The translations under genes and the position numbers were made by a program. Of a DNA stretch of 64,000 nucleotides, positions 1-64,000 are shown piece after piece; within the stretch, counting starts at the first letter, position 1, and the number at the start of each line of letters is the position of its first letter. Under the pieces are notes generated by a model. It saw nothing but the letters and a program-made list of their open reading frames with translations, searched no databases and was not told the origin of the DNA. The stretch comes from an uncultured Cellulomonas sp. (GTDB taxonomy: Bacteria > Actinomycetota > Actinomycetes > Actinomycetales > Cellulomonadaceae): NCBI RefSeq assembly GCF_947494015.1, contig NZ_CANLTL010000001.1, forward strand, positions 364,030-428,029, written 5' to 3'.

Positions 1-1
1 C

Positions 2-475
2 GTGGCCGTGGAGCTCGCCGGCGGCGCGACGGGCACCTTCGAGCTGGGCGGCCGCCGGCTGCCCCTGTGGGTCCTGTGGGTCGGCTCGGCCGTGGCCGCG
101 GCCGTCGTCACGCAGGACAGCTACGCCAACTGGCGCCGGACCGGCCCCCACCACGGCATCCTCGACATCGCGGTGGAGCCGACGGGGCTGCGCATCGCCC
201 GGCCCGGGACGTGGGGGCGCAGCCGCGAGGTCCTCGTCCAGCGCGGCGAGACGGTGATCCTCGACGCCCGGCTGGTGCGCGACCGGCGGGCGGGCACGGA
301 CCGCAGCTACCGGTTCACGGTGTCCGCACCGGCCGGGTCGTTCGGCTTCGTCCAGCCCATCTATGTCGAGAAGCTGTCGCTCGTGCCGCTGGACGAGGCC
401 GCGCGCGAGCTCCGCATCACCGTCGAGGTGTCAGGCGCGATGACCGCGGTCGAGCGGCTCGGCGTCCCCGCGTAG
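2..475 (+). CDS. Hypothetical membrane-anchored protein, possibly 5'-truncated
   Basis: The frame is open from the first complete codon (GTG at 2) to a TAG at 475. It may start here or continue upstream, since no upstream sequence is visible to judge a ribosome binding site. The visible 157 residues hold one hydrophobic segment near residues 21-38 (LPLWVLWVGSAVAAAVV), followed by a soluble region rich in beta-strand-like patterns (for example RSYRFTVSAPAGSFGF). I recognise no family. A single membrane anchor with an extracytoplasmic beta domain is my reading of the hydropathy and nothing more. It converges on the arabinofuranosidase gene and a hairpin separates the two. Confidence 0.6.
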   Translation: MAVELAGGATGTFELGGRRLPLWVLWVGSAVAAAVVTQDSYANWRRTGPHHGILDIAVEPTGLRIARPGTWGRSREVLVQRGETVILDARLVRDRRAGTDRSYRFTVSAPAGSFGFVQPIYVEKLSLVPLDEAARELRITVEVSGAMTAVERLGVPA

Positions 476-500
476 CACGCCGCGCCCCGTCCGCGCCGCG

Positions 501-537
501 CCGGCAGCCGGCACCGGCAGCCGGCACCGGCAGCCGG
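501..537. repeat. 13-bp tandem repeat, 2.8 copies
   Basis: The unit CCGGCAGCCGGCA occurs at 501-513 and 514-526, with a partial third copy at 527-537. It lies in the gap between two convergent genes, just before a hairpin. It looks like slippage-generated GC-rich filler, and I see no coding or regulatory role. Confidence 0.7.
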
Positions 538-548
538 GGCCGGCACAG

Positions 549-574
549 GTGGCCGGACGCCGCCGTCCGGCCAC
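549..574. terminator. Bidirectional hairpin between convergent genes
   Basis: Perfect 11-bp arms GTGGCCGGACG (549-559) and CGTCCGGCCAC (564-574) enclose a 4-nt loop. The site lies between the 3' ends of the first gene (+) and the arabinofuranosidase gene (-). There is no T-tract, as is usual for actinobacterial terminators, so function is inferred from position and stem strength. Confidence 0.6.
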
Positions 575-602
575 CCGACGGTGACCGGACGGCGGGCCGG
601 GG

Positions 603-2117
603 TCAGCCGACCTTGATGAGGAACATCGTCCAGGAGGCGGGTGCGAGCTCCGCGGTCAGCACGCCGTCGGTCACCTGGGCCGCCTCGAAGGCGCGCGGGA
701 CGACGCGGTCGGGGGCGTCCTGGGTGTTCGCCGCGGTGTAGTCCTCGTCGGCGATCTGCAGCGCGTCGACGAGCTCGGCACCGTCGAAGGACCGCAGCGA
801 GGTGGACAGCTGCACCGGCTGGGACGGGTCGCGGTTGACGACGAAGACGGCGACCTGGCCCTCCTCGGCGTCGTACGTGGCCACGGAGTCCAGCAGCGGG
901 ACGTCGCCGTACCGCTCGGTGGACAGGGTCGGCGCGTCCAGCCGGAGGTCCAGGACCTGGCCCCGGGCGTGCTTGGCCATCTGGGCGAAGGGGTGGAAGA
1001 TCGACTGCCGCCACGCCGGCCCGTTCGGCTCGGTCCGGATCGAGCTGATCGTGTTCACGAGCTGGGCCTGGGAGGCCGACGTGACGCGGTCCGCGTGCCG
1101 CAGCAGGGTGATCAGCAGCGACCCGACGACGACGGCGTCGACGACCGTGTACGCCTCCTCGCTGGTGCGCGGCGCCTCGACCCAGTCCTCCGGCAGCCCG
1201 CCGTTGCCGGCCTGCAGCTCCTCGAGGTACCAGACGTTCCACTCGTCGAACGAGATGTTGATCTTCTTGTCCGACTGCAGGCGGGCACCGACGTGGTCGG
1301 CGGTCGCGACGACCTGGTGGATGAAGCGGTCCATGTCGACCGAGGACGCCAGGAAGCTCGCGTGGTCGTCGCCGTGCAGCTGGTAGTAGGCGTGCGCGGA
1401 GATGTAGTCGACGACGTCGTAGGTGTGCTCCAGGACGGTCGCCTCCCAGGCGCCGAAGGTCGGCATCACGCGGCTCGAGGAACCGCACGCGACGAGCTCG
1501 AGGTCCTTGTCGAACTGGCGCATCGCCCGCGCGGTCTCGGCCGCCAGCCGGCCGTACTCCTCGGCCGTCTTGTGGCCCAGCTGCCACGGGCCGTCCATCT
1601 CGTTGCCCAGGCACCACATCCGGATGTCGTGCGGCTCCTTCGCCCCGTGCTCGATGCGCAGGTCCGACAGGTGCGTCCCCTGGGGGTGGTTGGCGTACTC
1701 GAGCAGGTCGATGGCCTCCTGCAGCCCGCGGGTGCCCAGGTTCATCGCCATCATCGGCTCGATGTCGGCCTTCTTGGCCCACTCCATGAACTCGTTGAGC
1801 CCGAACGCATTGGTCTCGATCGTGCGCCACGCCGGGTCCAGCCGGGTCGGGCGGTCCTCGACCGGCCCGACGCCGTCCTCCCACTTGTACCCCGAGACGA
1901 AGTTGCCGCCGGGGTACCGCACCGTGGTCACGCCGAGCTCGCGGACGAGGTCCAGGACGTCGCCGCGGAAGCCGTTGTCGTCGGCGGTCGGGTGACCCGG
2001 CTCGAAGATGCCCGTGTACACGCACCGGCCCATGTGCTCGACGAACGACCCGAAGAGCCGGCGGTTGACGGGGGCGACGACGAACGCCGGGTCGATCGAC
2101 ACTCTTGCCTGCTGCAT
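603..2117 (-). CDS. abfA: GH51 alpha-L-arabinofuranosidase
   Basis: Intracellular exo-enzyme that removes alpha-L-arabinofuranosyl units from arabinan or arabinoxylan oligosaccharides by a retaining mechanism. The 504-residue length is normal for GH51. The N-terminal motif NRRLFGSFVEHMGR, the acid/base Glu173 in CLGNEMDGPW and the nucleophile Glu292 in ISFDEWNVWY are all visible. There is no signal peptide, so substrates must be imported first. I chose the ATG at 2117 because GGAGG sits 9 nt upstream; a long open frame continues beyond it but has no family similarity. A perfect 27-bp palindrome lies about 210 bp upstream and a LacI regulator gene sits just upstream on the same strand, so local LacI repression is likely. 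Family is certain; exact substrate is not shown. Confidence 0.95.
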   Translation of the reverse strand: MQQARVSIDPAFVVAPVNRRLFGSFVEHMGRCVYTGIFEPGHPTADDNGFRGDVLDLVRELGVTTVRYPGGNFVSGYKWEDGVGPVEDRPTRLDPAWRTIETNAFGLNEFMEWAKKADIEPMMAMNLGTRGLQEAIDLLEYANHPQGTHLSDLRIEHGAKEPHDIRMWCLGNEMDGPWQLGHKTAEEYGRLAAETARAMRQFDKDLELVACGSSSRVMPTFGAWEATVLEHTYDVVDYISAHAYYQLHGDDHASFLASSVDMDRFIHQVVATADHVGARLQSDKKINISFDEWNVWYLEELQAGNGGLPEDWVEAPRTSEEAYTVVDAVVVGSLLITLLRHADRVTSASQAQLVNTISSIRTEPNGPAWRQSIFHPFAQMAKHARGQVLDLRLDAPTLSTERYGDVPLLDSVATYDAEEGQVAVFVVNRDPSQPVQLSTSLRSFDGAELVDALQIADEDYTAANTQDAPDRVVPRAFEAAQVTDGVLTAELAPASWTMFLIKVG

Positions 2118-2323
2118 GTGCTCAAGCCTCCAGGGAGCTGGTGCGGGGACGAGGGGAGGGTGGGGTGCGGTGCTCGGGTGGTCCGGGGACCACCCCGGCG
2201 GCACGGTGCCGGTACGGCGCTCCACGCACGGCCACGGCTGCCGGGACGGTGGGCACCGACCGGTGGGACGAGGGCGGTCGCGACGGCTGCATCGGCGGGC
2301 ACACCCCCGGGGGACGTCGTTCT

Positions 2324-2350
2324 CTACATCGTTGCAGGACAACGATGTAG
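2324..2350. promoter_or_regulatory. Perfect inverted repeat, candidate operator of abfA
   Basis: Arms CTACATCGTTG (2324-2334) and CAACGATGTAG (2340-2350) are exact complements around a 5-nt spacer. The site lies between the upstream LacI gene and abfA, both on the minus strand. Its AT content stands out from the surrounding DNA. A LacI-family operator is the simplest reading. It could also form an RNA hairpin at the end of the lacI transcript, but the stem is not GC-rich and has no T-tract. Confidence 0.6.
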
Positions 2351-2416
2351 GACGATACAGCCCGTCGTCACGGGCGGTCAATGCACCGCCGGACGGCGTC
2401 CCGGCGGTGCCGCGCC

Positions 2417-3466
2417 TCAAGCCACGATGGGCGTGGTGGACTGCCGCACGTGCAGCTCGTACGGCGCCACGACCAGGGCGGGCGCACCGTCCGACGGCGC
2501 CACGCCGGCGGCACGGTCGACCAGCAGCTGCACGGCACGGTCGGCGATGTCCTGGCGTCCGGGCGCGATCGAGGTGAGCGTGGGCGTCGAGTACGCCGAC
2601 TCCTCGATGTCGTCGAACCCCACCACGGCGACCTGCTCCGGGACGGAGAGCTGCCACGCGTGCAGCGCGTGCAGCGTCCCGTGCGCCAGCGCGTCGTTGA
2701 AGGCGAACACGGCGTCGAACGCGACGCCGGCGTCGAGCAGGCCCTGCACCGCCTGCTCGCCGGTGGACCGGTGCCACGCGTCGGCGGGGGCGACCAGTGC
2801 CGGGTCGTAGGGCAGGCCGGCCGCCTCGAGCGCCTGCCGGTACCCCTGCAGACGCAGCGCCGCGGACCCCACGGTCTCGCCCGGGTGGGAGCCCACCGCG
2901 GCGATCCGGGTCCGTCCGATGGCCACCAGGTGGGCCGTGGCGGCGGCGGCGCCCTGGACGTTGCTCATCGTGACGTGGTCGACCCCGGTGTCGAAGATCG
3001 ACTCGCCCAGCAGGACCAGCGGGAAGCTGACGTCGAACAGCTCACGGTCGTCGTCCCCCAGGCGCAGCGGGGAGAAGATGACGCCGTCCACGAGGTGGCG
3101 CAGCGAGCCGGACAGGATCTCGACCTCGCGGTCGCGGCGCCCGCCCGTCTGCTCGATGAGGACCCGCAGGCCGGAGCGCTCCGCGGCCTGGATCACCGAG
3201 TCGGCCAGCTCGGCGAAGTACGGCAGCCGCAGCTCGGGCACCGCGAGCGCGATCATGCCGGTGCGGCCCTGCCGCAGGTTCCGCGCGGCCACGTTGACCT
3301 GGTAGCCCAGCTCGTCGATGGCCGCCTCCACCCGGGCCTTGGTCTCCGGGCGCAGGTACTGGTAGCCGTTGATGACGTTGGAGACGGTCTTGATCGACAC
3401 CCCGGCGACACGGGCGACGTCGTGCATCGTCACGTTGCCCGACCTGCTCAGACCGCTCGCCGTCAT
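2417..3466 (-). CDS. LacI-family transcriptional regulator (pentose/arabinan group)
   Basis: DNA-binding repressor of 349 residues. The N-terminal helix-turn-helix with hinge is clear (MHDVARVAGVSIKTVSNVIN, residues about 14-33, then YLRPETKARVEAAIDELGY). A periplasmic-binding-protein-like sensor domain follows, ending in the typical VAVVGFDDIEESAYSTPTLTS. ATG 3466 is preceded by GAGGACGG. The gene lies between the sugar-porter/deacetylase operon and abfA, all on the minus strand. It is the natural candidate to bind the palindrome at 2324-2350 and perhaps its own upstream site near 3686. The effector is probably arabinose or an arabino-oligosaccharide, by context only. Confidence 0.93.
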   Translation of the reverse strand: MTASGLSRSGNVTMHDVARVAGVSIKTVSNVINGYQYLRPETKARVEAAIDELGYQVNVAARNLRQGRTGMIALAVPELRLPYFAELADSVIQAAERSGLRVLIEQTGGRRDREVEILSGSLRHLVDGVIFSPLRLGDDDRELFDVSFPLVLLGESIFDTGVDHVTMSNVQGAAAATAHLVAIGRTRIAAVGSHPGETVGSAALRLQGYRQALEAAGLPYDPALVAPADAWHRSTGEQAVQGLLDAGVAFDAVFAFNDALAHGTLHALHAWQLSVPEQVAVVGFDDIEESAYSTPTLTSIAPGRQDIADRAVQLLVDRAAGVAPSDGAPALVVAPYELHVRQSTTPIVA

Positions 3467-3671
3467 CGTCCGTCCTCGTCACCGGAGGGACAGCTCGACA
3501 GACACCGCGGCACGCACCCACCGGCACGGGCGTCGCGGGCTGGGCCCCTCGACCACCGCCGGCTGAGCATCGTACGCGACACGCCGTGTCAGCCCCCTTC
3601 CACCCTCGGTGCGGACCCGGGCGTGACCGCGGCGGACGCGGACCGTCGGGCCGCGAGGGACGTCCCTGGCG

Positions 3672-3700
3672 GCGCCAGTATGCAACGTTAAACCTGGCGC
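3672..3700. promoter_or_regulatory. Candidate LacI-type operator upstream of the lacI gene
   Basis: Outer arms GCGCCAG (3672-3678) and CTGGCGC (3694-3700) surround an AT-rich core containing the palindrome AACGTT (3684-3689). The half-site TGCAACG here is the complement of CGTTGCA in the abfA operator. It lies about 205 bp upstream of the lacI start, in the 306-bp gap 3467-3772, which otherwise shows nothing recognisable. Suggestive only. Confidence 0.35.
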
Positions 3701-3772
3701 GGGCAACGGTCTGCTCGCACGCCGGACCTGCGGACCTGCGGGTCGGCCGGTCTGCAGGTCGGCGGGTGTCGC

Positions 3773-4525
3773 TCAGGGCATCGGCACCCACGGCGCGGGC
3801 GGTTCGGGCTCGGGCACCACCAGCGGCCGGTACGGGACCGGCGCCGCCAGCTCGGGCACGGGCTGTCCGCTGGCGACGTACCGCGCGGGGACGACCGCGC
3901 CGGTCTCGTCCAGCAGCCCGAACCCGTACCCGCTCTCCCGGACACCGGCCACGATGCCCGGCAGCGCCTCCACGGTCGCGCTCCCCGCGCCCGTGTCGGC
4001 CGGACCGTCGTGCAGGACGATCACCCCGCCGGGCGCGAGCTGGGCCAGCACGCTGTCGCGGATGGCCTCGGCGGTGGTCCCGGGGTGCCAGTCCAGCGCG
4101 CTGATGGTCCCGCCCACCTCGAGGTAGTCGAGCACCTGGATCACCGCGTGCACCACGTCGTCGACGGCGGTCATCGGTGGCCGCACGGCGCGGAACGGGA
4201 CCTCGACCCCGGCGTCCTCCAGCGCGCGGCCCGCACCGAGGATCTCCTCGCGCATCCCGACCGGGGTCAGCGACGTCAGTGCGGGGTGGGTGTCGGTGTG
4301 GTTGAGGACCTGGTGGCCCTCCGCGGCCGCGAACCGGACCAGGTCCGGGTTGGCGCGCACCCGCATCCCGACGTCGAAGAACACCGCCGGCACCTCGAGC
4401 TCGCGCAGGATCTGCAGGGTGCGGGGCCGGTGCGCGGACGGGCCGTCGTCGAAGGTCAGGCAGACCAGCGGACCGTCCGCGCCGGCGACGGGCCCCGGGG
4501 TTGCCTGCTCGGCCGGGTCGGGCAC
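3773..4525 (-). CDS. NodB-type polysaccharide deacetylase, apparently cytosolic
   Basis: Carbohydrate esterase 4 fold protein (250 residues). It carries the metal/catalytic motif TFDDGPS (Asp26, Asp27), the metal-binding HTDTH (His76, His80), RPPMT in the place of the usual RxPxG motif, LDWHPG, and VLHDG near the C-terminus. The first 20 residues are charged or small, with no hydrophobic stretch, so no signal peptide is visible. That is unusual for a family that normally acts on peptidoglycan, chitin or xylan outside the cell. The GTG start at 4525 follows the sugar-porter stop by 3 nt, so the two are co-translated. An intracellular role in deacetylating an imported sugar is my inference. Substrate unknown. 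Confidence 0.87.
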   Translation of the reverse strand: MPDPAEQATPGPVAGADGPLVCLTFDDGPSAHRPRTLQILRELEVPAVFFDVGMRVRANPDLVRFAAAEGHQVLNHTDTHPALTSLTPVGMREEILGAGRALEDAGVEVPFRAVRPPMTAVDDVVHAVIQVLDYLEVGGTISALDWHPGTTAEAIRDSVLAQLAPGGVIVLHDGPADTGAGSATVEALPGIVAGVRESGYGFGLLDETGAVVPARYVASGQPVPELAAPVPYRPLVVPEPEPPAPWVPMP

Positions 4526-4528
4526 GGA

Positions 4529-5947
4529 CTACTCCATGTCCTCGAGCTGTCGTCCCTTGGTCTCCGGCACGAACTTCGCGACGAAGAGCAGGGACAGCAG
4601 CGCGAACGTCGTGTAGAAGCCGTACGCGAACGACAGCCCGATCTCGGCCATGGCCGGGAACGAGGTGGAGATGAGGAAGTTCGCCAGCCACTGCGCGGCC
4701 GCCGCGAGCCCGAGCGCCGTGCCGCGGATGCGGTTGTTGAACATCTCCCCCAGGAGCACCCACACCGCCGGCCCCCAGGACATCCCGAAGAACACGACGA
4801 AGCCGTTGGCGGCGAGCAGCGCGACGATGCCCTGGGTGCCGCCCAGGGTCGGCTCGAGGACGCCCTCGGCGTTCTCGACCAGGTCCGCGGTGCCGAACAC
4901 CACGGCCAGGATCCCCAGGGTGACGAACATGCCGGCCGACCCGATCAGCAGCAGCTTGCGGCGGCCGATCCTGTCGATGAGGGAGATCGCGACGATCGTC
5001 ACGACGATGTTGGTGACCGACGTGATGACGGTCTGGGTGAGCGCGTCCGCCTCGGTGAACCCGACCGATCGCCACAGCGTCGTGGAGTAGTAGAAGATGA
5101 CGTTGATCCCCACGAACTGCTGGAACACCGACAGCGCGATGCCGATCCACACGATCGGCAGCAGCCCACCGCCGGGCTTGCGCAGGTCCGCGAACGAGCT
5201 GCGCGCCTCCTGCCGGACGGTCCGCCGGATCTCGTCGATGCGCTCGCGCACCCCCGTCGTGAGGACCTGCCCGAGGACGTCGCGCGCGCGCTCGAGCTCG
5301 CCCTTGGCGACCAGGTAGCGGGGGGACTCGGGGATCTGGAACGACAGCACGCCGTACGCGATCGCGGGCACGAGCTCGGCGAGGAACATCCACCGCCAGG
5401 CCTCCAGGCCCAGCCACAGGTCCTCGGCGGCCCCGCCGGCGATCCCGGCGAGCAGCGCGTCGGAGAGCAGCGCGACGAAGATGCCGGTCACGATCGCGAG
5501 CTGCTGGAGCGACCCGAGCCGACCGCGCACCGCGGCCGGCGAGATCTCGGCGATGTACGCCGGCGCGATCACGGACGCCGCGCCGACGCCGATGCCGCCG
5601 ACGACCCGCCAGAGGATGAGGTCGCCCGGACCGAACGCGAGGGCGGAGCCGACCGCGCTGACGCTGAACAGCAGGGCCGCGAGCGCCATCACCCGGATGC
5701 GCCCGATCCGGTCGGCCAGCCGGCCGGCCATGTAGGCACCCACGATGCAGCCGAGCAGCGCGGAGGAGACGGTGAAGCCGGTCAGGCCGGGCCCCATCCC
5801 GAACTCGTCGCGGATGGCGTCGACCGCGCCGTTGATGACGGCGGTGTCGAAGCCGAACAGGAATCCGCCGAGGGCCGCGACCGCGGCCAGCATCACCACC
5901 CTGCCGGTGTGGAACTGCTCAGCCGTGGACGGACTCTCAGCAGCCAT
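4529..5947 (-). CDS. MFS sugar porter (XylE/GalP/AraE-type proton symporter)
   Basis: Inner-membrane sugar:proton symporter of 472 residues with about 12 transmembrane segments. Sugar-porter signatures are present: AGRLADRIGRIRVM in the loop after TM2, PESPRYL before the central cytoplasmic loop, DRIGRRKLLLIG after TM8, and VPETKGRQLED at the end. ATG 5947 has AGGAG 5 nt upstream; an N-terminal extension in the same frame has no membrane or family character. It is co-transcribed with the NodB-type deacetylase (3-nt gap). Neighbouring abfA and lacI make arabinose, xylose or short arabino-oligosaccharides plausible substrates, though specificity cannot be read from sequence by eye. Confidence 0.93.
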   Translation of the reverse strand: MAAESPSTAEQFHTGRVVMLAAVAALGGFLFGFDTAVINGAVDAIRDEFGMGPGLTGFTVSSALLGCIVGAYMAGRLADRIGRIRVMALAALLFSVSAVGSALAFGPGDLILWRVVGGIGVGAASVIAPAYIAEISPAAVRGRLGSLQQLAIVTGIFVALLSDALLAGIAGGAAEDLWLGLEAWRWMFLAELVPAIAYGVLSFQIPESPRYLVAKGELERARDVLGQVLTTGVRERIDEIRRTVRQEARSSFADLRKPGGGLLPIVWIGIALSVFQQFVGINVIFYYSTTLWRSVGFTEADALTQTVITSVTNIVVTIVAISLIDRIGRRKLLLIGSAGMFVTLGILAVVFGTADLVENAEGVLEPTLGGTQGIVALLAANGFVVFFGMSWGPAVWVLLGEMFNNRIRGTALGLAAAAQWLANFLISTSFPAMAEIGLSFAYGFYTTFALLSLLFVAKFVPETKGRQLEDME

Positions 5948-6086
5948 CGGAACTCCTGGGCTCGGGCGGGCTCGGGCGGATGCCGCTGGTCTACCACGTC
6001 CCCCGGCGGGCGGCACCGGCAGGCGCCCGACGCCCCGCTCGCCGACTGCTCGGCGACTGGCTCAGCGGCCGCTCGACGGCTGGTCA

Positions 6087-6103
6087 GCCGCCGCTCAGGC
6101 GGC
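6087..6103. terminator. Hairpin after the sugar ABC operon
   Basis: GCCGCC (6087-6092) pairs with GGCGGC (6098-6103) around a 5-nt loop, just past the isomerase stop on the minus strand. A second small hairpin (GGCTG/CAGCC, 6078-6089) overlaps it. The 169-bp gap to the sugar-porter start otherwise holds only GC-rich repeats of CGCTCA. Confidence 0.4.
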
Positions 6104-6116
6104 GCTCAGCCGGCGC

Positions 6117-7121
6117 TCACCGGGTGCTGAAGGCGGCGTCGAAGGCGGCCGACGGCGGGTCGAACGCGAGCCGCTGGACGAAGGCGAGCGCCTCGGGCGC
6201 ACCCACGAGGCGGTCCATGCCGGCGTCCTCCCACTCCACCGAGATCGGTCCGTCGTAGCCGATCGCGTTCAGCGTCCGGAAGCTGTCCTCCCACGGGACG
6301 TCGCCGTGCCCGGTCGAGACGAAGTCCCAGCCGCGGCGGGGGTCGGCCCACGGCAGGTGCGAGCCCAGCCGGCCGTTGCGGCCGTTGCCCACCCGGCGCT
6401 TCACGTCCTTGCAGTCCACGTGGTAGATCCGTTTCGAGAAGTCCAGCAGGAAGCCCACCGGGTCCAGGTCCTGCCACATGAAGTGGCTGGGGTCCCAGTT
6501 GAGGCCGAACGCCTCGCGGTGGCCGATCGCCTCGAGGGTGCGCACGGTCGTCCAGTAGTCGTAGGCGATCTCGCTGGGGTGCACCTCGTGCGCGAACCGC
6601 ACCCCGACCTCGTCGAACACGTCGAGGATCGGGTTCCACCGGTCGGCGAAGTCCCGGTAGCCGGCGTCGACCAGCTCGGCGGAGACCGGCGGGAACATCG
6701 CGACGTACTTCCAGATGGACGACCCGGTGAAGCCCACGACGGTCTTCACCCCCAGGCGCGCCGCGGTGCGCGCGGTCATCTGCATCTCCTCGGCGGCCCG
6801 CTGCCGGACGCCCTCGGCGTCGCCGTCGCCCCAGATGCGGTCCGGCAGCATGTCGCGGTGCCGCTGGTCGATGGGGTCGTCGCAGACCGCCTGGCCCTTG
6901 AGGTGGTTGGAGATCGCGTGCACCTGCAGGCCGTACCGCTCGAGCACGTCGAGCCGCTCCCGGATGTACGCGTCGTCCTGCGCGCCACGCCACGGGTCCA
7001 GGTGATCGCCCCAGCAGGCGATCTCGAGGCCGTCGTAGCCCCACTCGGACGCGAGGCGCGCGACCTCCTCGAAGGGCAGGTCGGCCCACTGGCCGGTGAA
7101 CAGGGTGATCGGTCGGGCCAT
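6117..7121 (-). CDS. Sugar phosphate isomerase/epimerase (xylose-isomerase-like TIM barrel)
   Basis: 334-residue protein of the AP-endonuclease-2/xylose-isomerase-like TIM-barrel superfamily. Typical metal-binding acidic and His positions occur in [47 protein letters not shown] and [11 protein letters not shown]. It acts in the cytosol on a sugar or keto-sugar. It starts 1 nt after the stop of the Gfo/Idh/MocA gene, so the two are translationally coupled. This pairing is the usual arrangement in 3-keto-glycoside and inositol-like catabolic clusters, where the dehydrogenase makes a keto sugar that the TIM-barrel protein isomerises or cleaves. Exact reaction unknown. Confidence 0.85.
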
Positions 7122-7122
7122 C

Positions 7123-8361
7123 TCAGCGTGCTCCGTTCTCGGGGGTGCTCTCGGGGGTGCTCTCGGACGCCTTCTCGGGGACGTCCTCGACAGGGGTCCA
7201 GGTGCTCGCCTGCGCGGCGCTGCGCTCGACGGCGGCCAGCACCCGCTGGACCTGCAGGCCGTCGGCGAAGGAGGGCTCGGGCTGCCGTCCGGCCGCCAGC
7301 GCCCCGACCAGGTCCACCACCTGGTGGACGAACGCGTGCTCGTAGCCGAGCCCGTGGCCGGCCGGCCACCAGGCCCCGACGTACGGGTGACCGGGCTCGG
7401 TGACCACGATCCGGCGGAACCCGGCGGTCTGCGGGTCCTCCTCCGCGTCGAACAGGTGCAGGACGTTCATGTCCTCGAAGTCGAACGCGAGCGAGCCGCG
7501 CGAGCCGTTGATCTCCAGCCGGATCGCGTTCTTGCGTCCCCAGGCGAACCGGGTGGCCTCGAACGTGGCCAGTCCCCCGCCGTCGAGGCGTGCGGTGAAC
7601 AGGGCGGCGTCGTCGACCGTGACCGGTCCCCGCGCGCTGCCCGCGGTGCCGTGCAGGCCGGAGAAGCCGTCGGCGACCGGACGCTCGCGCACGAAGGTCT
7701 CCAGCACGCCGCTCACCCCGGTGATGCGCTCGCCGGTGATGTGCTGGGCGAGGTCGACGACGTGCGCGCCGATGTCCCCCAGCGCCCCGGACCCGGCGCG
7801 CTGCTTGTCCAGGCGCCAGGACAGCGGCGCCTGCTCGTCGGCGATCCAGTCCTGCAGGTACTGGGCGCGCACGTGGCGCACCGTGCCGATCCGTCCCTGC
7901 GCGACCAGCTCGCGGGCGAGCGCGATCGCGGGCACCCGCCGGTAGGTGAACCCCACCATCGCCCGGACCCCGGAGGCCGCCGCGCGCTCCGCCGCCGCCG
8001 TCATCGCCTCCGCCTCCGCCACCGTGTTCGCCAGCGGCTTCTCGCACAGCACGTGCTTGCCCGCCTCCAGCGCCGCGACGGCGATCTCGGCGTGCGTGTC
8101 ACCGGGCGTGCAGATGTCGATCAGGTCGACGTCGTCCCGGACGAGGAGCTTGCGCCAGTCCGTCTCCGTCTGCGCCCAGCCCAGCTTGCGGGCCGCGGCC
8201 TCGACCCCGGCGGGCTTCCGGCCGGCGACGACGGCCATCTGCGGGTCCAGCGGCAGGTCGAAGAAGTGGGGAGCCACCCGCCAGGCCTGGGAGTGGGCCG
8301 CCCCCATGAAGGCGTAGCCCACCATGCCGACACCCAGGCGGGTGCCCTGTTGCTCAGCCAT
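7123..8361 (-). CDS. Gfo/Idh/MocA-family NAD(P)-dependent sugar dehydrogenase
   Basis: 412-residue oxidoreductase with an N-terminal Rossmann fold ([19 protein letters not shown]), the family motif LCEKPLA, and the catalytic-domain segment [20 protein letters not shown]. The region [16 protein letters not shown] and the Asp/His pair in GDIGAH resemble, from memory, levoglucosan dehydrogenase and related glycoside 3-dehydrogenases. The C-terminus carries a short [11 protein letters not shown] repeat encoded by a duplicated 12-bp DNA unit near 7141-7164, probably dispensable. It lies in the sugar ABC operon between the binding protein and the isomerase, and likely oxidises the imported sugar. 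Family is sure; substrate is inferred. Confidence 0.88.
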
Positions 8362-8429
8362 CGGTCTCTCTCTCGTGGTGCGCGCGACGTCGTCGGGTCG
8401 GGGCTGGTGGATGGGCCGGGGGCGTGCGC

Positions 8430-8464
8430 CGGTGGGTGGACCGGGCGGGTCGGCCGACCCACCG
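8430..8464. other. Intercistronic hairpin downstream of the binding-protein gene
   Basis: CGGTGGGT (8430-8437) pairs with ACCCACCG (8457-8464), immediately 3' of the binding-protein stop codon on the minus strand. Hairpins in this position commonly stabilise the upstream binding-protein mRNA or attenuate downstream genes. Inference from position only. Confidence 0.35.
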
Positions 8465-8468
8465 CCGG

Positions 8469-9533
8469 TCAGGACTCGAACGCGGTGGGCAGGTACTGCT
8501 CGACGTTCTCCGCGGTGACGACGGGTGCGTAGAGCTGGATGGTGCGCGGGATCTCGACCTCGACGAGATCGTCCATCGCCTTGTCCTGGACCGCGAGGCG
8601 GGCCAGCCGGATCCCGTCGGCGGCCTGCGTGGAGGGGTAGATGACCGTCGCCTGGAGCACGGAGTCACCGGCCTGGATGGCCTCCATGACGTTCTTCGAG
8701 CCAGCGCCGCCAACCATGACGAACTCGTCGCGACCGGCCTCGTCGATCGCAGCCATCACACCGACCCCCTGGTCGTCGTCGTGGTTCCACAGCGCGTCGA
8801 TCTGCGGGGCCGCCTGGAGCAGGTTCGCCGCCGCCTGCTGACCGCCCTGCACCGTGAAGTCGGCCGCGACGCGGTTGTCGACGTCCAGGCCGCAGTCGCT
8901 GAGCGCGTCGGCGAAGCCCTGGCTGCGGTCCTGGGTGAGCGGCAGCGAGTCGATGCCGGCGATCTCGGCGACGACGGCGTCCGGGTTGTCCCCGACCTGC
9001 TCGCAGATGTAGGTGCCGGCCGAGACGCCCATGCCGTAGTTGTCGCCGAGCACCGTCGCGCGGGCCGCGAACGGGCTGGTGAACTCGCGGTCGACGTTGA
9101 TGACCGTGATGCCCGCCTCCATGGCCTCGATCGCGACCTCGGTCAGCGCGGCACCGTCGAACGGCAGCAGCACGATCGCGTCCACGCCGTCGTTGATGAA
9201 CTGCTCGACCTGCGAGATCTGCAGGTTGACGTCGTTGGTGCCCTCGGCGACGCGCAGCTCGACGTCGTCGTACTTCTCCGCCTCGGCGCGCGCGGCCGAG
9301 GTGATCGCCCCCATCCAGCCGTGGTCGGCGGCCGGGGCGGAGAAGCCGATGACGACGTCCTCGCCGGTCTCGTCGTTGGACCCGCCACCGACCGCGGTGT
9401 CGGCCGCGGCGGCCGGCGCGTCGTCCTCGGGAGCCGGGGTGTTGGACGTGCAGCCCGTGGCGAGGACGGCGCCGGCGGCGAGGGCGCCGGCGGTGGTCCA
9501 CCAGCGGCGGCGCAGGGTGGGACGAGCGGACAT
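8469..9533 (-). CDS. Sugar ABC transporter substrate-binding lipoprotein (RbsB-like)
   Basis: Extracytoplasmic sugar receptor (354 residues). A lipoprotein signal peptide ends in the lipobox LATGC, giving a lipid-anchored Cys near residue 28. A Ser/Ala/Asp-rich linker follows, then a type-1 periplasmic-binding fold (VVIGFSAPAADHGWMGAITS, ISQVEQFINDGVDAIVLLP, VINVDREF, WNHDDDQGVGVMAAIDEAG). ATG 9533 is preceded by a near-perfect AAGGAGG with 6-nt spacing, consistent with high expression. It is the third gene of the ATPase-permease-binding protein operon. The fold resembles ribose, inositol and related receptors; the ligand is unknown. Confidence 0.92.
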   Translation of the reverse strand: MSARPTLRRRWWTTAGALAAGAVLATGCTSNTPAPEDDAPAAAADTAVGGGSNDETGEDVVIGFSAPAADHGWMGAITSAARAEAEKYDDVELRVAEGTNDVNLQISQVEQFINDGVDAIVLLPFDGAALTEVAIEAMEAGITVINVDREFTSPFAARATVLGDNYGMGVSAGTYICEQVGDNPDAVVAEIAGIDSLPLTQDRSQGFADALSDCGLDVDNRVAADFTVQGGQQAAANLLQAAPQIDALWNHDDDQGVGVMAAIDEAGRDEFVMVGGAGSKNVMEAIQAGDSVLQATVIYPSTQAADGIRLARLAVQDKAMDDLVEVEIPRTIQLYAPVVTAENVEQYLPTAFES

Positions 9534-9580
9534 GGTGATCCTCCTTGATCGCGAGCGGAGCTCGGGGGTGTCAGGACGCG

Positions 9581-9628
9581 GGTGCGGGTGTGCGCGGGTG
9601 CGGGTGTGCGCGGGTGCGGGGGTGCGCG
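9581..9628. repeat. 16-bp tandem repeat, three copies, between permease and binding-protein genes
   Basis: GGTGCGGGTGTGCGCG occurs at 9581-9596 and 9597-9612, with a one-mismatch copy at 9613-9628. Degenerate GGTGCGGG units continue to about 9650. It fills the 170-bp gap upstream of the binding-protein gene inside an otherwise tightly packed operon. Confidence 0.75.
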
Positions 9629-9703
9629 GTGCGGGGCGGGGGGTGCGGGCGTCACCCGGGGGACGGGGTCCCCAGGGCGCCGCGTCGGTGCGGCGCCGGC
9701 CCG

Positions 9704-10801
9704 TCAGGTGCGTCGCGATCGGGCCGCGAGCTGCTGCTGGAGCAGGACGGCGACCACGATGATCAGCCCCTTGGCGACGCCCTGGGCCGACGTGGACAGG
9801 TTGTTCTGGACGAAGACGTTGGTCAGGGTGGTGAAGATGAGCACGCCGAAGACGGTGCCGACGATGGTGCCGCGGCCGCCGGCCAGCAGCGTCCCCCCGA
9901 CGACGACGGCGGCGATGGCGTCGAGCTCCATGAGCGTGCCGTGGGTGGACGAGCCGGACGTGGTCCGCGCGAGCATCATGACCCCGGCGATGCCGGCGGT
10001 CAGGCCGCTGAGCGCGTACAGGGAGACCGTGTGGCGCTGCACCTTGATGCCGGCCAGCCGGGCTGCCTCGGGGTTGCCGCCGACGGCGAGCGTGCGCCGG
10101 CCGAAGGTGGTCCGGTTGAGCAGGAACCAGCCGGCCACGGCGACCAGCGCGAAGATCCACACCAGCACCGAGACGCCCAGGATGTCGGCCCGGAAGACGT
10201 CGAGGAACGGGTCGACGTCCACGATCTGGGTCTGGCGGTTGGCGATGATCTCGGCGAGGCCGCGCGCCGCGACCATCATCGCCAGGGTCGCGATGAAGGC
10301 GACGACCTTGCCGTAGGCGACCAGGACGCCGTTGACCACGCCGGCCACGGTCCCGACCGCGAGCGCGGTGAACACCATCACGGCCCAGTGCGTGTCCTGC
10401 GCCATCGTCTGCGTGGCGAGCGTGCTGGCCCACACCGACGTCAGACCGACCAGCGAGCCGACCGACAGGTCGATGCCGCCGCCGGTGATCACGAAGGTCA
10501 TCCCGATGCTGAGCACCCCGATGACCGCGGCGAGCCGCAGGATCGTCATGACGTTGTCGAGGCTGGCGAACCGCTCACCGCCGGTGGCGAAGCCGACCAC
10601 GCACAGCACCGCGAGGGCGACGACCAGGCCGATGTTGCGACCCGCCCCGCCGCCACCCCACCGACGCGACGGCGCCGACGGCCCGGCCGGCGTGGCCCCC
10701 GCGGTGCCGGCCGGGGCGCCCCGCTCGAGCGGCGTCGCCGGCCCCGGGCCGGGCGGGACGCTGCCGGCCGTGGCCAGCGAGGGGGGCTGGTGCTCGCTCA
10801 T
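9704..10801 (-). CDS. Sugar ABC transporter permease (RbsC-like)
   Basis: Membrane permease of 365 residues. A Pro/Gly/Ala-rich N-terminal tail of about 50 residues precedes 8-10 hydrophobic segments. The BPD_transp_2 family signature is visible in MTFVITGGGIDLSVGSLVGL and in the conserved cytoplasmic loop GRRTLAVGGNPEAARLAGIK (coupling to the ATPase). The start ATG overlaps the ATPase stop by 4 nt, indicating translational coupling. It forms the membrane channel of the sugar importer with the ATPase upstream and the lipoprotein downstream. Confidence 0.93.
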   Translation of the reverse strand: MSEHQPPSLATAGSVPPGPGPATPLERGAPAGTAGATPAGPSAPSRRWGGGGAGRNIGLVVALAVLCVVGFATGGERFASLDNVMTILRLAAVIGVLSIGMTFVITGGGIDLSVGSLVGLTSVWASTLATQTMAQDTHWAVMVFTALAVGTVAGVVNGVLVAYGKVVAFIATLAMMVAARGLAEIIANRQTQIVDVDPFLDVFRADILGVSVLVWIFALVAVAGWFLLNRTTFGRRTLAVGGNPEAARLAGIKVQRHTVSLYALSGLTAGIAGVMMLARTTSGSSTHGTLMELDAIAAVVVGGTLLAGGRGTIVGTVFGVLIFTTLTNVFVQNNLSTSAQGVAKGLIIVVAVLLQQQLAARSRRT

Positions 10802-12378
10802 GCGGCACTTCCTTCCATGACGAGGTCGAGCACGCGGTGCTCGTCGATCTGGTCTGCGGGGCCGCTGTGCAGCACGCGGCCGTCGGCGATGACGAGGACG
10901 CGGTCGGCCAGGCCGAGGACCTCGTCGATCTCGCTGGAGACGACGACGACGGCGTTGCCGGCCTCGGCGAGGTCGTGGATCAGCCCGTAGATCTCGGCGC
11001 GGGCGCCGACGTCGACGCCCCGGGTGGGCTCGTCGAGCAGCAGGACGCGGCAGCCGTGCACGAGCCAGCGGGCGAGCATGACCTTCTGCTGGTTGCCGCC
11101 GGACAGCGTGCGGGCGTGCCGGTCGGGGTCGGCCGGTCGCAGCTCGAGGGCGGCGATCTGGTCGTGCGCGACCGCCCGCTCTGCCTTCTCGTCCAGGACC
11201 GGGCCGCGGGCGAACCGGCCGAAGGTCGACAGGGTGACGTTGCGGTACACCGGCTCGTCCAGCAGCAGGCCCTGGCTCTTGCGCTCCTCGGGCGCCAGCC
11301 CGATGCCCGCGGCGACCGCTGCCGAGACCGAGCCCGGACGCAGCGTGGTGCCGGCGACCCGCACGGTGCCCGCGGTCGCCCGCCGCGCGCCGTAGACGGT
11401 CTCCAGGATCTCCGAGCGCCCCGACCCGACCAGCCCGGCCAGACCGACGACCTCACCGGGCCGGACCGTGAAGCTCACGTCCTCGAAGACGCCGCGCAGG
11501 GTCAGGCCCTCGACCTCCAGCAGCGGGGCGGCGTCGGCGGCGACCGCCCGGCGGGCGGGGAACACCTGCTCGACGGACCGACCCGTCATGAGGCGGATGA
11601 GCTCGGGGGTCGGGGTCGAGGCGGCGGGCAGGCCGGTCGCGACCGTCGTGCCGTCCTTCAGGACGGTGATGCGGTCGCCGATCTGGCGGATCTCCTCGAG
11701 CCGGTGGGAGATGTACAGCACCGCGACGCCCGACGCGGTCAGGTCCCGCACGACGCGGAACAGGTTGGCGACCTCCTCGGAGTCCAGCACCGCCGACGGC
11801 TCGTCCATCACGATCAGGCGGGCGTCGTGGGACAGCGCGCGGGCCATGCTGACGATCTGCTTGCCGGCCGCGGGCAGGTGCCCGACCTCGCGCTGCGGGG
11901 GGATGTCCCCGTGCCCCAGCCGGGTCAGCAGCTCGCGGGTCCGGGCGTGCGCCTCCCGCCGCCGGGTCACGCCGCCACTGGCCAGCTCGTGGCCGAGGTA
12001 GATGTTCTCGGCGACGGTCAGGCCGTCGACGACGTCGAGCTCCTGGTACATCGTCGCGATGCCGGTCTGCAGCGCCGCGACCGGGGACGTCAGGCTGACC
12101 GGCCGGCCCTGCCACTCGACGGCGCCGGCGTCCGGCCGGTGCGCGCCGGCGAGCACCTTGATCAGCGTGGACTTGCCTGCGCCGTTCTGGCCCAGCAGGC
12201 AGTGCACCTCGCCCGGGCGCACGTCCAGGTCGACGCCGTCCAAGGCCCGCACCGCACCGAAGTGCTTCACGATGCCGCGGACCTGCAGCAGCGGGCCCTC
12301 GTCGCCCGCCGCGCCGGACGGGCCGGCGGGGGCGGCGGATCCGGTGGGGACCGCGCTCCCCGAGTCGTCATTGACCAT
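10798..12378 (-). CDS. Sugar ABC transporter ATP-binding protein, two nucleotide-binding domains (RbsA-like)
   Basis: Cytoplasmic ATPase of 526 residues with two ABC domains. Domain 1 has Walker A GQNGAGKST, a degenerate signature LPAAGKQIVSMARAL, Walker B LIVMDEPSAVLD and switch His in YISHRLEE. Domain 2 has a degenerate Walker A GLVGSGRSE, signature LSGGNQQKVMLARWL and Walker B VLLLDEPTRGVD. This asymmetric layout is standard for the RbsA/MglA group. I chose ATG 12378; an in-frame TTG at 12414 would add 12 residues. Neither has a clear Shine-Dalgarno. First gene of the operon, divergent from the ROK regulator across about 100 bp. Confidence 0.93.
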   Translation of the reverse strand: MVNDDSGSAVPTGSAAPAGPSGAAGDEGPLLQVRGIVKHFGAVRALDGVDLDVRPGEVHCLLGQNGAGKSTLIKVLAGAHRPDAGAVEWQGRPVSLTSPVAALQTGIATMYQELDVVDGLTVAENIYLGHELASGGVTRRREAHARTRELLTRLGHGDIPPQREVGHLPAAGKQIVSMARALSHDARLIVMDEPSAVLDSEEVANLFRVVRDLTASGVAVLYISHRLEEIRQIGDRITVLKDGTTVATGLPAASTPTPELIRLMTGRSVEQVFPARRAVAADAAPLLEVEGLTLRGVFEDVSFTVRPGEVVGLAGLVGSGRSEILETVYGARRATAGTVRVAGTTLRPGSVSAAVAAGIGLAPEERKSQGLLLDEPVYRNVTLSTFGRFARGPVLDEKAERAVAHDQIAALELRPADPDRHARTLSGGNQQKVMLARWLVHGCRVLLLDEPTRGVDVGARAEIYGLIHDLAEAGNAVVVVSSEIDEVLGLADRVLVIADGRVLHSGPADQIDEHRVLDLVMEGSAA

Positions 12379-12423
12379 GCCGAGCAACGTGGCAGAGGTT
12401 CTGTCGAGAGTCAAGCAAAAGTC

Positions 12424-12443
12424 GATGATTCATTGTCATCATC
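12424..12443. promoter_or_regulatory. Candidate ROK operator in the divergent promoter
   Basis: GATGAT (12424-12429) and ATCATC (12438-12443) form an inverted repeat with an 8-nt AT-rich spacer, in the 100-bp gap between the sugar ABC ATPase (-) and the ROK gene (+). The low GC around 12410-12445 marks the promoter region for both directions. The binding protein is inferred from adjacency. Confidence 0.35.
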
Positions 12444-12478
12444 TGAGTGGAGGCCGACGTTTGTGGTTGACTCCGGCC

Positions 12479-13651
12479 ATGCCCGCGAACGTGACCCGGC
12501 TCGGGGACCTCAGCGCCACGCTGCAGCTGCTGCGCGACGGGCGGCCCCGCACACGCGCCGAGCTGGCGAGCATCTCCGGCCAGGCGCGCTCCACCGTGGC
12601 GATGCGCGTCGACCAGCTGCTCTCCGCCGGGCTGGTCGCCCCCACGGGCGAGGCGGTCTCCACCGGCGGACGCCCGCCGGCGACGTTCGCCTTCAACCCC
12701 GCGGCCCGCGTCGTCCTGGCGGTCGACCTCGGCGCCACGCACGCGAACGTCGCCGTCACCGACCTGGCCTCGACCGTCCTGGCCGAGCACCTCGAGGTCA
12801 TCTCGATCGCCGACGGGCCGTCCGCGGTGCTGTCCCGCGTCGCCACCGTGGCCGAGGGGCTCCTGGTCGAGGCGGGGCGCTCGCGGCGCGAGCTCGTCGG
12901 TGCGGGCGTGGGCCTGCCGGGGCCTGTCGACCACGGGACCGGCCGCCCCACCAACCCGCCGATCATGCCCGGCTGGGACGACGCCGACGTCGCCGGCCGG
13001 CTCCAGGCCCACCTGGGCCCGGTGCCGGTGCTGGTCGACAACGACGTCAACATCATGGCCCTCGGCGAGCACGCCGCGTCCTTCCCCGACGTCGACCACC
13101 TGCTGTTCGTCAAGGTGGCGACCGGCATCGGCGCCGGCATCGTCAGCGACGGCAGCATCCGCCGGGGCGCGCAGGGTGCGGCCGGCGACCTGGGCCACGT
13201 CGCCGTCACCGGAGGTGGCGACGTGCTGTGCCGCTGCGGCAACACCGGGTGCCTCGAGGCGCTGGCCAGCGGGCGCGCGATCGCGGCCCAGCTGACCGCG
13301 GCGGGCGTCCCGGCGGGGTCGAGCGCGGACGTGGTCGCACTGGTGCGGGCCGGGGACCTGGCGGCCACCGCCGCGGTCCGCGACGCCGGCCGGGCGCTCG
13401 GGGAGGTGCTCGCGGCCTGCGTGAGCATGCTCAACCCGTCGGTGATCGTGGTCGGCGGCATCGTCGCCGAGGCCGGCGAGCACCTGCTGGCCGGGATCCG
13501 CGAGGTCGTCTACCGCCGGTCGCTGCCGCTGGCGACCCAGCACCTGCGCATCGTCACCAGCCGGACCGGCAGCCGGGCCGGCATCCTCGGCGCCAGCACG
13601 ATGGCCATCGAGCACGTGCTCGACGGTGACGTCCTCGACGCGCTGATCTGA
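12479..13651 (+). CDS. ROK-family transcriptional regulator
   Basis: 390-residue repressor of the NagC/XylR type. The N-terminal winged helix-turn-helix spans about residues 8-65 (LLRDGRPRTRAELASISGQA then STVAMRVDQLLSAGLV). The ROK sugar-kinase-like domain has the phosphate-1 motif VDLGATHANVAV and the ROK zinc-site signature GHVAVTGGGDVLCRCGNTGC. ATG 12479 starts 6 codons before the HTH; the long upstream open frame is antisense to the ABC ATPase and is not coding. It is divergent from the sugar ABC operon and probably its repressor, with the transported sugar as inducer. Confidence 0.9.
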   Translation: MPANVTRLGDLSATLQLLRDGRPRTRAELASISGQARSTVAMRVDQLLSAGLVAPTGEAVSTGGRPPATFAFNPAARVVLAVDLGATHANVAVTDLASTVLAEHLEVISIADGPSAVLSRVATVAEGLLVEAGRSRRELVGAGVGLPGPVDHGTGRPTNPPIMPGWDDADVAGRLQAHLGPVPVLVDNDVNIMALGEHAASFPDVDHLLFVKVATGIGAGIVSDGSIRRGAQGAAGDLGHVAVTGGGDVLCRCGNTGCLEALASGRAIAAQLTAAGVPAGSSADVVALVRAGDLAATAAVRDAGRALGEVLAACVSMLNPSVIVVGGIVAEAGEHLLAGIREVVYRRSLPLATQHLRIVTSRTGSRAGILGASTMAIEHVLDGDVLDALI

Positions 13652-13673
13652 GGCCGGCCCCATGACCGGCCCG

Positions 13674-13714
13674 CCGCGGGGCCGGCTCACCGCGGGGCCG
13701 GCTCACCGCGGGGC
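13674..13714. repeat. 16-bp tandem repeat between ROK and dehydrogenase genes
   Basis: CCGCGGGGCCGGCTCA occurs at 13674-13689 and 13690-13705 and is followed by a partial copy. It lies in the 184-bp gap after the ROK gene. The units are self-complementary in part (CCGCGG, GCCGGC), so they could form hairpins ending the ROK transcript. Confidence 0.6.
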
Positions 13715-13835
13715 AGGACCGGCGCAGTGGACCGGTCGGCGGGCCGCGGGCCGCGGCCTGACAATGGACCCCGCGGCCTGCGCACGCCCGTGCCCGAGGC
13801 CGGCCCACGACCCAGCGCGAGCACGAGGAAGTGTC

Positions 13836-15350
13836 ATGACGCAGCACAGCCCTGTCGACCAGAACCCGACCGCCCCCCAGCCGGCGTCGAGCACGAGTGC
13901 GCACGCGGGCAGCGGCGTGGTGCCGGACTTCGCCCCCGTGCCGACGGACCGCCCGCGGCGCCGGTACGCGGTCGCCGGGACCGGGCACCGGGCCGGGATG
14001 TACGTCGCCGCGCTGACCGGCGAGCACGCCGACGTCGGCGAGCTCGTCGCGTGGCTCGACCCCAACCCGGGCCGCATCGACTTCTACGACGCGCAGGTCG
14101 GGCGCGCGCTGGGCCTGGACGGGCCGGCGGGGCTGCCCCGGTACACCCCGGACGGGCTCGAGGCGATGATCGCCGAGCAGTCGGTGGACGTCGTCGTCAT
14201 CACCAGCCTGGACCGCACCCACGCCGAGCTCGTCGACCGGGCGATGCGCGCCGGTGCGGACGTCGTCGTGGAGAAGCCGCTGACGACCGACGTCGAGGGG
14301 TGCCGCCGGATCACCCGGGCGGTCGGCGACACCGGTCGCGACCTGGTGATGACGTTCAACTACCGCTACGCCCCCCGCAACTCGACCCTGCGCCAGGTGA
14401 TCGCGTCCGGCGCGATCGGCGAGGTCACCAGCGTCCACTTCGAGTGGGCCCTGGACACCGTCCACGGCGCGGACTACTTCCGCCGCTGGCACCGGGACAA
14501 GGCCAACTCCGGCGGCCTGCTCGTGCACAAGTCGAGCCACCACTTCGACCTCGTCAACTGGTGGCTGGGCGACGACCCGGTCCGGGTGTACGCCTCCGGC
14601 GCGCTGCGGTTCTACGGCGACACCAACGCGGCCGACCGTGGCCTCGGGCCGCGTCCCGAGCGCGGCACCGGGGTGGAGGGCGACCCGTTCGCGCTGGACC
14701 TGCGGTCCGACCCGCGCCTGGAGGCGCTGTACCTGGCCTCCGAGCAGCACGACGGCTACCTGCGCGACCGCGACGTGTTCACCCCGGGCATCACGATCGA
14801 GGACAACATGTCGGTGCTCGTGGACTACCGGCGGGGCGCGACGCTGACCTACTCCCTCAACGCCCACGCACCCTGGGAGGGGTACCGGGTCACCGTCAAC
14901 GGCACCCACGGGCGCGCCGAGCTCGAGGTGGTCGAGCGCGGGTTCGTCGAGGTGGACGCCGACGGCAAGGTGGTGCTCGACCCGTCCGCGGTGCCCGGCG
15001 GCTCGCCGGTGGACGACCTGCGCCCCGAGGGCGACACGCTCGTCGTCCAGCGGCACTGGCACCGCGCGGAGCGGGTGCCGATCCCGGACGGCATCGGCGG
15101 GCACGGCGGCGGCGACGCCATCCTGCTCAAGGACGTCTTCCGCCGGGACCTGCGCCTCGGCGACGACCCGCTGGGCCGGGCGGCCGGTCTGCGCGACGGC
15201 GTCCGCGCCGTGTCCGTCGGCATCGCCGCCAACCGGTCGCTGACCACCGGGCAGGCCGTGCTCGTGGACGACCTGGGGCTCACCGACGCCGGCGACGGCG
15301 ACCGGTCCACCGACGCGACGGCGGGCGCGGGCGGGACGCCGGTGCGATGA
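13836..15350 (+). CDS. Gfo/Idh/MocA-family oxidoreductase
   Basis: 504-residue NAD(P)-dependent sugar or polyol dehydrogenase. A low-complexity tail of about 42 residues precedes the Rossmann motif YAVAGTGHRAGMY. VVEKPLTTD is the family EKP motif, and MTFNYRYAPRN and SGGLLVHKSSHHFDLVNWW supply the catalytic Lys/His region of the C-terminal domain. ATG 13836 has GAGGAA 5-6 nt upstream. It is longer than the dehydrogenase in the ABC operon and only distantly related, so it is not a recent duplicate. Its stop overlaps the start of the Fur-family gene by 4 nt. The role may be in the same sugar pathway controlled by the adjacent ROK gene; that is inferred. Confidence 0.88.
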   Translation: MTQHSPVDQNPTAPQPASSTSAHAGSGVVPDFAPVPTDRPRRRYAVAGTGHRAGMYVAALTGEHADVGELVAWLDPNPGRIDFYDAQVGRALGLDGPAGLPRYTPDGLEAMIAEQSVDVVVITSLDRTHAELVDRAMRAGADVVVEKPLTTDVEGCRRITRAVGDTGRDLVMTFNYRYAPRNSTLRQVIASGAIGEVTSVHFEWALDTVHGADYFRRWHRDKANSGGLLVHKSSHHFDLVNWWLGDDPVRVYASGALRFYGDTNAADRGLGPRPERGTGVEGDPFALDLRSDPRLEALYLASEQHDGYLRDRDVFTPGITIEDNMSVLVDYRRGATLTYSLNAHAPWEGYRVTVNGTHGRAELEVVERGFVEVDADGKVVLDPSAVPGGSPVDDLRPEGDTLVVQRHWHRAERVPIPDGIGGHGGGDAILLKDVFRRDLRLGDDPLGRAAGLRDGVRAVSVGIAANRSLTTGQAVLVDDLGLTDAGDGDRSTDATAGAGGTPVR

Positions 15351-15793
15351 CGGTCCAGCGGGTGACCCGCCAGCGGACGGCGATCAGCGCGCTGCTCGGC
15401 GACGTCGACGACTTCCGCAGCGCACAGCAGCTGCACGAGCTGCTGGTCGCCCGCGGGGACCGCACGGGCCTGGCCACGGTGTACCGCACGCTGCAGTCCC
15501 TGGCCGAGGACGGGGAGGTCGACGTCCTGCGCGGCGCGGGCGGCGAGGCGATCTACCGCCGGTGCGAGCAGCGCACCCACCACCACCACCTCGTGTGCCG
15601 GTCGTGCGGCGCCACGGTGGAGATCGAGGGCCCGAGCGTCGAGGCGTGGGCGACGGCGGTGGGGACGCGGCACGGGTTCGCCGACATCGAGCACACGCTC
15701 GAGCTGTTCGGCACCTGCTCCGCCTGCGCCGCGCGCGCGACGCAGGCGGATGCCGGTGCGGACACGGGCACGGCGACCTCGCCGGAGAGGTGA
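15347..15793 (+). CDS. zur: Fur-family metalloregulator, Zur-like
   Basis: 148-residue Fur-fold repressor. The winged-helix part (RVTRQRTAISALLGDVDDF, then GLATVYRTLQSLAEDGEVD) precedes the metal-binding domain with HHHHLVCRSCG and a second CxxC in FGTCSACA, which together form the structural zinc site. The poly-His HTHHHHLVC and its partner across a tail-to-tail gap (an AztD-type zinc chaperone) favour a zinc-sensing Zur over an iron-sensing Fur. The ATG at 15347 overlaps the dehydrogenase stop (ATGA), so translation is coupled to an unrelated sugar gene. The metal is inferred, not proven. Confidence 0.85.
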   Translation: MTVQRVTRQRTAISALLGDVDDFRSAQQLHELLVARGDRTGLATVYRTLQSLAEDGEVDVLRGAGGEAIYRRCEQRTHHHHLVCRSCGATVEIEGPSVEAWATAVGTRHGFADIEHTLELFGTCSACAARATQADAGADTGTATSPER

Positions 15794-15818
15794 TCCGCCG
15801 GGGCCGACGGACGTCCGG

Positions 15819-17171
15819 TCAGCCGGCCTGCCCGTCGTCGTGGGTCTCGTCGTCGTGGGTCTCGTCGTGGGCGTGGGCGTGCTCGGCCGCCGCCTCCCCG
15901 GAGACGCCGTCGAGCTCGTTCGGCGTGACGGGGAGCTGGACGCTGTTCCAGATCTCACCGGTCTCGACGTCGACCGCGTGCAGGGTGTCGGTGCTCGGGT
16001 CGGTGACGTAGGCGGTCCCGTCCAGCACGAACAGCGTGGGGCGCGGCGCCTGCCACTGCAGCGGCTCCTCCCACGCGTCGATCACCGGCACGGAGCGGAC
16101 CAGCGCGGCCGTCTCGGGGTCGACCACGTGCAGCGCGCCGTCGGTGCCCAGCACCAGCGCCTCGCCGGCGTCGCCGCGCCCGAGCGAGCGGAAGCTGTAG
16201 CTGGCCGGCAGGTCGACGAGCGTCAGCCCTCCGGTGCGGGCGTCGATGAGCGACACCCGGGTGGGGCGCTCGAGCTCGACGTCGGGGTCGGACTTGTAGT
16301 CCCCCAGCACGACCGGGGACACGTCGGAGCCGGCCTGGTTGCCGATCCGTCCGTACGCGTCCGGGCTGGCGACCTTCGTGATCGCACCACCGGCCCACAC
16401 CAGGGCACCGTCCTCGCAGCCGATGACGACGGCGTCGTCGGCGGCGACCGCCTCGCCGTGGACGCCGGGGCACTCGTCCGACGCGGCGATCTCGGCATCG
16501 CCGGAGTCCAGCACCCGGATGCCGGTGCGCGCGTCCTCGGTGCCGTGCGAGACCACGAGGGTGCCGTCGGCGAGCTCGATCGCCACGCCGTGGTGCGCGG
16601 ACGGCGTCCGGTACTCGCGCGACTGGCGATGGTCGTCCTCCGCGACGGCCGCCGAGTCGAACGCGTGCACCTCGCCGGTGCCGTCGTCGAAGAGCACGGT
16701 GCGCCCGTCGTGGACGACGACGTGGCCGGGCTTCTGCGCCTCGAACGCGACGCCGGGCAGGCTCGGGGCCTGCGTGTAGTAGTGCGCGTGGTCCCCGTGC
16801 GTCTCGGCCCAGGTGCCGGCGTCCAGCAGCCTGAACCCGCCGGTCGTGGACATGAGCAGGTGCCGACCGTCCCCCGCGCCGTTGAGCCGGGTGAAGCCGT
16901 CGAGCTCGAGGTCGCCGACGGTCTCCAGCGTCGTGGCGTCCAGCACGAGGACCCCGCCGTCGTAGGTGATCGCGAGCCGCGGGCTGACGGTGGCCGCCTC
17001 GCTCGGACGGGGCGTGGCGTCGGTGGACGGCTCCGGGCTGGACGTCGCAGCCGAGGTCGTCGCGGGGTCGCCGGCGCACCCGGTCAGGACCAGCAGCGCG
17101 GCGGCGAGCCCGAGAGCCGGGACGGGTCGGGGGTGGGTTCGAGGGCGGGGTCGACGCAGGAGCGTGGGCAT
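15819..17171 (-). CDS. aztD: AztD-type zinc metallochaperone lipoprotein
   Basis: 450-residue secreted protein. An N-terminal signal sequence ends in the lipobox LVLTGC, and a Ser/Thr/Pro linker leads to a beta-propeller-like domain of repeated strand motifs (LVLDATTLETVGDLEL, GTAYVTDPSTDTLHAVDVET). His-rich segments suit metal binding: GDHAHYYTQ around residue 135 and the C-terminal tail AEHAHAHDETHDD. AztD partners deliver zinc to the ABC importer AztABC outside the membrane. No aztABC genes are in the window. A Zur-type site and a promoter lie upstream at about 17260-17282. The gene converges on the Zur-like gene. Assignment is from architecture and His pattern. Confidence 0.83.
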   Translation of the reverse strand: MPTLLRRPRPRTHPRPVPALGLAAALLVLTGCAGDPATTSAATSSPEPSTDATPRPSEAATVSPRLAITYDGGVLVLDATTLETVGDLELDGFTRLNGAGDGRHLLMSTTGGFRLLDAGTWAETHGDHAHYYTQAPSLPGVAFEAQKPGHVVVHDGRTVLFDDGTGEVHAFDSAAVAEDDHRQSREYRTPSAHHGVAIELADGTLVVSHGTEDARTGIRVLDSGDAEIAASDECPGVHGEAVAADDAVVIGCEDGALVWAGGAITKVASPDAYGRIGNQAGSDVSPVVLGDYKSDPDVELERPTRVSLIDARTGGLTLVDLPASYSFRSLGRGDAGEALVLGTDGALHVVDPETAALVRSVPVIDAWEEPLQWQAPRPTLFVLDGTAYVTDPSTDTLHAVDVETGEIWNSVQLPVTPNELDGVSGEAAAEHAHAHDETHDDETHDDGQAG

Positions 17172-17259
17172 GGCGGTGTGGGCGCCACCTCGACCCGTGA
17201 GGGCACGGCGGCGCCGTCTCCTTCCGGGCGGGGGACGAGCAGACGACGAGACGCTAACA

Positions 17260-17282
17260 GCGATTGCGACTCATTATCAATA
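17260..17282 (-). promoter_or_regulatory. Candidate Zur box overlapping the aztD promoter
   Basis: On the minus strand a TTGATA hexamer (17282-17277) is followed after 17 bp by TTAGCG, a fair -35/-10 pair. The spacer contains TGATAATGA, matching one half of the actinobacterial Zur/Fur consensus (TGAwAATnATTwTCA type), but the second half is poorly conserved. It is an AT-rich island about 95 bp upstream of aztD. Confidence 0.4.
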
Positions 17283-17328
17283 AGCCCGTCCGGACCCCGG
17301 GCGCCCCGGAAGCACCGCGCGCCGGCCG

Positions 17329-17631
17329 TCAGCCGACCTGGACCGCGCGGTCGAAGGCGACGTAGCCGCTGAAGTCCGCACCGACGCGGTCGAACGCCGA
17401 CGGGTACGGGTGCGGATACGCCCACGCCGCATCGGGGACGACGGCGTCGCCCTCTCGGACGGAGTAGTACTGGCACTCGCCCTTCCACGGGCACGTGTAC
17501 GGGGTGGGCGACTCCTCGAGCAGCTCCCGGCGCACGGCAGCGGGCGGGAAGTAGACGTTGCCCTCGATGCGCAGGACGTCGTCCTCCGACGCCTCGGCCA
17601 GCACGGTTCCGTTGAGCACGGCAGTGAGCAT
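17329..17631 (-). CDS. DUF427 family protein
   Basis: 100-residue single-domain protein. It has the family pattern LEESPTPYTCPWKGECQYYS followed by VVPDAAWAYPHPYPSAFDRV and VAFDRA at the end. DUF427 proteins are small beta-barrel-like cytosolic proteins of unknown function, common in Actinobacteria. ATG 17631 has GGAGG 6 nt upstream. It is transcribed away from the surE gene, across a GC-rich repeat. Family sure, function unknown. Confidence 0.9.
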   Translation of the reverse strand: MLTAVLNGTVLAEASEDDVLRIEGNVYFPPAAVRRELLEESPTPYTCPWKGECQYYSVREGDAVVPDAAWAYPHPYPSAFDRVGADFSGYVAFDRAVQVG

Positions 17632-17713
17632 GACAACCTCCAGGTCGACGGGTCAGTGCGACGGTAGGCCCGGCGGACCGCCGGGCGCCATCGTCGCCGT
17701 CGTCATCGTCGCC

Positions 17714-17788
17714 GGTCGTCGTCGTCGGTGCTCGCCGCCGGTCGTCGTCGGTGCTCGCCGCCGGTCGTCCTCGTCGGCGCTCGCCGGG
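17714..17788. repeat. 23-26-bp imperfect tandem repeat, three copies
   Basis: Copies run 17714-17739, 17740-17762 and 17763-17788. Each begins GGTCGTC and ends in a GGTGCTCGCCGCC-like block. It sits in the 241-bp divergent gap between DUF427 and surE. It looks like a slippage-expanded promoter-region repeat, with no recognised function. Confidence 0.6.
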
Positions 17789-17872
17789 CACGCGGGCCGG
17801 GCAGCGGGACAGGATGGGCGTCGGCCCCGCCCGCGGCGGCACGCCGACCGACCGACGTCCGCAGGAGGAACC

Positions 17873-18655
17873 GTGCGCGCCATGATCACGAACGACGACG
17901 GCATCGACTCCCCGGGGCTGGCGGTGCTCGCCCGGGTGGCCCTGGACGCCGGCCTGGAGGTGACCGTCGTGGCCCCGGCGACGGAGCACTCCGGTGCGGG
18001 CGCGGCGCTGTTCGGGGTGGGGCGCGACGGGCAGCTCGACGTGCAGGAGCTCCCGAGCCCCGGCCTCCCCGACGGCGTCCGCTCCCTGGCCGTCGGCGCG
18101 ACCCCCGCGCTGCTGACCCTCCTGGCGGCCGACGGCGGCTTCGGGCCGCGCCCGGACGTGGTGCTGTCCGGGGTCAACCGCGGGGCGAACACCGGCAACG
18201 CCGTCCTGCACTCCGGGACCGTGGGGGCGGCCCTGTGCGCCGCGTCGCTCGGCGTGCGCGCCCTGGCGGTCTCCCTCGACTCCGCCGACCCGCAGCACTG
18301 GGCGACCGCGGGCGTGGTCACCGCCCATGCGCTGCCGTGGGCGCTGGACCGGCCGGCCGGGGACGGCGTGCTGAACGTGAACGTCCCCGACCTGCCGGTG
18401 GACCGTGTCCGCGGGGTGCGGTCGGCACCCCTCGCGAGGTTCGGCGCCGTCCAGACGACGGTCGACGCCGACGACGCGGGCCGGCACACCGTCCGGTTCG
18501 TCGAGCCGGACCGCGGCCGGGACCCGGACTCCGACGCCGGGCTGCTGGCCGGCGGGTGGGCCACGCTCACCCTGCTCCGGGCGCCCTGCTCCGAGGTGTC
18601 GGCACAGCTGCCCGAGCACCCCCGGCCGCTGACGGCCGCGGGCCGCCCGGGCTGA
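17873..18655 (+). CDS. surE: SurE-like 5'/3'-nucleotidase
   Basis: 260-residue metal-dependent phosphatase of the SurE family. It hydrolyses nucleoside monophosphates and is linked to stress survival. The family signature is visible at the N-terminus (MITNDDGIDSPGLAVLAR, with the Asp-Asp metal ligands), in VVAPATEHSGAG, in VVLSGVNRGANTG and in LHSGTVGAAL. I chose GTG 17873, which gives the usual MRAxITNDDG start and has AGGAGG 4 nt upstream; an ATG three codons later is the alternative. Stands alone between a divergent DUF427 gene and a convergent DUF3817 gene. Confidence 0.9.
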   Translation: MRAMITNDDGIDSPGLAVLARVALDAGLEVTVVAPATEHSGAGAALFGVGRDGQLDVQELPSPGLPDGVRSLAVGATPALLTLLAADGGFGPRPDVVLSGVNRGANTGNAVLHSGTVGAALCAASLGVRALAVSLDSADPQHWATAGVVTAHALPWALDRPAGDGVLNVNVPDLPVDRVRGVRSAPLARFGAVQTTVDADDAGRHTVRFVEPDRGRDPDSDAGLLAGGWATLTLLRAPCSEVSAQLPEHPRPLTAAGRPG

Positions 18656-18686
18656 CTCCCGGTCGGGGACCGCGTCGGCCGACCGG

Positions 18687-19037
18687 TCAGCCGATCCCCA
18701 CGGCGGCCGGCGCGGGCGCCGGTCGACCGAGCAGCAGCCCACGCCGGCGCGCCGCCACCTCGAACAGCAGGGTGGCCAGCGGCGGGACGCTGGCCGCCAG
18801 CGCGACCAGGGTCACCAGGGGCGACCACCGCAGCACCCGCGCCGCGAGCACCGTGGTGACCACGTACAGCACGAACGCCGCACCGTGCAGGCGGCCGAAC
18901 AACCACACGCCCGCCTCGGTGGTCCCGGTCACGTGCTTGAGGTACATGCCGACGAGCAGGCCGGCCCAGGTGATCGCCTCCACGACGGCGACCGTCACGA
19001 ACGCACGCCGCACCGTGGTGGCCTCGGGGGTCTGCAT
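18687..19037 (-). CDS. DUF3817 small integral membrane protein
   Basis: 116 residues with three hydrophobic segments: VTVAVVEAITWAGLLVGMY, GAAFVLYVVTTVLAARVL and VTLVALAASVPPLATLLFEV. The loop MYLKHVTGT and GRLHGAAFVLYV fit the DUF3817 pattern found widely in Actinobacteria (YdzA-like). The function is unknown. Convergent with surE; no operon partner is evident. Confidence 0.85.
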   Translation of the reverse strand: MQTPEATTVRRAFVTVAVVEAITWAGLLVGMYLKHVTGTTEAGVWLFGRLHGAAFVLYVVTTVLAARVLRWSPLVTLVALAASVPPLATLLFEVAARRRGLLLGRPAPAPAAVGIG

Positions 19038-19098
19038 GGACCCATCGCATCACGGCGCCCCGGTCCGGTCCCAATCCGGCGTCGCCCGCCGGGCCGGC

Positions 19099-19620
19099 TC
19101 AGTGCTGCACACCCTCCAGCGTGCCGGTGACCCCGCCCTGCGGGTCGGTGACGATGCACAGCACCTCGCGGTCGTCGCCGAGCTCCCAGCTCTGCGACGT
19201 CGGGGCCAGGTAGGTGAAGTCCAGCGTGGACTCCTCGTACGCCGTCCCGACGAACGGCTGGAAGTCGGCGAAGCACATGTCGTCGGCGCTGGCCACGATG
19301 GCGTCGTCGCCGGGGTACTCGTCGCCGTCGAGCTGGTGCGAGGCGTACACCTCGCTGTCGTGCGCCTCGCCGCACGGCACGGTCGGCACCGAGCTGACTT
19401 CCTCGAGCTCGTCCGCGCCCTCCTCGGCGGGGGCCTCGTCGGAGTAGTCCAGGCAGTCGCCGACGCGGATGGCGAACGCGTCCGCCTCGACCGCCTCGGT
19501 GATCTCGCCGGTCTCCTCGTCCCGCTCGGGCTCGACGCCGCCCATCAGGGAGCAGCCGGTGACCAGCAGGGCGGTGGACGCGAGCACGCCGACGGCGGCG
19601 AGGCGGGTGGAGCGGGACAC
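19099..19620 (-). CDS. Septum-formation-type lipoprotein
   Basis: 173-residue lipoprotein. The signal peptide ends in LLVTGC, then an acidic linker leads to FAIRVGDCLDYSD, VPTVPCGEAHDSEVYASHQL and DDMCFADFQPFVGTAY. The C/GDC, PC..HDSEVY pattern is that of the actinobacterial septum-formation (Septum_form) domain, with four Cys that may form disulfides outside the cell. GTG 19620 is preferred over an in-frame GTG at 19650 because it places the signal peptide at the very start and has GAGAGG upstream. Role unknown beyond the family name. Confidence 0.75.
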   Translation of the reverse strand: MSRSTRLAAVGVLASTALLVTGCSLMGGVEPERDEETGEITEAVEADAFAIRVGDCLDYSDEAPAEEGADELEEVSSVPTVPCGEAHDSEVYASHQLDGDEYPGDDAIVASADDMCFADFQPFVGTAYEESTLDFTYLAPTSQSWELGDDREVLCIVTDPQGGVTGTLEGVQH

Positions 19621-19758
19621 GGGCGGACCTCTCGTGGCAGGAGCCGCCACGGCTGGGGCGGGCGCGCCGAGGCTAGTGCGGCGCGCCCGCCCCGCGTCCC
19701 GTCGTCGCGACGGTCTTCACCCGCCTGCCAGCGGATTCACCCGCGACCCGTCACCCAC

Positions 19759-19786
19759 GACCCGTGACCCGTGACCCGTGACCCGT
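19759..19786. repeat. Heptamer GACCCGT, four exact copies
   Basis: GACCCGT repeats head to tail at 19759-19786, with degraded copies at 19745-19758. It lies in the 183-bp gap between the SDR stop and the lipoprotein start on the minus strand. A number-variable heptamer of this kind could change length by slippage. It is not in a coding frame. Confidence 0.75.
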
Positions 19787-19803
19787 GACGACGGTGCCGC
19801 GCG

Positions 19804-20706
19804 TCAGGGGGTCGGCGACCCGCCGGTCACCGACACCGTCGCCCCGGTGGTGTAGCTCGACTCGGGCGAGGCGAGGTAGACGTACGTGCTCGCCAGCTCG
19901 GCCGGCTGGCCCGCACGACCCAGCGGGGTCTGGGCGCCGAACTCGGGCAGGGCCTCGGTCGGCTGCCCGCCGCTGACCTGCAGCGGCGTCCAGAACGGTC
20001 CGGGCGCGACCACGTTGACCCGCACGCCCTGCGGCGCGACCTGCTGGGCGAGCGCCTTGCTGAAGGTGTTGATCGCCGCCTTGGTCGAGGCGTAGTCGAG
20101 CAGCGTCGGCGACGGGTTGTACGCCTGGATCGAGGACGTGGTGATGATCGCGCTGCCCGGGGGCATGTGCGGCAGGGCGGCCTTGGTGAGCCAGAAGAGC
20201 GCGTGCACGTTGGTGCGGAACGTCAGGTCGAACTGCTCCGAGGTGAGGTCGGCGATGCTCTCGACGGCGACCTGCTTGCCCGCGACCGCGACCAGGACGT
20301 CGATGCGGCCGAGCTGCTCGACGGCGCTGCGGACGAGGCGGACGTTGGCGTCCTCGGTGGACAGGTCGTCCGGGACCGCGATCGCCCGCCGGCCGGCCTC
20401 CTCCACGAGGCGCACGACCTCCTGCGCGTCGGGCTCCTCCTGCGGCAGGTAGGACAGGACGACGTCGGCCCCCTCGCGGGCGAAGGCGATCGCGACCGCG
20501 CGGCCGATGCCGGAGTCGGCCCCCGTGACGACGGCGACCCTGCCCTCGAGCCGGCCGTGGCCGACGTAGCTCCCCTCGCCGTGGTCGGGCCGGGGCGTCA
20601 TCTCCTGCTCGAGGCCGGGGGCGGGCTGCTCCTGCTCCGGCTGCGGCGGCTGCGGGTAGGCGGTCGTGGGGTCCGGGGCGGTCTGCTCGGGGTTCGTGTC
20701 GCTCAT
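19804..20706 (-). CDS. SDR-family oxidoreductase (YghA/GSP39-like)
   Basis: 300-residue NAD(P)-dependent short-chain dehydrogenase. A Pro/Gln-rich N-terminal extension of about 50 residues precedes the cofactor motif [14 protein letters not shown]. The VLVAVAGKQ motif, catalytic Ser in ITTSSIQAY, YxxxK in [10 protein letters not shown] and the C-terminal [17 protein letters not shown] all match the long-tailed SDR group that includes E. coli YghA and Bacillus general stress protein 39. The extension ([10 protein letters not shown]) is typical of that group. ATG 20706. It stands alone, divergent from the copper-protein gene. Confidence 0.92.
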
Positions 20707-20888
20707 GCATCGATCGTCGCCCCGGGGCTCGCGGTCCGCACGGCGGGCTCGCCTCGGCGCCCGATCGGGCCCTGGGCCGCGCCCCGGGATGCACACCCAT
20801 GGCCGGGTCTTTACCGTCGAATGGTCAGTGCGGTGCGCCCCGGGCCCGATCGCCGGGCGGCCGCCCGCCCGAGACCCGAAGGACCGAG

Positions 20889-21290
20889 ATGAAGACCGCC
20901 GCGATGATCCAGACGTATCCCGCCGACATCACCCTCGACCGCGAGCTGCTGGCCCGCGCGATCGACGCGCTGATCACGTGCTCGCAGGCCTGTACGGCGT
21001 GCGCCGACGCCTGCCTGAGCGAGGAGATGGTCGCCGACCTGCGCACGTGCATCCGCACGAACCTGGACTGCGCCGACAGCTGCGGCGCCACCGCGCGCAT
21101 CCTGTCGCGCCACACCGGCTACGACGCCGACCTCACCCGCGCCCACCTGGAGGCCTGCATCGCGGCGTGCCGGGCGTGCGGGGACCAGTGCGAGCAGCAC
21201 GCCGGCATGCACGAGCACTGCCGGGTCTGCGCCGAGGCGTGCCGCTCGTGCGAGGAGGCCTGCGGCGAGCTGCTGACCTCGATCGCCTGA
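20889..21290 (+). CDS. Four-helix-bundle copper-binding protein (DUF326)
   Basis: 133-residue Cys-rich helical protein with 16 cysteines, mostly in CxxC/CxxxC repeats along four predicted helices ([40 protein letters not shown]). This pattern matches the DUF326/Csp-like copper-storage family, whose bundle core is lined by Cys that bind Cu(I). It has no signal peptide, so a cytosolic copper buffer is likely. ATG 20889 has GAAGGA upstream. No copper ATPase or CsoR is adjacent. Confidence 0.9.
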
Positions 21291-21398
21291 CCGTCGGCCG
21301 TCCCCGCAGCCCCCCGGGGCGTGGCCGTCCGGTGCGGGCACGCCCGTCGGCCGGCCCGCACGGTGCCGGCCCGGACGGGTCCGTGCCTGACGGGACGG

Positions 21399-21404
21399 TA
21401 GGTT
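21399..21404 (+). promoter_or_regulatory. Candidate -10 box for a leaderless transcript
   Basis: TAGGTT fits the actinobacterial TANNNT -10 pattern and lies exactly 6 nt before the ATG at 21411. Transcription would then start on the A of that ATG, giving a leaderless mRNA for the small leader frame and prfC. Confidence 0.45.
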
Positions 21405-21410
21405 CGGACC

Positions 21411-21506
21411 ATGCACGACCGATCGCGCGACCCCGCGCCCACCGCCGCGCGCCGGCGCCCACGCGCACGAAGCCGCGACCAGCGCACGCCGGGGTCGCGG
21501 CGATGA
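21411..21506 (+). CDS. Possible 31-residue Arg-rich leader peptide coupled to prfC
   Basis: Short frame ATG 21411 to TGA 21506, 31 codons with 10 Arg, including clusters RRRPRAR and GSRR. Its stop overlaps the prfC start codon in an ATGA (21503-21506). It has no Shine-Dalgarno but begins at the predicted start site of a TANNNT promoter, so it could be read as a leaderless leader. RF3 itself has only a weak ribosome binding site, so translation could depend on this frame. Coding status is unproven. Confidence 0.4.
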   Translation: MHDRSRDPAPTAARRRPRARSRDQRTPGSRR

Positions 21507-23095
21507 CCGACCTCGCCGCGCCCCCAGCCGTCGTCGGCGCGCAGGCCGCCCGGCGCCGCAGCATCGCGGTCATCTCCCACCCCGACGCCGGCAAGTCCAC
21601 CCTCACCGAGGCGCTCGCGCTGCACGCCCGGGCGATCGGGGAGGCGGGCGCCGTGCACGGCAAGCAGGGCCGGTCCGGCGTCGTGTCGGACTGGCTCGAG
21701 ATGGAGCAGAAGCGCGGCATCTCGATCACGTCCGCGGCGCTGCAGTTCGAGTTCGAGGACGTCGTCATCAACCTGCTCGACACCCCCGGGCACGCGGACT
21801 TCTCCGAGGACACCTACCGCGTGCTGACGGCCGTGGACTGCGCCGTCATGCTGCTCGACGCCGCCCGCGGCCTGGAGCCGCAGACGCTCAAGCTGTTCGA
21901 GGTCTGCCGCCGGCGCGGGGTCCCGGTCATCACCTTCATCAACAAGTGGGACCGCCCGGGGCGCGAGGCGCTCGAGCTGTGCGACGAGCTCGAGCAGCGC
22001 ATCGACCTGCACCCCACGCCGATCACCTGGCCCGTCGGTGAGGCCGGCACCTTCCACGGCCTGCTCGACACCCGGCAGCACGGCGTGACCCTCTACGGAC
22101 GCTCCCCCGGCGGCGCCACGCTCGCCGAGGAGGAGCACCTGTCCCTGGACGCCGCCCGGGACCGGTTCCCGGCCGACGTCGACGACGCCCTCGAGGCGTC
22201 GTCCCTGCTCGGGGCCCTGGACACCGACTCGTTCCGTGCGGGACGCACCTCGCCGCTGCTGTTCGGGGCCGCGCTGACCAACATCGGCGTGCGCCAGCTC
22301 CTCGACGCGATCGCCGAGATCGCCCCGGCCCCCTCGGCCCGGCCCGGCGTGGACGGCGCGCCGCGCCCGGTCGACGCGCCCTTCAGCGGCTTCGTGTTCA
22401 AGATGCAGGCGGGCATGGACCCGAACCACCGCGACCACCTCGCGTTCCTGCGGGTGTGCTCGGGGGAGTTCCAGCGCGGCATGGTCGCCACCCACGCCAC
22501 CACCGGCCGGCCGTTCGCGACGAAGTACGCGCTGTCGGTGTTCGGCCGCTCGCGCGACGTCGTCGACACCGCCTACCCCGGCGACATCGTCGGCCTGGTC
22601 AACGCGACCGCGCTGGCCGTGGGCGACACGCTGCACGCCGCCGACGGCCCGACGGTCCGGTACCCGCCGATGCCGACGTTCGCGCCGGAGCACTTCATCA
22701 CCGCCCACGTCGCGGACCCGGCGCGCTCCAAGCAGTTCCGCAAGGGCATCGCCCAGCTCGAGCAGGAGGGCGTCGTCCAGGTCCTGGTCTCCGAGGCACG
22801 GGGCGACGCCTCGCCGATCCTCGCCGCCGTCGGGCCGCTGCAGTTCGAGGTCGCCGAGTTCCGGATGGCGCACGAGTTCAACGCGCCCATGCGCACCGAC
22901 CACCTCACCCTCACGCTGGCGATGAACGCCGGGGCCGACGACGCCGCCCGGCTCGCGGGGCGCACCGGTGTCGAGCTGGCCCGGCGGGCCGACGGCACGC
23001 TGCTGGCCCTGCTCACCGACCGGTGGCGGCTCAGCTCGCTGCAGCGCGCCATCCCCGAGCTGACCCTCACGCCGTTGCTCGCCGGCTCGGAGTGA
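21503..23095 (+). CDS. prfC: Peptide chain release factor 3
   Basis: 530-residue translational GTPase that recycles RF1/RF2 after termination. G1 is HPDAGKST, the switch region has GRSGVVSDWLEMEQKRGISI, G3 is DTPGHADFSEDTYR and G4 is NKWD. The RF3-specific domain II/III motifs FVFKMQAGMDPNHRDHLAF, RSRDVVDTAYPGDIVGL and VGPLQFEVAEFRMAHEF are intact. ATG 21503 overlaps the stop of a small Arg-rich leader frame. Complete and of normal length. Confidence 0.96.
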   Translation: MTDLAAPPAVVGAQAARRRSIAVISHPDAGKSTLTEALALHARAIGEAGAVHGKQGRSGVVSDWLEMEQKRGISITSAALQFEFEDVVINLLDTPGHADFSEDTYRVLTAVDCAVMLLDAARGLEPQTLKLFEVCRRRGVPVITFINKWDRPGREALELCDELEQRIDLHPTPITWPVGEAGTFHGLLDTRQHGVTLYGRSPGGATLAEEEHLSLDAARDRFPADVDDALEASSLLGALDTDSFRAGRTSPLLFGAALTNIGVRQLLDAIAEIAPAPSARPGVDGAPRPVDAPFSGFVFKMQAGMDPNHRDHLAFLRVCSGEFQRGMVATHATTGRPFATKYALSVFGRSRDVVDTAYPGDIVGLVNATALAVGDTLHAADGPTVRYPPMPTFAPEHFITAHVADPARSKQFRKGIAQLEQEGVVQVLVSEARGDASPILAAVGPLQFEVAEFRMAHEFNAPMRTDHLTLTLAMNAGADDAARLAGRTGVELARRADGTLLALLTDRWRLSSLQRAIPELTLTPLLAGSE

Positions 23096-23109
23096 GCGGC
23101 GGTACCGCA

Positions 23110-23750
23110 CCGACGGCGGGGCCGGTCGACGTCGGCGAACTGCGGCGCCGCGGACTCGTAGGTCAGGCCGTGCCCGACGTCGAACAGGGCACCGTCCTCG
23201 GTGTCGTCGTACCCGGGCAGGTCCGTCTGCTGCTCCAGGACGGCCTCACGGGTCCCGGCGAGCGCGAACCGCATCCGGCCCTCGGGGCGTCGTCGCCGGA
23301 CAGGGCGTCGAGCAGGGCACGGTCGCTGGTGCCGAAGCCGGCCACGATCGCACCGGCGTCGCGCAGCCCGCTGGCCTCGTCGAGGACGAAGGGCTCCCGG
23401 AAGTACACATGCAGGATGACCTTGCTCGGGTCAGGCCGACGGACCTCCACTCCTCGCCCATGACCTCGGCGAAGCCCTCGACGACGGACATGTCCCCGAC
23501 GGTGGGCGCCTGCCCGGTCCGGGCCGACTCGGCACCCAGCGCCGCGGCCGCGATCCCGGCCTCCTCGGGAAACGCCGTCACGGCGCCGGCCGACTCGTTG
23601 ATGCCGGCACGGGCTGTGGGGTCGATGTGGTCGCGGGCGTCGGACTCGTGGAGCACCGGGATGCCGAGGCGGGTGGCCTCGGACAGCTCCTGCACGCGGT
23701 CCATGGAGCGGGCCGTCGCGGCCGGGGTGACCGACGCCGAGCGCACCGTT
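23110..23750 (-). pseudogene. Decayed GH3 glycosidase: internal deletion plus frameshifts
   Basis: Three minus-strand frames each carry a recognisable part of a GH3 enzyme. About 23740-23450 encodes an N-domain part (RVQELSEATRLGIPVLHES, TAFPEEAGIAAAALG, FAEVMGEEWRSVGL). About 23440-23280, in another frame, encodes a C-domain part (SKVILHVYFREPFVLDEA, GLRDAGAIVAGFGTSD). About 23274-23120, in a third, encodes the C-domain end (FALAGTREAVLEQQTDLP, LFDVGHGLTYES). The several hundred residues that normally separate the first and second parts are missing. No start codon is convincing. It differs in sequence type from the two intact GH3 genes that follow. Confidence 0.75.
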
Positions 23751-23888
23751 CGCCGTACGGACGCGCCACCGTGCGCTCGGTCGCCTCACCGCGGCCTGGT
23801 GCCGGCTCTTGCCGTCGGGGTCGCCGCCGGGCACACGTGACGGGGCAGGCGGACGCCGGTCGGGCCGCACACCGCTGGAGCAACTGAT

Positions 23889-23902
23889 GGCAACCGCTGG
23901 CC
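23889..23902. promoter_or_regulatory. Candidate LacI-type operator before the first GH3 gene
   Basis: GGCAACCGCTGGCC is a near-palindrome with a CG centre, flanked by ATGGC/GCCAT arms. It is repeated at the same distance upstream of the second GH3 gene, and it resembles the GGCAAyCG core of the uronate-gene operators. Confidence 0.45.
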
Positions 23903-24032
23903 ATGCCGACCCTGAGAGCGGCACCGTGACGCCGGGATGAACGCGGCCGTCGGCCGCCCCAGCGCCCACCACGCGTGATGACGCGCGCGGGCGGAACAGC
24001 GCCGGTCACCCGAAGTCGAAGGAGACTCGAAG

Positions 24033-27000
24033 ATGACTTCCCGTTCCCGTTCCCGTAGCCGCGGACGCGGACTGCTCGCCCTGCTCACGGCCGTGCCGAT
24101 GGCCCTCGCCGGGACCGGTGCCGCCGCCGGGGTCGCCTCCGCTCCCGGCGGGGTGCAGGCGGCGGCCGCCGCCCACCCCTGGATGGACACGACTCTGACG
24201 CCTCAGGAGCGCTCGCAGCTCCTGCTCGACGCCATGACGCTGGCACAGAAGCTCCAGCAGCTCTCCGGAACTCCCCCGGAGATCGTGCCGGAGCTGCCCG
24301 AGTGCTGGGGCGGCCGGCACGTGCGCGGCATCCCTGAGCTCCAGATCCCCACCCTGCGCATCACGAACGGGCCGGTGGGTGTGGGCCAGAACGACTGCGT
24401 CGACGCCGCGCTCCTCGATCTGCCTCCGGCGGAGCGCCCGCGCGGGGTCCCGTACGTCCACGAGTCATCGGCGAAGGCGACCGCGCTGCCGTCGGCCACG
24501 ACCGCTGCTGCGTCGTTCGATCCGGAGGTCGCCGGCACGTACGGCGACGTGATCGGCACGGAGATGAACAACCTGGCCCTGCACGTGTTCGAGGCCCCGG
24601 GCGTGAACATGGCACGGCTGCCGATCCTGGGCCGCAACTTCGAGTACTTCGGCGAGGACCCGTACCTGGCCGGCGTCATGGCGGTCGCGGAGACGAAGGC
24701 GGTCCAGGACCAGGGTCTGATCGCCATGCCCAAGCACTACGCCGCCAACGAGCAGGAGACGAACCGGCAGATCACCAACTCGGTGGTCGACGAGCGCACG
24801 CTGCACGAGACCTACCTGCTGCCGTTCGAGATGGCGGTCAAGGACGGCGACGCGGCCTCCGTCATGTGTGCGTACAACTACCTCAACGGCGTGCCCTCGT
24901 GCCAGAACGAGTACCTGCTCAGCGACGTGCTGCGGGACCAGTGGGGCTTCGAGGGGTACGTGCAGTCGGACTTCTTCGCCACGAAGAGCACCGTCCCGAC
25001 CCTGCTGAACGGCATGGACCACATGATGCCGGTGCCCCAGCAGTGGGCCCCCGAGCTGCTGCAGGCGGCTCTGGACGCCGGCGAGATCAGCGTCGGTGAC
25101 ATCGACCTGGCGCTCCACCGCAGGTACGTGCAGATGTTCACCTACGGCATCTTCGACCGCCCCATCGTCCAGACGCCGATCGACTACGACGCGGGCGGTC
25201 GCACGGCGTACGAGATCGGCACCCACGGCGCGGTCCTGCTGCAGAACAACGGCGCCCTGCCCATCCCGAGCGATGTCCGGGACGTCGTCGTCGTCGGCAA
25301 GGCGACCCAGGTGTACGCCCAGCAGGCCGTCGCCGGTGGCGCACGCGTGGGCCACCCCTTCGGCAGCGGCGGTGGCAGCTCCGACGTCGTCCCCGCCTAC
25401 TCGGTGGACCCCGTCGAGGGCCTGCTGAACACGCTCGAGGACCTCGGCAACACCGACGCCCAGGTCCGCCTCGTGCTGGTCGACGACGCCAACCAGACGG
25501 CGACCATCGACGGCGAGGAGATCAGCTTCGAGGCTGCCCTCGCCGAGGTGGCCGGCGCCGACTCCGTGGTGGTCATGGCCGGCACGATCTCCGAGGAGGG
25601 CGCCGACCGCGCCACCTTCAGCGACACGACCGGGACCGAGCTGGTCGACATCGGTGACGGTCTCGACTGGTACGCCGACAACGTCAGCGCGATCGCCACC
25701 GTCGCCGGCTCCAACCCCGCGAAGAACAGCAACACCGTCGCGATGATCAAGGCCGTCCTCGGCGCCGGACCGTCGATGGTCGAGAAGACCGCACTGGTGC
25801 TCAAGGACAACGCCGGGGTCTCGATGGACCCGGCACTGGTCGGGCAGGACGGTCCGTCGATCCTCGAGGCGTGGTTCCCCGGTCAGGAGGACGGCAACAT
25901 CGTCGCCGACCTGCTGTTCGGTGTCGTCAACCCGTCGGGCAAGTCCCCCGTCACCTACCCCTACGAGGGCAAGGGCTTCCTGGACGAGATCGGCGCCGAG
26001 GAGTTCCCCGGGGTCCGGGTCGGGGACGAGGAGATCGGGATCGGCTTCGGGGGCTCGGGCGGCACCATCATCGGACGACCCACCGTGCAGTACACGGAGG
26101 GTGTCAACATCGGGTACCGCTGGTACGACGCGAACCTCAGTGGTGAGTGCGCCCCGGCGGAGAGCGGCGCGAACCCGTGCGTCGCGTTCCCCTTCGGCCA
26201 CGGGCTCTCGTACACCGACTTCGAGGTGACCGACCTGGTGGTCACGCCGACGTCGGACGGCATGAGCCCGGTCACCGTCGAGGTCACCGTCGAGAACACC
26301 GGTGACGTCGCCGGTGCGGAGGTCCCGCAGGTGTACGTCAGCCTGCCGGACGCCGCCGCGGACTCCCCGCGGCGCCTCGTCGGCTTCCAGAAGGTCCAGC
26401 TGGAGCCCGGCGAGGCGAAGCAGGTCGAGATCACCATCGACCCGACGGCGTCGAGCCACCCGCTGTCCGTCTGGGACGGCGAGGCTGACGAGTGGACGAC
26501 ACCCGAGGGCGACGTCGTCGTCCAGGTGGGCACCTCGTCGGGCGACGTCACGCTGTCGGACACGGTCACGGTCGACACGTCCGTGCCGGTGACCTTCCCG
26601 GACGTGCCGGCGACGCACGACTTCGCCGAGGCCATCGCCTGGCTCGTGCAGGCGAACATCACCACCGGGTACGAGGACGGCACGTTCCGGCCCACCACGC
26701 CGATCTCGCGCCAGGCGATGGCGGCGTTCGTGTACCGGCTGGTCCACGACGGGGCCGACGCCCCGGGGTGCACCACCCGGCCGTTCCCCGACGTCGACGT
26801 GGCCAACCAGTTCTGCGGCGAGATCGCCTGGATGCAGGACGCCGGGCTGACCACCGGCTACGCCGACGGCACGTACCGGCCGACGGCGGCGATCTCCCGG
26901 CAGGCGATGGCGGCGTTCCTGCACCGCCTGCTCACCGACGACGCCGCCGCCGCGGACTGCACGGCGGCGCCCTTCACCGACGTCAGCGTCGGGGACCGGT

Positions 27001-27149
27001 TCTGCGGTGAGATCTCCTGGCTCAAGGAGCAGGGGCTGACGACGGGGTACGAGGACGGCACGTTCGGCACGACCGTGGCGATGTCCCGGCAGGCGATGGC
27101 CGCCATGCTGTACCGCGCCGTCGTCACTGAGGGGCTCACGGTCGGCTGA
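24033..27149 (+). CDS. Secreted GH3 beta-glycosidase with three SLH repeats (copy 1)
   Basis: 1038-residue extracellular GH3 enzyme, beta-glucosidase or beta-xylosidase type. An Arg-rich signal peptide (residues 1 to about 38) precedes the GH3 N-domain with APGVNMARLPILGRNFEYFG, MPKHYAANEQE and the nucleophile Asp313 in YVQSDFFATKS. The GH3 C-domain contains GAVLLQNNGALPIPSDVRDV and FPFGHGLSYTDFEV. A fibronectin-III-like domain follows (ENTGDVAGAEVPQVYVSLP), then three SLH repeats from about residue 855 (TGYEDGTFRPTTPISRQAMA and two more) for cell-wall attachment. GAAGGAG precedes ATG 24033. A closely similar tandem copy lies downstream. The upstream CG-centred palindrome suggests LacI control. 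Confidence 0.93.
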   Translation: MTSRSRSRSRGRGLLALLTAVPMALAGTGAAAGVASAPGGVQAAAAAHPWMDTTLTPQERSQLLLDAMTLAQKLQQLSGTPPEIVPELPECWGGRHVRGIPELQIPTLRITNGPVGVGQNDCVDAALLDLPPAERPRGVPYVHESSAKATALPSATTAAASFDPEVAGTYGDVIGTEMNNLALHVFEAPGVNMARLPILGRNFEYFGEDPYLAGVMAVAETKAVQDQGLIAMPKHYAANEQETNRQITNSVVDERTLHETYLLPFEMAVKDGDAASVMCAYNYLNGVPSCQNEYLLSDVLRDQWGFEGYVQSDFFATKSTVPTLLNGMDHMMPVPQQWAPELLQAALDAGEISVGDIDLALHRRYVQMFTYGIFDRPIVQTPIDYDAGGRTAYEIGTHGAVLLQNNGALPIPSDVRDVVVVGKATQVYAQQAVAGGARVGHPFGSGGGSSDVVPAYSVDPVEGLLNTLEDLGNTDAQVRLVLVDDANQTATIDGEEISFEAALAEVAGADSVVVMAGTISEEGADRATFSDTTGTELVDIGDGLDWYADNVSAIATVAGSNPAKNSNTVAMIKAVLGAGPSMVEKTALVLKDNAGVSMDPALVGQDGPSILEAWFPGQEDGNIVADLLFGVVNPSGKSPVTYPYEGKGFLDEIGAEEFPGVRVGDEEIGIGFGGSGGTIIGRPTVQYTEGVNIGYRWYDANLSGECAPAESGANPCVAFPFGHGLSYTDFEVTDLVVTPTSDGMSPVTVEVTVENTGDVAGAEVPQVYVSLPDAAADSPRRLVGFQKVQLEPGEAKQVEITIDPTASSHPLSVWDGEADEWTTPEGDVVVQVGTSSGDVTLSDTVTVDTSVPVTFPDVPATHDFAEAIAWLVQANITTGYEDGTFRPTTPISRQAMAAFVYRLVHDGADAPGCTTRPFPDVDVANQFCGEIAWMQDAGLTTGYADGTYRPTAAISRQAMAAFLHRLLTDDAAAADCTAAPFTDVSVGDRFCGEISWLKEQGLTTGYEDGTFGTTVAMSRQAMAAMLYRAVVTEGLTVG

Positions 27150-27211
27150 TGGTTCGAACGGATCGCGCCTGAGGGCCGGTCCCGGGGGCACGGCCGGCGC
27201 AGCCCCGGCGA

Positions 27212-27268
27212 CGACACGGACCACCCCGGTGGAGCGACAGCTCCACCGGGGTGGTCCTTCTCGTGTCG
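27212..27268. terminator. Strong hairpin terminator after GH3 copy 1
   Basis: Perfect 18-bp arms at 27218-27235 and 27240-27257 enclose a 4-nt loop; the stem runs from GGACCACCCC to GGGGTGGTCC. A further outer pair CGACACG (27212-27218) and CGTGTCG (27262-27268) could extend it past a 4-nt bulge. It is followed by TTCTCGT. It separates the two tandem GH3 genes, so each is probably transcribed alone. Confidence 0.85.
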
Positions 27269-27371
27269 CTCCCCTGCGCGGTCCTCGCCTGCCGGCCTCG
27301 CGAGGCAGCCGGTGACACCACAGCCTCATGGCAGCACGGCGCCACGGCCGCACCGCCCGAGCGCAACTCAT

Positions 27372-27385
27372 GGCAACCGCTGGCC
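27372..27385. promoter_or_regulatory. Candidate LacI-type operator before the second GH3 gene
   Basis: Identical 14-mer GGCAACCGCTGGCC, inside TGGCAACCGCTGGCCA, 131 bp upstream of the ATG against 130 bp for copy 1. The whole 160-bp leader, including an identical stretch ending in GTCGAAGGAGACTC, was duplicated with the gene. Confidence 0.45.
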
Positions 27386-27516
27386 ATCTGGCGGCGGCGC
27401 ACGGCACCTTGACGCTCGGGACTGGACGCGGCTGCCGGCCGCCCACAGCACCTCCGTGCGCGTGAAGACGCGCGTCGGCGCATCGCGCCGGTCACCCGAA
27501 GTCGAAGGAGACTCAC

Positions 27517-30500
27517 ATGACACCACCGTCCCGTAGCCGCAGACGCGGCCTGCTCGCCCTCCTCACGGCCGTGCCCCTGGCACTCGCCGGTACGGGGGCC
27601 GCAGTCGCCGGAGTCGCCACCGGCGTCGCCACCGCGCCCGGCGGCGTGCGGGCGGCGGCCGCGACCCATCCCTGGATGGACACCACCCTGACTCCTCAGG
27701 AGCGCTCGCGTCTCCTGCTCGAGGCCCTGACGCTGGACCAGAAGTTCCAGCAGCTCAGCGGCGCCAGTCCGGAGGTCCTGCCGGACCTGCCCGAGTGCTT
27801 CGGCGCTCGGCACGTCACCGGCATCGAAGAGCTCAGCATCCCCACGCTCCGCATCACCAACGGGCCGGTGGGCGTCGGGCAGAACGACTGCGTCGACCCT
27901 GCGGTCTTCGGTGGCCCGAACCCGCCGCCGCCGGGCAGCAACCCGTACGTCCACAGCTCCTCGGCGAAGGCGACCGCGCTGCCGTCCGGAACGACCGTCG
28001 CTGCCTCCTTCGACCGGGGCGTCGCGGGCGACTTCGGCGGCGTGATCGCCGACGAGATGAACAGCCTGGCTCTGCACGTGTTCGAGGCTCCGGGCGTGAA
28101 CATGGCGCGGTTGCCGGTCCTGGGCCGCAACTTCGAGTACTTCGGTGAGGACCCGTACCTGACCGGGGTGATGGGTGTGGCCGAGATCGAGGCGGTCCAG
28201 GACCAGGGCATCATCGCGATGGCCAAGCACTACGCCGCCAACGAGCAGGAGACGAACCGGCGGACGATCCAGACCACCGTCGACGAGCGCACCCTGCACG
28301 AGATGTACCTGCTGCCGTTCGAGATGGCGGTCAAGGACGGCGACGTCGCGTCTCTCATGTGCGCGTACAACTACGTCAACGGCTCGGCGTCGTGCGAGAA
28401 CGAGTACCTGCTCAACACGGTCCTGCGCGACCAGTGGGGCTTCGAGGGGTACGTGCAGTCGGACTTCTTCGCCACGAAGAGCACCGTCCCGACCCTGCTG
28501 AACGGCATGGACCACATGATGCCGGTGGCCCAGCAGTGGGCACCTGAGCTCCTGCAGGCAGCACTCGACGCGGGCGAGATCACGGTGGGCGACATCGACC
28601 AGGCGCTGGACCGCCGGTACGTGCAGATGTTCACGTACGGGATCTTCGACCGGCCGCTCGTCCAGACGCCGATCGACTACGACGCCGGCGGCGAGACCGC
28701 TCGGGAGATCGGAACCCGCGGCGGCGTCCTGCTGCAGAACAACGGCGCGCTCCCGATCGCGTCCGACGTCCAGGACGTCGTGGTCATCGGCAAGGCGACC
28801 CAGGTCTACGCCCAGCAGGCTGTCTCGGGCGGTGCCCAGGTGGGCAAGGCGCCCGGGTCCGACGGCCGCGGCAGCTCCATCGTCGTCCCGATGTACGAGG
28901 TGGCGCCGGTCGAAGGCCTGCGCAACGCGCTGACCGAGCTGGGTAACACGAGCGCCGCTGTCCGCCTCGTCCTGGTCGACGACGCCAACCAGACCGCGAC
29001 CATCGACGGCGCTGCGGTGTCGTTCGAGGCCGCGCTGGCCGAGGCCGCCGCTGCCGACGCCGTCGTGGTGATGGCCGGCACGGTCACCACGGAGGGAGCG
29101 GACCGTGCGACGTTCACCGACGCCTCGGGGAACGCACTGGTCGAGTCCGGTAACGACCTGGACTGGTACACGGACAACATGGCGGCTGTGACGACCGCCA
29201 CCGAGGGTGCGAACCCCGCGAAGAACAGCAACACGGTCGCCATGATCAAGGCCGTCATGGGCGCGGGCCCCACGATGAGCGAGAAGACCACGCTGGTGCT
29301 CAAGGACAACGCCGGGGTCGAGATGGACCCGTCGTTCGTCGGTCACGACGGCCCGTCCATCCTCGAGGCGTGGCTCCCTGGTCAGGAGGACGGCAACATC
29401 GTCGCCGACCTGCTGTTCGGTGTCGTCAACCCCTCCGGCAAGTCGCCGGTGACCTACCCCTACGTCGGGAAGGGCTTCCTGGACCACGCGACGCCGCTCC
29501 AGTACCCCGGGCAGATCGTCGACGGCCTGCAGACGGTGGAGTACACGGAGGGGGTGAACATCGGCTACCGCTGGTACGACGCGAACGTCAGCGGCGAGTG
29601 CGCTGAGGCTGCTGATGGCTCGAACCCGTGCGTGGCGTTCCCGTTCGGTCATGGGCTGTCGTACAGCGACTTCGAGATCTCGGACCTGGTGGTCGGGCCC
29701 ACCTCGAACGGGGTGGACCCCATGACCGTCCAGGTCACGGTGGAGAACACCGGTGACGTGGCGGGTGCCGAGGTGGCGCAGGTCTACCTCGAGCTGCCGG
29801 AGTCGGTGAGCTCTGCGCCGCGGCGTCTGGTGGGCTTCGACAAGGTCGAGCTCGCGCCGGGGCAGAAGAAGCAGGTCATGATCACGATCGACCCGGCAGC
29901 GGCCAACCACCCGCTGTCCGTGTGGGACGAGGAGACCGACGGGTGGACGACGCCGTCGGGTGAGTTCGCGGTCCACGTCGGCACCTCGTCGGGTGACCTG
30001 GGGCTGACGAGCGTGGTGACGGTCGACCCGACCGCACCGGCGACCTTCCCGGACGTCCCGGCGACGCACCACTTCGCCGAGCAGATCGCGTGGCTGGTGG
30101 AGCGCGGTATCACCACCGGCTACGAGGACGGCACGTTCCGCCCGACGACGCCGATCTCGCGTCAGGCGATGGCGGCGTTCGTGTACCGGCTGGTCCACGA
30201 CGGGGCCGACGCTCCCGAGTGCACCACCAAGCCGTTCGTCGACGTCGACGTGGCGAACCAGTTCTGCGGAGAGATCGAGTGGATGAAGAGTGCGAGCCTG
30301 ACGACGGGGTACGCCGACGGCACGTACCGGCCCGAGGTGGCGAACTCCCGCCAGGCGATGGCGGCGTTCCTGCACCGTCTGTTCACCGACGAGGACCACG
30401 CCGCGGCGTGCGCGGCGGCGCCGTTCCCGGATGTCAGCGTCGGCGACCCGTTCTGCGGTGAGATCGCCTGGCTCAAGGAGCACGACCTGGCCACCGGCTA

Positions 30501-30600
30501 CGACGACGGCACGTTCGGCAAGGCTGCGCCGATGTCCCGCCAGGCCATGGCCGCCATGTTGTACCGCGCCGTCGTGACCGAGGAGCTGCCGCTCGGCTGA
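27517..30600 (+). CDS. Secreted GH3 beta-glycosidase with three SLH repeats (copy 2)
   Basis: 1027-residue paralogue of the preceding gene with the same order: signal peptide, GH3 N-domain (GRNFEYFGEDPYL, MAKHYAANEQE, nucleophile Asp316 in YVQSDFFATKS), GH3 C-domain (FPFGHGLSYSDFEI), fibronectin-III-like domain, and three SLH repeats (TGYEDGTFRPTTPISRQAMA first). The longest clear difference is in the C-domain, where copy 1 has an extra segment rich in Gly/Glu near residues 655-680 and copy 2 a shorter one. GAAGGAG precedes ATG 27517. Duplication with retained catalytic residues suggests dosage or substrate divergence (my inference). Confidence 0.93.
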   Translation: MTPPSRSRRRGLLALLTAVPLALAGTGAAVAGVATGVATAPGGVRAAAATHPWMDTTLTPQERSRLLLEALTLDQKFQQLSGASPEVLPDLPECFGARHVTGIEELSIPTLRITNGPVGVGQNDCVDPAVFGGPNPPPPGSNPYVHSSSAKATALPSGTTVAASFDRGVAGDFGGVIADEMNSLALHVFEAPGVNMARLPVLGRNFEYFGEDPYLTGVMGVAEIEAVQDQGIIAMAKHYAANEQETNRRTIQTTVDERTLHEMYLLPFEMAVKDGDVASLMCAYNYVNGSASCENEYLLNTVLRDQWGFEGYVQSDFFATKSTVPTLLNGMDHMMPVAQQWAPELLQAALDAGEITVGDIDQALDRRYVQMFTYGIFDRPLVQTPIDYDAGGETAREIGTRGGVLLQNNGALPIASDVQDVVVIGKATQVYAQQAVSGGAQVGKAPGSDGRGSSIVVPMYEVAPVEGLRNALTELGNTSAAVRLVLVDDANQTATIDGAAVSFEAALAEAAAADAVVVMAGTVTTEGADRATFTDASGNALVESGNDLDWYTDNMAAVTTATEGANPAKNSNTVAMIKAVMGAGPTMSEKTTLVLKDNAGVEMDPSFVGHDGPSILEAWLPGQEDGNIVADLLFGVVNPSGKSPVTYPYVGKGFLDHATPLQYPGQIVDGLQTVEYTEGVNIGYRWYDANVSGECAEAADGSNPCVAFPFGHGLSYSDFEISDLVVGPTSNGVDPMTVQVTVENTGDVAGAEVAQVYLELPESVSSAPRRLVGFDKVELAPGQKKQVMITIDPAAANHPLSVWDEETDGWTTPSGEFAVHVGTSSGDLGLTSVVTVDPTAPATFPDVPATHHFAEQIAWLVERGITTGYEDGTFRPTTPISRQAMAAFVYRLVHDGADAPECTTKPFVDVDVANQFCGEIEWMKSASLTTGYADGTYRPEVANSRQAMAAFLHRLFTDEDHAAACAAAPFPDVSVGDPFCGEIAWLKEHDLATGYDDGTFGKAAPMSRQAMAAMLYRAVVTEELPLG

Positions 30601-30654
30601 CGAGCACGACAGCCTGGCCAGGGATTGACGGCCGGGCCGCACGCGTGGACGGAC

Positions 30655-30696
30655 GGACCCCTCCGGCGGTGCCCACGGGCACCACCGGGGGGGTCC
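30655..30696. terminator. Hairpin terminator after GH3 copy 2
   Basis: Arms 30655-30674 and 30677-30696 pair over about 20 bp with one mismatch and one G-T pair (GGACCCC opposite GGGGTCC at the base). The loop is very tight, so the top pairs probably open. It lies 55 bp after the GH3 stop. Confidence 0.7.
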
Positions 30697-31009
30697 TCTC
30701 GTCGACCGTACGACCGAGCCGCACGTCGTCGTCGCCGCTGTTCGACAGGGCGGCCGATGACGGCGCTGCCGGCCCCGCTCCCCTGCCGTACCGCCGACGC
30801 GGTATCCCTGTCACCGCATGCGGGTGACGCCGCCGGTACGAGCGGACACCACGATGAGGTGCGGCGTCGTGCCCAGCGCCGGAAGGCGCCACGCGGTGCT
30901 CGCCACGACCGCCGCCGCGACCGTGTGCCTCCATCCGGGCAAGGCGACAGGCGCACGTGAGCCGGCTAGGTGGCCGATCCCCGATCCCCGATCCCCGTGA
31001 GGTGACCCC
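30697..31009. other. 313-bp gap upstream of the two-component system
   Basis: No gene or remnant is recognised on either strand. The only structure is a 7-bp tandem repeat GATCCCC, three copies at 30976-30996, ending 13 bp before the histidine-kinase start. The promoter of the kinase-regulator operon should lie here, but no convincing hexamers stand out. Confidence 0.5.
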
Positions 31010-32232
31010 GTGCGTCCGACCGGTTCCGCCGGGGACCCCGCAGCCAGCCGTCCGTCCGCGGCGGGGCTGCCTCTCACGTTCGTCACGCTTGCGGTGATGT
31101 CGGCCGGGGTGGCCTTCCGGGATGACACCCTCACCGCCCCGGAACCAGGAATCGTGCTGTTCACGGTCCTCGCGTGGCTCCCCCTGCTCGCCCGAACCGC
31201 CTACCCCCTACCGGTGCTCGTGGTCACTGCGCTTGCCGAGATCGCGCAGCTCGTGCTCCTGCCCGTGGTCAGCCCGGACTGGCAGGGCGTCGACCCGTTT
31301 GCGGCGTTTCAGCCGGTGCCGGTGGCAACGGTGACTGCTGCGTTCACCGCAGCGGTCCGCTGCTCCCGACGTCAGGCATGGATCGTCGGAGGTGGCGCGG
31401 CGGCGGCGATCCCGGCCGCAGCGATGCTGACCGTGGGGTCGGAGCTGAAGACCTACGCCTTCCCGATCCTGGTGATGGCGAACCTCGTGGTCACCGGGAC
31501 AGGGACGGGAGCGGCCATCGCGGCCCGTCGGAAGCGGGCCGGTCGGGAAGCCGCGGACCGGCTGGAGCGCACACGCCGCGCGGTCGAGGAGGAACGCCTG
31601 CGGATCGCGCGCGACCTGCACGACGTCGTCGCACACCACCTGACGCTGGTGGACGCGCAGGTCTCGGTGGCCGGCTATCTCGTCCGGCAGGACCCGGCTC
31701 TGGCCGCGACCGCCCTGGACAATCTGACACGGCACACGCGCCTGGCACTGGACGAGCTGCGAGCGACGGTCGGGCTGCTTCGTGGTCGCACGGAGGAAGA
31801 ACCCGCGACTCGCCCCCCGACCCCGGCGTCCACGACCTACCCCGGCTGGTGGCGGACACTCGCGCAGCCGGCACCGACGCCGAGCTGGTCGTCAGAGGCC
31901 GCCCCCATGGTCTCACCGCCCGAGCTGACGTCGCGGGGTACCGCATCGTCCAGGAGGCTCTGACCAATGCGGCCAAGCACGCCCCGGGCTCGCCCGTGAC
32001 GATCGAGATGACGTGGACGGATGCGCAGCTCCTGCTCAGCGTGACGAACGCTCCTCCGCGAGCGGCGCCGCCCCACCCACGCGCCGCAGGGACCGGCAGC
32101 GGACTGCTGGGGATGCGCGAGCGCGCCGCCGCAGCGGGTGGCGCGGCCGCGCACGAGCCCACCCATGACGGGGGCTTCCGCGTCACGGTGACCCTCCCAG
32201 CCGACCCCTCACCGATCCAGGAGCTGCCATGA
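31010..32232 (+). pseudogene. NarL-type sensor histidine kinase, frameshifted at a C6 tract
   Basis: Two overlapping frames together make one complete HisKA_3 kinase. Frame A (GTG 31010 onwards, ribosome site GAGGTG) encodes several membrane segments and the dimerisation/phosphoacceptor motif RIARDLHDVVAHH with His204, then continues as nonsense to a stop at 31963. The second frame encodes PDPGVHDLPRLVADTRAAG, the N-box IVQEALTNAAKHAPG and the G-box GSGLLGMRERAAAAGG, ending at 32232 with a 4-nt overlap into the regulator gene. The switch falls at CCCCCC (31813-31818); one extra C would restore a single frame. It is either a true inactivation, a sequencing miscall, or slippage-dependent expression. 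The sensed signal is unknown. Confidence 0.78.
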
Positions 32233-32897
32233 CCACTCGTGTCCTGCTTGCCGACGACCAGGCGCTGCTGCGCGCCACATTCCGCCTGCTCCTGGACTCG
32301 ACGGACGATCTGGAGGTGGTGGGAGAGGCGTCCACGGGACTGGAAGCCGTCGGTCGAGCACGCAGCGACCGCGCGGACGTGGTGGTCATGGACATCCGCA
32401 TGCCTGAGATGGACGGGATCGAGGCGACGCGCCGCATCACCGCCGACGACGCGCTGGCGGGGGTCCGGGTCCTCGTCCTCACGACGTTCGAGACGGACGA
32501 CGTCGTCATCGAGGCACTTCGCGCCGGTGCGTCGGGGTTTCTCGGCAAAGGGGTGGAGCCGGCCGTTCTCATCTCGGCGATCCGCACCGTGGCGGCAGGC
32601 GAACAGCTGCTCTCCCCGGCGGCGACCACCGCGCTCGTCGCTCGCTTCCTCGCACACGTCCCCGCCGTACAGCGGCCGGACGTGACACTGGACCCGCTGA
32701 CCACGCGGGAGAGAGAGATCACGGCCCTTGCGGCGCGCGGGATGTCGAACGAGCAGATCGGCAGACACCTCGTGATCAGCCCGACGACAGCCAAGACGCA
32801 CATCAACCGCGCGATGATGAAGACCGGATCCCGTGATCGAGCCCAGCTGGTCGTGTACGCCTACGAGACCGGACTGGTGTCACCGGGCGCAGGCTGA
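32229..32897 (+). CDS. NarL/LuxR-family response regulator
   Basis: 222-residue two-component regulator. The receiver domain has the acidic pair at Asp9/Asp10, phosphoacceptor Asp55 in VVVMDIRMPEMDG, Thr in VLTTFETDD and Lys in GFLGKGVEP. The LuxR-type HTH is at the C-terminus (LTTREREITALAARGMSNEQ, then SPTTAKTHINRAMMKTGSRD). ATG 32229 overlaps the kinase stop (ATGA). It is intact although its partner kinase is frameshifted. Targets are unknown; the secreted GH3 genes upstream are separated by a terminator. Confidence 0.93.
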   Translation: MTTRVLLADDQALLRATFRLLLDSTDDLEVVGEASTGLEAVGRARSDRADVVVMDIRMPEMDGIEATRRITADDALAGVRVLVLTTFETDDVVIEALRAGASGFLGKGVEPAVLISAIRTVAAGEQLLSPAATTALVARFLAHVPAVQRPDVTLDPLTTREREITALAARGMSNEQIGRHLVISPTTAKTHINRAMMKTGSRDRAQLVVYAYETGLVSPGAG

Positions 32898-33194
32898 GCC
32901 GCGTCGATGCCATGCGGTCGAGCCCTCGATCCATCTGGGCGACCGAGCAGGTCTCCCCGTCGCCCGCCGGACGACACGACCACGATGCCCTGCGGCCGCC
33001 GCGCAGCCGCAGGGTGACCGAGCCGGCTCGACACCTCGGGAGGGCGGTGATCCGAGTACGCCCGCTCGGCGGACTCGAGGGCGGTACGTACTGCGGATGG
33101 ATGACGGAAGGCGGTCCAGGCGGACGACGTCGAAGACGGCGCCTGGAGCCACGATTGAGGAGTTGGAAAGCCAGACACCGAGAGGAAGAATCCC
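32898..33194. other. 297-bp gap without a recognised gene
   Basis: Reading all frames I see no conserved protein. GC is slightly lower near 33150-33190 before the next gene, where GAGAGGAAG forms its ribosome binding site. Confidence 0.5.
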
Positions 33195-33614
33195 ATGGAG
33201 AAGAGCATCCCGGTCCCGACCTTCACCGAGCGCGCCAAGGAGCGGCTCTACGAGGCGTGGGACGCCTGGAAGCCCGGGTACGAGGACTGGATCGCCTGGT
33301 CGAACGAGCTCTACGCACCTGATGCCCTCATGATCGCGATGGACGGCGACACCCCGGAGCTGTTCCGCGACTACCAGGCGAAGATGAAGCACTTCCGCGA
33401 CCAGTTCGACATGAAGATGGGCGTCATCGACCGGTGTGTCGCTGCCGACGGCGTGACCGCCCACACCTACAAGATGTCCATGACCCCGAAGGGGCAGGGC
33501 GAGGACCAGACCATCGTCATCCCGGTGACGGAGTTCAACCACTTCGGCATCGTGCCCGGCTACGACAAGCCCATGGTCGTCAAGCTCGAGCTCGTGACGG
33601 CCGACGGGGTGTAG
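33195..33614 (+). CDS. Hypothetical NTF2/SnoaL-like protein
   Basis: 139 residues without signal peptide or membrane segment. The opening TFTERAKERLYEAWDAWKPG and LYAPDALMIAMDGDTPELF, followed by strands such as THTYKMSMTPKG-like and IVIPVTEFNHFGI, fit the cone-shaped NTF2-like fold used by SnoaL-type cyclases and dehydratases. That assignment rests on pattern only. ATG 33195 has GAGGAAG 8 nt upstream. It stands alone between gaps of about 300 and 430 bp. Its codon use includes more AAG/ATG than its neighbours. No function is proposed. Confidence 0.72.
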   Translation: MEKSIPVPTFTERAKERLYEAWDAWKPGYEDWIAWSNELYAPDALMIAMDGDTPELFRDYQAKMKHFRDQFDMKMGVIDRCVAADGVTAHTYKMSMTPKGQGEDQTIVIPVTEFNHFGIVPGYDKPMVVKLELVTADGV

Positions 33615-34043
33615 CCGTCCGCGCGGGCGCCGGGCAGCCCGGCGGATGTGTCAAGCGCGGCCGGCTCGGCTGCAGATCACGAGCCGGCCCGTGCTTGCCG
33701 TCGATCGTCCACCTGATGGCACCCGTCCACGTCTTCACGCCAAGGGCGCGGACCGCACTCGACGTCAGAGGTCACGAGTCTGCGCCTCCTCCACCTCGGT
33801 CTCCCTGCAGTGGAGATTTCGCTGACGTCTCTCGACATCGACCTGCTGCCCGAAGTCGGGTGCTCGATCCGCGACGATCCCCTCGGGGATGCCGCCTGAG
33901 CAGCCGTTGTCCTGGCGGTCACCGGTCTCGAGTGCGGGCGTCCGCCACGGTGCTGTTCGCCGACCAGGTGTCGTGCCCACGGAGGTTGCCGCAGCGGCGA
34001 GTACCTCCGGGCGCAGTGACGGGTGTCGAGCAGCGGCAGCCGG
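33615..34043. other. 429-bp gap with a possible gene remnant
   Basis: No intact gene. One plus-strand frame ending in TGA at 33899 reads like the C-terminal 40 residues of a real protein (LGLPAVEISLTSLDIDLLPE then VGCSIRDDPLGDAA), with strong hydrophobic periodicity but no start. It may be a decayed 3' end. The rest shows nothing recognisable. Confidence 0.45.
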
Positions 34044-35048
34044 TCAAGCCGGCGACACTCCTGCCCGGATCCCGCGCAGGACCGCGGTGGTGAGCGCTGC
34101 GCACAGTGCGACACCGAGCGCTCCGGTGATGCCGATGAACAGGTCGCTGCCGGCGCCGTAGTCCGCCAGCGGCGCGCCCGACCACGCGTGGTCGCGTGCT
34201 GCGTCGGCGAAGCCCACCGTCCGGGCGGTGGCTTCGAGCCCGTCCGGCGTCGAGGCCGCGAAGGGTGAGAGCGCGACAGCCGCGATCATCGCGATCGTGA
34301 GGGCGCCGCGACGAGCGACGGCGGACGGCGCGGCGCCGACGACCGGACCGGGCGCCGCGCCCGGCGCCGCGATCCCCGGTGCGACCGCGTGGGCCAGCGA
34401 CACCACCCCGGCGGTGATGGCCGCCTCGCCGACCCCGATCAGCAGGTGCACACCGACCATCTGGGACACGAGCCGACCGGCCGGGACCGGCACCGTGCCG
34501 CCGGCCGCGAAGAGCAGGGCGAACAGGGCTGCTGCGGAGACGACGCTGACCAGACCGCCCGCGGCAGCTGAGCACGCGAGCGCGTGGACGGCCCTCCGGC
34601 CTCGCACGCCATGGTGCACGAGCCGCGCCGTCGCCCATCCGACCAGCGTGCCGACGACCGCGATGAGCAGGACGTTCGGCCCGATCGCGGTGAGCCCACC
34701 GTCCGCGAACACCAGCGCCTGGACGAGCACGACGGCCGTGACGCTGAGCAGCCCGAGAGCCGGTCCGAGCAGGGAGGCGGCCAGGGCACCGCCGAGGAGA
34801 TGGCCGCTGGTCCCGCTCGCGACCGGGAAGTTGAGCATCTGCAGTCCGAACACCAACGCGGTGGTGGCCGCGGCGAGGCGCACCCTGGCTCGCACGACGG
34901 CGCGTCCGGCCACCTCGTCAGGTGCACAGGCGGTCAGCGCTGCCAGCTCGTCGCGACTGCGCCGCACAGCTAGGGCGACGACGACGCCGGCCGCTGCCGT
35001 GATGGCGACGGTCGTCTGAGGATCGAGGAAGTGGTCGGGCAGGTGCAC
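34044..35048 (-). CDS. nikMN: Nickel/cobalt ECF-type importer substrate component, NikM-NikN fusion
   Basis: 334-residue membrane protein combining a CbiM/NikM core with a C-terminal NikN/PDGLE domain. The N-terminus MHLPDHF supplies the metal-binding amino-terminal Met-His (His2), and SGTSGHLLGGALAA the second His (His83), as in known NikM proteins. PDGLEATARTVGF marks the NikN part, followed by a final membrane segment. GTG 35048 has GGAG 7 nt upstream. It lies 45 bp downstream of the larA-like gene on the same strand. No NikQ/NikO (T and A components) is in the window, so a shared energy-coupling module elsewhere is needed. Nickel rather than cobalt follows from the LarA partner. Confidence 0.9.
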   Translation of the reverse strand: MHLPDHFLDPQTTVAITAAAGVVVALAVRRSRDELAALTACAPDEVAGRAVVRARVRLAAATTALVFGLQMLNFPVASGTSGHLLGGALAASLLGPALGLLSVTAVVLVQALVFADGGLTAIGPNVLLIAVVGTLVGWATARLVHHGVRGRRAVHALACSAAAGGLVSVVSAAALFALLFAAGGTVPVPAGRLVSQMVGVHLLIGVGEAAITAGVVSLAHAVAPGIAAPGAAPGPVVGAAPSAVARRGALTIAMIAAVALSPFAASTPDGLEATARTVGFADAARDHAWSGAPLADYGAGSDLFIGITGALGVALCAALTTAVLRGIRAGVSPA

Positions 35049-35093
35049 GGGCGGTCTCCGATGAGCGACGGGAACTGGCCAGGGTGCCCGCGC

Positions 35094-36377
35094 TCAGCGC
35101 AGGCGGTACAGGACCTCGCCCGCCTGCGGGACGACGAGGGCGCCGGGGTCGGTGGCCCAGGCGTCGACGTCCACCTCGGCCGGGTCGAGGTAGTCGAGGT
35201 TGGCGGCACGCACCACGGCCTCGGGGATGCCGGTCGCGAGGGTCACGGTGACCCGGCACCGCTCGCCGTGCTCGTCGTCGTAGGTGCCCGCACCGCGCAG
35301 GTGCGTGGAATGAGCGAGGTCGCCCCACGGGGTGCCGGAGAACCGGTCCCACTGCTTCACGAAGTAGTCGCGGCAGTGGTACCCGATCTCCAGGATCTGC
35401 GGGTGCATCACCGAGATCTCGGTGATGTGCGGGGCGTACAGCACCACCTGACCGCCGTCGGCCACCACCGGCTCGACCTTGTAGAACCCCTTGGCCCCGG
35501 TCCACATGTCCTCGTACTTGGTCGGGATGATCGACAGCACGCGCTCCACCGGGGCGTCCAGGTAGGTCACGTGGGTCTGTGCCGAGACGTCCGCGGCCGC
35601 CGCCCACGACTCCTCGGGCGTCCCCCACGCCGCCGCGTGCAGCTCACCGGTCCCCGACTGGGCCACCACGCACAGCGCGTACCGTTCGCCAGGGACCAGG
35701 GACGCCGCCTCGTCGATCAGCGCCCGCACCGGGGTGATCCCGCGGGTGCCGATGATCTCCACGCTCGAGATCAGGGCGCCGAGCCAGTGCGAGACGTTGA
35801 TGACGTCCTTGACCGCCACCCCGGGGAACAGGTACTTGTTCCCGCCGGAGAAGCCCACCACCTCGTGCGGGAACACCGGACCGACGATCACGGTCACGTC
35901 GTGCTCGACCACCGCCCGGTTCAGCCGGACGTCGACCGGCCGCACCAGCCGCCCCTCGGACAGCTCCGCGAGCCGCTCGGCGCTGATGGTGCCCACCGAG
36001 GTGAACGTCCCCTCGTCCCACCACTCGTGGTTGAGCACCGTCATGCCCGGATAGGTGGCCTCCAGCTCACCGGGGGCGTACCCCAGGTGCCGCGCCAGGT
36101 CCGGCTCGGACATCGCCGCGTGCGTGCCGAGCGCGACGAGGACGGTCAGCCGGCTGACCCGTCCGTGCGCCGCGGCATGCACCGCGGACAGCAGCAGCGG
36201 CAGCGGGCAGCTGCGGGTGGCGTCCGGCACCAGCACGCACAGGCTGCGACCGTCCAGCTCGACCCCCGCCAGCTGCTCGGCCACGAACGTCCGCACGCTC
36301 GCGGGGTCGAGGACCTGGTCCGGTCCCCCGATCCGGGCGGCGGCGGACGTGGACGGCGAGACCCCGATGACGCTCAT
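35094..36377 (-). CDS. larA: LarA-family nickel-pincer racemase/epimerase
   Basis: 427-residue homologue of nickel-dependent lactate racemase, which moves a hydride at the C2 hydroxy group of a 2-hydroxy acid using the nickel-pincer nucleotide. Key residues by comparison with Lactiplantibacillus plantarum LarA: Asp52/Arg55 (PDATR), His86 (ALGTHAAMS), His171, Lys181 (PHEVVGFSGGNKYLFPG) and His197 (NVSHW). The 10- and 16-residue spacings between the last three equal those of His174, Lys184 and His200. It is divergent from uxaC across a shared operator and followed by nikMN; larE and larB are at 48-50 kb. Context favours a sugar-acid epimerase, for example mannonate/gluconate, over lactate. ATG 36377 has GAGG close upstream. 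Confidence 0.9.
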   Translation of the reverse strand: MSVIGVSPSTSAAARIGGPDQVLDPASVRTFVAEQLAGVELDGRSLCVLVPDATRSCPLPLLLSAVHAAAHGRVSRLTVLVALGTHAAMSEPDLARHLGYAPGELEATYPGMTVLNHEWWDEGTFTSVGTISAERLAELSEGRLVRPVDVRLNRAVVEHDVTVIVGPVFPHEVVGFSGGNKYLFPGVAVKDVINVSHWLGALISSVEIIGTRGITPVRALIDEAASLVPGERYALCVVAQSGTGELHAAAWGTPEESWAAAADVSAQTHVTYLDAPVERVLSIIPTKYEDMWTGAKGFYKVEPVVADGGQVVLYAPHITEISVMHPQILEIGYHCRDYFVKQWDRFSGTPWGDLAHSTHLRGAGTYDDEHGERCRVTVTLATGIPEAVVRAANLDYLDPAEVDVDAWATDPGALVVPQAGEVLYRLR

Positions 36378-36440
36378 GGCCTCAGCGTGCGCCGCCGTGA
36401 CGTCCGGGGCAACGCCGGGCGGAGCGGCACGACGGGCGCG

Positions 36441-36468
36441 GCGACAACTGGCGGCAATCGGTTGTCGC
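36441..36468. promoter_or_regulatory. Operator between larA and uxaC
   Basis: Exact 8-bp arms GCGACAAC (36441-36448) and GTTGTCGC (36461-36468). The right part also contains GGCAATCGGTTGTC (36453-36466), a CG-centred palindrome of the same type as the sites next to lacI/gnd and dctP. It lies 63 bp from larA and 30 bp from uxaC, so one bound repressor would cover both promoters. Confidence 0.65.
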
Positions 36469-36498
36469 TCGCAGAGGCCGCCGCCGACACTCACCGCC

Positions 36499-37920
36499 AT
36501 GACGAGCCCGACGCCGCGCCTCGCGCTGCACCCTGACCGCCTGCTGCCCACCGAGCCCAGCACCCGCGAGGTGGCGCGACGGCTGTACGGGGCGGTCCGG
36601 GACCTGCCGATCATCTCCCCGCACGGCCACGTCGACCCCGGCACCCTGCTGCACGACACCCCGTTCGCCGATCCGGCCGCGCTGTTCGTCACCCCCGACC
36701 ACTACGTGACCCGCCTGCTGCACGCGTCCGGTGTCCGGCTGGACGACCTCGGCGTGGGCCGGGGCCCGCTGGCCGAGGACGAGGCCCGGGCGGTGTGGCG
36801 CCGGTTGTGCTCGCACTGGGACGCGTTCCGCGGGACCCCCGTGCGCTACTGGCTGGAGAGCGAGCTGGCGGACATCTTCGAGGTGACCGTCCGGCCGTCC
36901 GCGGACACCGCCGACGACATCTACGACACCATCGCCGACCGGCTGGCACGCCCCGAGTACCGCCCGCGTGCGCTGTACGAGCGGTTCGGCATCTCCCTGC
37001 TGGCGACCACCGACGACCCCGTCGACGACCTCGCCGCGCACGCCGCCCTCGCGGCGGACCCGACGTGGCACGGCCGGGTCATCCCCACCTTCCGCCCCGA
37101 CCGGTACCTCGAGGTGGGGACACCGGGATGGGCCGGCCACGTCACCCGGCTCGGGGAGTCCGCCGGCGTCGACACCGGGACCCTTGCCGGGTGGATCGCG
37201 GCGATGGAGGCCCGCCGGACCCACTTCGCCGAGCACGGGGCGCGGTCCAGCGACCACAGCCACGAGGACGTCGGGACCCAGCCGCTGGACGCCGCCGAGG
37301 CGGAGCGGATCTACCGGGCCGGTGTCGCGGGGACGGCCCGCGTCGACGAGGCGGTCGCGCTGCGGCGTCACCTGCTGCTGGAGATGGCCCGGATGGCCAC
37401 CGAGGACGGCCTGACCATGACGCTCCACCCGGGCGTGCGCCGCGGCCACCACGGCCCGACGCTGCGCAGCTTCGGTCCGGACACGGGCCACGACATCCCG
37501 CTGCGGGGGGACTTCACCGACCCGCTGCGCCCCCTGCTCGAGCGGTTCGGCACGCACCCGAACCTGCGTCTGGTGCTGTTCACGCTCGACGAGACGGTGT
37601 TCTCCCGCGAGCTCGCGCCGCTCGCCGGCTTCTACCCCTCGGTGTACGTCGGCGCCCCGTGGTGGTTCCTGGACGCCCCCGAGGCGGTGCGCCGGTGGCG
37701 GTCCGCCGTCACCGAGTCCGCCGGCCTGTCCAAGACGTCGGGGTTCATCGACGACACCCGGGCGTTCTGCTCCATCCCGGCCCGGCACGACATGGCCCGC
37801 CGGCTCGACAGCGGCTTCCTCGCCCAGCTCGTCACCGAGCACCGGCTCGACGAGGACGAGGCGCTCGCCGCCGCGGTCGACCTGGTCAGCGGCCGCCCCC
37901 GCGAGGTGTTCGGCCTGTGA
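36499..37920 (+). CDS. uxaC: Glucuronate/galacturonate isomerase
   Basis: 473-residue uronate isomerase, converting D-glucuronate to D-fructuronate (or galacturonate to tagaturonate). The metal-dependent amidohydrolase-like barrel begins with LPIISPHGHVDPGTLL (His pair); later family motifs are WDAFRGTPVRYWLES, HPGVRRGHHGPTLR, VLFTLDETVFSRELAPLAGF, YVGAPWWFLDAPE and SKTSGFIDDTRAFCSIPARH. Length is normal. ATG 36499. The stop overlaps the uxuB GTG start by 4 nt, making a uxaC-uxuB-gntK operon. Likely controlled by the palindrome at 36441-36468. Confidence 0.95.
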   Translation: MTSPTPRLALHPDRLLPTEPSTREVARRLYGAVRDLPIISPHGHVDPGTLLHDTPFADPAALFVTPDHYVTRLLHASGVRLDDLGVGRGPLAEDEARAVWRRLCSHWDAFRGTPVRYWLESELADIFEVTVRPSADTADDIYDTIADRLARPEYRPRALYERFGISLLATTDDPVDDLAAHAALAADPTWHGRVIPTFRPDRYLEVGTPGWAGHVTRLGESAGVDTGTLAGWIAAMEARRTHFAEHGARSSDHSHEDVGTQPLDAAEAERIYRAGVAGTARVDEAVALRRHLLLEMARMATEDGLTMTLHPGVRRGHHGPTLRSFGPDTGHDIPLRGDFTDPLRPLLERFGTHPNLRLVLFTLDETVFSRELAPLAGFYPSVYVGAPWWFLDAPEAVRRWRSAVTESAGLSKTSGFIDDTRAFCSIPARHDMARRLDSGFLAQLVTEHRLDEDEALAAAVDLVSGRPREVFGL

Positions 37921-39275
37921 GCGGGCTTCATCGCGCGCGTCCGGCACCGCCCGTCCGGCACGTCCACCTGGGGCTCGGCAACTTCTTCCGCGCGCACCAG
38001 GCCTGGTACAGCCACCGCGCGCCCGACGCCGGTGACTGGGGGATCGCCGCGTTCACCGGCCGCAGTCCCGACCTGGCCGACGCCCTGTCCGCGCAGGACG
38101 GCCTGTACACCCTCGACGTCCGGGGCCCGGACGGGGACCGGTTCGAGCTCGTCGAGTCGGTCGTCGCCGCCCACGCGGCCACGGACCACGTCGCGTGGCT
38201 GCGCTACCTCGCCGACCCGGACGTCCGGGTCGTCACCTCGACCGTCACCGAGGCGGGGTACCTGCGCGCGGGTGGCGGTGTCGACACGTACCGCGCCGAC
38301 GTCCGCGCCGACGTCCAGGCCCTCCGAGACGACGCCTCGGCCTCCGTCCGCACCGTCCCCGCCCGGCTGGTCGCGGGTCTGCTCGCCCGGCGGGCCGCCG
38401 ACGCCGGACCGCTGTCGATCGTGCCGTGCGACAACCTGCCCGACAACGGCGCCGCGGTCCGCCAGGCGGTCCAGGGTCTGGCCGCGCTCGTCGACCCCTC
38501 CCTGGTGGGCTGGATCGAGGACGAGGTGAGCTGGGTGACCACCATGGTGGACCGCATCACCCCCGAGCCGACGGTGGACGACGTCGCCCTGGTCCGCACC
38601 GCGACGGGCACCGACGACCGCGCACCGGTGGTGACCGAGCCCTTCAGCGAGTGGGTGCTCAGCGGCGACCTCCGCGCCGGAGCCCCCGACTGGGGTGCGG
38701 CCGGCGTCGTCCTCACCGACGACGTCACGCCGTTCGAGGCACGCAAGCTCGGCCTGCTGAACGGCGCGCACTCGCTGCTCGCCTACGCCGCGCCGCTGCG
38801 CGGTCACGTCACGGTCGGCGAGGCGATCGCCGACGACGTGTGCCGGGACTGGGTCGAGCAGTGGTGGGACGAGGTCTCCCGGCACCTGAGCCTGCCCGCC
38901 GACGACGTCGCCGCGTACCGGGCGGCACTGACCGCGCGGTTCGAGAACCCCGCCATCCGTCACCGGCTCGACCAGATCGCGGCCGACGGCTCCCAGAAGG
39001 TGCCCGTGCGGTTCCTGCCCACCGTGCGCCTCGAGCGCGCCGCCGGCCGGCTGCCCGACGGCGGCCTGCGTGCCGTCGCGGCGTGGGTGCTGCACCTGCG
39101 CGGGGACGGCGTCCCGGTCACCGACGCGGCCGGCGGCGACGTGGTGCGGCTGGCCTCCGGGACGCTCGAGCAGGCGGTGCCACGGGTCGTCCGGGCACTG
39201 GACGTCGCGCTGGCCGACGACGACGCGGTGCTCGCTGCCGTCGTCGCGCACGCGCGCGACCTGGCGCCACGATGA
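37917..39275 (+). CDS. uxuB: Fructuronate reductase (mannitol dehydrogenase family)
   Basis: 452-residue polyol-type long-chain dehydrogenase, reducing D-fructuronate to D-mannonate with NADH. The N-terminal cofactor motif is VHLGLGNFFRAHQAWY. PCDNLPDNGAAVR and the catalytic cluster Lys277, Asn282, His285 in ARKLGLLNGAHSLL are intact. GTG 37917 overlaps the uxaC stop and its own stop overlaps the kinase ATG (ATGA). The family also contains mannitol and arabinitol dehydrogenases; tight coupling to uxaC makes fructuronate reductase the best call. No uxuA (mannonate dehydratase) follows, where it would be expected in a classical pathway. Confidence 0.87.
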   Translation: MSGLHRARPAPPVRHVHLGLGNFFRAHQAWYSHRAPDAGDWGIAAFTGRSPDLADALSAQDGLYTLDVRGPDGDRFELVESVVAAHAATDHVAWLRYLADPDVRVVTSTVTEAGYLRAGGGVDTYRADVRADVQALRDDASASVRTVPARLVAGLLARRAADAGPLSIVPCDNLPDNGAAVRQAVQGLAALVDPSLVGWIEDEVSWVTTMVDRITPEPTVDDVALVRTATGTDDRAPVVTEPFSEWVLSGDLRAGAPDWGAAGVVLTDDVTPFEARKLGLLNGAHSLLAYAAPLRGHVTVGEAIADDVCRDWVEQWWDEVSRHLSLPADDVAAYRAALTARFENPAIRHRLDQIAADGSQKVPVRFLPTVRLERAAGRLPDGGLRAVAAWVLHLRGDGVPVTDAAGGDVVRLASGTLEQAVPRVVRALDVALADDDAVLAAVVAHARDLAPR

Positions 39276-40840
39276 CCGCGGTCCGCCCACCGCACGCCCG
39301 GCCCGCCGAGCCCGCCCGGCGCCCGCACCGCGTCATCATCGGCGTGGACGTCGGCACGACCGCCGCGAAGGTCGTCGCCTTCGGTGTGGACACCCTCTGG
39401 CGGCACGTCGCGGTGCGCGAGTACCCGCTGCTCGAGCCGGTGGCGGGCCAGGCGGTGCAGGATCCCGACGTGGTGGTCGAGGCGATGCTCGCTGCCCTGT
39501 CGGACTGCGTGGCCGCGTCGGCCGGGACCGAGGTGATCGGTGTGTCGGTGAGCGCGGCGATGCACGGGCTCGTCGGGCTCGACGCCGCCCTGCGGCCCCT
39601 GACGCCCCTGGTCACCTGGGCGGACGGTCGCGCGATCGACGTCTCCCGGGGGCTGCGGGCCGCCGGTCTGGCCGCCGAGCTCCACGCCGCGACCGGCACG
39701 CCGGTGCACCCGATGTCGCCGCTCACCAAGCTCGTGTGGTTCGCCCGTCACGAGCCCGCCGTGTGGACCGCCACCCGGTGGTGGGTCGGCCTGAAGGACC
39801 TGGTCCTGCACCGCCTCACCGGCGAGCTCGTCACCGAGCTGTCGTCGGCGTCGGCGACCGGGCTGATGGACCTGCGCAGCCGTGGGTGGAGCCCTGCCGC
39901 CGTCGACCTGTCGGGCGCCCGCCCGGACCAGCTGCCACCGATCCTGCCGACCACCGCGGTGCGCGGCCTGGCACCCGACGTCGCGTCGCGGGTCGGCCTG
40001 CCCGCGGGGACCCCGGTGGTCCTCGGGGCGGCCGACGGGCCACTGGGCAACCTGGGGACGGGCGCCATGAGCCCCGGGGTGGTGGGCATGTCGCTCGGCA
40101 CCTCCGGGGCGGTCCGCACGATCGTCGAGGCGCCGCCGGCGGCACTGCACCCGGCGCTGTTCTGCTACGCCCTGACGGAGTCGGCGTGGGCCGTCGGCGG
40201 CGCGGTGAGCAACGGCGGCATCGTCGTGCGCTGGGCCGGGGAGAGCCTCGCCCCCGACCTCGACGGCGTCCCGGGTGGAGCCACCGCCGACGAGCGCCTG
40301 CTCGACCTCGCCGCGTCGGTCCCCCCGGGTAGCGACGGGCTGCTCATGCTCCCGTACCTGCTGCCCGAACGCGCCCCGCTCTGGGACCCGGACCTGAGCG
40401 GGGCGCTGTGGGGGCTGCGCCGTCGCCACACCCGTGCCCACGTGGTCCGGGCGGCCGTCGAGGGGGTCGCCCTGCAGCTGGCGAGCATCGTGGACACCAT
40501 CGACGCGGTGGTCCCCGTGACCTCGGTCCGGGCCACCGGTGGGGCTCTGCGGTCGCCCGTGTGGCGCCACGTGCTGGCGGCGGTGCTCGGACGTCCGCTC
40601 GTGGTGGCCGGCGCCGCCGAAGGGTCGGCACTGGGCGCCGCGGCGCTCGGGCTGCACGCCCTGGGCCACGCCCCCGTGCTCGCCGAGGCGACCGCCATGC
40701 TCTGCGGGCCGGCAGCGCACGCGACCGACTCCGTCCCGACCGACCGGGACGCCGCGGCCGTCTACACCCGCACCCGGGCGGTGCTGCCCGAGCTGCTCCG
40801 GGCGATGGCCACGACCGACGCCATCCTGGCCGGCCGCTGA
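39272..40840 (+). CDS. gntK: Gluconokinase (FGGY family)
   Basis: 522-residue carbohydrate kinase phosphorylating D-gluconate to 6-phosphogluconate. The ATPase-fold N-domain has IGVDVGTTAAKVVAFG and VSVSAAMHGLVGLD. The gluconokinase-like segment TPVHPMSPLTKLVWFARHEP, shared with Bacillus GntK, separates it from xylulokinase and glycerol kinase. Catalytic Asp255 lies in GAADGPLGNLGTGAMS. The C-domain has GVALQLASIVDTI and RATGGALRSPVW. ATG 39272 overlaps the uxuB stop. A gluconate kinase as third gene of a uronate operon is unusual and is the main clue that mannonate is turned into gluconate here. Confidence 0.87.
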   Translation: MTAVRPPHARPAEPARRPHRVIIGVDVGTTAAKVVAFGVDTLWRHVAVREYPLLEPVAGQAVQDPDVVVEAMLAALSDCVAASAGTEVIGVSVSAAMHGLVGLDAALRPLTPLVTWADGRAIDVSRGLRAAGLAAELHAATGTPVHPMSPLTKLVWFARHEPAVWTATRWWVGLKDLVLHRLTGELVTELSSASATGLMDLRSRGWSPAAVDLSGARPDQLPPILPTTAVRGLAPDVASRVGLPAGTPVVLGAADGPLGNLGTGAMSPGVVGMSLGTSGAVRTIVEAPPAALHPALFCYALTESAWAVGGAVSNGGIVVRWAGESLAPDLDGVPGGATADERLLDLAASVPPGSDGLLMLPYLLPERAPLWDPDLSGALWGLRRRHTRAHVVRAAVEGVALQLASIVDTIDAVVPVTSVRATGGALRSPVWRHVLAAVLGRPLVVAGAAEGSALGAAALGLHALGHAPVLAEATAMLCGPAAHATDSVPTDRDAAAVYTRTRAVLPELLRAMATTDAILAGR

Positions 40841-40892
40841 GCCCACGTCCCTGCCGGCCGGCCGAGGCCGCGACGGGCCTGTCGTCCCGGTC

Positions 40893-42203
40893 TCAGGCCG
40901 ACAGCCCGCCGGCCCGGGACGGACGCGCACCGGACCCGTCCGCGACGGGCTCGGGCTGCCCGTCGGCGGCGTCCTCACCCCAGTCCCCGCGTCGGGCGTG
41001 CACCCGGCTGCGCAGCGCGAGCAGCCCACCGCCGAGCACCGCTGCCAGCAGCGACCCCGCCAGCACGGCGGCCTTGACCGCCTCGTGGCGCTCGTCCCCG
41101 CCGAACGAGAGCTCGGCGATGAGCAGGGACACCGTGAAGCCCATGCCGGCGACGACGGAGACCGCGCCCACGTCCCACCAGGACAGCCCGCGCCCGAGCG
41201 TGGCGTGCGTGAACCGCACGAGCAGCGCGGTCGCCAGCAGGATCCCGAGCGGCTTGCCCACGACGAGGCCCAGGACGACCCCCTGCGCCGCGGGGTCCGT
41301 GACGGCACGGCCGAGCGCTGCCGGGTCGAGGCTGACCCCGGCGGCGAAGAACGCGAACACCGGCACGGCGAGCCCGGCCGACACCGGACGCCAGCGGTGC
41401 TCCAGCCGCTCCGCGGCGCTCATCCCGCGTCCGTGCTGAGCCAGCGCCGGGACGGTGAACCCGAGCAGGACGCCGGCGATGGTGGAGTGGACCCCGGACG
41501 CGTGCATGGCCGCCCACGCGAGGACCGCCAGGGCGACCAGGACGACGCCGGGGACCTTCCCGCTGCGGACAGCGGCGCCGAACAGGGCGATGACCGCCGC
41601 GCTGGCGACCAGCCAGCCGAGCTGCAGCCCGTGGCTGTAGAAGATCGCGATGACGACGATCCCGAGGAGGTCGTCGACCACCGCCAGGGTCAGCAGGAAG
41701 GCGCGTAGCGCCAACGGCAGCCGGCTGCCTGCGGCGGCGAGCACCGCCACCGCGAAGGCGATGTCGGTGGCCACCGGCACGGCCCAGCCCTGTGGCGCAC
41801 CGTCGGCGGCGAGCGCGTTCACCGCGGAGTAGACCAGCGCGGGGACGACCATGCCGCCGACCGCGGCGACGATGGGGACGATCGCCGACGACGGTCGGCG
41901 CAGCTCGCCGGTGACGACCTCCCGCTTGAGCTCGAGGCCGACGACGAAGAAGAAGATGGCCAGCAACCCGTCGGTGGCCCAGTGCGCGACGGTCAGGTCC
42001 AGACCGATCGCAGCCGGCCCGACGACGGTCCCGGCCAACGCCTGGTACGTCTCACGCCACGGCGAGTTCGCCCAGACCAGCGCCGCGACCGTGGCCAGCA
42101 GCAGCAGCCTGACCGCCGCGGACTCCGTGCGGAGCGTGTCGGAGAGGTTGGCCGCACCGCCGGGGCTGAGCGGGGAGAAGAGCGAGCGTGGCTGGGACGG
42201 CAT
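40893..42203 (-). CDS. nhaA: Na+/H+ antiporter NhaA
   Basis: 436-residue integral membrane antiporter with about 12 segments. Family motifs: FFFVVGLELKREVVTGEL, the discontinuous-helix region VPVATDIAFAVAVLA, and the paired Asp ion site in LTLAVVDDLLGI. C-terminal GMGFTVSLLIAELSFG is also typical. The C-terminal tail of about 40 residues is polar. It converges on gntK and sits between that operon and the TRAP genes. It might support sodium-coupled TRAP uptake, by position only; TRAP importers use a sodium gradient. ATG 42203. Confidence 0.94.
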   Translation of the reverse strand: MPSQPRSLFSPLSPGGAANLSDTLRTESAAVRLLLLATVAALVWANSPWRETYQALAGTVVGPAAIGLDLTVAHWATDGLLAIFFFVVGLELKREVVTGELRRPSSAIVPIVAAVGGMVVPALVYSAVNALAADGAPQGWAVPVATDIAFAVAVLAAAGSRLPLALRAFLLTLAVVDDLLGIVVIAIFYSHGLQLGWLVASAAVIALFGAAVRSGKVPGVVLVALAVLAWAAMHASGVHSTIAGVLLGFTVPALAQHGRGMSAAERLEHRWRPVSAGLAVPVFAFFAAGVSLDPAALGRAVTDPAAQGVVLGLVVGKPLGILLATALLVRFTHATLGRGLSWWDVGAVSVVAGMGFTVSLLIAELSFGGDERHEAVKAAVLAGSLLAAVLGGGLLALRSRVHARRGDWGEDAADGQPEPVADGSGARPSRAGGLSA

Positions 42204-42341
42204 GGCGGGCTCCAGGGGCGGCCGGCGCGGCGGGACCGCCGGGTTCAGGGGTGGGTCGTGGACGCACGGACGGCGCCGGGCGGGGCACGGACCCGCGGTG
42301 GCGGATCCCCGCCCCGCCCGTGCGGTGCCGGAGGACGGCGA

Positions 42342-43652
42342 TCAGGTTCCCAGCAGGCCCAGCTGCGTCGGCAGCCAGGTGGACAGCTGCGGCACGAACA
42401 CCACCAGGAACAGCCCCACGACGAGCGCGAGGAGGAACGGCAGCAGCTTGGAGATCACCGGCTCGATCCGTAGCCCGCCGACGCGTGCCGCGACGAACAG
42501 GACGTTGCCGACCGGGGGTGTGATGACGCCGACGCACAGGTTGTAGACGAGCATCGTCCCGAAGTGCACCGGGTCGATGCCGAACTCCAGCGCGATGGGC
42601 AGGAAGATCGGCGTGAAGATGAGGATCGCCGGCGTGGGGTCCATGAACGTCCCGACGACCAGCAGGATCACCATCATGATGAGGAGGATGGCCGTCGGGT
42701 TGCTCGTCAGGGCCAGCATCCCGTCCGAGATGATCTCCGGGATCCGGGCGAACGACATGATGAACGACAGCGCGGAGGACACCCCGACGAGCAGCATGAC
42801 GATCGCCGTGGTCCGTGCCGACTCCAGCAGGATCCCGGGCAGGGCCTTGACCTTGAGCATGCGGTACGCGAACCCGAGGACGAGGCAGTAGACGACGGCG
42901 ATCGCCGCGGACTCGGTGGCCGTGAAGAGCCCGGTCAGGATGCCGCCGATCACGATGATGATCATGAGCAGCGACGGGACGGCCTTCCACAGCACCACCA
43001 GGGCCTGCCGGAACGAGACCCGCCCGGTGCTCTTGAGCTCCGGACGCTTGCGGACGTACAGCCAGACGACGACCATGCACGCGCCGGTCCAGACCAGGCC
43101 GGGCCCGATGCCGGCCATGAAGAGGGCGGCGATCGAGGTGCTGCTGACCAGTGAGTACACGATGAACGTGTTGCTCGGCGGGATCAGCATCCCGGCGGGC
43201 GCCGACGCCGCGTTGACCGCCGCCGAGAAGCTGCGGTCGTAGCCCTCCTCGCGCTGCCGGGGACCCATGACCGTGCCCACAGCAGCCGCCGCGGCGACCG
43301 CGGCGCCGCTGACCGCGCCGAACATGGCGTTGGCCACGACGTTGGTCTGCGCCAGCGAGCCCGGCGCCTTGCCGACGAGGACCTTGGCGGCGTCGATCAG
43401 CCGCCCGGCGATCCCGCCGTTGTTCATCAGGACGCCGGCGAGCACGAAGAAGGGGATCGCGAGCAGCGGGAAGGAGTTGATGCCGGTGAACATCCGCTGG
43501 GAGCTGGCCAGCACGGCACCCTCGACCCCGAGCAGCGCGATGGCGGCGAAGATTGCGGACAGGCCGATGGCGACGGCGATCGGCACGCTGAGCGCGATCA
43601 TCGCGACGATGCCGACGAGCAGGATGAGCCCTGCGAGCGATGCGGGTTCCAC
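42342..43652 (-). CDS. dctM: TRAP transporter large membrane subunit
   Basis: 436-residue DctM protein, the transport channel of a sodium-driven TRAP importer. About 12 hydrophobic segments; family motifs include LLAIPFFVLAGVLMNNGGIA, GAVSGAAVAAAAAVG, ASAPAGMLIPPSNTFIVYS and VGTFMDPTPAILIFTPIFLP. GTG 43652 has AGGAGA upstream. It starts 8 nt after the dctQ stop, last gene of dctPQM. A GC-rich hairpin region follows at 42270-42330. Context points to uronates or related sugar acids. Confidence 0.94.
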   Translation of the reverse strand: MEPASLAGLILLVGIVAMIALSVPIAVAIGLSAIFAAIALLGVEGAVLASSQRMFTGINSFPLLAIPFFVLAGVLMNNGGIAGRLIDAAKVLVGKAPGSLAQTNVVANAMFGAVSGAAVAAAAAVGTVMGPRQREEGYDRSFSAAVNAASAPAGMLIPPSNTFIVYSLVSSTSIAALFMAGIGPGLVWTGACMVVVWLYVRKRPELKSTGRVSFRQALVVLWKAVPSLLMIIIVIGGILTGLFTATESAAIAVVYCLVLGFAYRMLKVKALPGILLESARTTAIVMLLVGVSSALSFIMSFARIPEIISDGMLALTSNPTAILLIMMVILLVVGTFMDPTPAILIFTPIFLPIALEFGIDPVHFGTMLVYNLCVGVITPPVGNVLFVAARVGGLRIEPVISKLLPFLLALVVGLFLVVFVPQLSTWLPTQLGLLGT

Positions 43653-43660
43653 GGTGTCTC

Positions 43661-44167
43661 CTAGATCGCGTCGTCGACGTCGGACGCGTCGGTGGCCACC
43701 TCGTCACCGCGAAGGACCGCGGTGACGTGGTAGAGCGCGTAGATGACGATCAGGGTGCCGGTGACCGGCATGACGAGGTACATCTTCCCGATCTGGGTGG
43801 GCAGCGCGGTGAGGTTGGTCGCCCACGTCCCCTGGGCGGCGCGCCAGCCGCCCCAGACCAGGCCGATCCCCGCGAACGCGATGATCGCGACCTGGACCAG
43901 GACGGCCACGGCGCGCTCGATCCCGCGCGGCAGCTTCCGGACGAGGAAGTCCACGGCGATGTGCCCGCGCTCGGAGAACACCAGCGCGGCGGCGAAGAAG
44001 CCGAGCCACACGAAGATGTAGCGGGCCGCCTCCTCCGACCAGGTGCTCGGGTCGCCGATCACCTGCCGGCTGAACACCTGCCACACGACGTCCAGCACCA
44101 GGACCGCGAAGAGCACGACGCAGGCCGCAGCGAGGACCTTGTCGAGGACGTTCTTCAGCGTGCGCAC
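43661..44167 (-). CDS. dctQ: TRAP transporter small membrane subunit
   Basis: 168-residue DctQ protein with four membrane segments (VLAAACVVLFAVLVLDVVWQ first). The family motif VFSRQVIGDPSTWSEEAARY, then IFVWLGFFAAALVFSERGHI, is intact. I chose the GTG at 44167 (start VRTLKNVLDK) because a GGGAGG lies 8 nt upstream of it; the in-frame GTG at 44176 would overlap that ribosome binding site. Middle gene of dctPQM. Confidence 0.88.
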   Translation of the reverse strand: MRTLKNVLDKVLAAACVVLFAVLVLDVVWQVFSRQVIGDPSTWSEEAARYIFVWLGFFAAALVFSERGHIAVDFLVRKLPRGIERAVAVLVQVAIIAFAGIGLVWGGWRAAQGTWATNLTALPTQIGKMYLVMPVTGTLIVIYALYHVTAVLRGDEVATDASDVDDAI

Positions 44168-44209
44168 ACCGGTCACCTCCCTTCCTTCACTCGTCCGGAC
44201 AGCCGCGGG

Positions 44210-45244
44210 TCACTCGGCCGCGGCGCGCGCGGCGTCGTACAGGGCCTGCTGCGTCTCGTTCGTGATGAACTCCTCCGCCAGCGGCTCCAGCACGGAGCGG
44301 AACGCCTCGGTGTCGACGTCGGTGAAGGTCGCGCCGCCGGCCTCGGCCTGGGCGATGGCGTCCTCGGTGGCGGTCTGCCAGAGGTCGGTGTGCTCCTCGT
44401 GCGCCGCGGTCCACTCGGCGTCGAACGCCTCGCGGTCCTCCGGCGACATGCCCTCGAGGACGTCGGTGTTGATGACGAGGTAGTCCAGGCCCACCAGGTG
44501 GTTGGTGTTGGAGAAGTACGGCGCGACCTCGTAGTGCTTCTGCGTGAAGTACGAGACCTCGTTGTTCTCCGCGGCGTCCACCACGCCGGACTGCAGACCC
44601 GTGTAGAGCTCGCCGAAGGCCATCGGGGTGGCCGACGCGCCCATGGCCTCGGCCATCGCGATGTGCAGGTCGCTCTCCTGGACCCGCAGCTTCTTGCCGG
44701 CGAGGTCCTCCGGCGTCTCGACCGGCGCGTCCGTGGTGTAGACGCTGCGCGTGCCCTGCGTGAAGCCGCCCAGGACGGTGACGTTGTTGCTCTCCTCGAG
44801 CGAGGAGTACAGGTCGCCGACGATCTCCTCGTCGTGGATGACGCGCATCTGGTGCTCGACGGAGTCGAACACCTGCGGCAGGTTGAACACCAGGAAGTCC
44901 TCGTTGAGGTTCTCCAGCTGCGTCCCCGAGACGATGGCCATGTCCACCGTGCCGTCGCTGACGAGCTGCAGGGCCTCCTGCTGGGCTCCCAGGGTCTCGT
45001 TCGGGTAGACGTCGATCGAGTAGCGGCCGTCGGTGGCCTCCTCGAGCCGCTCACCGAAGTTGTCCAGCGCGATGAACGACGGGTGCTCCTCGGTCTGGTT
45101 CAGCGCGAGCCGCAGGGTGGCGCCCTCGCCGGAGGTGGTCGTCCCGCCCGCGTCGGTGTCCGCGTCGCCGCCGCCGCACGCGGAGAGCGTGAGAGCGGTG
45201 ACGCCGACCAGAGCGGTCGCGGCGAGTCGTCGAGTGGTCTTCAT
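44210..45244 (-). CDS. dctP: TRAP transporter substrate-binding lipoprotein
   Basis: 344-residue extracytoplasmic receptor. A signal peptide ends in the lipobox LTLSAC, then an acidic Gly/Thr linker. DctP fold motifs: HPSFIALDNFGERLEEATDG, VYPNETLGAQQEALQLVSDG, the carboxylate-binding Arg in GKKLRVQESDLH, MAFGELYTGLQSGVVDAAEN and the Asn/Glu pair following. An anionic sugar acid such as glucuronate is the probable ligand, given the conserved Arg and the uronate genes around it. ATG 45244. A perfect palindrome 218 bp upstream suggests LacI control. Confidence 0.93.
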   Translation of the reverse strand: MKTTRRLAATALVGVTALTLSACGGGDADTDAGGTTTSGEGATLRLALNQTEEHPSFIALDNFGERLEEATDGRYSIDVYPNETLGAQQEALQLVSDGTVDMAIVSGTQLENLNEDFLVFNLPQVFDSVEHQMRVIHDEEIVGDLYSSLEESNNVTVLGGFTQGTRSVYTTDAPVETPEDLAGKKLRVQESDLHIAMAEAMGASATPMAFGELYTGLQSGVVDAAENNEVSYFTQKHYEVAPYFSNTNHLVGLDYLVINTDVLEGMSPEDREAFDAEWTAAHEEHTDLWQTATEDAIAQAEAGGATFTDVDTEAFRSVLEPLAEEFITNETQQALYDAARAAAE

Positions 45245-45461
45245 CGTGATCTCTCTTCCCGCCCGGACGGGCGTGTTGGCGTGCTGGTGTCTGCCTGGGC
45301 AGGCCGCGGCGGGCGACGCCGCAGGACGTCGTCGTCGTGAGCCCGGGGTTGCTCGAGGGCACCGGTGCCACCCGGCGTGACGCCGGCGGTCGCGGTCCCC
45401 GTCGCTCGCCGTCGAGCGGCTCCGTGGACCGGCGGGCTCATTCAGGCAGTCGGCGCGCGGC

Positions 45462-45481
45462 GATGGCAACCAGTTGCCATC
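45462..45481. promoter_or_regulatory. Operator upstream of dctPQM
   Basis: Exact 9-bp arms GATGGCAAC (45462-45470) and GTTGCCATC (45473-45481) with a 2-nt centre. Another half-site GGTTGCCG follows directly (45482-45489). It lies between the lacI stop and the dctP start in a 288-bp gap that otherwise carries only the dctP promoter region. Confidence 0.7.
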
Positions 45482-45532
45482 GGTTGCCGTGACCTCAGGC
45501 GGCCAGGCGCCCGAGGACCGGCCCGACCCGGG

Positions 45533-46615
45533 TTACGCCGTGCCGGACGGGTCGGTCCGACCCGCGGTGGCGCGCGAGGCCGACACCCAGGCGCTGCTCC
45601 GGCGCACCTTGCGGGTGGTGGACCCGCGCACGACGAGCTGCGCCGGCAGCAGCGCCGGGCGGACCAGGACGGGAGCCCGCGTGGCCATCTGGTCGAGCAG
45701 CGCGCGCACCGCGAAGGAGCCCAGCCGCCGCAGCGGGGCGGCGACCGTCGTCAACGGGGGCGTGCAGAAGTCGGACCCGAAGATGTTGTCGAAGCCGACC
45801 ACGCTGACGTCCTCCGGCAGCCGGGCACCCATGCGGGCCAGGCCGCGCATCATGCCGATCGCCACCAGGTCGTTGTAGGCGATCGCCGCGCTGCTCGGCT
45901 GCTGGCGCAGCTTCTCGGCCGCCGCCAGCCCGCCGGCCAGCGTCGGTGCGAACGGGCCCAGCCGCCGCACCTTGATGTCGAGCTCGAACGCCGCCTCGCG
46001 CATGGAGCGCCACCGCATGCCGTCGACCCAGGACGCCTCCGGTCCGGCGACATAGGTCAGCGTGGTGTGCCCCAGCTCGGCCAGGTGCTCCACGGCGCGG
46101 CGCATCCCGCGCGGGTTGTCGGTGACCACGCTGGGCAGGTCCGTCACGACCCGGTTCAGGACCACGGTCGGTCGTTGCTTCGCCGCGACCCGGATGGCGG
46201 AGTCCGACATGCGCGACGTCGCGAGCACCAGACCCTCGACGAGCGGGAGCGTGCGGTTCAGCGCCTGCCGCTCGGCCTCCACCGACTCCTGGGCGTCCAC
46301 CACGAGCATGGTGTAGCCGCCCTCGCTCGCCGCCTCCTCCGCACCGCGGATGATCTCGAAGAAGAACGGGTTGGTGGCGTCGGCGATGACCAGCGCGAGC
46401 AGGTCCGTCTTGCCGGTCGGCAGCGCCCGCGCCAGCGGGTTGGTGCGGTAGCCGAGCTCCGCGGCGACCGTGCGGATCCGCTCGGCCGTCTCGGCATTGA
46501 CCCGGCCCGGACGGGAGAACGCCCTCGAGACGGTCGACGGCGCCACCCCGCACGCGAGTGCGACGTCGTAGATGGTCGGCTGCGTCCGTGCCTGCCTGGC
46601 CGGCTTCTCCTCCAT
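45533..46615 (-). CDS. LacI-family regulator of the uronate/gluconate genes
   Basis: 360-residue repressor. The HTH is TIYDVALACGVAPSTVSRAF (residues about 14-33) followed by the hinge NAETAERIRTVAAELGYRTN; the sensor domain runs to VSVVGFDNIFGSDFCTPPLT. It lies between dctP and gnd and is flanked on both sides by palindromes of the GGCAAyCGrTTGCC type, as expected for autoregulation and control of neighbours. ATG 46615 is chosen over upstream codons because family proteins begin shortly before the HTH. The inducer is likely a uronate, mannonate or gluconate (inference). Confidence 0.93.
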   Translation of the reverse strand: MEEKPARQARTQPTIYDVALACGVAPSTVSRAFSRPGRVNAETAERIRTVAAELGYRTNPLARALPTGKTDLLALVIADATNPFFFEIIRGAEEAASEGGYTMLVVDAQESVEAERQALNRTLPLVEGLVLATSRMSDSAIRVAAKQRPTVVLNRVVTDLPSVVTDNPRGMRRAVEHLAELGHTTLTYVAGPEASWVDGMRWRSMREAAFELDIKVRRLGPFAPTLAGGLAAAEKLRQQPSSAAIAYNDLVAIGMMRGLARMGARLPEDVSVVGFDNIFGSDFCTPPLTTVAAPLRRLGSFAVRALLDQMATRAPVLVRPALLPAQLVVRGSTTRKVRRSSAWVSASRATAGRTDPSGTA

Positions 46616-46642
46616 CCCCGGCACGGTAGGCGCCCCCGCGCT

Positions 46643-46666
46643 CGGGCGGCAATCGGTTGCTGCCCG
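46643..46666. promoter_or_regulatory. Operator 1 between lacI and gnd
   Basis: A 24-bp CG-centred palindrome with 20 of 24 positions symmetric. The core is GGCAATCGGTTGCT (46648-46661), flanked by CGGGC and GCCCG. It lies 28 bp upstream of the lacI start and suits autoregulation. Confidence 0.7.
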
Positions 46667-46694
46667 CGCCGCGCTCGGTTGGGCGGCAACTCGT

Positions 46695-46708
46695 GGCAAC
46701 CGTTTGCC
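46695..46708. promoter_or_regulatory. Operator 2 between lacI and gnd
   Basis: GGCAACCGTTTGCC, CG-centred, with symmetric outer GGCAA/TTGCC. It lies 47 bp from operator 1 centre to centre and 129 bp upstream of gnd. An extra half-site GGCAAC is at 46685-46690. Confidence 0.65.
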
Positions 46709-46836
46709 GGACGGCGGGGGCGCGCGCTGCACTGGCACCGGCCCGCCGTCGCGCCCAGGCCCGTACGCCCCGGACCCGCCCGCACCGCCGGCCCGACCGC
46801 CACCTGCTCCGCACCGCCTGCCCGAAGGACGACACG

Positions 46837-48324
46837 ATGACCAGTGCCCACTCCCGGACCGCTGCCCCCTCCGCGGTCACCGGTGACCGCGCAGCTGCGC
46901 AGATCGGTGTGACCGGCCTGGCCGTGATGGGCCGGAACCTGGCTCGCAACTTCGCCCGGCACGGGTACACGGTGGCGGTGCACAACCGGTCGTACGCCAA
47001 GACGCGGTCGCTGGTGGCCGATCACGGGGATGAGGGCACGTTCGTGGCGTCGGAGTCGATGGCGGACTTCGTGGCGTCGTTGGAGCGGCCGCGCAAGGTC
47101 GTGATCATGGTCAAGGCCGGTGGGCCCACGGACGCGGTGATCGCCGAGCTGGTGCCGCTGCTGGAGGAGGGCGACATCGTCATCGATGCCGGCAACGCCC
47201 ACTTCCCGGACACGATCCGCCGTGAGCGGGAGCTGGCGGCTCACGGCCTGCACTTCGTGGGGTCCGGGGTGTCGGGCGGTGAGGAGGGGGCGCTGAACGG
47301 GCCGTCGATCATGCCCGGCGGGTCGCGGGAGTCCTACACGGTGCTCGGGCCGATCCTGGAGGACATCTCGGCGAAGGTCGACGGGACCCCGTGCTGCACG
47401 TACATCGGTCCGGACGGTGCCGGGCACTTCGTGAAGATGGTGCACAACGGCATCGAGTACGCCGACATGCAGCTGATCGCCGAGGCGTACGACCTGCTCA
47501 AGCAGGGGCTGGGGGCGTCGGCTGCCGAGATCGGGCAGATCTTCGCGGACTGGAACACCGGGGACCTGGAGTCGTTCCTGATCGAGATCACCGCCGAGGT
47601 GCTGGCGCACGTGGACGCCGACACCGGGCGGGCGTTCGTCGACGTCGTCGCCGACCGCGCCGAGCAGAAGGGCACCGGGCGGTGGACGGTGCAGAACGCC
47701 CTGGACCTGGGGGTGCCGATCACCGGCATCGCCGAGGCCACGTTCGCCCGGGCCCTGTCCGGGTCGACCCCGCAGCGGTCCGCCGCGGTGGGGGTGCTGC
47801 CGGCGCACACCTCGACCTGGGACGTCACCGACCGGGACGCGTTCATCGAGGACGTGCGCCTGGCGCTGTACGCCTCGAAGGTCGTGGCGTACTCCCAGGG
47901 GTTCGACCAGATCGCGGCCGCGTCGGCGGAGTTCGGGTGGGACATCGACCGCGGGGCGATGGCGCGGATCTGGCGCGGGGGCTGCATCATCCGGGCCCGG
48001 TTCCTCAACCGGATCACCGAGGCCTACGAGCGCACCCCCGACCTGCCGCTGCTGCTGGCCGACGAGTACTTCACCGGCGCGGTCGGCAACGGCGTCGCGG
48101 CCTGGCGGCGCATCGTGGCCTCCGCCGCGCAGAACGGGGTGCCGGTGCCGGCGTTCTCCTCCTCGCTGGCCTACTACGACGGGGTCCGCGCCGAGCGGCT
48201 GCCCGCCAACCTCATCCAGGCCCAGCGCGACTTCTTCGGCGCCCACACCTACGCCCGCACCGACCGCCCCGGCACCTTCCACACCGAGTGGACGCTCGAC
48301 CGCACCGAGACGTCGGAGCGGTGA
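46837..48324 (+). CDS. gnd: 6-phosphogluconate dehydrogenase, decarboxylating
   Basis: 495-residue enzyme turning 6-phosphogluconate into ribulose 5-phosphate and CO2 with NAD(P)+. An N-terminal tail of about 20 residues precedes the Rossmann motif VTGLAVMGRNLARNFARHGY. DAGNAHFPDT, the substrate-binding FVGSGVSGGEEGALNGPSIM and the catalytic Lys200 in GHFVKMVHNGIEYADMQ are intact, as is the C-terminal QAQRDFFGAHTY. ATG 46837 has GAAGGA upstream. It heads an operon with larE and larB (stop to larE ATG: 2 nt), directly linking gluconate metabolism with nickel-pincer cofactor synthesis. Confidence 0.95.
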   Translation: MTSAHSRTAAPSAVTGDRAAAQIGVTGLAVMGRNLARNFARHGYTVAVHNRSYAKTRSLVADHGDEGTFVASESMADFVASLERPRKVVIMVKAGGPTDAVIAELVPLLEEGDIVIDAGNAHFPDTIRRERELAAHGLHFVGSGVSGGEEGALNGPSIMPGGSRESYTVLGPILEDISAKVDGTPCCTYIGPDGAGHFVKMVHNGIEYADMQLIAEAYDLLKQGLGASAAEIGQIFADWNTGDLESFLIEITAEVLAHVDADTGRAFVDVVADRAEQKGTGRWTVQNALDLGVPITGIAEATFARALSGSTPQRSAAVGVLPAHTSTWDVTDRDAFIEDVRLALYASKVVAYSQGFDQIAAASAEFGWDIDRGAMARIWRGGCIIRARFLNRITEAYERTPDLPLLLADEYFTGAVGNGVAAWRRIVASAAQNGVPVPAFSSSLAYYDGVRAERLPANLIQAQRDFFGAHTYARTDRPGTFHTEWTLDRTETSER

Positions 48325-48326
48325 GC

Positions 48327-49190
48327 ATGGAGCTGGGCCAGGCCGTGCCCGTGGACCCGCAGGACGTCGCCGCGGTCGACGCCGTCCTGGTGGCGCTTCG
48401 CGCCGCGGTCGGTCCCGGTCGGCTCGGGGTGGCGTTCTCCGGTGGGGTGGACTCCTCGGTGCTGCTCGCCCTCGCGGTGCGCGCGCTGGGACCCACGGGG
48501 GTGGTCGCCGTCCTCGGGGTGTCCCCGAGCCTCGCGCAGGAGGAGCGGGTCGCCGCCCACGAGGTGGCGCGCGCCGTCGGTGCGCCGGTGGTGGAGGTGC
48601 GAACGGCCGAGGGCGACAACCCGGACTACCGCCGCAACGGGCCCGACCGCTGCTACTTCTGCAAGGACGAGCTCTTCGCGACGATCGACCGCGAGCTGGC
48701 GACCGCGCACGGCCTGTCGGTCGTCGCGTACGGGGAGAACGCCGACGACACCCGGCGTCCGGACCGGCCCGGCGCGCGCGCCGCGACCGAGCACGCGGTC
48801 CTGCGACCGCTCGCCGACGCCGGGATGGACAAGGCGGCCGTGCGCCGCGTCGCCCGACGGCTCGGGCTGCCGTCGGCCGACAAGCCCGCCGCACCCTGCC
48901 TCGCCTCCCGCATCCCGCACCAGCAGGAGGTGACCCCGCAGAAGCTCGCGCAGGTGGAGGCCGCCGAGGCCGAGCTGCGCCGACTGGGCCTGGGCGACCT
49001 GCGGGTGCGCCACCACGGCGACGTCGCCCGACTGGAGCTGCCCCTGGAGCAGATCACCGCCATCGTCGCCGAGCCACTGCGAGGCGAGGTGCTGCGATCG
49101 GTCCGTTCGGCGGGGTTCCAGTTCGTGGCGCTCGACCTGGCCGGCATCCAGTCCGGTGCCTTCACCCTGCCGCTGGTGACCCGTGGCTGA
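48327..49190 (+). CDS. larE: LarE, ATP-dependent sulfur transferase of nickel-pincer cofactor synthesis
   Basis: 287-residue PP-loop enzyme that adenylates the pyridinium dicarboxylate nucleotide and inserts sulfur to form the thiocarboxylates that bind nickel. The PP-loop is FSGGVDSS (residues 37-44). Cys191 in PAAPCLASRIPH corresponds to the sacrificial Cys176 of L. plantarum LarE. Cys109 and Cys112 (RCYFCKDELF) add a CxxC, so three Cys are available. ATG 48327 has GGAG 9 nt upstream; a GTG at 48321 overlapping the gnd stop is the alternative. It overlaps larB by 8 nt. Clear family match. Confidence 0.93.
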   Translation: MELGQAVPVDPQDVAAVDAVLVALRAAVGPGRLGVAFSGGVDSSVLLALAVRALGPTGVVAVLGVSPSLAQEERVAAHEVARAVGAPVVEVRTAEGDNPDYRRNGPDRCYFCKDELFATIDRELATAHGLSVVAYGENADDTRRPDRPGARAATEHAVLRPLADAGMDKAAVRRVARRLGLPSADKPAAPCLASRIPHQQEVTPQKLAQVEAAEAELRRLGLGDLRVRHHGDVARLELPLEQITAIVAEPLRGEVLRSVRSAGFQFVALDLAGIQSGAFTLPLVTRG

Positions 49191-49896
49191 TCGCTGGACA
49201 CCCGCCGAGCCGCTGGCCCGCTACGCCACGCTCGACCACGACCGGGCGGGCCGCCGTGGCTACCCCGAGGCCGTCCTGTGCGAGAGCAAGACGGTCGACC
49301 AGCTCACCGGCATCGCCCGCGAGATCCGCCGGCGCCAGGCACGGACCCTGTTCACCCGGGTCCGGCCGGAGCAGGCCGAGGCGCTGCTCACCGAGCTGCC
49401 CGGTGCCGCGCACCACACCGCCGCCCGGATCGTGGCCTGGCCCGGGCAGCCACCGGCCGGCGCCGGCGGGCTCGTCGTCGTGGTGGCGGCCGGGACCTCG
49501 GACCTGCCGGTGGCCCACGAGGTGGCGGTGACCGCCGAGCACCTGGGTCGCCGCTGCCGCACCGTGGTCGACGTCGGCGTGGCCGGCCTGCACCGGGTGC
49601 TCGCGCACCTCGACCTGCTGCGTTCGGCGCGCGCGGTCGTCGTGGTCGCCGGCATGGACGGTGCGCTGCCCGGTGTCGTGGCCGGACTGGTCAGCGCTCC
49701 GGTCATCGCCGTGCCGACCTCCGTCGGCTACGGCGCCTCCTTCGGCGGCATCGCCGCGCTGCTCACCATGCTCAACGCGTGCGCACCCGGCGTCGCGGTC
49801 GTGAACATCGACAACGGGTACGGGGCCGGCCACCTCGCAGCCCAGGTCAGCGCGCCCGTCGATCCGTCCCGCGAGGGGACTACCGAGCCGGCTTGA
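49183..49896 (+). CDS. larB: LarB, pyridinium-3,5-biscarboxylate mononucleotide synthase
   Basis: 237-residue PurE-like carboxylase/hydrolase that acts first in nickel-pincer cofactor synthesis, on nicotinic acid adenine dinucleotide. Family motifs: RRGYPEAVLCESKTVDQLTG, VVVAAGTSDLPVAHEVA, VDVGVAGLHRVLAHLDLL, VVVVAGMDGALPGVVAGLV, PTSVGYGASFGGIAALLTML and NIDNGYGAG. GTG 49183 overlaps the larE stop by 8 nt. LarC, the nickel-insertion enzyme, is not in the window. The 3' end overlaps the convergent DUF3140 gene by 17 bp. Confidence 0.93.
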   Translation: MADRWTPAEPLARYATLDHDRAGRRGYPEAVLCESKTVDQLTGIAREIRRRQARTLFTRVRPEQAEALLTELPGAAHHTAARIVAWPGQPPAGAGGLVVVVAAGTSDLPVAHEVAVTAEHLGRRCRTVVDVGVAGLHRVLAHLDLLRSARAVVVVAGMDGALPGVVAGLVSAPVIAVPTSVGYGASFGGIAALLTMLNACAPGVAVVNIDNGYGAGHLAAQVSAPVDPSREGTTEPA

Positions 49897-50218
49897 GCGG
49901 GTCGTGCCCGATGGACATCAGCCGGTGACGCCACTGCGTGTCGCCGGCGACGGGCTCGCGGTCCTCGCCCCGGGCGGCGTCGACCTCGTCCACCACGGAC
50001 TGCATGACGGCGACGTCGTCGTCGGTGAGGTCGGTGCGCCGCTTGCCCAGCACGTCCAGCACGGCGCGAGACCGCTCGCTGCCGGCCTGGTCGGGCAGGG
50101 CGTCGGTGCGCTCGCCCGAGTCGGCGGTCGCGAGCCACTCGCGCAGCTCGCGCGAGGTCATGTTCACCGCGGTGTGGAACCCGTCCCACAGCGCGTCGTC
50201 GATCGGTGTCGCAGCCAT
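49880..50218 (-). CDS. DUF3140 family protein
   Basis: 112-residue soluble protein with the family pattern DALWDGFHTAVNMTSRELRE near the start, LATADSGERT, and VLDVLGKRRTDLTDDDVAVM, ending in TQWRHRLMSIGHDPLK. DUF3140 is a small actinobacterial family of unknown function, sometimes described as DNA-binding. ATG 50218 has AGGAGG 7 nt upstream, which decides the start; the longer open frame upstream is not family-like. Convergent and overlapping with larB by 17 bp. Confidence 0.82.
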   Translation of the reverse strand: MAATPIDDALWDGFHTAVNMTSRELREWLATADSGERTDALPDQAGSERSRAVLDVLGKRRTDLTDDDVAVMQSVVDEVDAARGEDREPVAGDTQWRHRLMSIGHDPLKPAR

Positions 50219-50397
50219 CGGTGCCTCCTGACGATCGTGAGGTCGGTCCCCAGCAGCCTCACCCGACCGGGGACCGGCGGCAACCCGGGCTCGACCGGCC
50301 CGCGCCCTGGCACCCGGGGGAACCGTGTCCCGGTGGTTCAGCGACGGCCGCACGCGGCCGATCAGGTCGAGGACCACACGCGTGAGGCGGGACGACC

Positions 50398-51300
50398 ATG
50401 GACGAGCAGGGAGCGCGCGGAGCACGGCTCCGCGGCGATCGTGCACACCTGGACCTCGTGCGGGCGTCGTTCGACGCGACGACGGCGTACGTGCTCGTGG
50501 TCGACGCCGCCGGCATCCCGGTGCTGGCCAACCCCGCGCTGATCGGTGCGACCGGCTGGACGGTGGACGAGCTCACCGCGCGGCCGTTCTGGGAGACGCT
50601 GGTCGCACCCGAGGACGTCGCCGGCGCCCAGGACCACGTGCACCGGGCGATCACCCTCGGGGAGGTGCACCCGCAGGAGGGCGACTGGCTCGGACGGGAC
50701 GGGCGCCGGCGCCGCGTCTGGTCGCACAACAGCGTCGTGCGCGACGCCGACGGCGCGCCGTGGGCGGTGGTGACCGTCGGGGTCGACGTCACCGACCAGC
50801 GCCGCTCCGAGGCGGACCTGCGCCGGCGTGCGGACACCGACCCGCTGACCGGTCTGGGCAACCGCGGCGCGTTCTTCGAGCGCCTCGGGTCGGTGCTGGC
50901 CGACCCGGTGGCCGGCGGGTCCGGTGTGCTGTTCGCCGATCTCGACGGATTCAAGGCGGCCAACGACCGGCACGGCCACCACGTGGGCGACCAGGTGCTG
51001 GTGGAGGTCGCCGCCCGGTTGCGCCGGACCACCGGCGCCGACGACGTCGTCGCGCGCCTGGGTGGTGACGAGTTCGTCGTGCTGCGTCCCGGTGGCGTGG
51101 GGCTCGAGCGGCTCGCCGAGCTCGTGCGGCTCGAGCTGGCGATCCCGGTGGAGACCTCGTGCGGGCCGGTCGCGATCGGCGTCAGCGTCGGGATCGCCCG
51201 GGGCGCGGCGCGGTCCGACCCGGACGCGCTCGTGCGTGCCGCCGACCACCACATGTACCGGGGCAAGCTCGCACGCCGCAGGGCGGGCGTCCCCGCCTGA
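50398..51300 (+). CDS. PAS-GGDEF diguanylate cyclase
   Basis: 300-residue protein predicted to make cyclic di-GMP. A PAS domain (about residues 20-135; AYVLVVDAAGIPVLANPALI, VVTVGVDVTDQRRSEADL) is joined by a short helix to a GGDEF domain (DPLTGLGNRGAFFERL, DLDGFKAANDRHGHHVGD, intact active site ARLGGDEFVVL). The inhibitory I-site RxxD is not conserved: the aligned position reads GADD, so product feedback is probably absent. No membrane segment. ATG 50398; divergent from DUF3140. The PAS ligand is unknown. Confidence 0.92.
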   Translation: MDEQGARGARLRGDRAHLDLVRASFDATTAYVLVVDAAGIPVLANPALIGATGWTVDELTARPFWETLVAPEDVAGAQDHVHRAITLGEVHPQEGDWLGRDGRRRRVWSHNSVVRDADGAPWAVVTVGVDVTDQRRSEADLRRRADTDPLTGLGNRGAFFERLGSVLADPVAGGSGVLFADLDGFKAANDRHGHHVGDQVLVEVAARLRRTTGADDVVARLGGDEFVVLRPGGVGLERLAELVRLELAIPVETSCGPVAIGVSVGIARGAARSDPDALVRAADHHMYRGKLARRRAGVPA

Positions 51301-51652
51301 GCGACCGGCCGGCGGCCGGCGGTCGGGGCACGCGGGCCGGCCGTCGCGCGGGGCAGCCGTCGTCGGCCAGCACCGGCTGCGCCCGCGCCCCACGGGTGCC
51401 CTCGGGCGCTCGGTGCAGCTCGTCGGCGTCGGTGCGCGCGCCGGTGGGGCACCCTGCGTGTAGCCGTCCGGGTGGCCAGGCACAAGGTTCGCGGCGACCG
51501 AACTGCGCCGCCCACACCGTGCACAGGTCTGTCCACATGCTGTGCACACCTTTCCCCACCCGGTGCACAGCGCTGTGGACGGAATGTGTGCACGGTGCGG
51601 CGGCCGTTGTCTCGCACCTCGACCCCGGGCCGGCCGGCACGGGTCCGGGACC
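51301..51652. other. 352-bp gap with a symmetric cluster of GTGCACA and DnaA-box-like motifs
   Basis: GTGCACA occurs at 51519-51525, 51542-51548 and 51563-51569, with the reverse TGTGCAC at 51587-51593. Two near matches to the actinobacterial DnaA box TTGTCCACA lie among them: CTGTCCACA (51529-51537) and, on the other strand, CCGTCCACA (51574-51582). The block 51515-51595 is less GC-rich than its surroundings. The rest of the gap shows no gene. Confidence 0.55.
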
Positions 51653-52204
51653 TCACGCCCCCACGTCGTGGGTGTGGTGGACGACGTCGTGCAGGTAGTA
51701 CTGCACGAGCGTCCGCACCGTGAACCTGGAGCCGTTGGAGCGGCGCGCCGGCCGGTCGAGCGCGTCGTCCGGCACGGCCTCGACCTGGTCGGCGAACGCG
51801 GCGGCCGCCGTGGCCAGCTCGTCGGCGACCACCGCCGGGTGCTGCTCGGCGTAGCGGTCCTGCACCGCGGTCGCGTCCTGGTCCCAGTTGGCGAACACCG
51901 GGTCGTCGTGCTCGAGCACCAGGCGCAGACGGTCGGCGAACAGCCGGTGCACGTCACGCACGTGCGCGGCGTACTCCAGGGCCGACCACACGCCGGGGGC
52001 CGGCCGGGTCCGGGCGTCCGGACGGGCGAGCGCGGCGCGCCACCGCGGGGTGAGCTCGCGCACGCGGGCGGGCACGTCGGCCGGGGCGACGTCAGCGGCG
52101 ACGAACCCGCACTCGGGGCACGCGCGCTCGAGCACCCAGGTCCAGTCCTTGGTGTCGGGCTCGACGTCGGGTCGGGCGGCGGCGGGGCGGGCGTCGTCGG
52201 TCAT
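51653..52204 (-). CDS. DinB-like four-helix metalloprotein
   Basis: 183-residue protein of the DinB/mycothiol-dependent maleylpyruvate isomerase-like superfamily. Metal ligands are expected from VWSALEYAAHVRDVHRLF (His) and the C-terminal LVQYYLHDVVHHTHDVG (two His). An N-terminal segment with CPECGF is also present. The family includes thiol-dependent transferases, often using mycothiol or bacillithiol. ATG 52204 has no Shine-Dalgarno but a TANNNT box lies 6 nt before it, so the mRNA is probably leaderless. Divergent from a TetR gene 60 bp away, which may regulate it. Confidence 0.85.
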   Translation of the reverse strand: MTDDARPAAARPDVEPDTKDWTWVLERACPECGFVAADVAPADVPARVRELTPRWRAALARPDARTRPAPGVWSALEYAAHVRDVHRLFADRLRLVLEHDDPVFANWDQDATAVQDRYAEQHPAVVADELATAAAAFADQVEAVPDDALDRPARRSNGSRFTVRTLVQYYLHDVVHHTHDVGA

Positions 52205-52210
52205 GGCGGC

Positions 52211-52216
52211 AGGCTA
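52211..52216 (-). promoter_or_regulatory. Candidate -10 box for leaderless DinB-like transcript
   Basis: On the minus strand TAGCCT (TANNNT) ends 6 nt before the ATG at 52204, the classic geometry of actinobacterial leaderless promoters. Confidence 0.4.
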
Positions 52217-52264
52217 GCCAGCCGCGAGCCGGTGGGACCTGACACATCGTGCGAGGATGTCACC

Positions 52265-52870
52265 ATGCCCAAGATCATCGGCGGGTCGCTGCTCGAGCAC
52301 CGCGAGCAGACGCGCCAGCGACTGTTCGCCGCCCTGTCGGACCTCATGGCCGAGCGGGGCTTCGACGCGATCAGCCTCGCGGACATCGCCGCCGCGGCGG
52401 GGATCGGCCGCACGGCCGTGTACAACCACTTCGCCGACAAGGAGTCGCTGCTCCTGGGCTTCATCGCGCACGAGACCGCCCGGTACGTCGCGACGCTCGA
52501 GGAGGCGCTGGCCGGGGTGACGGATCCCGTGGCGCAGCTGCGCACCTACGTGCGCCAGCAGGCGCAGCTGTCCCGGGTGTTCCACCTGGCGCCCGGGCCG
52601 GAGCTGCGCACGGTGCTCTCCCGTGGGATCCAGCACCGGCTGCGCGAGCACGTGGTGGGTGTCGAGGGCATCCTGCGCCGCATCCTGGTGGCCGGCATCG
52701 ACGCCGGCGTGCTGCCCGAGCAGGACATCGACACCACGGTCCCGCTCGTGCACGCGTGCCTGTCCGGCCGCGGCGTGCCCGACGACGGTCCCGGTCGGGA
52801 GGCCGCCCTGCACGCCACCGAGACGTTCGTGCTGCGGGCGGTCGGGGCGCAGCTGCCCGCGCTGGTCTGA
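52265..52870 (+). CDS. TetR-family regulator
   Basis: 201-residue repressor. The HTH is ISLADIAAAAGIGRTAVYNH, followed by FADKESLLLGFIAHETARYV, standard for TetR/AcrR proteins; the C-terminal ligand domain is variable and not assignable. ATG 52265. It is divergent from the DinB-like gene with a 60-bp shared promoter region, where TetR regulators usually bind. The ligand is unknown. Confidence 0.9.
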   Translation: MPKIIGGSLLEHREQTRQRLFAALSDLMAERGFDAISLADIAAAAGIGRTAVYNHFADKESLLLGFIAHETARYVATLEEALAGVTDPVAQLRTYVRQQAQLSRVFHLAPGPELRTVLSRGIQHRLREHVVGVEGILRRILVAGIDAGVLPEQDIDTTVPLVHACLSGRGVPDDGPGREAALHATETFVLRAVGAQLPALV

Positions 52871-52974
52871 GCCAGCGCGGCCGGCGCCCCAGGTCGGCCG
52901 GTTGACCGCTCACTTCCGCAGGCCGGTCGGGTCTATCGGGCCGTACCAGTCCCTTCCCGCCGTGGAGGCCCGCC

Positions 52975-53445
52975 GTGAGCATCCCCGCACACCCCGGTCG
53001 CATGCTGTTCGTCAACCTGCCGGTCGCCGACCTCGAGCGCAGCACGAGGTTCTTCACCCGGCTCGGGTTCGCCGTCGACCCGCGGTTCACCGACGACGCC
53101 GCCGCCTGCATGCTGGTCGGTGAGCAGGCCAGCATCATGCTGCTCAGCCGGGAGAAGTTCGCCGAGCTCTCGCCGCTGCCGATGGCCGATCCGACCACGC
53201 AGGCGTTGGCGCTGTACTGCTTCAGCGTGTCCTCGCGCGAGGAGGTCGACGCGGTCTCGGCAGCGGCGCTGGCCGCGGGCGCCGTCGAGGCGGACAGCCT
53301 GGAGGACTACGGCTTCATGTGCTCGCGGAGCTTCGTCGACCTCGACGGCCACGGGTGGCAGGTGATGTGGATGGACCCGGCGGCAGCGCAGTCGGGTCCG
53401 CAGGCGCTGGCGAGCCCGACGCAGGACGCCGGCGCCACCGCCTGA
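52975..53445 (+). CDS. VOC-family (glyoxalase-like) protein
   Basis: 156-residue protein with two beta-alpha-beta-beta-beta units of the vicinal-oxygen-chelate fold: MLFVNLPVADLERSTRFFTR and SREEVDAVSAAALAAGAVEA, then SFVDLDGHGWQVMWMDP. This type is often called extradiol-dioxygenase-like or glyoxalase/bleomycin-resistance-like and binds metal or a small ligand. GTG 52975 has GGAGG 5 nt upstream. Single gene after the TetR gene; substrate unknown. Confidence 0.88.
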   Translation: MSIPAHPGRMLFVNLPVADLERSTRFFTRLGFAVDPRFTDDAAACMLVGEQASIMLLSREKFAELSPLPMADPTTQALALYCFSVSSREEVDAVSAAALAAGAVEADSLEDYGFMCSRSFVDLDGHGWQVMWMDPAAAQSGPQALASPTQDAGATA

Positions 53446-53485
53446 CCCGACAGGCACCCGCCCGCAGCACCCGCGCAGGCCGGCC

Positions 53486-55450
53486 TCAGCCGTGCAGCGG
53501 CAGCGTCAGCGCGGGTGCGGCGCCGTCGACCACGCGGACCGGCACACCCCAGTCCTGGGCGTTCAGGTGGCAGGCCGGGTACTCGATCGCCGGGTCGGCG
53601 TCGCAGCTGGCCGCGTGCGCGGTCACGTGCAGCACGCCCTCGCCGACCTCCGGGTTGATCCGCAGCTCGCGGACCAGGTCCACGCCGTCGCCCGCGCCGT
53701 CGAGCAGCAGCTCGGGCGGGGTCGAGGACACCTGCAGCCGGGTGGACGGGCCGTACCGGTCGTCGTACTTCTGCCCCTGCGCGGGGGTGAACACGACGTC
53801 GAGGCGGAACGCGCCGGGCGCGACGTCCGTCACCGGGCGCTGGGTGCGGTGCGCGCCCGCGTCGAGGATCTCCCCCGCGACGTCCCGGGGCAGGCGCAGG
53901 CGGGTCAGCCGGTGCGCGGCCGACTCGACCACGAGCAGCTCGATCCCGTCCGGGGACGGCAGCACGACGATCCCGCTGGGCTCGGCGAGGTCGCGGGCGA
54001 GCGTGGTGACCTGGCCGGCGGCCGGGTCACCGTCGGCGCCCGGCGCGTACCGCCGGATCGCGCCGTTGTAGGTGTCCGCGACGGCGATCGACCCGTCGGG
54101 CAGCACCGCCACGCCGAGCGGGTGCTGGAGCAGCGCGGTGTCCGCCGCGCCGTCCCGCAGTCCGAAGTCGAACAGGCCCGCACCGACCGCGGTGCCGACG
54201 GAGCTGCGCTCGTCGGCGGCCCGCGAGAGCACGACCTCGAGGGTGTCGTCCCCGACGGCGTCGTCGGCCGGCGCGAGGTCGACGTACCGCAGCGCGGACA
54301 CCTCGGAGTCGGCGAGCCAGAGCCGGCCGCCGTCCGGGCCGGTGGCCAGGCCCGAGGTCTGCGCGAACCAGGCCTGCGCCGGGGCGCCGTCCTGCAGGCC
54401 CTCGTTCATCGTGCCGGCGAACGGCTCGATCCGGCCCGCGCCGGGGTCGAACGCCCACAGGGTGTGGTTGCCGGCCATCGCGACCGCGACCGCGCCGGCG
54501 GCCGGCCACCACACGACGTCCCACGGCGAGGACAGCTTGATGCCGAGCGCGGCGGGACCCTGCCAGTCGACGCGGCCGTTGTCCGCGGCCCCGACCATGT
54601 ACTGCTCACCGGTGCCGGCGACCGTGGTCACCGCACCGTCCGAGAGCCGGACCCCACGCAGCGCGTGGTTCACGGTGTCCGCGACGACCACGTCGTAGCC
54701 GACCTCCGCCGCGACGTCGTCGGGCAGCAGGGCCAGGCCGTTGGGCTCGCTGAAGCGGGCGTCCGCGGCCCCGCCGTCGACCAGGCCGCGCTCACCGGAG
54801 CCGATCCGCCGCACGAGCGTCTCGCCGTCGGCCTCGACCTCGGCGAGGGAGTGGTGGCCGGCGTCGGCGACGAGGAACGTGCCGCCGGGCAGCGCGATCG
54901 CCTTCGCCGGGAAGCGCAGCGTGCCCGACGTCGGCTCGGGCGGCACGTACGGGCCGTCCCCCCGGTGCAGGGTGCCCTTGGCGTCGTGCTCGGCGACGAG
55001 CTGCTCGACCAGGATCTCCAGGTTGCGGGCGTGCCCCTCGCCGGCCATCTGGGCGACGATGTAGCCCTCCGGGTCGACCACGACGAGCGTGGGCCAGGCG
55101 CGCGCGGTGTACGCGGACCAGGTGACCAGGTCGGGGTCGTCGAGCACCGGGTGGTGCACCTCGTAGCGCTCGACGGCGGCGGCGAGCGCGACCGGATCGG
55201 CCTCGTGGACGAACTTCGGCGAGTGCACTCCGACGATGACGAGCTCGTCGCGGTGGCGCTCCTCGAGCTCGCGCAGCTCGTCCAGGACGTGCAGGCAGTT
55301 GATGCAGCAGAACGTCCAGAAGTCCAGGACGACGACCTTGCCGCGCAGGTCCGCGAGGGTCACGGTGCGGCCCCCGGTGTTGAGCCAGCCGCGGCCGACC
55401 AGCTCGGACGCGCGGACACGGGGCAGGGAGGTGGCGGCGGTCGAGGTCAC
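53486..55450 (-). CDS. Thioredoxin-NHL repeat protein (NHLRC2-like)
   Basis: 654-residue fusion. A thioredoxin-like domain at residues about 10-170 (KVVVLDFWTFCCINCLHVLD, with a CCxxC active site, then TARAWPTLVVVDPEGYIVAQ) precedes a beta-propeller of NHL repeats (ADARFSEPNGLALLPDD, GIKLSSPWDVVWWP, LLQHPLGVAVLPDGSIAVAD) and a C-terminal beta domain. The order matches human NHLRC2 and bacterial homologues. No signal peptide. GTG 55450 is preferred because family members begin close to SRVRASELVGRGWLNTGG; a GTG at 55489 would add 13 hydrophobic residues. A redox role is inferred; partner unknown. Confidence 0.88.
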   Translation of the reverse strand: MTSTAATSLPRVRASELVGRGWLNTGGRTVTLADLRGKVVVLDFWTFCCINCLHVLDELRELEERHRDELVIVGVHSPKFVHEADPVALAAAVERYEVHHPVLDDPDLVTWSAYTARAWPTLVVVDPEGYIVAQMAGEGHARNLEILVEQLVAEHDAKGTLHRGDGPYVPPEPTSGTLRFPAKAIALPGGTFLVADAGHHSLAEVEADGETLVRRIGSGERGLVDGGAADARFSEPNGLALLPDDVAAEVGYDVVVADTVNHALRGVRLSDGAVTTVAGTGEQYMVGAADNGRVDWQGPAALGIKLSSPWDVVWWPAAGAVAVAMAGNHTLWAFDPGAGRIEPFAGTMNEGLQDGAPAQAWFAQTSGLATGPDGGRLWLADSEVSALRYVDLAPADDAVGDDTLEVVLSRAADERSSVGTAVGAGLFDFGLRDGAADTALLQHPLGVAVLPDGSIAVADTYNGAIRRYAPGADGDPAAGQVTTLARDLAEPSGIVVLPSPDGIELLVVESAAHRLTRLRLPRDVAGEILDAGAHRTQRPVTDVAPGAFRLDVVFTPAQGQKYDDRYGPSTRLQVSSTPPELLLDGAGDGVDLVRELRINPEVGEGVLHVTAHAASCDADPAIEYPACHLNAQDWGVPVRVVDGAAPALTLPLHG

Positions 55451-55515
55451 AGCGGTAGTGAACCCGATCGCGGTCGCGGATATGCCCACACGTCCGGTCC
55501 TCGGTCGTGGGCCCG

Positions 55516-55836
55516 CTACGGCCGGTACCGGTCGGGGTTCCGGTTCACGTCCGGGTCGGTGCCACGGTCCCTGCCCTGGTCGCGCCGCCCGGTGGGGGCG
55601 CCGAACCGCACCAGCCCGACCAGCGCGCCGACCAGGAACCCGATCACCGCGCCGGACGCGATGCGGCCGGGGTCGGTGAACGGCATCGCGAGGAGGTTGG
55701 CCACGGCGAGGACGACGAACCCCCCGACGAGCAGGGCCAGGCCGCGCCGCCCGCCGATGCCGAACGCCAGCCGGGCCACCAGCGCGGCCGCGGCGGCAGC
55801 GCCGAGGACGAACGCGAGGACGACGGGATCTGCCAC
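55516..55836 (-). CDS. Hypothetical small membrane protein
   Basis: 106 residues with three hydrophobic segments (VVLAFVLGAAAAAALVARL, GLALLVGGFVVLAVANLL, GAVIGFLVGALVGLVRFG) and a charged Arg/Asp-rich tail (RRDQGRDRGTDPDVNRNPD). No family recognised. GTG start at 55836. It is 10 bp downstream of the small protein gene at 55847-56065 and may be co-transcribed with it. Confidence 0.65.
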   Translation of the reverse strand: MADPVVLAFVLGAAAAAALVARLAFGIGGRRGLALLVGGFVVLAVANLLAMPFTDPGRIASGAVIGFLVGALVGLVRFGAPTGRRDQGRDRGTDPDVNRNPDRYRP

Positions 55837-55846
55837 GGGTCGGGGG

Positions 55847-56065
55847 TCAGCCGCCGGCCTGGATGCTCCCGCTGACGCGGACGTCCACCGGGACGCCGTC
55901 GACCTGGCCGGGCACGCCGGCGCGGTCGGTCTCGCGCTGCAGGTTCACCCGGACCTGGTAGCCGTCCTCGCCGTGGGAGAGGCCGACCCCGCAGACGCCG
56001 GCGCGCCCGGCCAGGTCCGTGCGCAGCCGCGCCTTCGCGGCTCGCGCCTTCTCCAGGTCAGCCAT
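55847..56065 (-). CDS. Small protein resembling the N-terminal domain of the adjacent protease
   Basis: 72 residues: a helix (MADLEKARAAKARLRTDLAG), then GVCGVGLSHGEDGYQVRVNL and VDGVPVDVRVSGSI. The GVGL...DGGYGVAVR...VRRTGRIRA stretch at residues 40-91 of the neighbouring trypsin-like protease follows the same order, so this looks like a stand-alone copy of that domain. ATG 56065 is chosen over a frame-matched ATG 4 codons upstream because the helix begins there. It is 53 bp downstream of the protease on the same strand. Function unknown; a chaperone or inhibitor role is a guess. Confidence 0.62.
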   Translation of the reverse strand: MADLEKARAAKARLRTDLAGRAGVCGVGLSHGEDGYQVRVNLQRETDRAGVPGQVDGVPVDVRVSGSIQAGG

Positions 56066-56118
56066 CGCACACCTCACGCGGGTCGTCCGGCGCGAGGGTC
56101 GCGTCCGGTGACCTCGCC

Positions 56119-57126
56119 TCAGCCGGCCAGGCGCGCCCCCAGTGCCTCGAGCGCGACGCCGATCGGGTTGAGGTAGGTCAGCCCGTTGCCATTGTCGCCC
56201 CCCGTCTCGCTCCCGGCAAAGAGCAGCCCCAACCCGACCCCGTCGGTGCGGTACACGAGCGACCCGCTGTCCCCGCCGCGGGAGAACGGGGACGCGCTCG
56301 TGCTCTCCACCTCGATCTGGTTGTCGAAGCTCAGCTCGCCCAGCTCCTCGCCGTAGCCGACCACGACGTCGTCGAGCTCGATCGCGGTCACCCGCCCCCG
56401 GGTGACGCCCGTCGTGCGCCCGATCTTGGCGACCTCCTCCCCTCCGAGCGCCTCGGTGGTCGTGGTGATGGGACCGACCGGGTAGGCGAGGTCGACCCGC
56501 GGCTCGTCGAGGCGGGCCACCGCGGCGTCCACCACGGCGGTGCGCCCCGGGGCGAGCTGCTGGAAGCCGGCGAGCACCCCGACGCGGTCCTCCGGGTCGC
56601 GGCCGCGGTCCGCAGGACCCGGCTGCACGATCGGGTCACCGAGGCGAGCCGAGGGCGACCCGACCAGCACGTGGTAGTTGGACAGCGCGTGCAGCGCGCC
56701 GTCGACCTCGACGAACGCGCCGAGCGTGCCGGCGCTCACGTCGACGTGGGCGATGGACACCCCGGGCCGCAGCGGCCGGACCCGGCCGGTCTCACCCACC
56801 GCGAGCGCGGTGACGACCGGCGGCCGCGGTGCCGGCGCGGTCCGCCCGGGCACCGCGCGGATCCGGCCCGTGCGGCGTACGTCGGCCGTCGGGCCCACCT
56901 GCTCGACGACCTTGCGCGCCACCATGCGCGCGGTGGGCACACCGAGGCGGTAGCGCACCGCGACGCCGTAGCCGCCGTCGGGCAGCGGCGCCAGGCCGAG
57001 ACCAACGCCCAGGCCGGGGCCCGAGGCCTCAGGCTGGACGCCGCTGGCCTGCACCCGGTCGGCGAGCAGCTCGCCGATGTAGCCGGCCAGCTGGCGCTTG
57101 ACCGTGCGTGCCTCGTCCCTGTCCAT
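56119..57126 (-). CDS. Trypsin-like serine protease (Nal1-type fold)
   Basis: 335-residue protease without signal peptide. A helical and beta region of about 90 residues precedes a chymotrypsin-like domain with a full triad: His152 (LSNYHVLVG), Asp200 (TAVVDAAVARLD) and Ser287 (FSRGGDSGSLVY). The GLGVGLGLAPLPDGGYGVAV part at residues 38-57 recurs in the small neighbour gene. Such cytosolic trypsin-like proteins with a preceding VGxGxxxxxGxxVxV domain resemble the plant NAL1 group, from memory. ATG 57126. Substrate unknown. Confidence 0.8.
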   Translation of the reverse strand: MDRDEARTVKRQLAGYIGELLADRVQASGVQPEASGPGLGVGLGLAPLPDGGYGVAVRYRLGVPTARMVARKVVEQVGPTADVRRTGRIRAVPGRTAPAPRPPVVTALAVGETGRVRPLRPGVSIAHVDVSAGTLGAFVEVDGALHALSNYHVLVGSPSARLGDPIVQPGPADRGRDPEDRVGVLAGFQQLAPGRTAVVDAAVARLDEPRVDLAYPVGPITTTTEALGGEEVAKIGRTTGVTRGRVTAIELDDVVVGYGEELGELSFDNQIEVESTSASPFSRGGDSGSLVYRTDGVGLGLLFAGSETGGDNGNGLTYLNPIGVALEALGARLAG

Positions 57127-57250
57127 GCGTCCCCCTGCTCCCCACGACGCGGGCCGGCGTTCGACCCGCTGCGGCCGAGTGTGCCGGACGCCACCCACAC
57201 GGACCCGGCGCCGGATGCGGAGGCCGCCGCGCGACCACCGGACGGCCGGG

Positions 57251-57484
57251 TCAGTACGTGGGCGGCGCCGGGGGACGGCGGTCGTCGTGCCGCTCGATCA
57301 CCTCGCGGTGGGAGGTGTTGCTCCGCTGCGTGTTCACCACCAGGGCGATGATCAGGGTCAGCACCCCGGCGCCCATGCAGATGTACCCGATCATCGCCAG
57401 GTCGACGCCCTCGACGGCGTCGTCGACGGCGAACGCGAGGATCGCGCCCACCACGATGAGGAAGATCCCGCCGCCGATACCCAT
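57251..57484 (-). CDS. DUF6458-type small membrane protein
   Basis: 77 residues with two membrane segments: MGIGGGIFLIVVGAILAFAV at the very start and IGYICMGAGVLTLIIALVV, ending in a polar tail with RSNTSHREVIERHDDRR. This pattern is common in Actinobacteria (DUF6458), function unknown. ATG 57484 with AGGG upstream. The longer in-frame upstream part is not family-like. Confidence 0.8.
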   Translation of the reverse strand: MGIGGGIFLIVVGAILAFAVDDAVEGVDLAMIGYICMGAGVLTLIIALVVNTQRSNTSHREVIERHDDRRPPAPPTY

Positions 57485-57602
57485 CGCCCGAGTCCCTTCG
57501 TCAGGGCCCGGCATCCGCCGGGCCTGCCCAGCAGTCTGGCGGGGCCCCACCGGTCGCGCGCGTCGACCGGTGGAACCCGCCACGGACGGGTGAGCCGTCG
57601 GC

Positions 57603-59693
57603 TCAGCCGAGCACCTCGGGAAGCTCGCGCTGCTCGTCCAGCACGTGCTCGGCCAGATACGCCGAGACCACCCCGTACCAGACCACCGCGTGCTGGGGCG
57701 CGAGCACCCAGTGGTTCTCGTCCGGGAAGTACAGGAACCGGTGCGGGCTGCGGCCCTCGGCGTCGGCCGGCAGGCCCGACCGCTCGAGCAGCTCGTACCA
57801 GAGCCGCAGGCCCTCGCCGATCGGGACCCGGTAGTCCTTGTCGCCGTGGATCACGAGCACGGGGGTCCGGATGCTCTCCACGAACCGGTGCGGGGAGTTC
57901 GCCAGCGCCATCGACTCGGTCATCTCGCGCGCCCAGAAGTACGCGGCGTCGGTGGTCGGCCCGAACTGGTCCAGCGCCCACAGGCTGGCGTGGGTGACGA
58001 TCGCCCGGAACCGGTCGGTGTGGCCGGCCACCCAGTTGGCCATGTAGCCGCCGAACGACCCGCCCATCGCCGCCGTGCGGGTCTCGTCGACGTCCGGCCG
58101 CGCGCACGCGGCGTCGGTGATCGCCAGCAGGTCGGTGTACGGCGCCGCACCCCAGGCGCCCCACCCGCGCTGGACGAAGCCCTGCCCGTACCCGGTGGAC
58201 AGCGCCGGGTCCGGCAGCAGGACGGCGTACCCCTCGGCGACCAGCAGCCACGGGTTCCACCGCCACGACCACGCGTTCCAGGACCCGAGCGGGCCGCCGT
58301 GGATCCAGAGCAGCAGCGGCGCCGGGGCGGAGCCGTCCGAGCCCTCGGGCACCGCGAGCCAGCCCCGGACCCGGGTGCCGTCGTCGGTGGTCGTCTCGAT
58401 CTCGGTGAGCAGGCCGGGCAGCTCGGGCAGCGGCGCGGGCCCGGGCAGGGCGACCGCCTCCACCGGGCCGCCGGTCGCGGCGGTCAGGTCGATCCGGACC
58501 GGGTGCGCCGGCTCGAGGTAGGACGAGCGCAGCGCGTAGGCGGCCGAGCCGTCCGGGGCGACCTGCAGGTCGCTGAACGCGGCGTCGTCGGCGGTGACGC
58601 GGACCACCTCGCCGGTGGCGACGTCGACGCGGAACACCGGTGCCCGGCCGTCGTCGTCGGCGACGACGAGCAGCGCGGAGGAGTCCGACAGCCACCGGGC
58701 GCCGTGCGGCCAGCGGTCCCAGTCGTGCGCGAGGACCCGTGCCTCACCGCCGTCGAGCCGGACCACGCCGAGCCGGCGGCGCGGCGCGTGCTCGGGGGTG
58801 CTGATCGTCTCCCGCTCGAAGGCGACCCAGGCACCGTCGGGCGAGACGACCGGGGCGGACACGTCCGCGTCGTCGTCCTGCACCAGGACGCGGCGGTCCC
58901 CGGTCGCGACGTCCACGGCGACCAGGACCGTCCGCACGGCCGTCCCGACCGTCCGCGACCACGTCGCGACCAGGGTCGCGCCGTCGGGGCTCAGCGACGC
59001 GGAGCCCTCGCGCAGGGCGGGCCCGGCGTCCGGGGTGAGGTCGCGCAGGTCCAGCCGCGGCTCGGGCTCACCGGCCGCCGGGGCCACGAGGTCCCCGGTG
59101 ACCCGGGCGGTGAACAGGTGCGGGGCCGCGGGCCCCAGGTCGTGGTCCCAGTACCGGACCGGGTACCCGCTGTGCAGGATCGCGCTGACCTTCTTGTCCT
59201 TGCGCGCGGTGCGCAGCTCGTCGTCGTGGGCGGCGTCGCGCGCGCGGGGCAGCACGTCGGAGGTCACGACGACGACGGGCGCACGGCGAGCGGTCACGGG
59301 CGCGCTCACACCACCAGGGCGGCCGGCCACGACGCGGGCCTCGGCGCCGTCCGCGGGCAGCAGCCACAGGGCCGACGGCGCGTCGTCGGCCTCGGTGCCG
59401 TCGGGGTCGGGCCGCGCGGAGGTGAAGAGCAGGTCGCCGTCGGACGTGAAGGCGGCGCCGGACTCCCCGTGCCGGGACCGGGTCAGCCGGCGGGCCGGAC
59501 GCTCGCCGGCCGGGTCGACCTCCCACAGCGCGGTGGCGTACTTGGTGCGCTTGTCGTCCAGGGTGGCCACCGACGTGACCAGTCGGGTGCCGTCGGGGGA
59601 CAGCGCGAGCCCGCCCACGCGGGGCAGGGCGATGTAGCGCTCGAGGTCGTGGAAGGGGGTGGGTGGCTCGGCGGGTGTGGTCTGGGAGGTCAC
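57603..59693 (-). CDS. S9-family prolyl oligopeptidase-type peptidase
   Basis: 696-residue peptidase. An N-terminal seven-blade propeller (VGGLALSPDGTRLVTSVATL; GSASLSPDGATLVATW) is followed by an alpha/beta-hydrolase domain with catalytic Ser546 (MGGSFGGYMAN), Asp620 (IHGDKDYRVP) and His661 (DENHWVLAP). PLLLWIHGGPLGSWNAWSWR provides the oxyanion region. It is of the dipeptidyl-aminopeptidase/acylaminoacyl-peptidase type and appears cytosolic. GTG 59693 lies 6 nt after TAGGAC, a near TANNNT box, so a leaderless mRNA is possible. 25 bp downstream of the CopD-CtaG gene. Confidence 0.93.
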   Translation of the reverse strand: MTSQTTPAEPPTPFHDLERYIALPRVGGLALSPDGTRLVTSVATLDDKRTKYATALWEVDPAGERPARRLTRSRHGESGAAFTSDGDLLFTSARPDPDGTEADDAPSALWLLPADGAEARVVAGRPGGVSAPVTARRAPVVVVTSDVLPRARDAAHDDELRTARKDKKVSAILHSGYPVRYWDHDLGPAAPHLFTARVTGDLVAPAAGEPEPRLDLRDLTPDAGPALREGSASLSPDGATLVATWSRTVGTAVRTVLVAVDVATGDRRVLVQDDDADVSAPVVSPDGAWVAFERETISTPEHAPRRRLGVVRLDGGEARVLAHDWDRWPHGARWLSDSSALLVVADDDGRAPVFRVDVATGEVVRVTADDAAFSDLQVAPDGSAAYALRSSYLEPAHPVRIDLTAATGGPVEAVALPGPAPLPELPGLLTEIETTTDDGTRVRGWLAVPEGSDGSAPAPLLLWIHGGPLGSWNAWSWRWNPWLLVAEGYAVLLPDPALSTGYGQGFVQRGWGAWGAAPYTDLLAITDAACARPDVDETRTAAMGGSFGGYMANWVAGHTDRFRAIVTHASLWALDQFGPTTDAAYFWAREMTESMALANSPHRFVESIRTPVLVIHGDKDYRVPIGEGLRLWYELLERSGLPADAEGRSPHRFLYFPDENHWVLAPQHAVVWYGVVSAYLAEHVLDEQRELPEVLG

Positions 59694-59718
59694 CGCACCG
59701 TCCTACCACGCGGGTGGA

Positions 59719-61746
59719 TCAGTCTCGCGGCGTGGCCGACCCCTGCGACAGGCGGGACAGCATCGCGTTGTACTCGTCCATCTCGACGTCGCCGTCCCGC
59801 TCGACCTTGCGGTCGCGGCGCCGCGCGGTGCGCTCGTCGTCGCGCGCCCAGGAGAAGGCCACGACGATCGCCAGCGCGATGGTCGGCGCCTCGCCGATGC
59901 CCCAGGCGATCGCGCCGCCGCGCTGCTGGTCCACCAGGGCCGACGGCCCCCAGTCCCGGCCGAGCACGCCGAACCACTCCGGGACCAGCAGCACCTGGCC
60001 GCCCATCAGCGTGACGCCGAAGAACGCGTGGAACGCCATCGTGCCCAGCAGCAGCAGCAGCCGCTGGGGGTAGGCCGGCCGGTGCGGGCCGGGGTCCACG
60101 CCGACCAGCGCGTTGACGAACAGGTACCCGGCCAGCGTGAAGTGGACGACCATCCCCAGGTGCCCGAGGTAGGTGGTCAGGGCCAGCCGGAACAGGTCGG
60201 TGTAGTAGAAGACGATCATCGAGCCGGCGAAGTTGGCCGCGGCCACCAGCGGCAGCGACAGGAACTGGCCGACCCGGCTGTTGACCAGGGTGAGGATCCA
60301 CTCGCGCGGCCCGCGGGAGGCGTCCCGCCGGCCGGGCAGCGCACGCAGCGCGAGCGTGACCGGGGCCGCGAGCGCGAGCGGGATCGGCGCGACCATGACC
60401 AGCACCATGTGCTGGACCATGTGGGCGCTGAACAGCACGTGCCCGTAGGTCGCCAGCCCGCCCGACGTCGCCCAGAGGACCAGGAGCATCCCGGCCACCC
60501 ACAGCACCGGGCGGTACCACGGCCAGGTGTCGCCGCGCCGGCGCAGCCGGTGCACCCAGCGCAGGTAGACCACGATCCCGGCGGCGCACCCGGCGGCGAC
60601 CAGGAGGTCCCAGCGCCACTCGGTGAACCAGGCGGCCCCGACGGGCTCGGGCGGCAGCGGGTGGCCGGTGACGAGCTCGGCCGGCGTCGGCTCGGCCACC
60701 GGCACGTCCGGGACGGGCGGCGGCGTCACCGACAGCGCGACCGCGACCCCCGAGACGGCACCCATGACGAGCAGCTCGACGGCGACGAGCCGCCACAGCA
60801 GGGACGTGGCGCGGGGCGCACGGTCGCCGTCGGGCGTGGTCAGGCGCCCGATCACCGATCGCCGGTAGGTCCACCCGAGCGCGCCGATCACCCCGAACAG
60901 GACCACCTTGGTGACGAGCAGGGCGCCGTAGGTGGTGAGCAGCCCGTCGAGCCCGCCGAGCCGCAGGGCGGCGTTGACCGTGCCCGAGACACCCACGGCC
61001 ACGAAGCACCAGGCGGCGACCGGCGAGTAGCGCGCGACGGCCGGGCCGACGTCGGCGCCCAGCCGGCGGTCGAGCGCGGCGAGCGCCCCGAGGGCGCCGA
61101 TCCACACGGCCGCCCCGAGCAGGTGCAGGAAGAACGAGGTGATCGCGAGCTCGTGGTTCGTGGCCCCGGAGGAGTGGCCGGTCTGGGCCTGCAGGACCAG
61201 GGCGACGACGGCGAGCGCGGCGGCCCAGGCGGCTCCGGTCGGCGTCGCGACCGCGAGCGCCACGGCACTGGTCAGCGCGGCGACGATGACGACCCCGAGC
61301 AGGGTCCGGCCGAGGGAGACCTGGCCGACGAACAGCCCCAGCTCGGAGCCGAAGGTCGGCCCGCCCACCGGGCGCCCGGCGACGCTCGCGTAGGTCAGCA
61401 CGAGCCCGACGACGCTCAGCGCCGTCCACGCCGAGGCGGCCGCACCGGCCAGGGTCAGGGTCGCCGGATAGGCGCGCCCGTCGACGGCCGCCCCGGCCCG
61501 ACCGGACCCATCCGCCGCGCCGGCGCGTGGCAGCACGCAGACCGCCAGCACGAGCGCCCCGAGGGTGAGCGACGCCGCCAGCTGGGAGAGGGTCTCGACC
61601 ACCGGCAGGCCCCAGCGCACGAGCCCGCCGGGATCACCCAGGACGCTCGGGGCGGCGGACCCGGACACCACGAGGCCGACGACCACCGCGATCACCCCGG
61701 CCGAGCCGAGCACCGCGAGCCGTCCCACGTTCCACCGGGTCACCAC
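59719..61746 (-). CDS. CopD-CtaG fusion membrane protein (copper/cytochrome oxidase assembly)
   Basis: 675-residue polytopic protein with about 15 membrane segments. The N-terminal half is CopD-like (copper resistance; SSGATNHELAITSFFLHLLG and HLLGAAVWIGALGALAALDR). The C-terminal half is caa3-type CtaG-like (HVLFSAHMVQHMVLVMVAPI, AYPQRLLLLLGTMAFHAFFG, MGGQVLLVPEWFG), with multiple His on membrane faces for copper. Actinobacterial fusions of this form are known and are thought to serve copper delivery to oxidase. GTG 61746; a second GTG follows directly. Confidence 0.92.
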   Translation of the reverse strand: MVTRWNVGRLAVLGSAGVIAVVVGLVVSGSAAPSVLGDPGGLVRWGLPVVETLSQLAASLTLGALVLAVCVLPRAGAADGSGRAGAAVDGRAYPATLTLAGAAASAWTALSVVGLVLTYASVAGRPVGGPTFGSELGLFVGQVSLGRTLLGVVIVAALTSAVALAVATPTGAAWAAALAVVALVLQAQTGHSSGATNHELAITSFFLHLLGAAVWIGALGALAALDRRLGADVGPAVARYSPVAAWCFVAVGVSGTVNAALRLGGLDGLLTTYGALLVTKVVLFGVIGALGWTYRRSVIGRLTTPDGDRAPRATSLLWRLVAVELLVMGAVSGVAVALSVTPPPVPDVPVAEPTPAELVTGHPLPPEPVGAAWFTEWRWDLLVAAGCAAGIVVYLRWVHRLRRRGDTWPWYRPVLWVAGMLLVLWATSGGLATYGHVLFSAHMVQHMVLVMVAPIPLALAAPVTLALRALPGRRDASRGPREWILTLVNSRVGQFLSLPLVAAANFAGSMIVFYYTDLFRLALTTYLGHLGMVVHFTLAGYLFVNALVGVDPGPHRPAYPQRLLLLLGTMAFHAFFGVTLMGGQVLLVPEWFGVLGRDWGPSALVDQQRGGAIAWGIGEAPTIALAIVVAFSWARDDERTARRRDRKVERDGDVEMDEYNAMLSRLSQGSATPRD

Positions 61747-61753
61747 GCCGTCC

Positions 61754-61759
61754 AGCGTA
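61754..61759 (-). promoter_or_regulatory. Candidate -10 box for the CopD-CtaG gene
   Basis: TACGCT (TANNNT) on the minus strand ends 7 nt before the first of two GTG codons, suggesting leaderless or near-leaderless transcription. Confidence 0.4.
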
Positions 61760-61903
61760 GGCGCGCTGCGGCGGGCGGACGGCCGGGGGCGGCGGCTGCT
61801 CCGTCACACCGGGTGCCGGGCGGCCGCCCGGCCGCCCCTGCCGTCCCGCTCCATCTCGGGCGGTGGGCGTCGCGCCGCCGTCCGGAGCACCGTCCGGACC
61901 GGC

Positions 61904-62695
61904 TCAGCACCCCCTGGAGTCGTAGCCGCAGAGCAGCTCCCACGCGGACTGCGCCCACCCCACGACCTGGTCACGCGCGGCTCCCACGGTGGCCTCGCCG
62001 CTGAGCGTCCCGACCACGGTGACCGCGTTGCCCCGCCGCGTCGTCGCCAGGTACCTCCCGATCGCACCGTCCAGCGGGTGCGCCCCCGACGCCCCGTAGT
62101 AGTCGACCGCGAAGCCGCTCCCTTGCGCGCCCACGGGGATGCTCTCGAGCGCGTACCTCGTGTCCCTGCCCTCGCCCGGGCCGCGCTCGGCGCACGCGGT
62201 GAGGGTCGCGGTGAGGGCGTCGGCGGCTGCCACGGCCGCGTCGGCATCGGCGAAGACGGCGACCTGGTGGAGGCTGACGCCCTGCTCCATCTCGCCGGTG
62301 CCCTGGGTGACCGTGAGCATCGAGGCGGCGTCCGGCACGACGGCGTCGCACCCGTCGGGCAGCACCCACGCACGCAGCGCGGGGTCCTCCTCGCGAGGCT
62401 GCTGCGCCGATCCGAGCGTCTCGGCGTCGAGGAGGACGTCCGGCGACACGTCGAGGGGGACGGGGACCGCCTCGGGCGATGCGGTCGGGGGTGACGCTGC
62501 GGGGGGAGCTGCGGCGGACGGAGGTGCGGCGGGCGGCGACGTCGAGGGCGACGCCGCGCCGGGGCCCGGTGGCGTCGCCGCGGCCGTCAGCGGGGTCGTC
62601 GACGGTGGCTGCGGTGCACCGCGCTCGTCGCCGGAACACCCCGTCGCCACCAGGACGACGACTCCGGCCGTGAGCATCGCGATCCCGCTTCGCAT
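61904..62695 (-). CDS. Lipoprotein with sensor-like extracellular domain
   Basis: 263 residues. The signal peptide ends in the lipobox LVATGC, and a Pro/Ser/Ala-rich linker of about 55 residues follows. A folded domain has AWVLPDGCDAVVPDAASML, EQGVSLHQVAVFADADAAVA and a C-terminal pair of Cys (LLCGYDSRGC). The layout resembles PknH-type extracellular sensor domains of actinobacterial lipoproteins, but I cannot confirm that. ATG 62695 is chosen since it puts the signal peptide at the start; an upstream in-frame extension is not needed. Confidence 0.7.
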   Translation of the reverse strand: MRSGIAMLTAGVVVLVATGCSGDERGAPQPPSTTPLTAAATPPGPGAASPSTSPPAAPPSAAAPPAASPPTASPEAVPVPLDVSPDVLLDAETLGSAQQPREEDPALRAWVLPDGCDAVVPDAASMLTVTQGTGEMEQGVSLHQVAVFADADAAVAAADALTATLTACAERGPGEGRDTRYALESIPVGAQGSGFAVDYYGASGAHPLDGAIGRYLATTRRGNAVTVVGTLSGEATVGAARDQVVGWAQSAWELLCGYDSRGC

Positions 62696-62797
62696 CCACG
62701 CAGCCTGGCACGGGCGCCCGTCGGCCGCACCGACGGTCGTCGGCAGCGACACCGGTGCCCGGTACCGCGCAGGCCGCTGGCCGGGTCCTCGTCCCCG

Positions 62798-64000
62798 TCA
62801 GCCCCAGACCAGTCCCTGCGCCGGGTCGCCGAGGACCGCGGCGACGTCGGCCAGCACCCGCGACCCCAGACCGCCGTCGACCAGGCGGTGGTCGAAGGAC
62901 AGCGCGAGCTGGGTGACCCAGCGCTTCTTGATCTTGCCCTTGTGCACCCACGGCTGCTCACGGATCGCGCCGAAGGCGAGGATCGCCGCCTCGCCGGGGT
63001 TGAGGATCGGGGTGCCGGTGTCGATGCCGAACACGCCGACGTTGGTGATCGTGATCGTGCCGCCCGACATGTCCGCGGGGGTGGTGCGTCCGGCGCGGGC
63101 GGTCGACGTCAGATCCGCGATGGCCTCGGCGAGGTCGTGCAGGCCGAGCCGGTGCGCGTCCTTGATGTTCGGCACCACCAGGCCGCGCGGGGTGGCCGCG
63201 GCGATGCCCAGGTTCACGTAGTGCTTGTAGACGATCTCCTGTGCGTCGTCGTCCCAGGACGCGTTGATCTCGGGGTGCCGGCGCACCGCGAGCATAAGCG
63301 CCTTGGCCGTGACCAGCAGCGGGGTGACCCGCACGTCGGCGAACTCCCGGTCCTCGCGCAGCCGCGCGACCAGGTTCATCGTCCGGGTGACGTCGACCGT
63401 GTGGAAGACGGTCACGTGCGGCGCGGTGAAGGCGCTGGCGACCATCGCCTCGGCCGTGCGGCGGCGCACCGACTTCACCGGCACGCGGGTCTCGCGCCCG
63501 TCCTCGGACACCGAGCCCGACGCCAGCCACGGCCGGTCGTCGCCGGGATAGGTCGCGAGCGTCTTGGGCTCGGTCTCGGCGCCGTGCGCGAGCACGTCCT
63601 CGCGCGTGACGATCCCGCCGGGGCCGGTGCCGGCGACGCCGTCCAGGTCGACGCCGAGCTCACGCGCGAGCTTGCGGACCGGCGGCTTGGCCAGGGCGTG
63701 CCGGGCCGGGCGCGCGGACCCGTCGCCACCCGACGGCGTGCCGGACGGCGTGCCCGACGGCGGGGTCGCGGACGGCGTCGCCGGCCCGGTGACGGAGCCG
63801 GTGCTGGGGGCGCCGACGGTCGCTGCGAGACCGGGCGCCTCGATGGTGCCGGGCGCCGGGACCGCGACGGCGGGCACGGCAGCGGGCACGGTGGCGGGCA
63901 CGGTGGCGCGCGCGGTGGTGGGCGCAGCCGGGGCGGCGGCAGCGGGCACGCGCCGGGTCCGCCGCGCGGGGGCGTGCCCGCTGACGCCGTAGCCGACCAG
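62798..64000 (-). CDS. 2-oxoacid dehydrogenase E2 (dihydrolipoyllysine acyltransferase), 5'-truncated by the window
   Basis: The frame is open to the right edge, so the lipoyl domain and start lie outside. The visible 400 residues begin with LVGYGVSGHAPARRTRR, the usual end of a lipoyl-domain linker. An Ala/Pro/Thr-rich hinge follows, then a peripheral-subunit-binding domain (PPVRKLARELGVDLDGVAGT, GPGGIVTREDVLAHG) and the catalytic acyltransferase domain ending in LALSFDHRLVDGGLGSRVLA with the active His and Asp. It is part of a pyruvate or branched-chain 2-oxoacid dehydrogenase complex; E1/E3 genes are expected beyond the window. Substrate class not decidable here. Confidence 0.93.
   Translation of the reverse strand: MVGYGVSGHAPARRTRRVPAAAAPAAPTTARATVPATVPAAVPAVAVPAPGTIEAPGLAATVGAPSTGSVTGPATPSATPPSGTPSGTPSGGDGSARPARHALAKPPVRKLARELGVDLDGVAGTGPGGIVTREDVLAHGAETEPKTLATYPGDDRPWLASGSVSEDGRETRVPVKSVRRRTAEAMVASAFTAPHVTVFHTVDVTRTMNLVARLREDREFADVRVTPLLVTAKALMLAVRRHPEINASWDDDAQEIVYKHYVNLGIAAATPRGLVVPNIKDAHRLGLHDLAEAIADLTSTARAGRTTPADMSGGTITITNVGVFGIDTGTPILNPGEAAILAFGAIREQPWVHKGKIKKRWVTQLALSFDHRLVDGGLGSRVLADVAAVLGDPAQGLVWG

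Follow-up and report, generated by a model that had tools for sequence, protein, structure and literature searches.

A predicted glucuronate-use regulon with a LarA-family candidate mannonate epimerase in an uncultured Cellulomonas sp.

According to PMC6978723, a branch leading from D-mannonate to D-gluconate was put forward for Thermotoga in 2012. PMC3750489, after Rodionova 2012, describes the T. maritima operon aldH-pelB-gnd-uxaRED-gntEK, which belongs to the UxaR regulon. The activity of GntE on D-mannonate was measured in 2020. As reported in PMC7583248, T. maritima GntE2 has a KM of 17 mM and a kcat of 197 per s for this substrate and C. glutamicum GntE1 (LarAH19, group 19) a KM of 120 mM, the authors doubting that GntE1 acts natively on mannonate and proposing a uronic or aldaric acid. 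The preliminary description of the locus analysed here had held that no pathway with this gene set was known, a claim overturned by these three sources.

We analysed a stretch of 64 kb from an uncultured Cellulomonas sp. (the window, 64,000 nucleotides). We consider it likely that the locus described below is a glucuronate-use regulon whose LarA-family nickel-pincer epimerase turns D-mannonate into D-gluconate, beside a ManD/KDG route.

Gene content and layout of the locus

The genes of the locus had been described as a uronate and gluconate gene set arranged in overlapping operons, and all of those named were confirmed, at or very near the coordinates first assigned to them (Table 1). On the + strand uxaC/uxuB and uxuB/gntK overlap by 4 bp each, gnd/larE overlap by 4 bp and larE/larB by 8 bp. 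The larA gene is located on the - strand, divergent from uxaC, and a CbiM/NikMN-type gene follows 45 bp behind it on the same strand. Genes for a DctM/DctQ/DctP TRAP transporter and lacI lie between uxaC-uxuB-gntK and gnd-larE-larB.

Table 1. Genes and predicted operators of the locus, with positions in the window.
Feature	Position	Strand	Basis
CbiM/NikMN-type energy-coupling metal uptake component, putative nickel supply	34044..35048	-	Pfam CbiM 134.7 bits + PDGLE
larA homologue, predicted D-mannonate/D-gluconate 2-epimerase (GntE-like, nickel-pincer nucleotide enzyme)	35094..36377	-	Pfam Lar_N
Palindrome GGCAATCGGTTGTC, predicted LacI-family operator, larA/uxaC intergenic	36453..36466	.	
uxaC, glucuronate isomerase	36499..37920	+	NF002794 536 bits, cut-off 387
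uxuB-like mannitol-dehydrogenase-family reductase, predicted fructuronate reductase	37917..39275	+	Pfam Mannitol_dh
gntK-like FGGY kinase, predicted gluconokinase	39272..40840	+	TIGR01314 below cut-off; 3gbt
DctM, TRAP transporter large membrane subunit	42342..43652	-	Pfam DctM
DctQ, TRAP transporter small membrane subunit	43661..44176	-	Pfam DctQ
DctP, TRAP solute-binding protein, predicted uronate importer component	44210..45244	-	Pfam DctP, NCBIfam TRAP_S1; start from sequence
Palindrome GGCAACCAGTTGCC, predicted LacI-family operator upstream of dctP	45465..45478	.	
LacI-family regulator, predicted repressor of whole locus	45533..46615	-	Pfam LacI + Peripla_BP_3; start from sequence
Palindrome GGCAATCGGTTGCT, predicted operator, lacI/gnd intergenic	46648..46661	.	
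Palindrome GGCAACCGTTTGCC, predicted operator, lacI/gnd intergenic	46695..46708	.	
gnd, decarboxylating 6-phosphogluconate dehydrogenase	46837..48324	+	NF006765 747 bits, cut-off 413; TIGR00873 700 bits, cut-off 427
larE, sulfur insertase for nickel-pincer cofactor	48321..49190	+	TIGR00268 269 bits, cut-off 150
larB, carboxylase/hydrolase for nickel-pincer cofactor	49183..49896	+	NF033503 273 bits, cut-off 175

The names UxuB, GntK and CbiM/NikMN rest partly on context. The best NCBIfam model for the UxuB-like reductase is D-arabinitol 4-dehydrogenase (250 bits, below its cut-off), followed by the fructuronate reductase model with 219 bits against a cut-off of 603. For the GntK-like kinase the best model is gluconokinase with 364 bits, below the cut-off of 649, and the best solved relative, 3gbt, is annotated as 'Gluconate kinase' (E 1.4e-84); a gluconokinase of the thermoresistant type had no match in the genome. 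The CbiM/NikMN gene also scores below its NCBIfam cut-off, and in the locus neither a T nor an ATPase component was seen beside it. The closest solved relative of DctP is 4n91.

The larE product carries a CXXC motif and a third cysteine, a pattern that suggests the iron-sulfur type of LarE described in PMC9283937. With LarB and LarE encoded in the locus and LarC on another contig (C3:369830-370996), the pathway for the nickel-pincer cofactor is complete in this genome.

The LarA homologue, its neighbours in relatives and the shared palindrome

Among solved structures the LarA homologue is closest to T. maritima GntE2 (4nar, E 1.1e-53). Of the NCBIfam models, that of the group-18 putative hexonate epimerase (NF052594) fits the homologue best, but the score of 150 bits is far below the cut-off of 500 and places it outside group 18. 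The lactate and malate racemase models gave 59-89 bits compared to these 150 bits, all below cut-off, and we rejected both identities. The equivalents of the catalytic or cofactor residues D72, R75, H108, H174, K184, H200 and K298 are invariant in 14 aligned sequences, the correspondence to LarA being read off the 4nar and 9eid alignments and the residue list being that of PMC7583248. Likewise invariant in the 14 sequences is the loop P-H-E-V-V-G-F-S-G-G, 4nar having P-H-E-S. The homologue thereby shows the loop part of the signature of groups 18-20, which comprises an E-V/S loop, as reported in PMC7583248, and further parts in alpha-11 and alpha-14. Phylum and context suggest that it may belong to group 19 with GntE1; no C. 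glutamicum sequence was among the best 80 or 120 matches listed. An AlphaFold model built from 14 close sequences has a mean pLDDT of 68.

The gene neighbourhood of larA was compared in 80 named relatives, with counts that refer to the fetched flanks only and depend on self-chosen bit-score thresholds and on references from this family. Near larA we found uxaC and uxuB in 41 relatives each, lacI in 36, larE in 34, larB in 31, larC in 29, the beta-glucuronidase gene uidA in 17, gnd in 15, FGGY gntK in 12, ManD in 1 and uxuA in none. In 32 of the 80, uxaC is directly divergent from larA, and at least one uronate or gluconate gene is nearby in 57. As the arrangement recurs in many genera, a chance grouping of these genes is unlikely. 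In the other 23 relatives no uronate or gluconate gene lies near larA; some of these loci are at contig ends, and others, e.g. that of Kribbella (L079), have unrelated neighbours.

One palindrome pattern is common to the larA/uxaC, dctP and lacI/gnd intergenic regions and has a single further match in the genome, at C10:17956, where 3 kb of sequence contain no clear gene as judged by codon composition. No match is located near the two ManD genes of this genome. Because the pattern was built from this locus, its three matches there are no independent test; its enrichment in relatives is one. In these, a site of this type occurs upstream of larA in 25 of 90 entries, equivalent to 23 of 85 distinct loci as 5 entries duplicate others, and the density of sites is 0.031 per kb elsewhere but 0.99 per kb in front of larA, using a 12-base core and measuring upstream from the start of the tblastn match in place of a verified start codon. 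A single LacI-type regulator may act on the genes of the locus through the predicted operators.

Disposal of mannonate in this and related genomes

The preliminary description had listed uxuA, kdgK and kdgA as missing. This holds for uxuA, which is absent from the whole genome, and neither kdgA nor kdgK is among the locus genes scanned, but elsewhere the genome has genes for a KDPG aldolase and a KDG-kinase-like protein. Two mannonate dehydratases of the ManD family, both scoring above the curated cut-off, are likewise encoded outside the locus, as are a second copy of uxaC and another UxuB-like reductase. As ManD can substitute for UxuA, the absence of UxuA does not equal an absence of mannonate dehydration. 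A Pro/Ala position in ManD marks enzymes of low and high efficiency; one of the two copies has Pro at this position, the other Ala. A genome without KDG chemistry is ruled out by the two ManD genes, the KDPG aldolase and the KDG-kinase-like gene. An obligate bypass of KDG would leave neither a mannonate dehydratase nor a KDPG aldolase, and this genome has both. Together with the second uxaC these genes leave strict nickel dependence unproven here, so the earlier proposal of a KDG bypass with nickel-dependent uronate use does not stand for this organism. With the second UxuB-like reductase taken into account as well, the epimerase route may be optional, and it would run beside the ManD/KDG route, not in its place.

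Among 150 genomes of the family, LarA was found in 12 and UxuA in 64, and in none were both present. The hypergeometric probability of this exclusion, with relatedness ignored, is 8.9e-4 over the 150 genomes and 4.5e-5 over the 117 that carry UxaC, and the within-genus product is 8e-4 among the members listed. These counts include one UxuA represented by a fragment only, in a genome where UxaC had no match (G047), and one partial LarA match, only presumptively of GntE type (G026); the other ten LarA proteins of the family are 68-85% identical to that of the window. Less favourable to the epimerase route, within the stretches fetched for the ten other family loci compared, uxaC is present in only four and FGGY gntK in only two. 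A class-wide sample, in which LarA occurs in 18 and UxuA in 22 of 394 genomes with an overlap of 0 from two lists read side by side, was dropped as support for the exclusion, since with so few cases only about one overlap is expected.

ManD is present in 10 of the 12 LarA-bearing family genomes; neither G066 nor G088 had a match to it. In G066, rated 100% complete, a search confined to UxuA (PF03786), ManD (E 1e-60) and KDPG aldolase (PF01081) found none of the three, making nickel dependence plausible there and better supported than in the genome of the window. Within about 14 kb G066 has uidA, uxuB, uxaC, larA, lacI, gnd, larE, larB and larC, and the kinase behind uxuB is of the PfkB family, not GntK.

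The retention of ManD in most LarA-bearing family genomes, as well as the ManD, KDPG aldolase and KDG-kinase-like genes of this genome, would fit a flow of mannonate to KDG via ManD, with the epimerase mainly feeding gluconate into the KDG route in the reverse direction or only balancing pools. We consider this unlikely, given that the gluconate-consuming gntK and gnd belong to the same apparent regulon, that ManD is near larA in just one of the 80 relatives and that G066 and G088 have no ManD match.

The order of the steps might also differ: the GntK-like kinase would first phosphorylate D-mannonate, and 6-phosphomannonate would then be epimerised to 6-phosphogluconate by the LarA homologue or by a different enzyme. 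This order was observed in extracts of Lactobacillus suebicus, where mannonate alone gave no gluconate (PMC6978723), and a kinase that is FGGY-type here and PfkB-type in G066 is compatible with it. However, the epimerase gene of L. suebicus is not identified in that account, and GntE1, GntE2 and LarAH15 are described as active on unphosphorylated mannonate, so that phosphorylation before epimerisation appears quite improbable. The KM of GntE1 for mannonate, 120 mM, and the uronic or aldaric acid proposed for that enzyme in PMC7583248 would favour an aldarate or another uronate-derived acid as substrate (e.g. glucarate converted to mannarate). We consider such a substrate very unlikely, because the recurrent partners of larA are the expected makers of mannonate (uxaC, uxuB) and users of gluconate (gntK, gnd). 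The KM values of the bacterial GntE enzymes for mannonate, 17 and 120 mM (PMC7583248), are high and speak against direct epimerisation of mannonate, the main reading.

Predicted pathway and comparison with described systems

For the epimerisation of mannonate we infer substrates, direction, regulator and metal as follows. Uronate would be taken up through the TRAP transporter, UxaC would convert glucuronate to fructuronate and the UxuB-like enzyme would reduce fructuronate to mannonate. Inversion at C2 by LarA/GntE would give gluconate, which the GntK-like kinase would phosphorylate to 6-phosphogluconate, and Gnd would form ribulose 5-phosphate, CO2 and NADPH, so that glucuronate carbon would enter the pentose phosphate pathway via gluconokinase and Gnd. 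LarB and LarE from the locus and LarC from the other contig would build the cofactor, the CbiM/NikMN-type protein may provide nickel, and the LacI-type palindrome in the three intergenic regions would induce the parts jointly. By gene family gntE, gntK, gnd and the mannonate-making enzymes are all present, uxuB and gntK scoring below NCBIfam cut-offs. The route from glucuronate to ribulose 5-phosphate and CO2, already put forward in the preliminary description, is supported by homology, common palindromes and conserved gene order.

It is about an even chance that Actinomycetota harbour a widespread LacI-controlled, nickel-dependent glucuronide pathway with a LarA-type epimerase in place of mannonate dehydratase, that in lineages like G066 the epimerase is the sole exit for mannonate, making growth on glucuronate strictly nickel-dependent there, and that D-mannonate is the native substrate of actinobacterial GntE, against the published aldarate guess. 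If so, the route proposed for Thermotoga is widespread in actinobacteria, with neighbouring genes suggesting the handling of glucuronides, and the use of sugar acids is tied to nickel supply. Genomes without UxuA would become interpretable, and there would be a concrete test for the function of actinobacterial LarA-type epimerases, left open in 2020.

The first two steps are those of the E. coli isomerase pathway UxaC-UxuB-UxuA-KdgK-KdgA, but mannonate is dehydrated in E. coli and predicted to be epimerised here. ManD, an enolase superfamily member present in two copies in this genome, likewise disposes of mannonate, yet does so by dehydration to KDG and is encoded away from the locus. In the galacturonate pathway of L. 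suebicus mannonate carbon also reaches 6-phosphogluconate instead of KDG, whereas phosphorylation comes first there and the phosphate is then epimerised (PMC6978723). The Thermotoga operon, as far as its published description goes, resembles the locus in that a LarA-type GntE joins mannonate to gluconate, followed by GntK and Gnd, under one local regulator. It differs in serving pectin and galacturonate with UxaE and UxaD, where glucuronate and glucuronides are the predicted substrates here, and in keeping a kdgA-kdgK-uxuB-uxuA operon within the UxaR regulon, whereas the genome of the window has no UxuA. The operon as named there includes neither larB nor larE, while larE, larB and the CbiM/NikMN gene are part of the locus. 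The mannonate-to-gluconate pathway itself is therefore not new; what is new is its actinobacterial form, linked to glucuronides and with the genes for cofactor synthesis included in the apparent regulon.

Gene content of the locus and the LarA homologue

The window lies on contig C1 (364030-428029) of a 4.28 Mb genome in 44 contigs. Here a minus-strand nikMN-type gene and larA point away from an overlapping uxaC-uxuB-gntK run. Past gntK lie the genes for NhaA and a TRAP transporter, then lacI, and finally gnd, larE and larB, which form another overlapping run. Curated profile cut-offs were passed by uxaC, gnd, larE and larB, while uxuB, gntK and the CbiM-type gene were named from match and context. 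The gene set listed in the preliminary description is confirmed. As TRAP transporters are commonly driven by sodium, a tie between the NhaA antiporter and the adjoining TRAP genes is possible. Elsewhere in the window two adjoining proteins share one architecture, in which a glycoside hydrolase family 3 domain is joined to fibronectin-like and S-layer homology domains.

Coordinates of features in the window and in related genomes
Feature	Location	Strand	Remark
GH3 protein pair	window 24033-27149, 27517-30600	plus	
CbiM/NikMN gene	window 34044-35048	minus	
Palindrome	window 36453		between larA and uxaC
NhaA Na+/H+ antiporter	window 40893-42203	minus	Pfam 422 bits; between gntK and TRAP genes
Palindrome	window 45465		upstream of dctP
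Palindromes	window 46648, 46695		lacI-gnd gap; one mismatch in the first
Second uronate cluster (L020)	C1:92000-111900, window's genome		
Second ManD	C1:254739-255947, window's genome		
Second Lar_N protein (L021)	G008:C1:1880000-1899900		125 bits
PfkB-family kinase of G066	L025:5799-7292		behind uxuB

Among solved structures, 4nar stands closest to the window LarA (E 1.1e-53, against 3.5e-06 for the next). PMC7583248 identifies 4nar as T. maritima GntE2 and also gives D-mannonate epimerisation measured for GntE2 (KM 17 mM, kcat 197 per s) and for GntE1 of C. glutamicum (KM 120 mM). A third GntE comes from Phytophthora, according to PMC11770544. Aligning the window LarA to 4nar and 9eid, with the signature taken from section 8 of PMC7583248, we found the positions corresponding to catalytic and cofactor residues, and likewise the E-V loop, to be invariant across 14 aligned actinobacterial LarA sequences. 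By NCBIfam it falls outside group 18, scoring 150 bits versus a cut-off of 500. The window LarA is likely a group 19 member.

With larB and larE at the locus and larC away from it on contig C3, all three known cofactor genes are present in the genome. The LarE sequence reads as having a CXXC motif and a third cysteine, a pattern tied to iron-sulfur LarE for T. maritima in PMC9283937. No recognised partner subunits of the CbiM/NikMN gene were detected among the neighbouring ORFs scanned. In a related genome, G008, there is also a second Lar_N protein distinct from the first, and separate larE and larB genes lie near it.

Regulation and conservation

A palindrome close to GGCAAYCNNTTGYC separates larA and uxaC, and three more of this type lie at the locus. 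The pattern has four exact matches in the whole genome, three of them at the locus, and two when read backwards. Because it was built from this locus, the independent evidence is its occurrence in relatives. Of 90 locus rows, 25 have a 12-base core site no more than 250 bp ahead of the larA match; counted over distinct loci, this is 23 of 85. Core-site density is 0.99 per kb in that upstream stretch and 0.031 per kb in the remainder of these loci. The genes of the locus may form one apparent regulon.

Ten other larA loci of the family contain uxuB (6), larE with larB (5), uxaC (4), gnd (3) and FGGY gntK (2). In G005 one contig opens with uxaC-uxuB-gntK-lacI-larE-larB and apparently continues the contig whose end bears larA. 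Four GH2 proteins from these loci (L022, L023, L025, L031) were tested, and all scored above the cut-off for beta-glucuronidase; a single transporter, that of L022, was tested and passed the cut-off for glucuronide transporters, which suggests glucuronides as one source of uronate.

A scan of named genomes yielded at least 588 relatives, the best 80 of which (79 titled actinobacteria, one Chloroflexi) were kept for counting neighbours as tblastn matches inside fetched flanks of up to 10 kb; contig ends cut several of these loci. Among these best 80, larA is accompanied by uxaC (41), uxuB (41), lacI (36), the cofactor genes larE (34), larB (31) and larC (29), uidA (17), gnd (15), FGGY gntK (12), uidB (5), a KDG-kinase-like gene (5), DctM (3), DctP (3), DctQ (2), and ManD, Eda and UxaA (1 each); uxuA was matched in none of the 80 flanks. 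Fifty-seven of the 80 loci contain one or more uronate or gluconate genes and 35 a cofactor gene, and uxaC is directly divergent from larA in 32, the matches being 73-241 bp apart. At some loci, including one from Kribbella (L079), the neighbours are unrelated. Geodermatophilaceae bacterium URHB0062 alone among the 80 has larA near ManD, KDPG aldolase and UxaA-like genes.

Proposed epimerase route and KDG chemistry

Judged from sequence, the uxaC-uxuB-larA-gntK-gnd route, with mannonate turned into gluconate, is with good confidence the best-supported reading of the locus. The preliminary description had further proposed that it bypasses KDG chemistry and makes uronate use nickel-dependent. 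In the window's organism an obligate bypass is contradicted by a second uronate cluster, which holds KDPG aldolase and KDG-kinase-like genes, ManD, another uxaC and a UxuB-like reductase, together with two LacI genes and one resembling altronate/galactarate dehydratase, and by a second ManD; both ManD exceed the 550-bit equivalog cut-off (672 and 698). Glucuronate could hence go through KDG besides the epimerase route, and with this possible KDG route encoded nickel dependence is not established. Some ManD enzymes reportedly serve L-gulonate and L-idonate use, so that their presence is no proof of KDG flux either.

Among 150 family genomes, UxaC was found in 117, ManD in 82, UxuA in 64 and Lar_N proteins in 12. 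All 12 LarA genomes contain UxaC and none contains UxuA (P 8.9e-4; 4.5e-5 among UxaC-bearing genomes, both ignoring relatedness), and LarA and UxuA alternate within three genera (g1, g8, g16). In a class sample of 394 genomes LarA (18) and UxuA (22, 20 above cut-off) share no genome either, a lack of overlap that is uninformative. ManD occurs in ten of the 12, neither UxuA nor ManD being matched in G066 and G088, and a KDPG-aldolase-family match in 11, G066 being the sole case without one.

In G066, a genome of three contigs rated 100% complete, UxuA, ManD and KDPG aldolase gave no match, the locus is compact (uidA, uxuB, uxaC, larA, lacI, gnd, larE, larB and larC inside about 14 kb) and a gluconokinase is encoded elsewhere. 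This makes it the strongest candidate for an obligate route, the dehydratases covered being UxuA and ManD. The kinase behind uxuB in G066 is of the PfkB family, not FGGY GntK, and stands there though the genome has no KDPG aldolase match.

Relation to known pathways

The preliminary description knew of no described pathway with these genes, but according to PMC6978723 the mannonate-to-gluconate branch was put forward for T. maritima by Rodionova and others in 2012; that paper also notes homologues in Lactobacillus, Acidobacterium and Terriglobus. PMC7583248 likewise refers to an earlier hypothesis, and PMC3750489 lists gnd, gntE and gntK in one operon of T. maritima. Excerpts of the hexuronate review PMC6353982 do not mention the branch, and we found no description of an actinobacterial glucuronate version in the open-licence literature. 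What is new here is a putative actinobacterial, glucuronate-linked variant of an already known branch.
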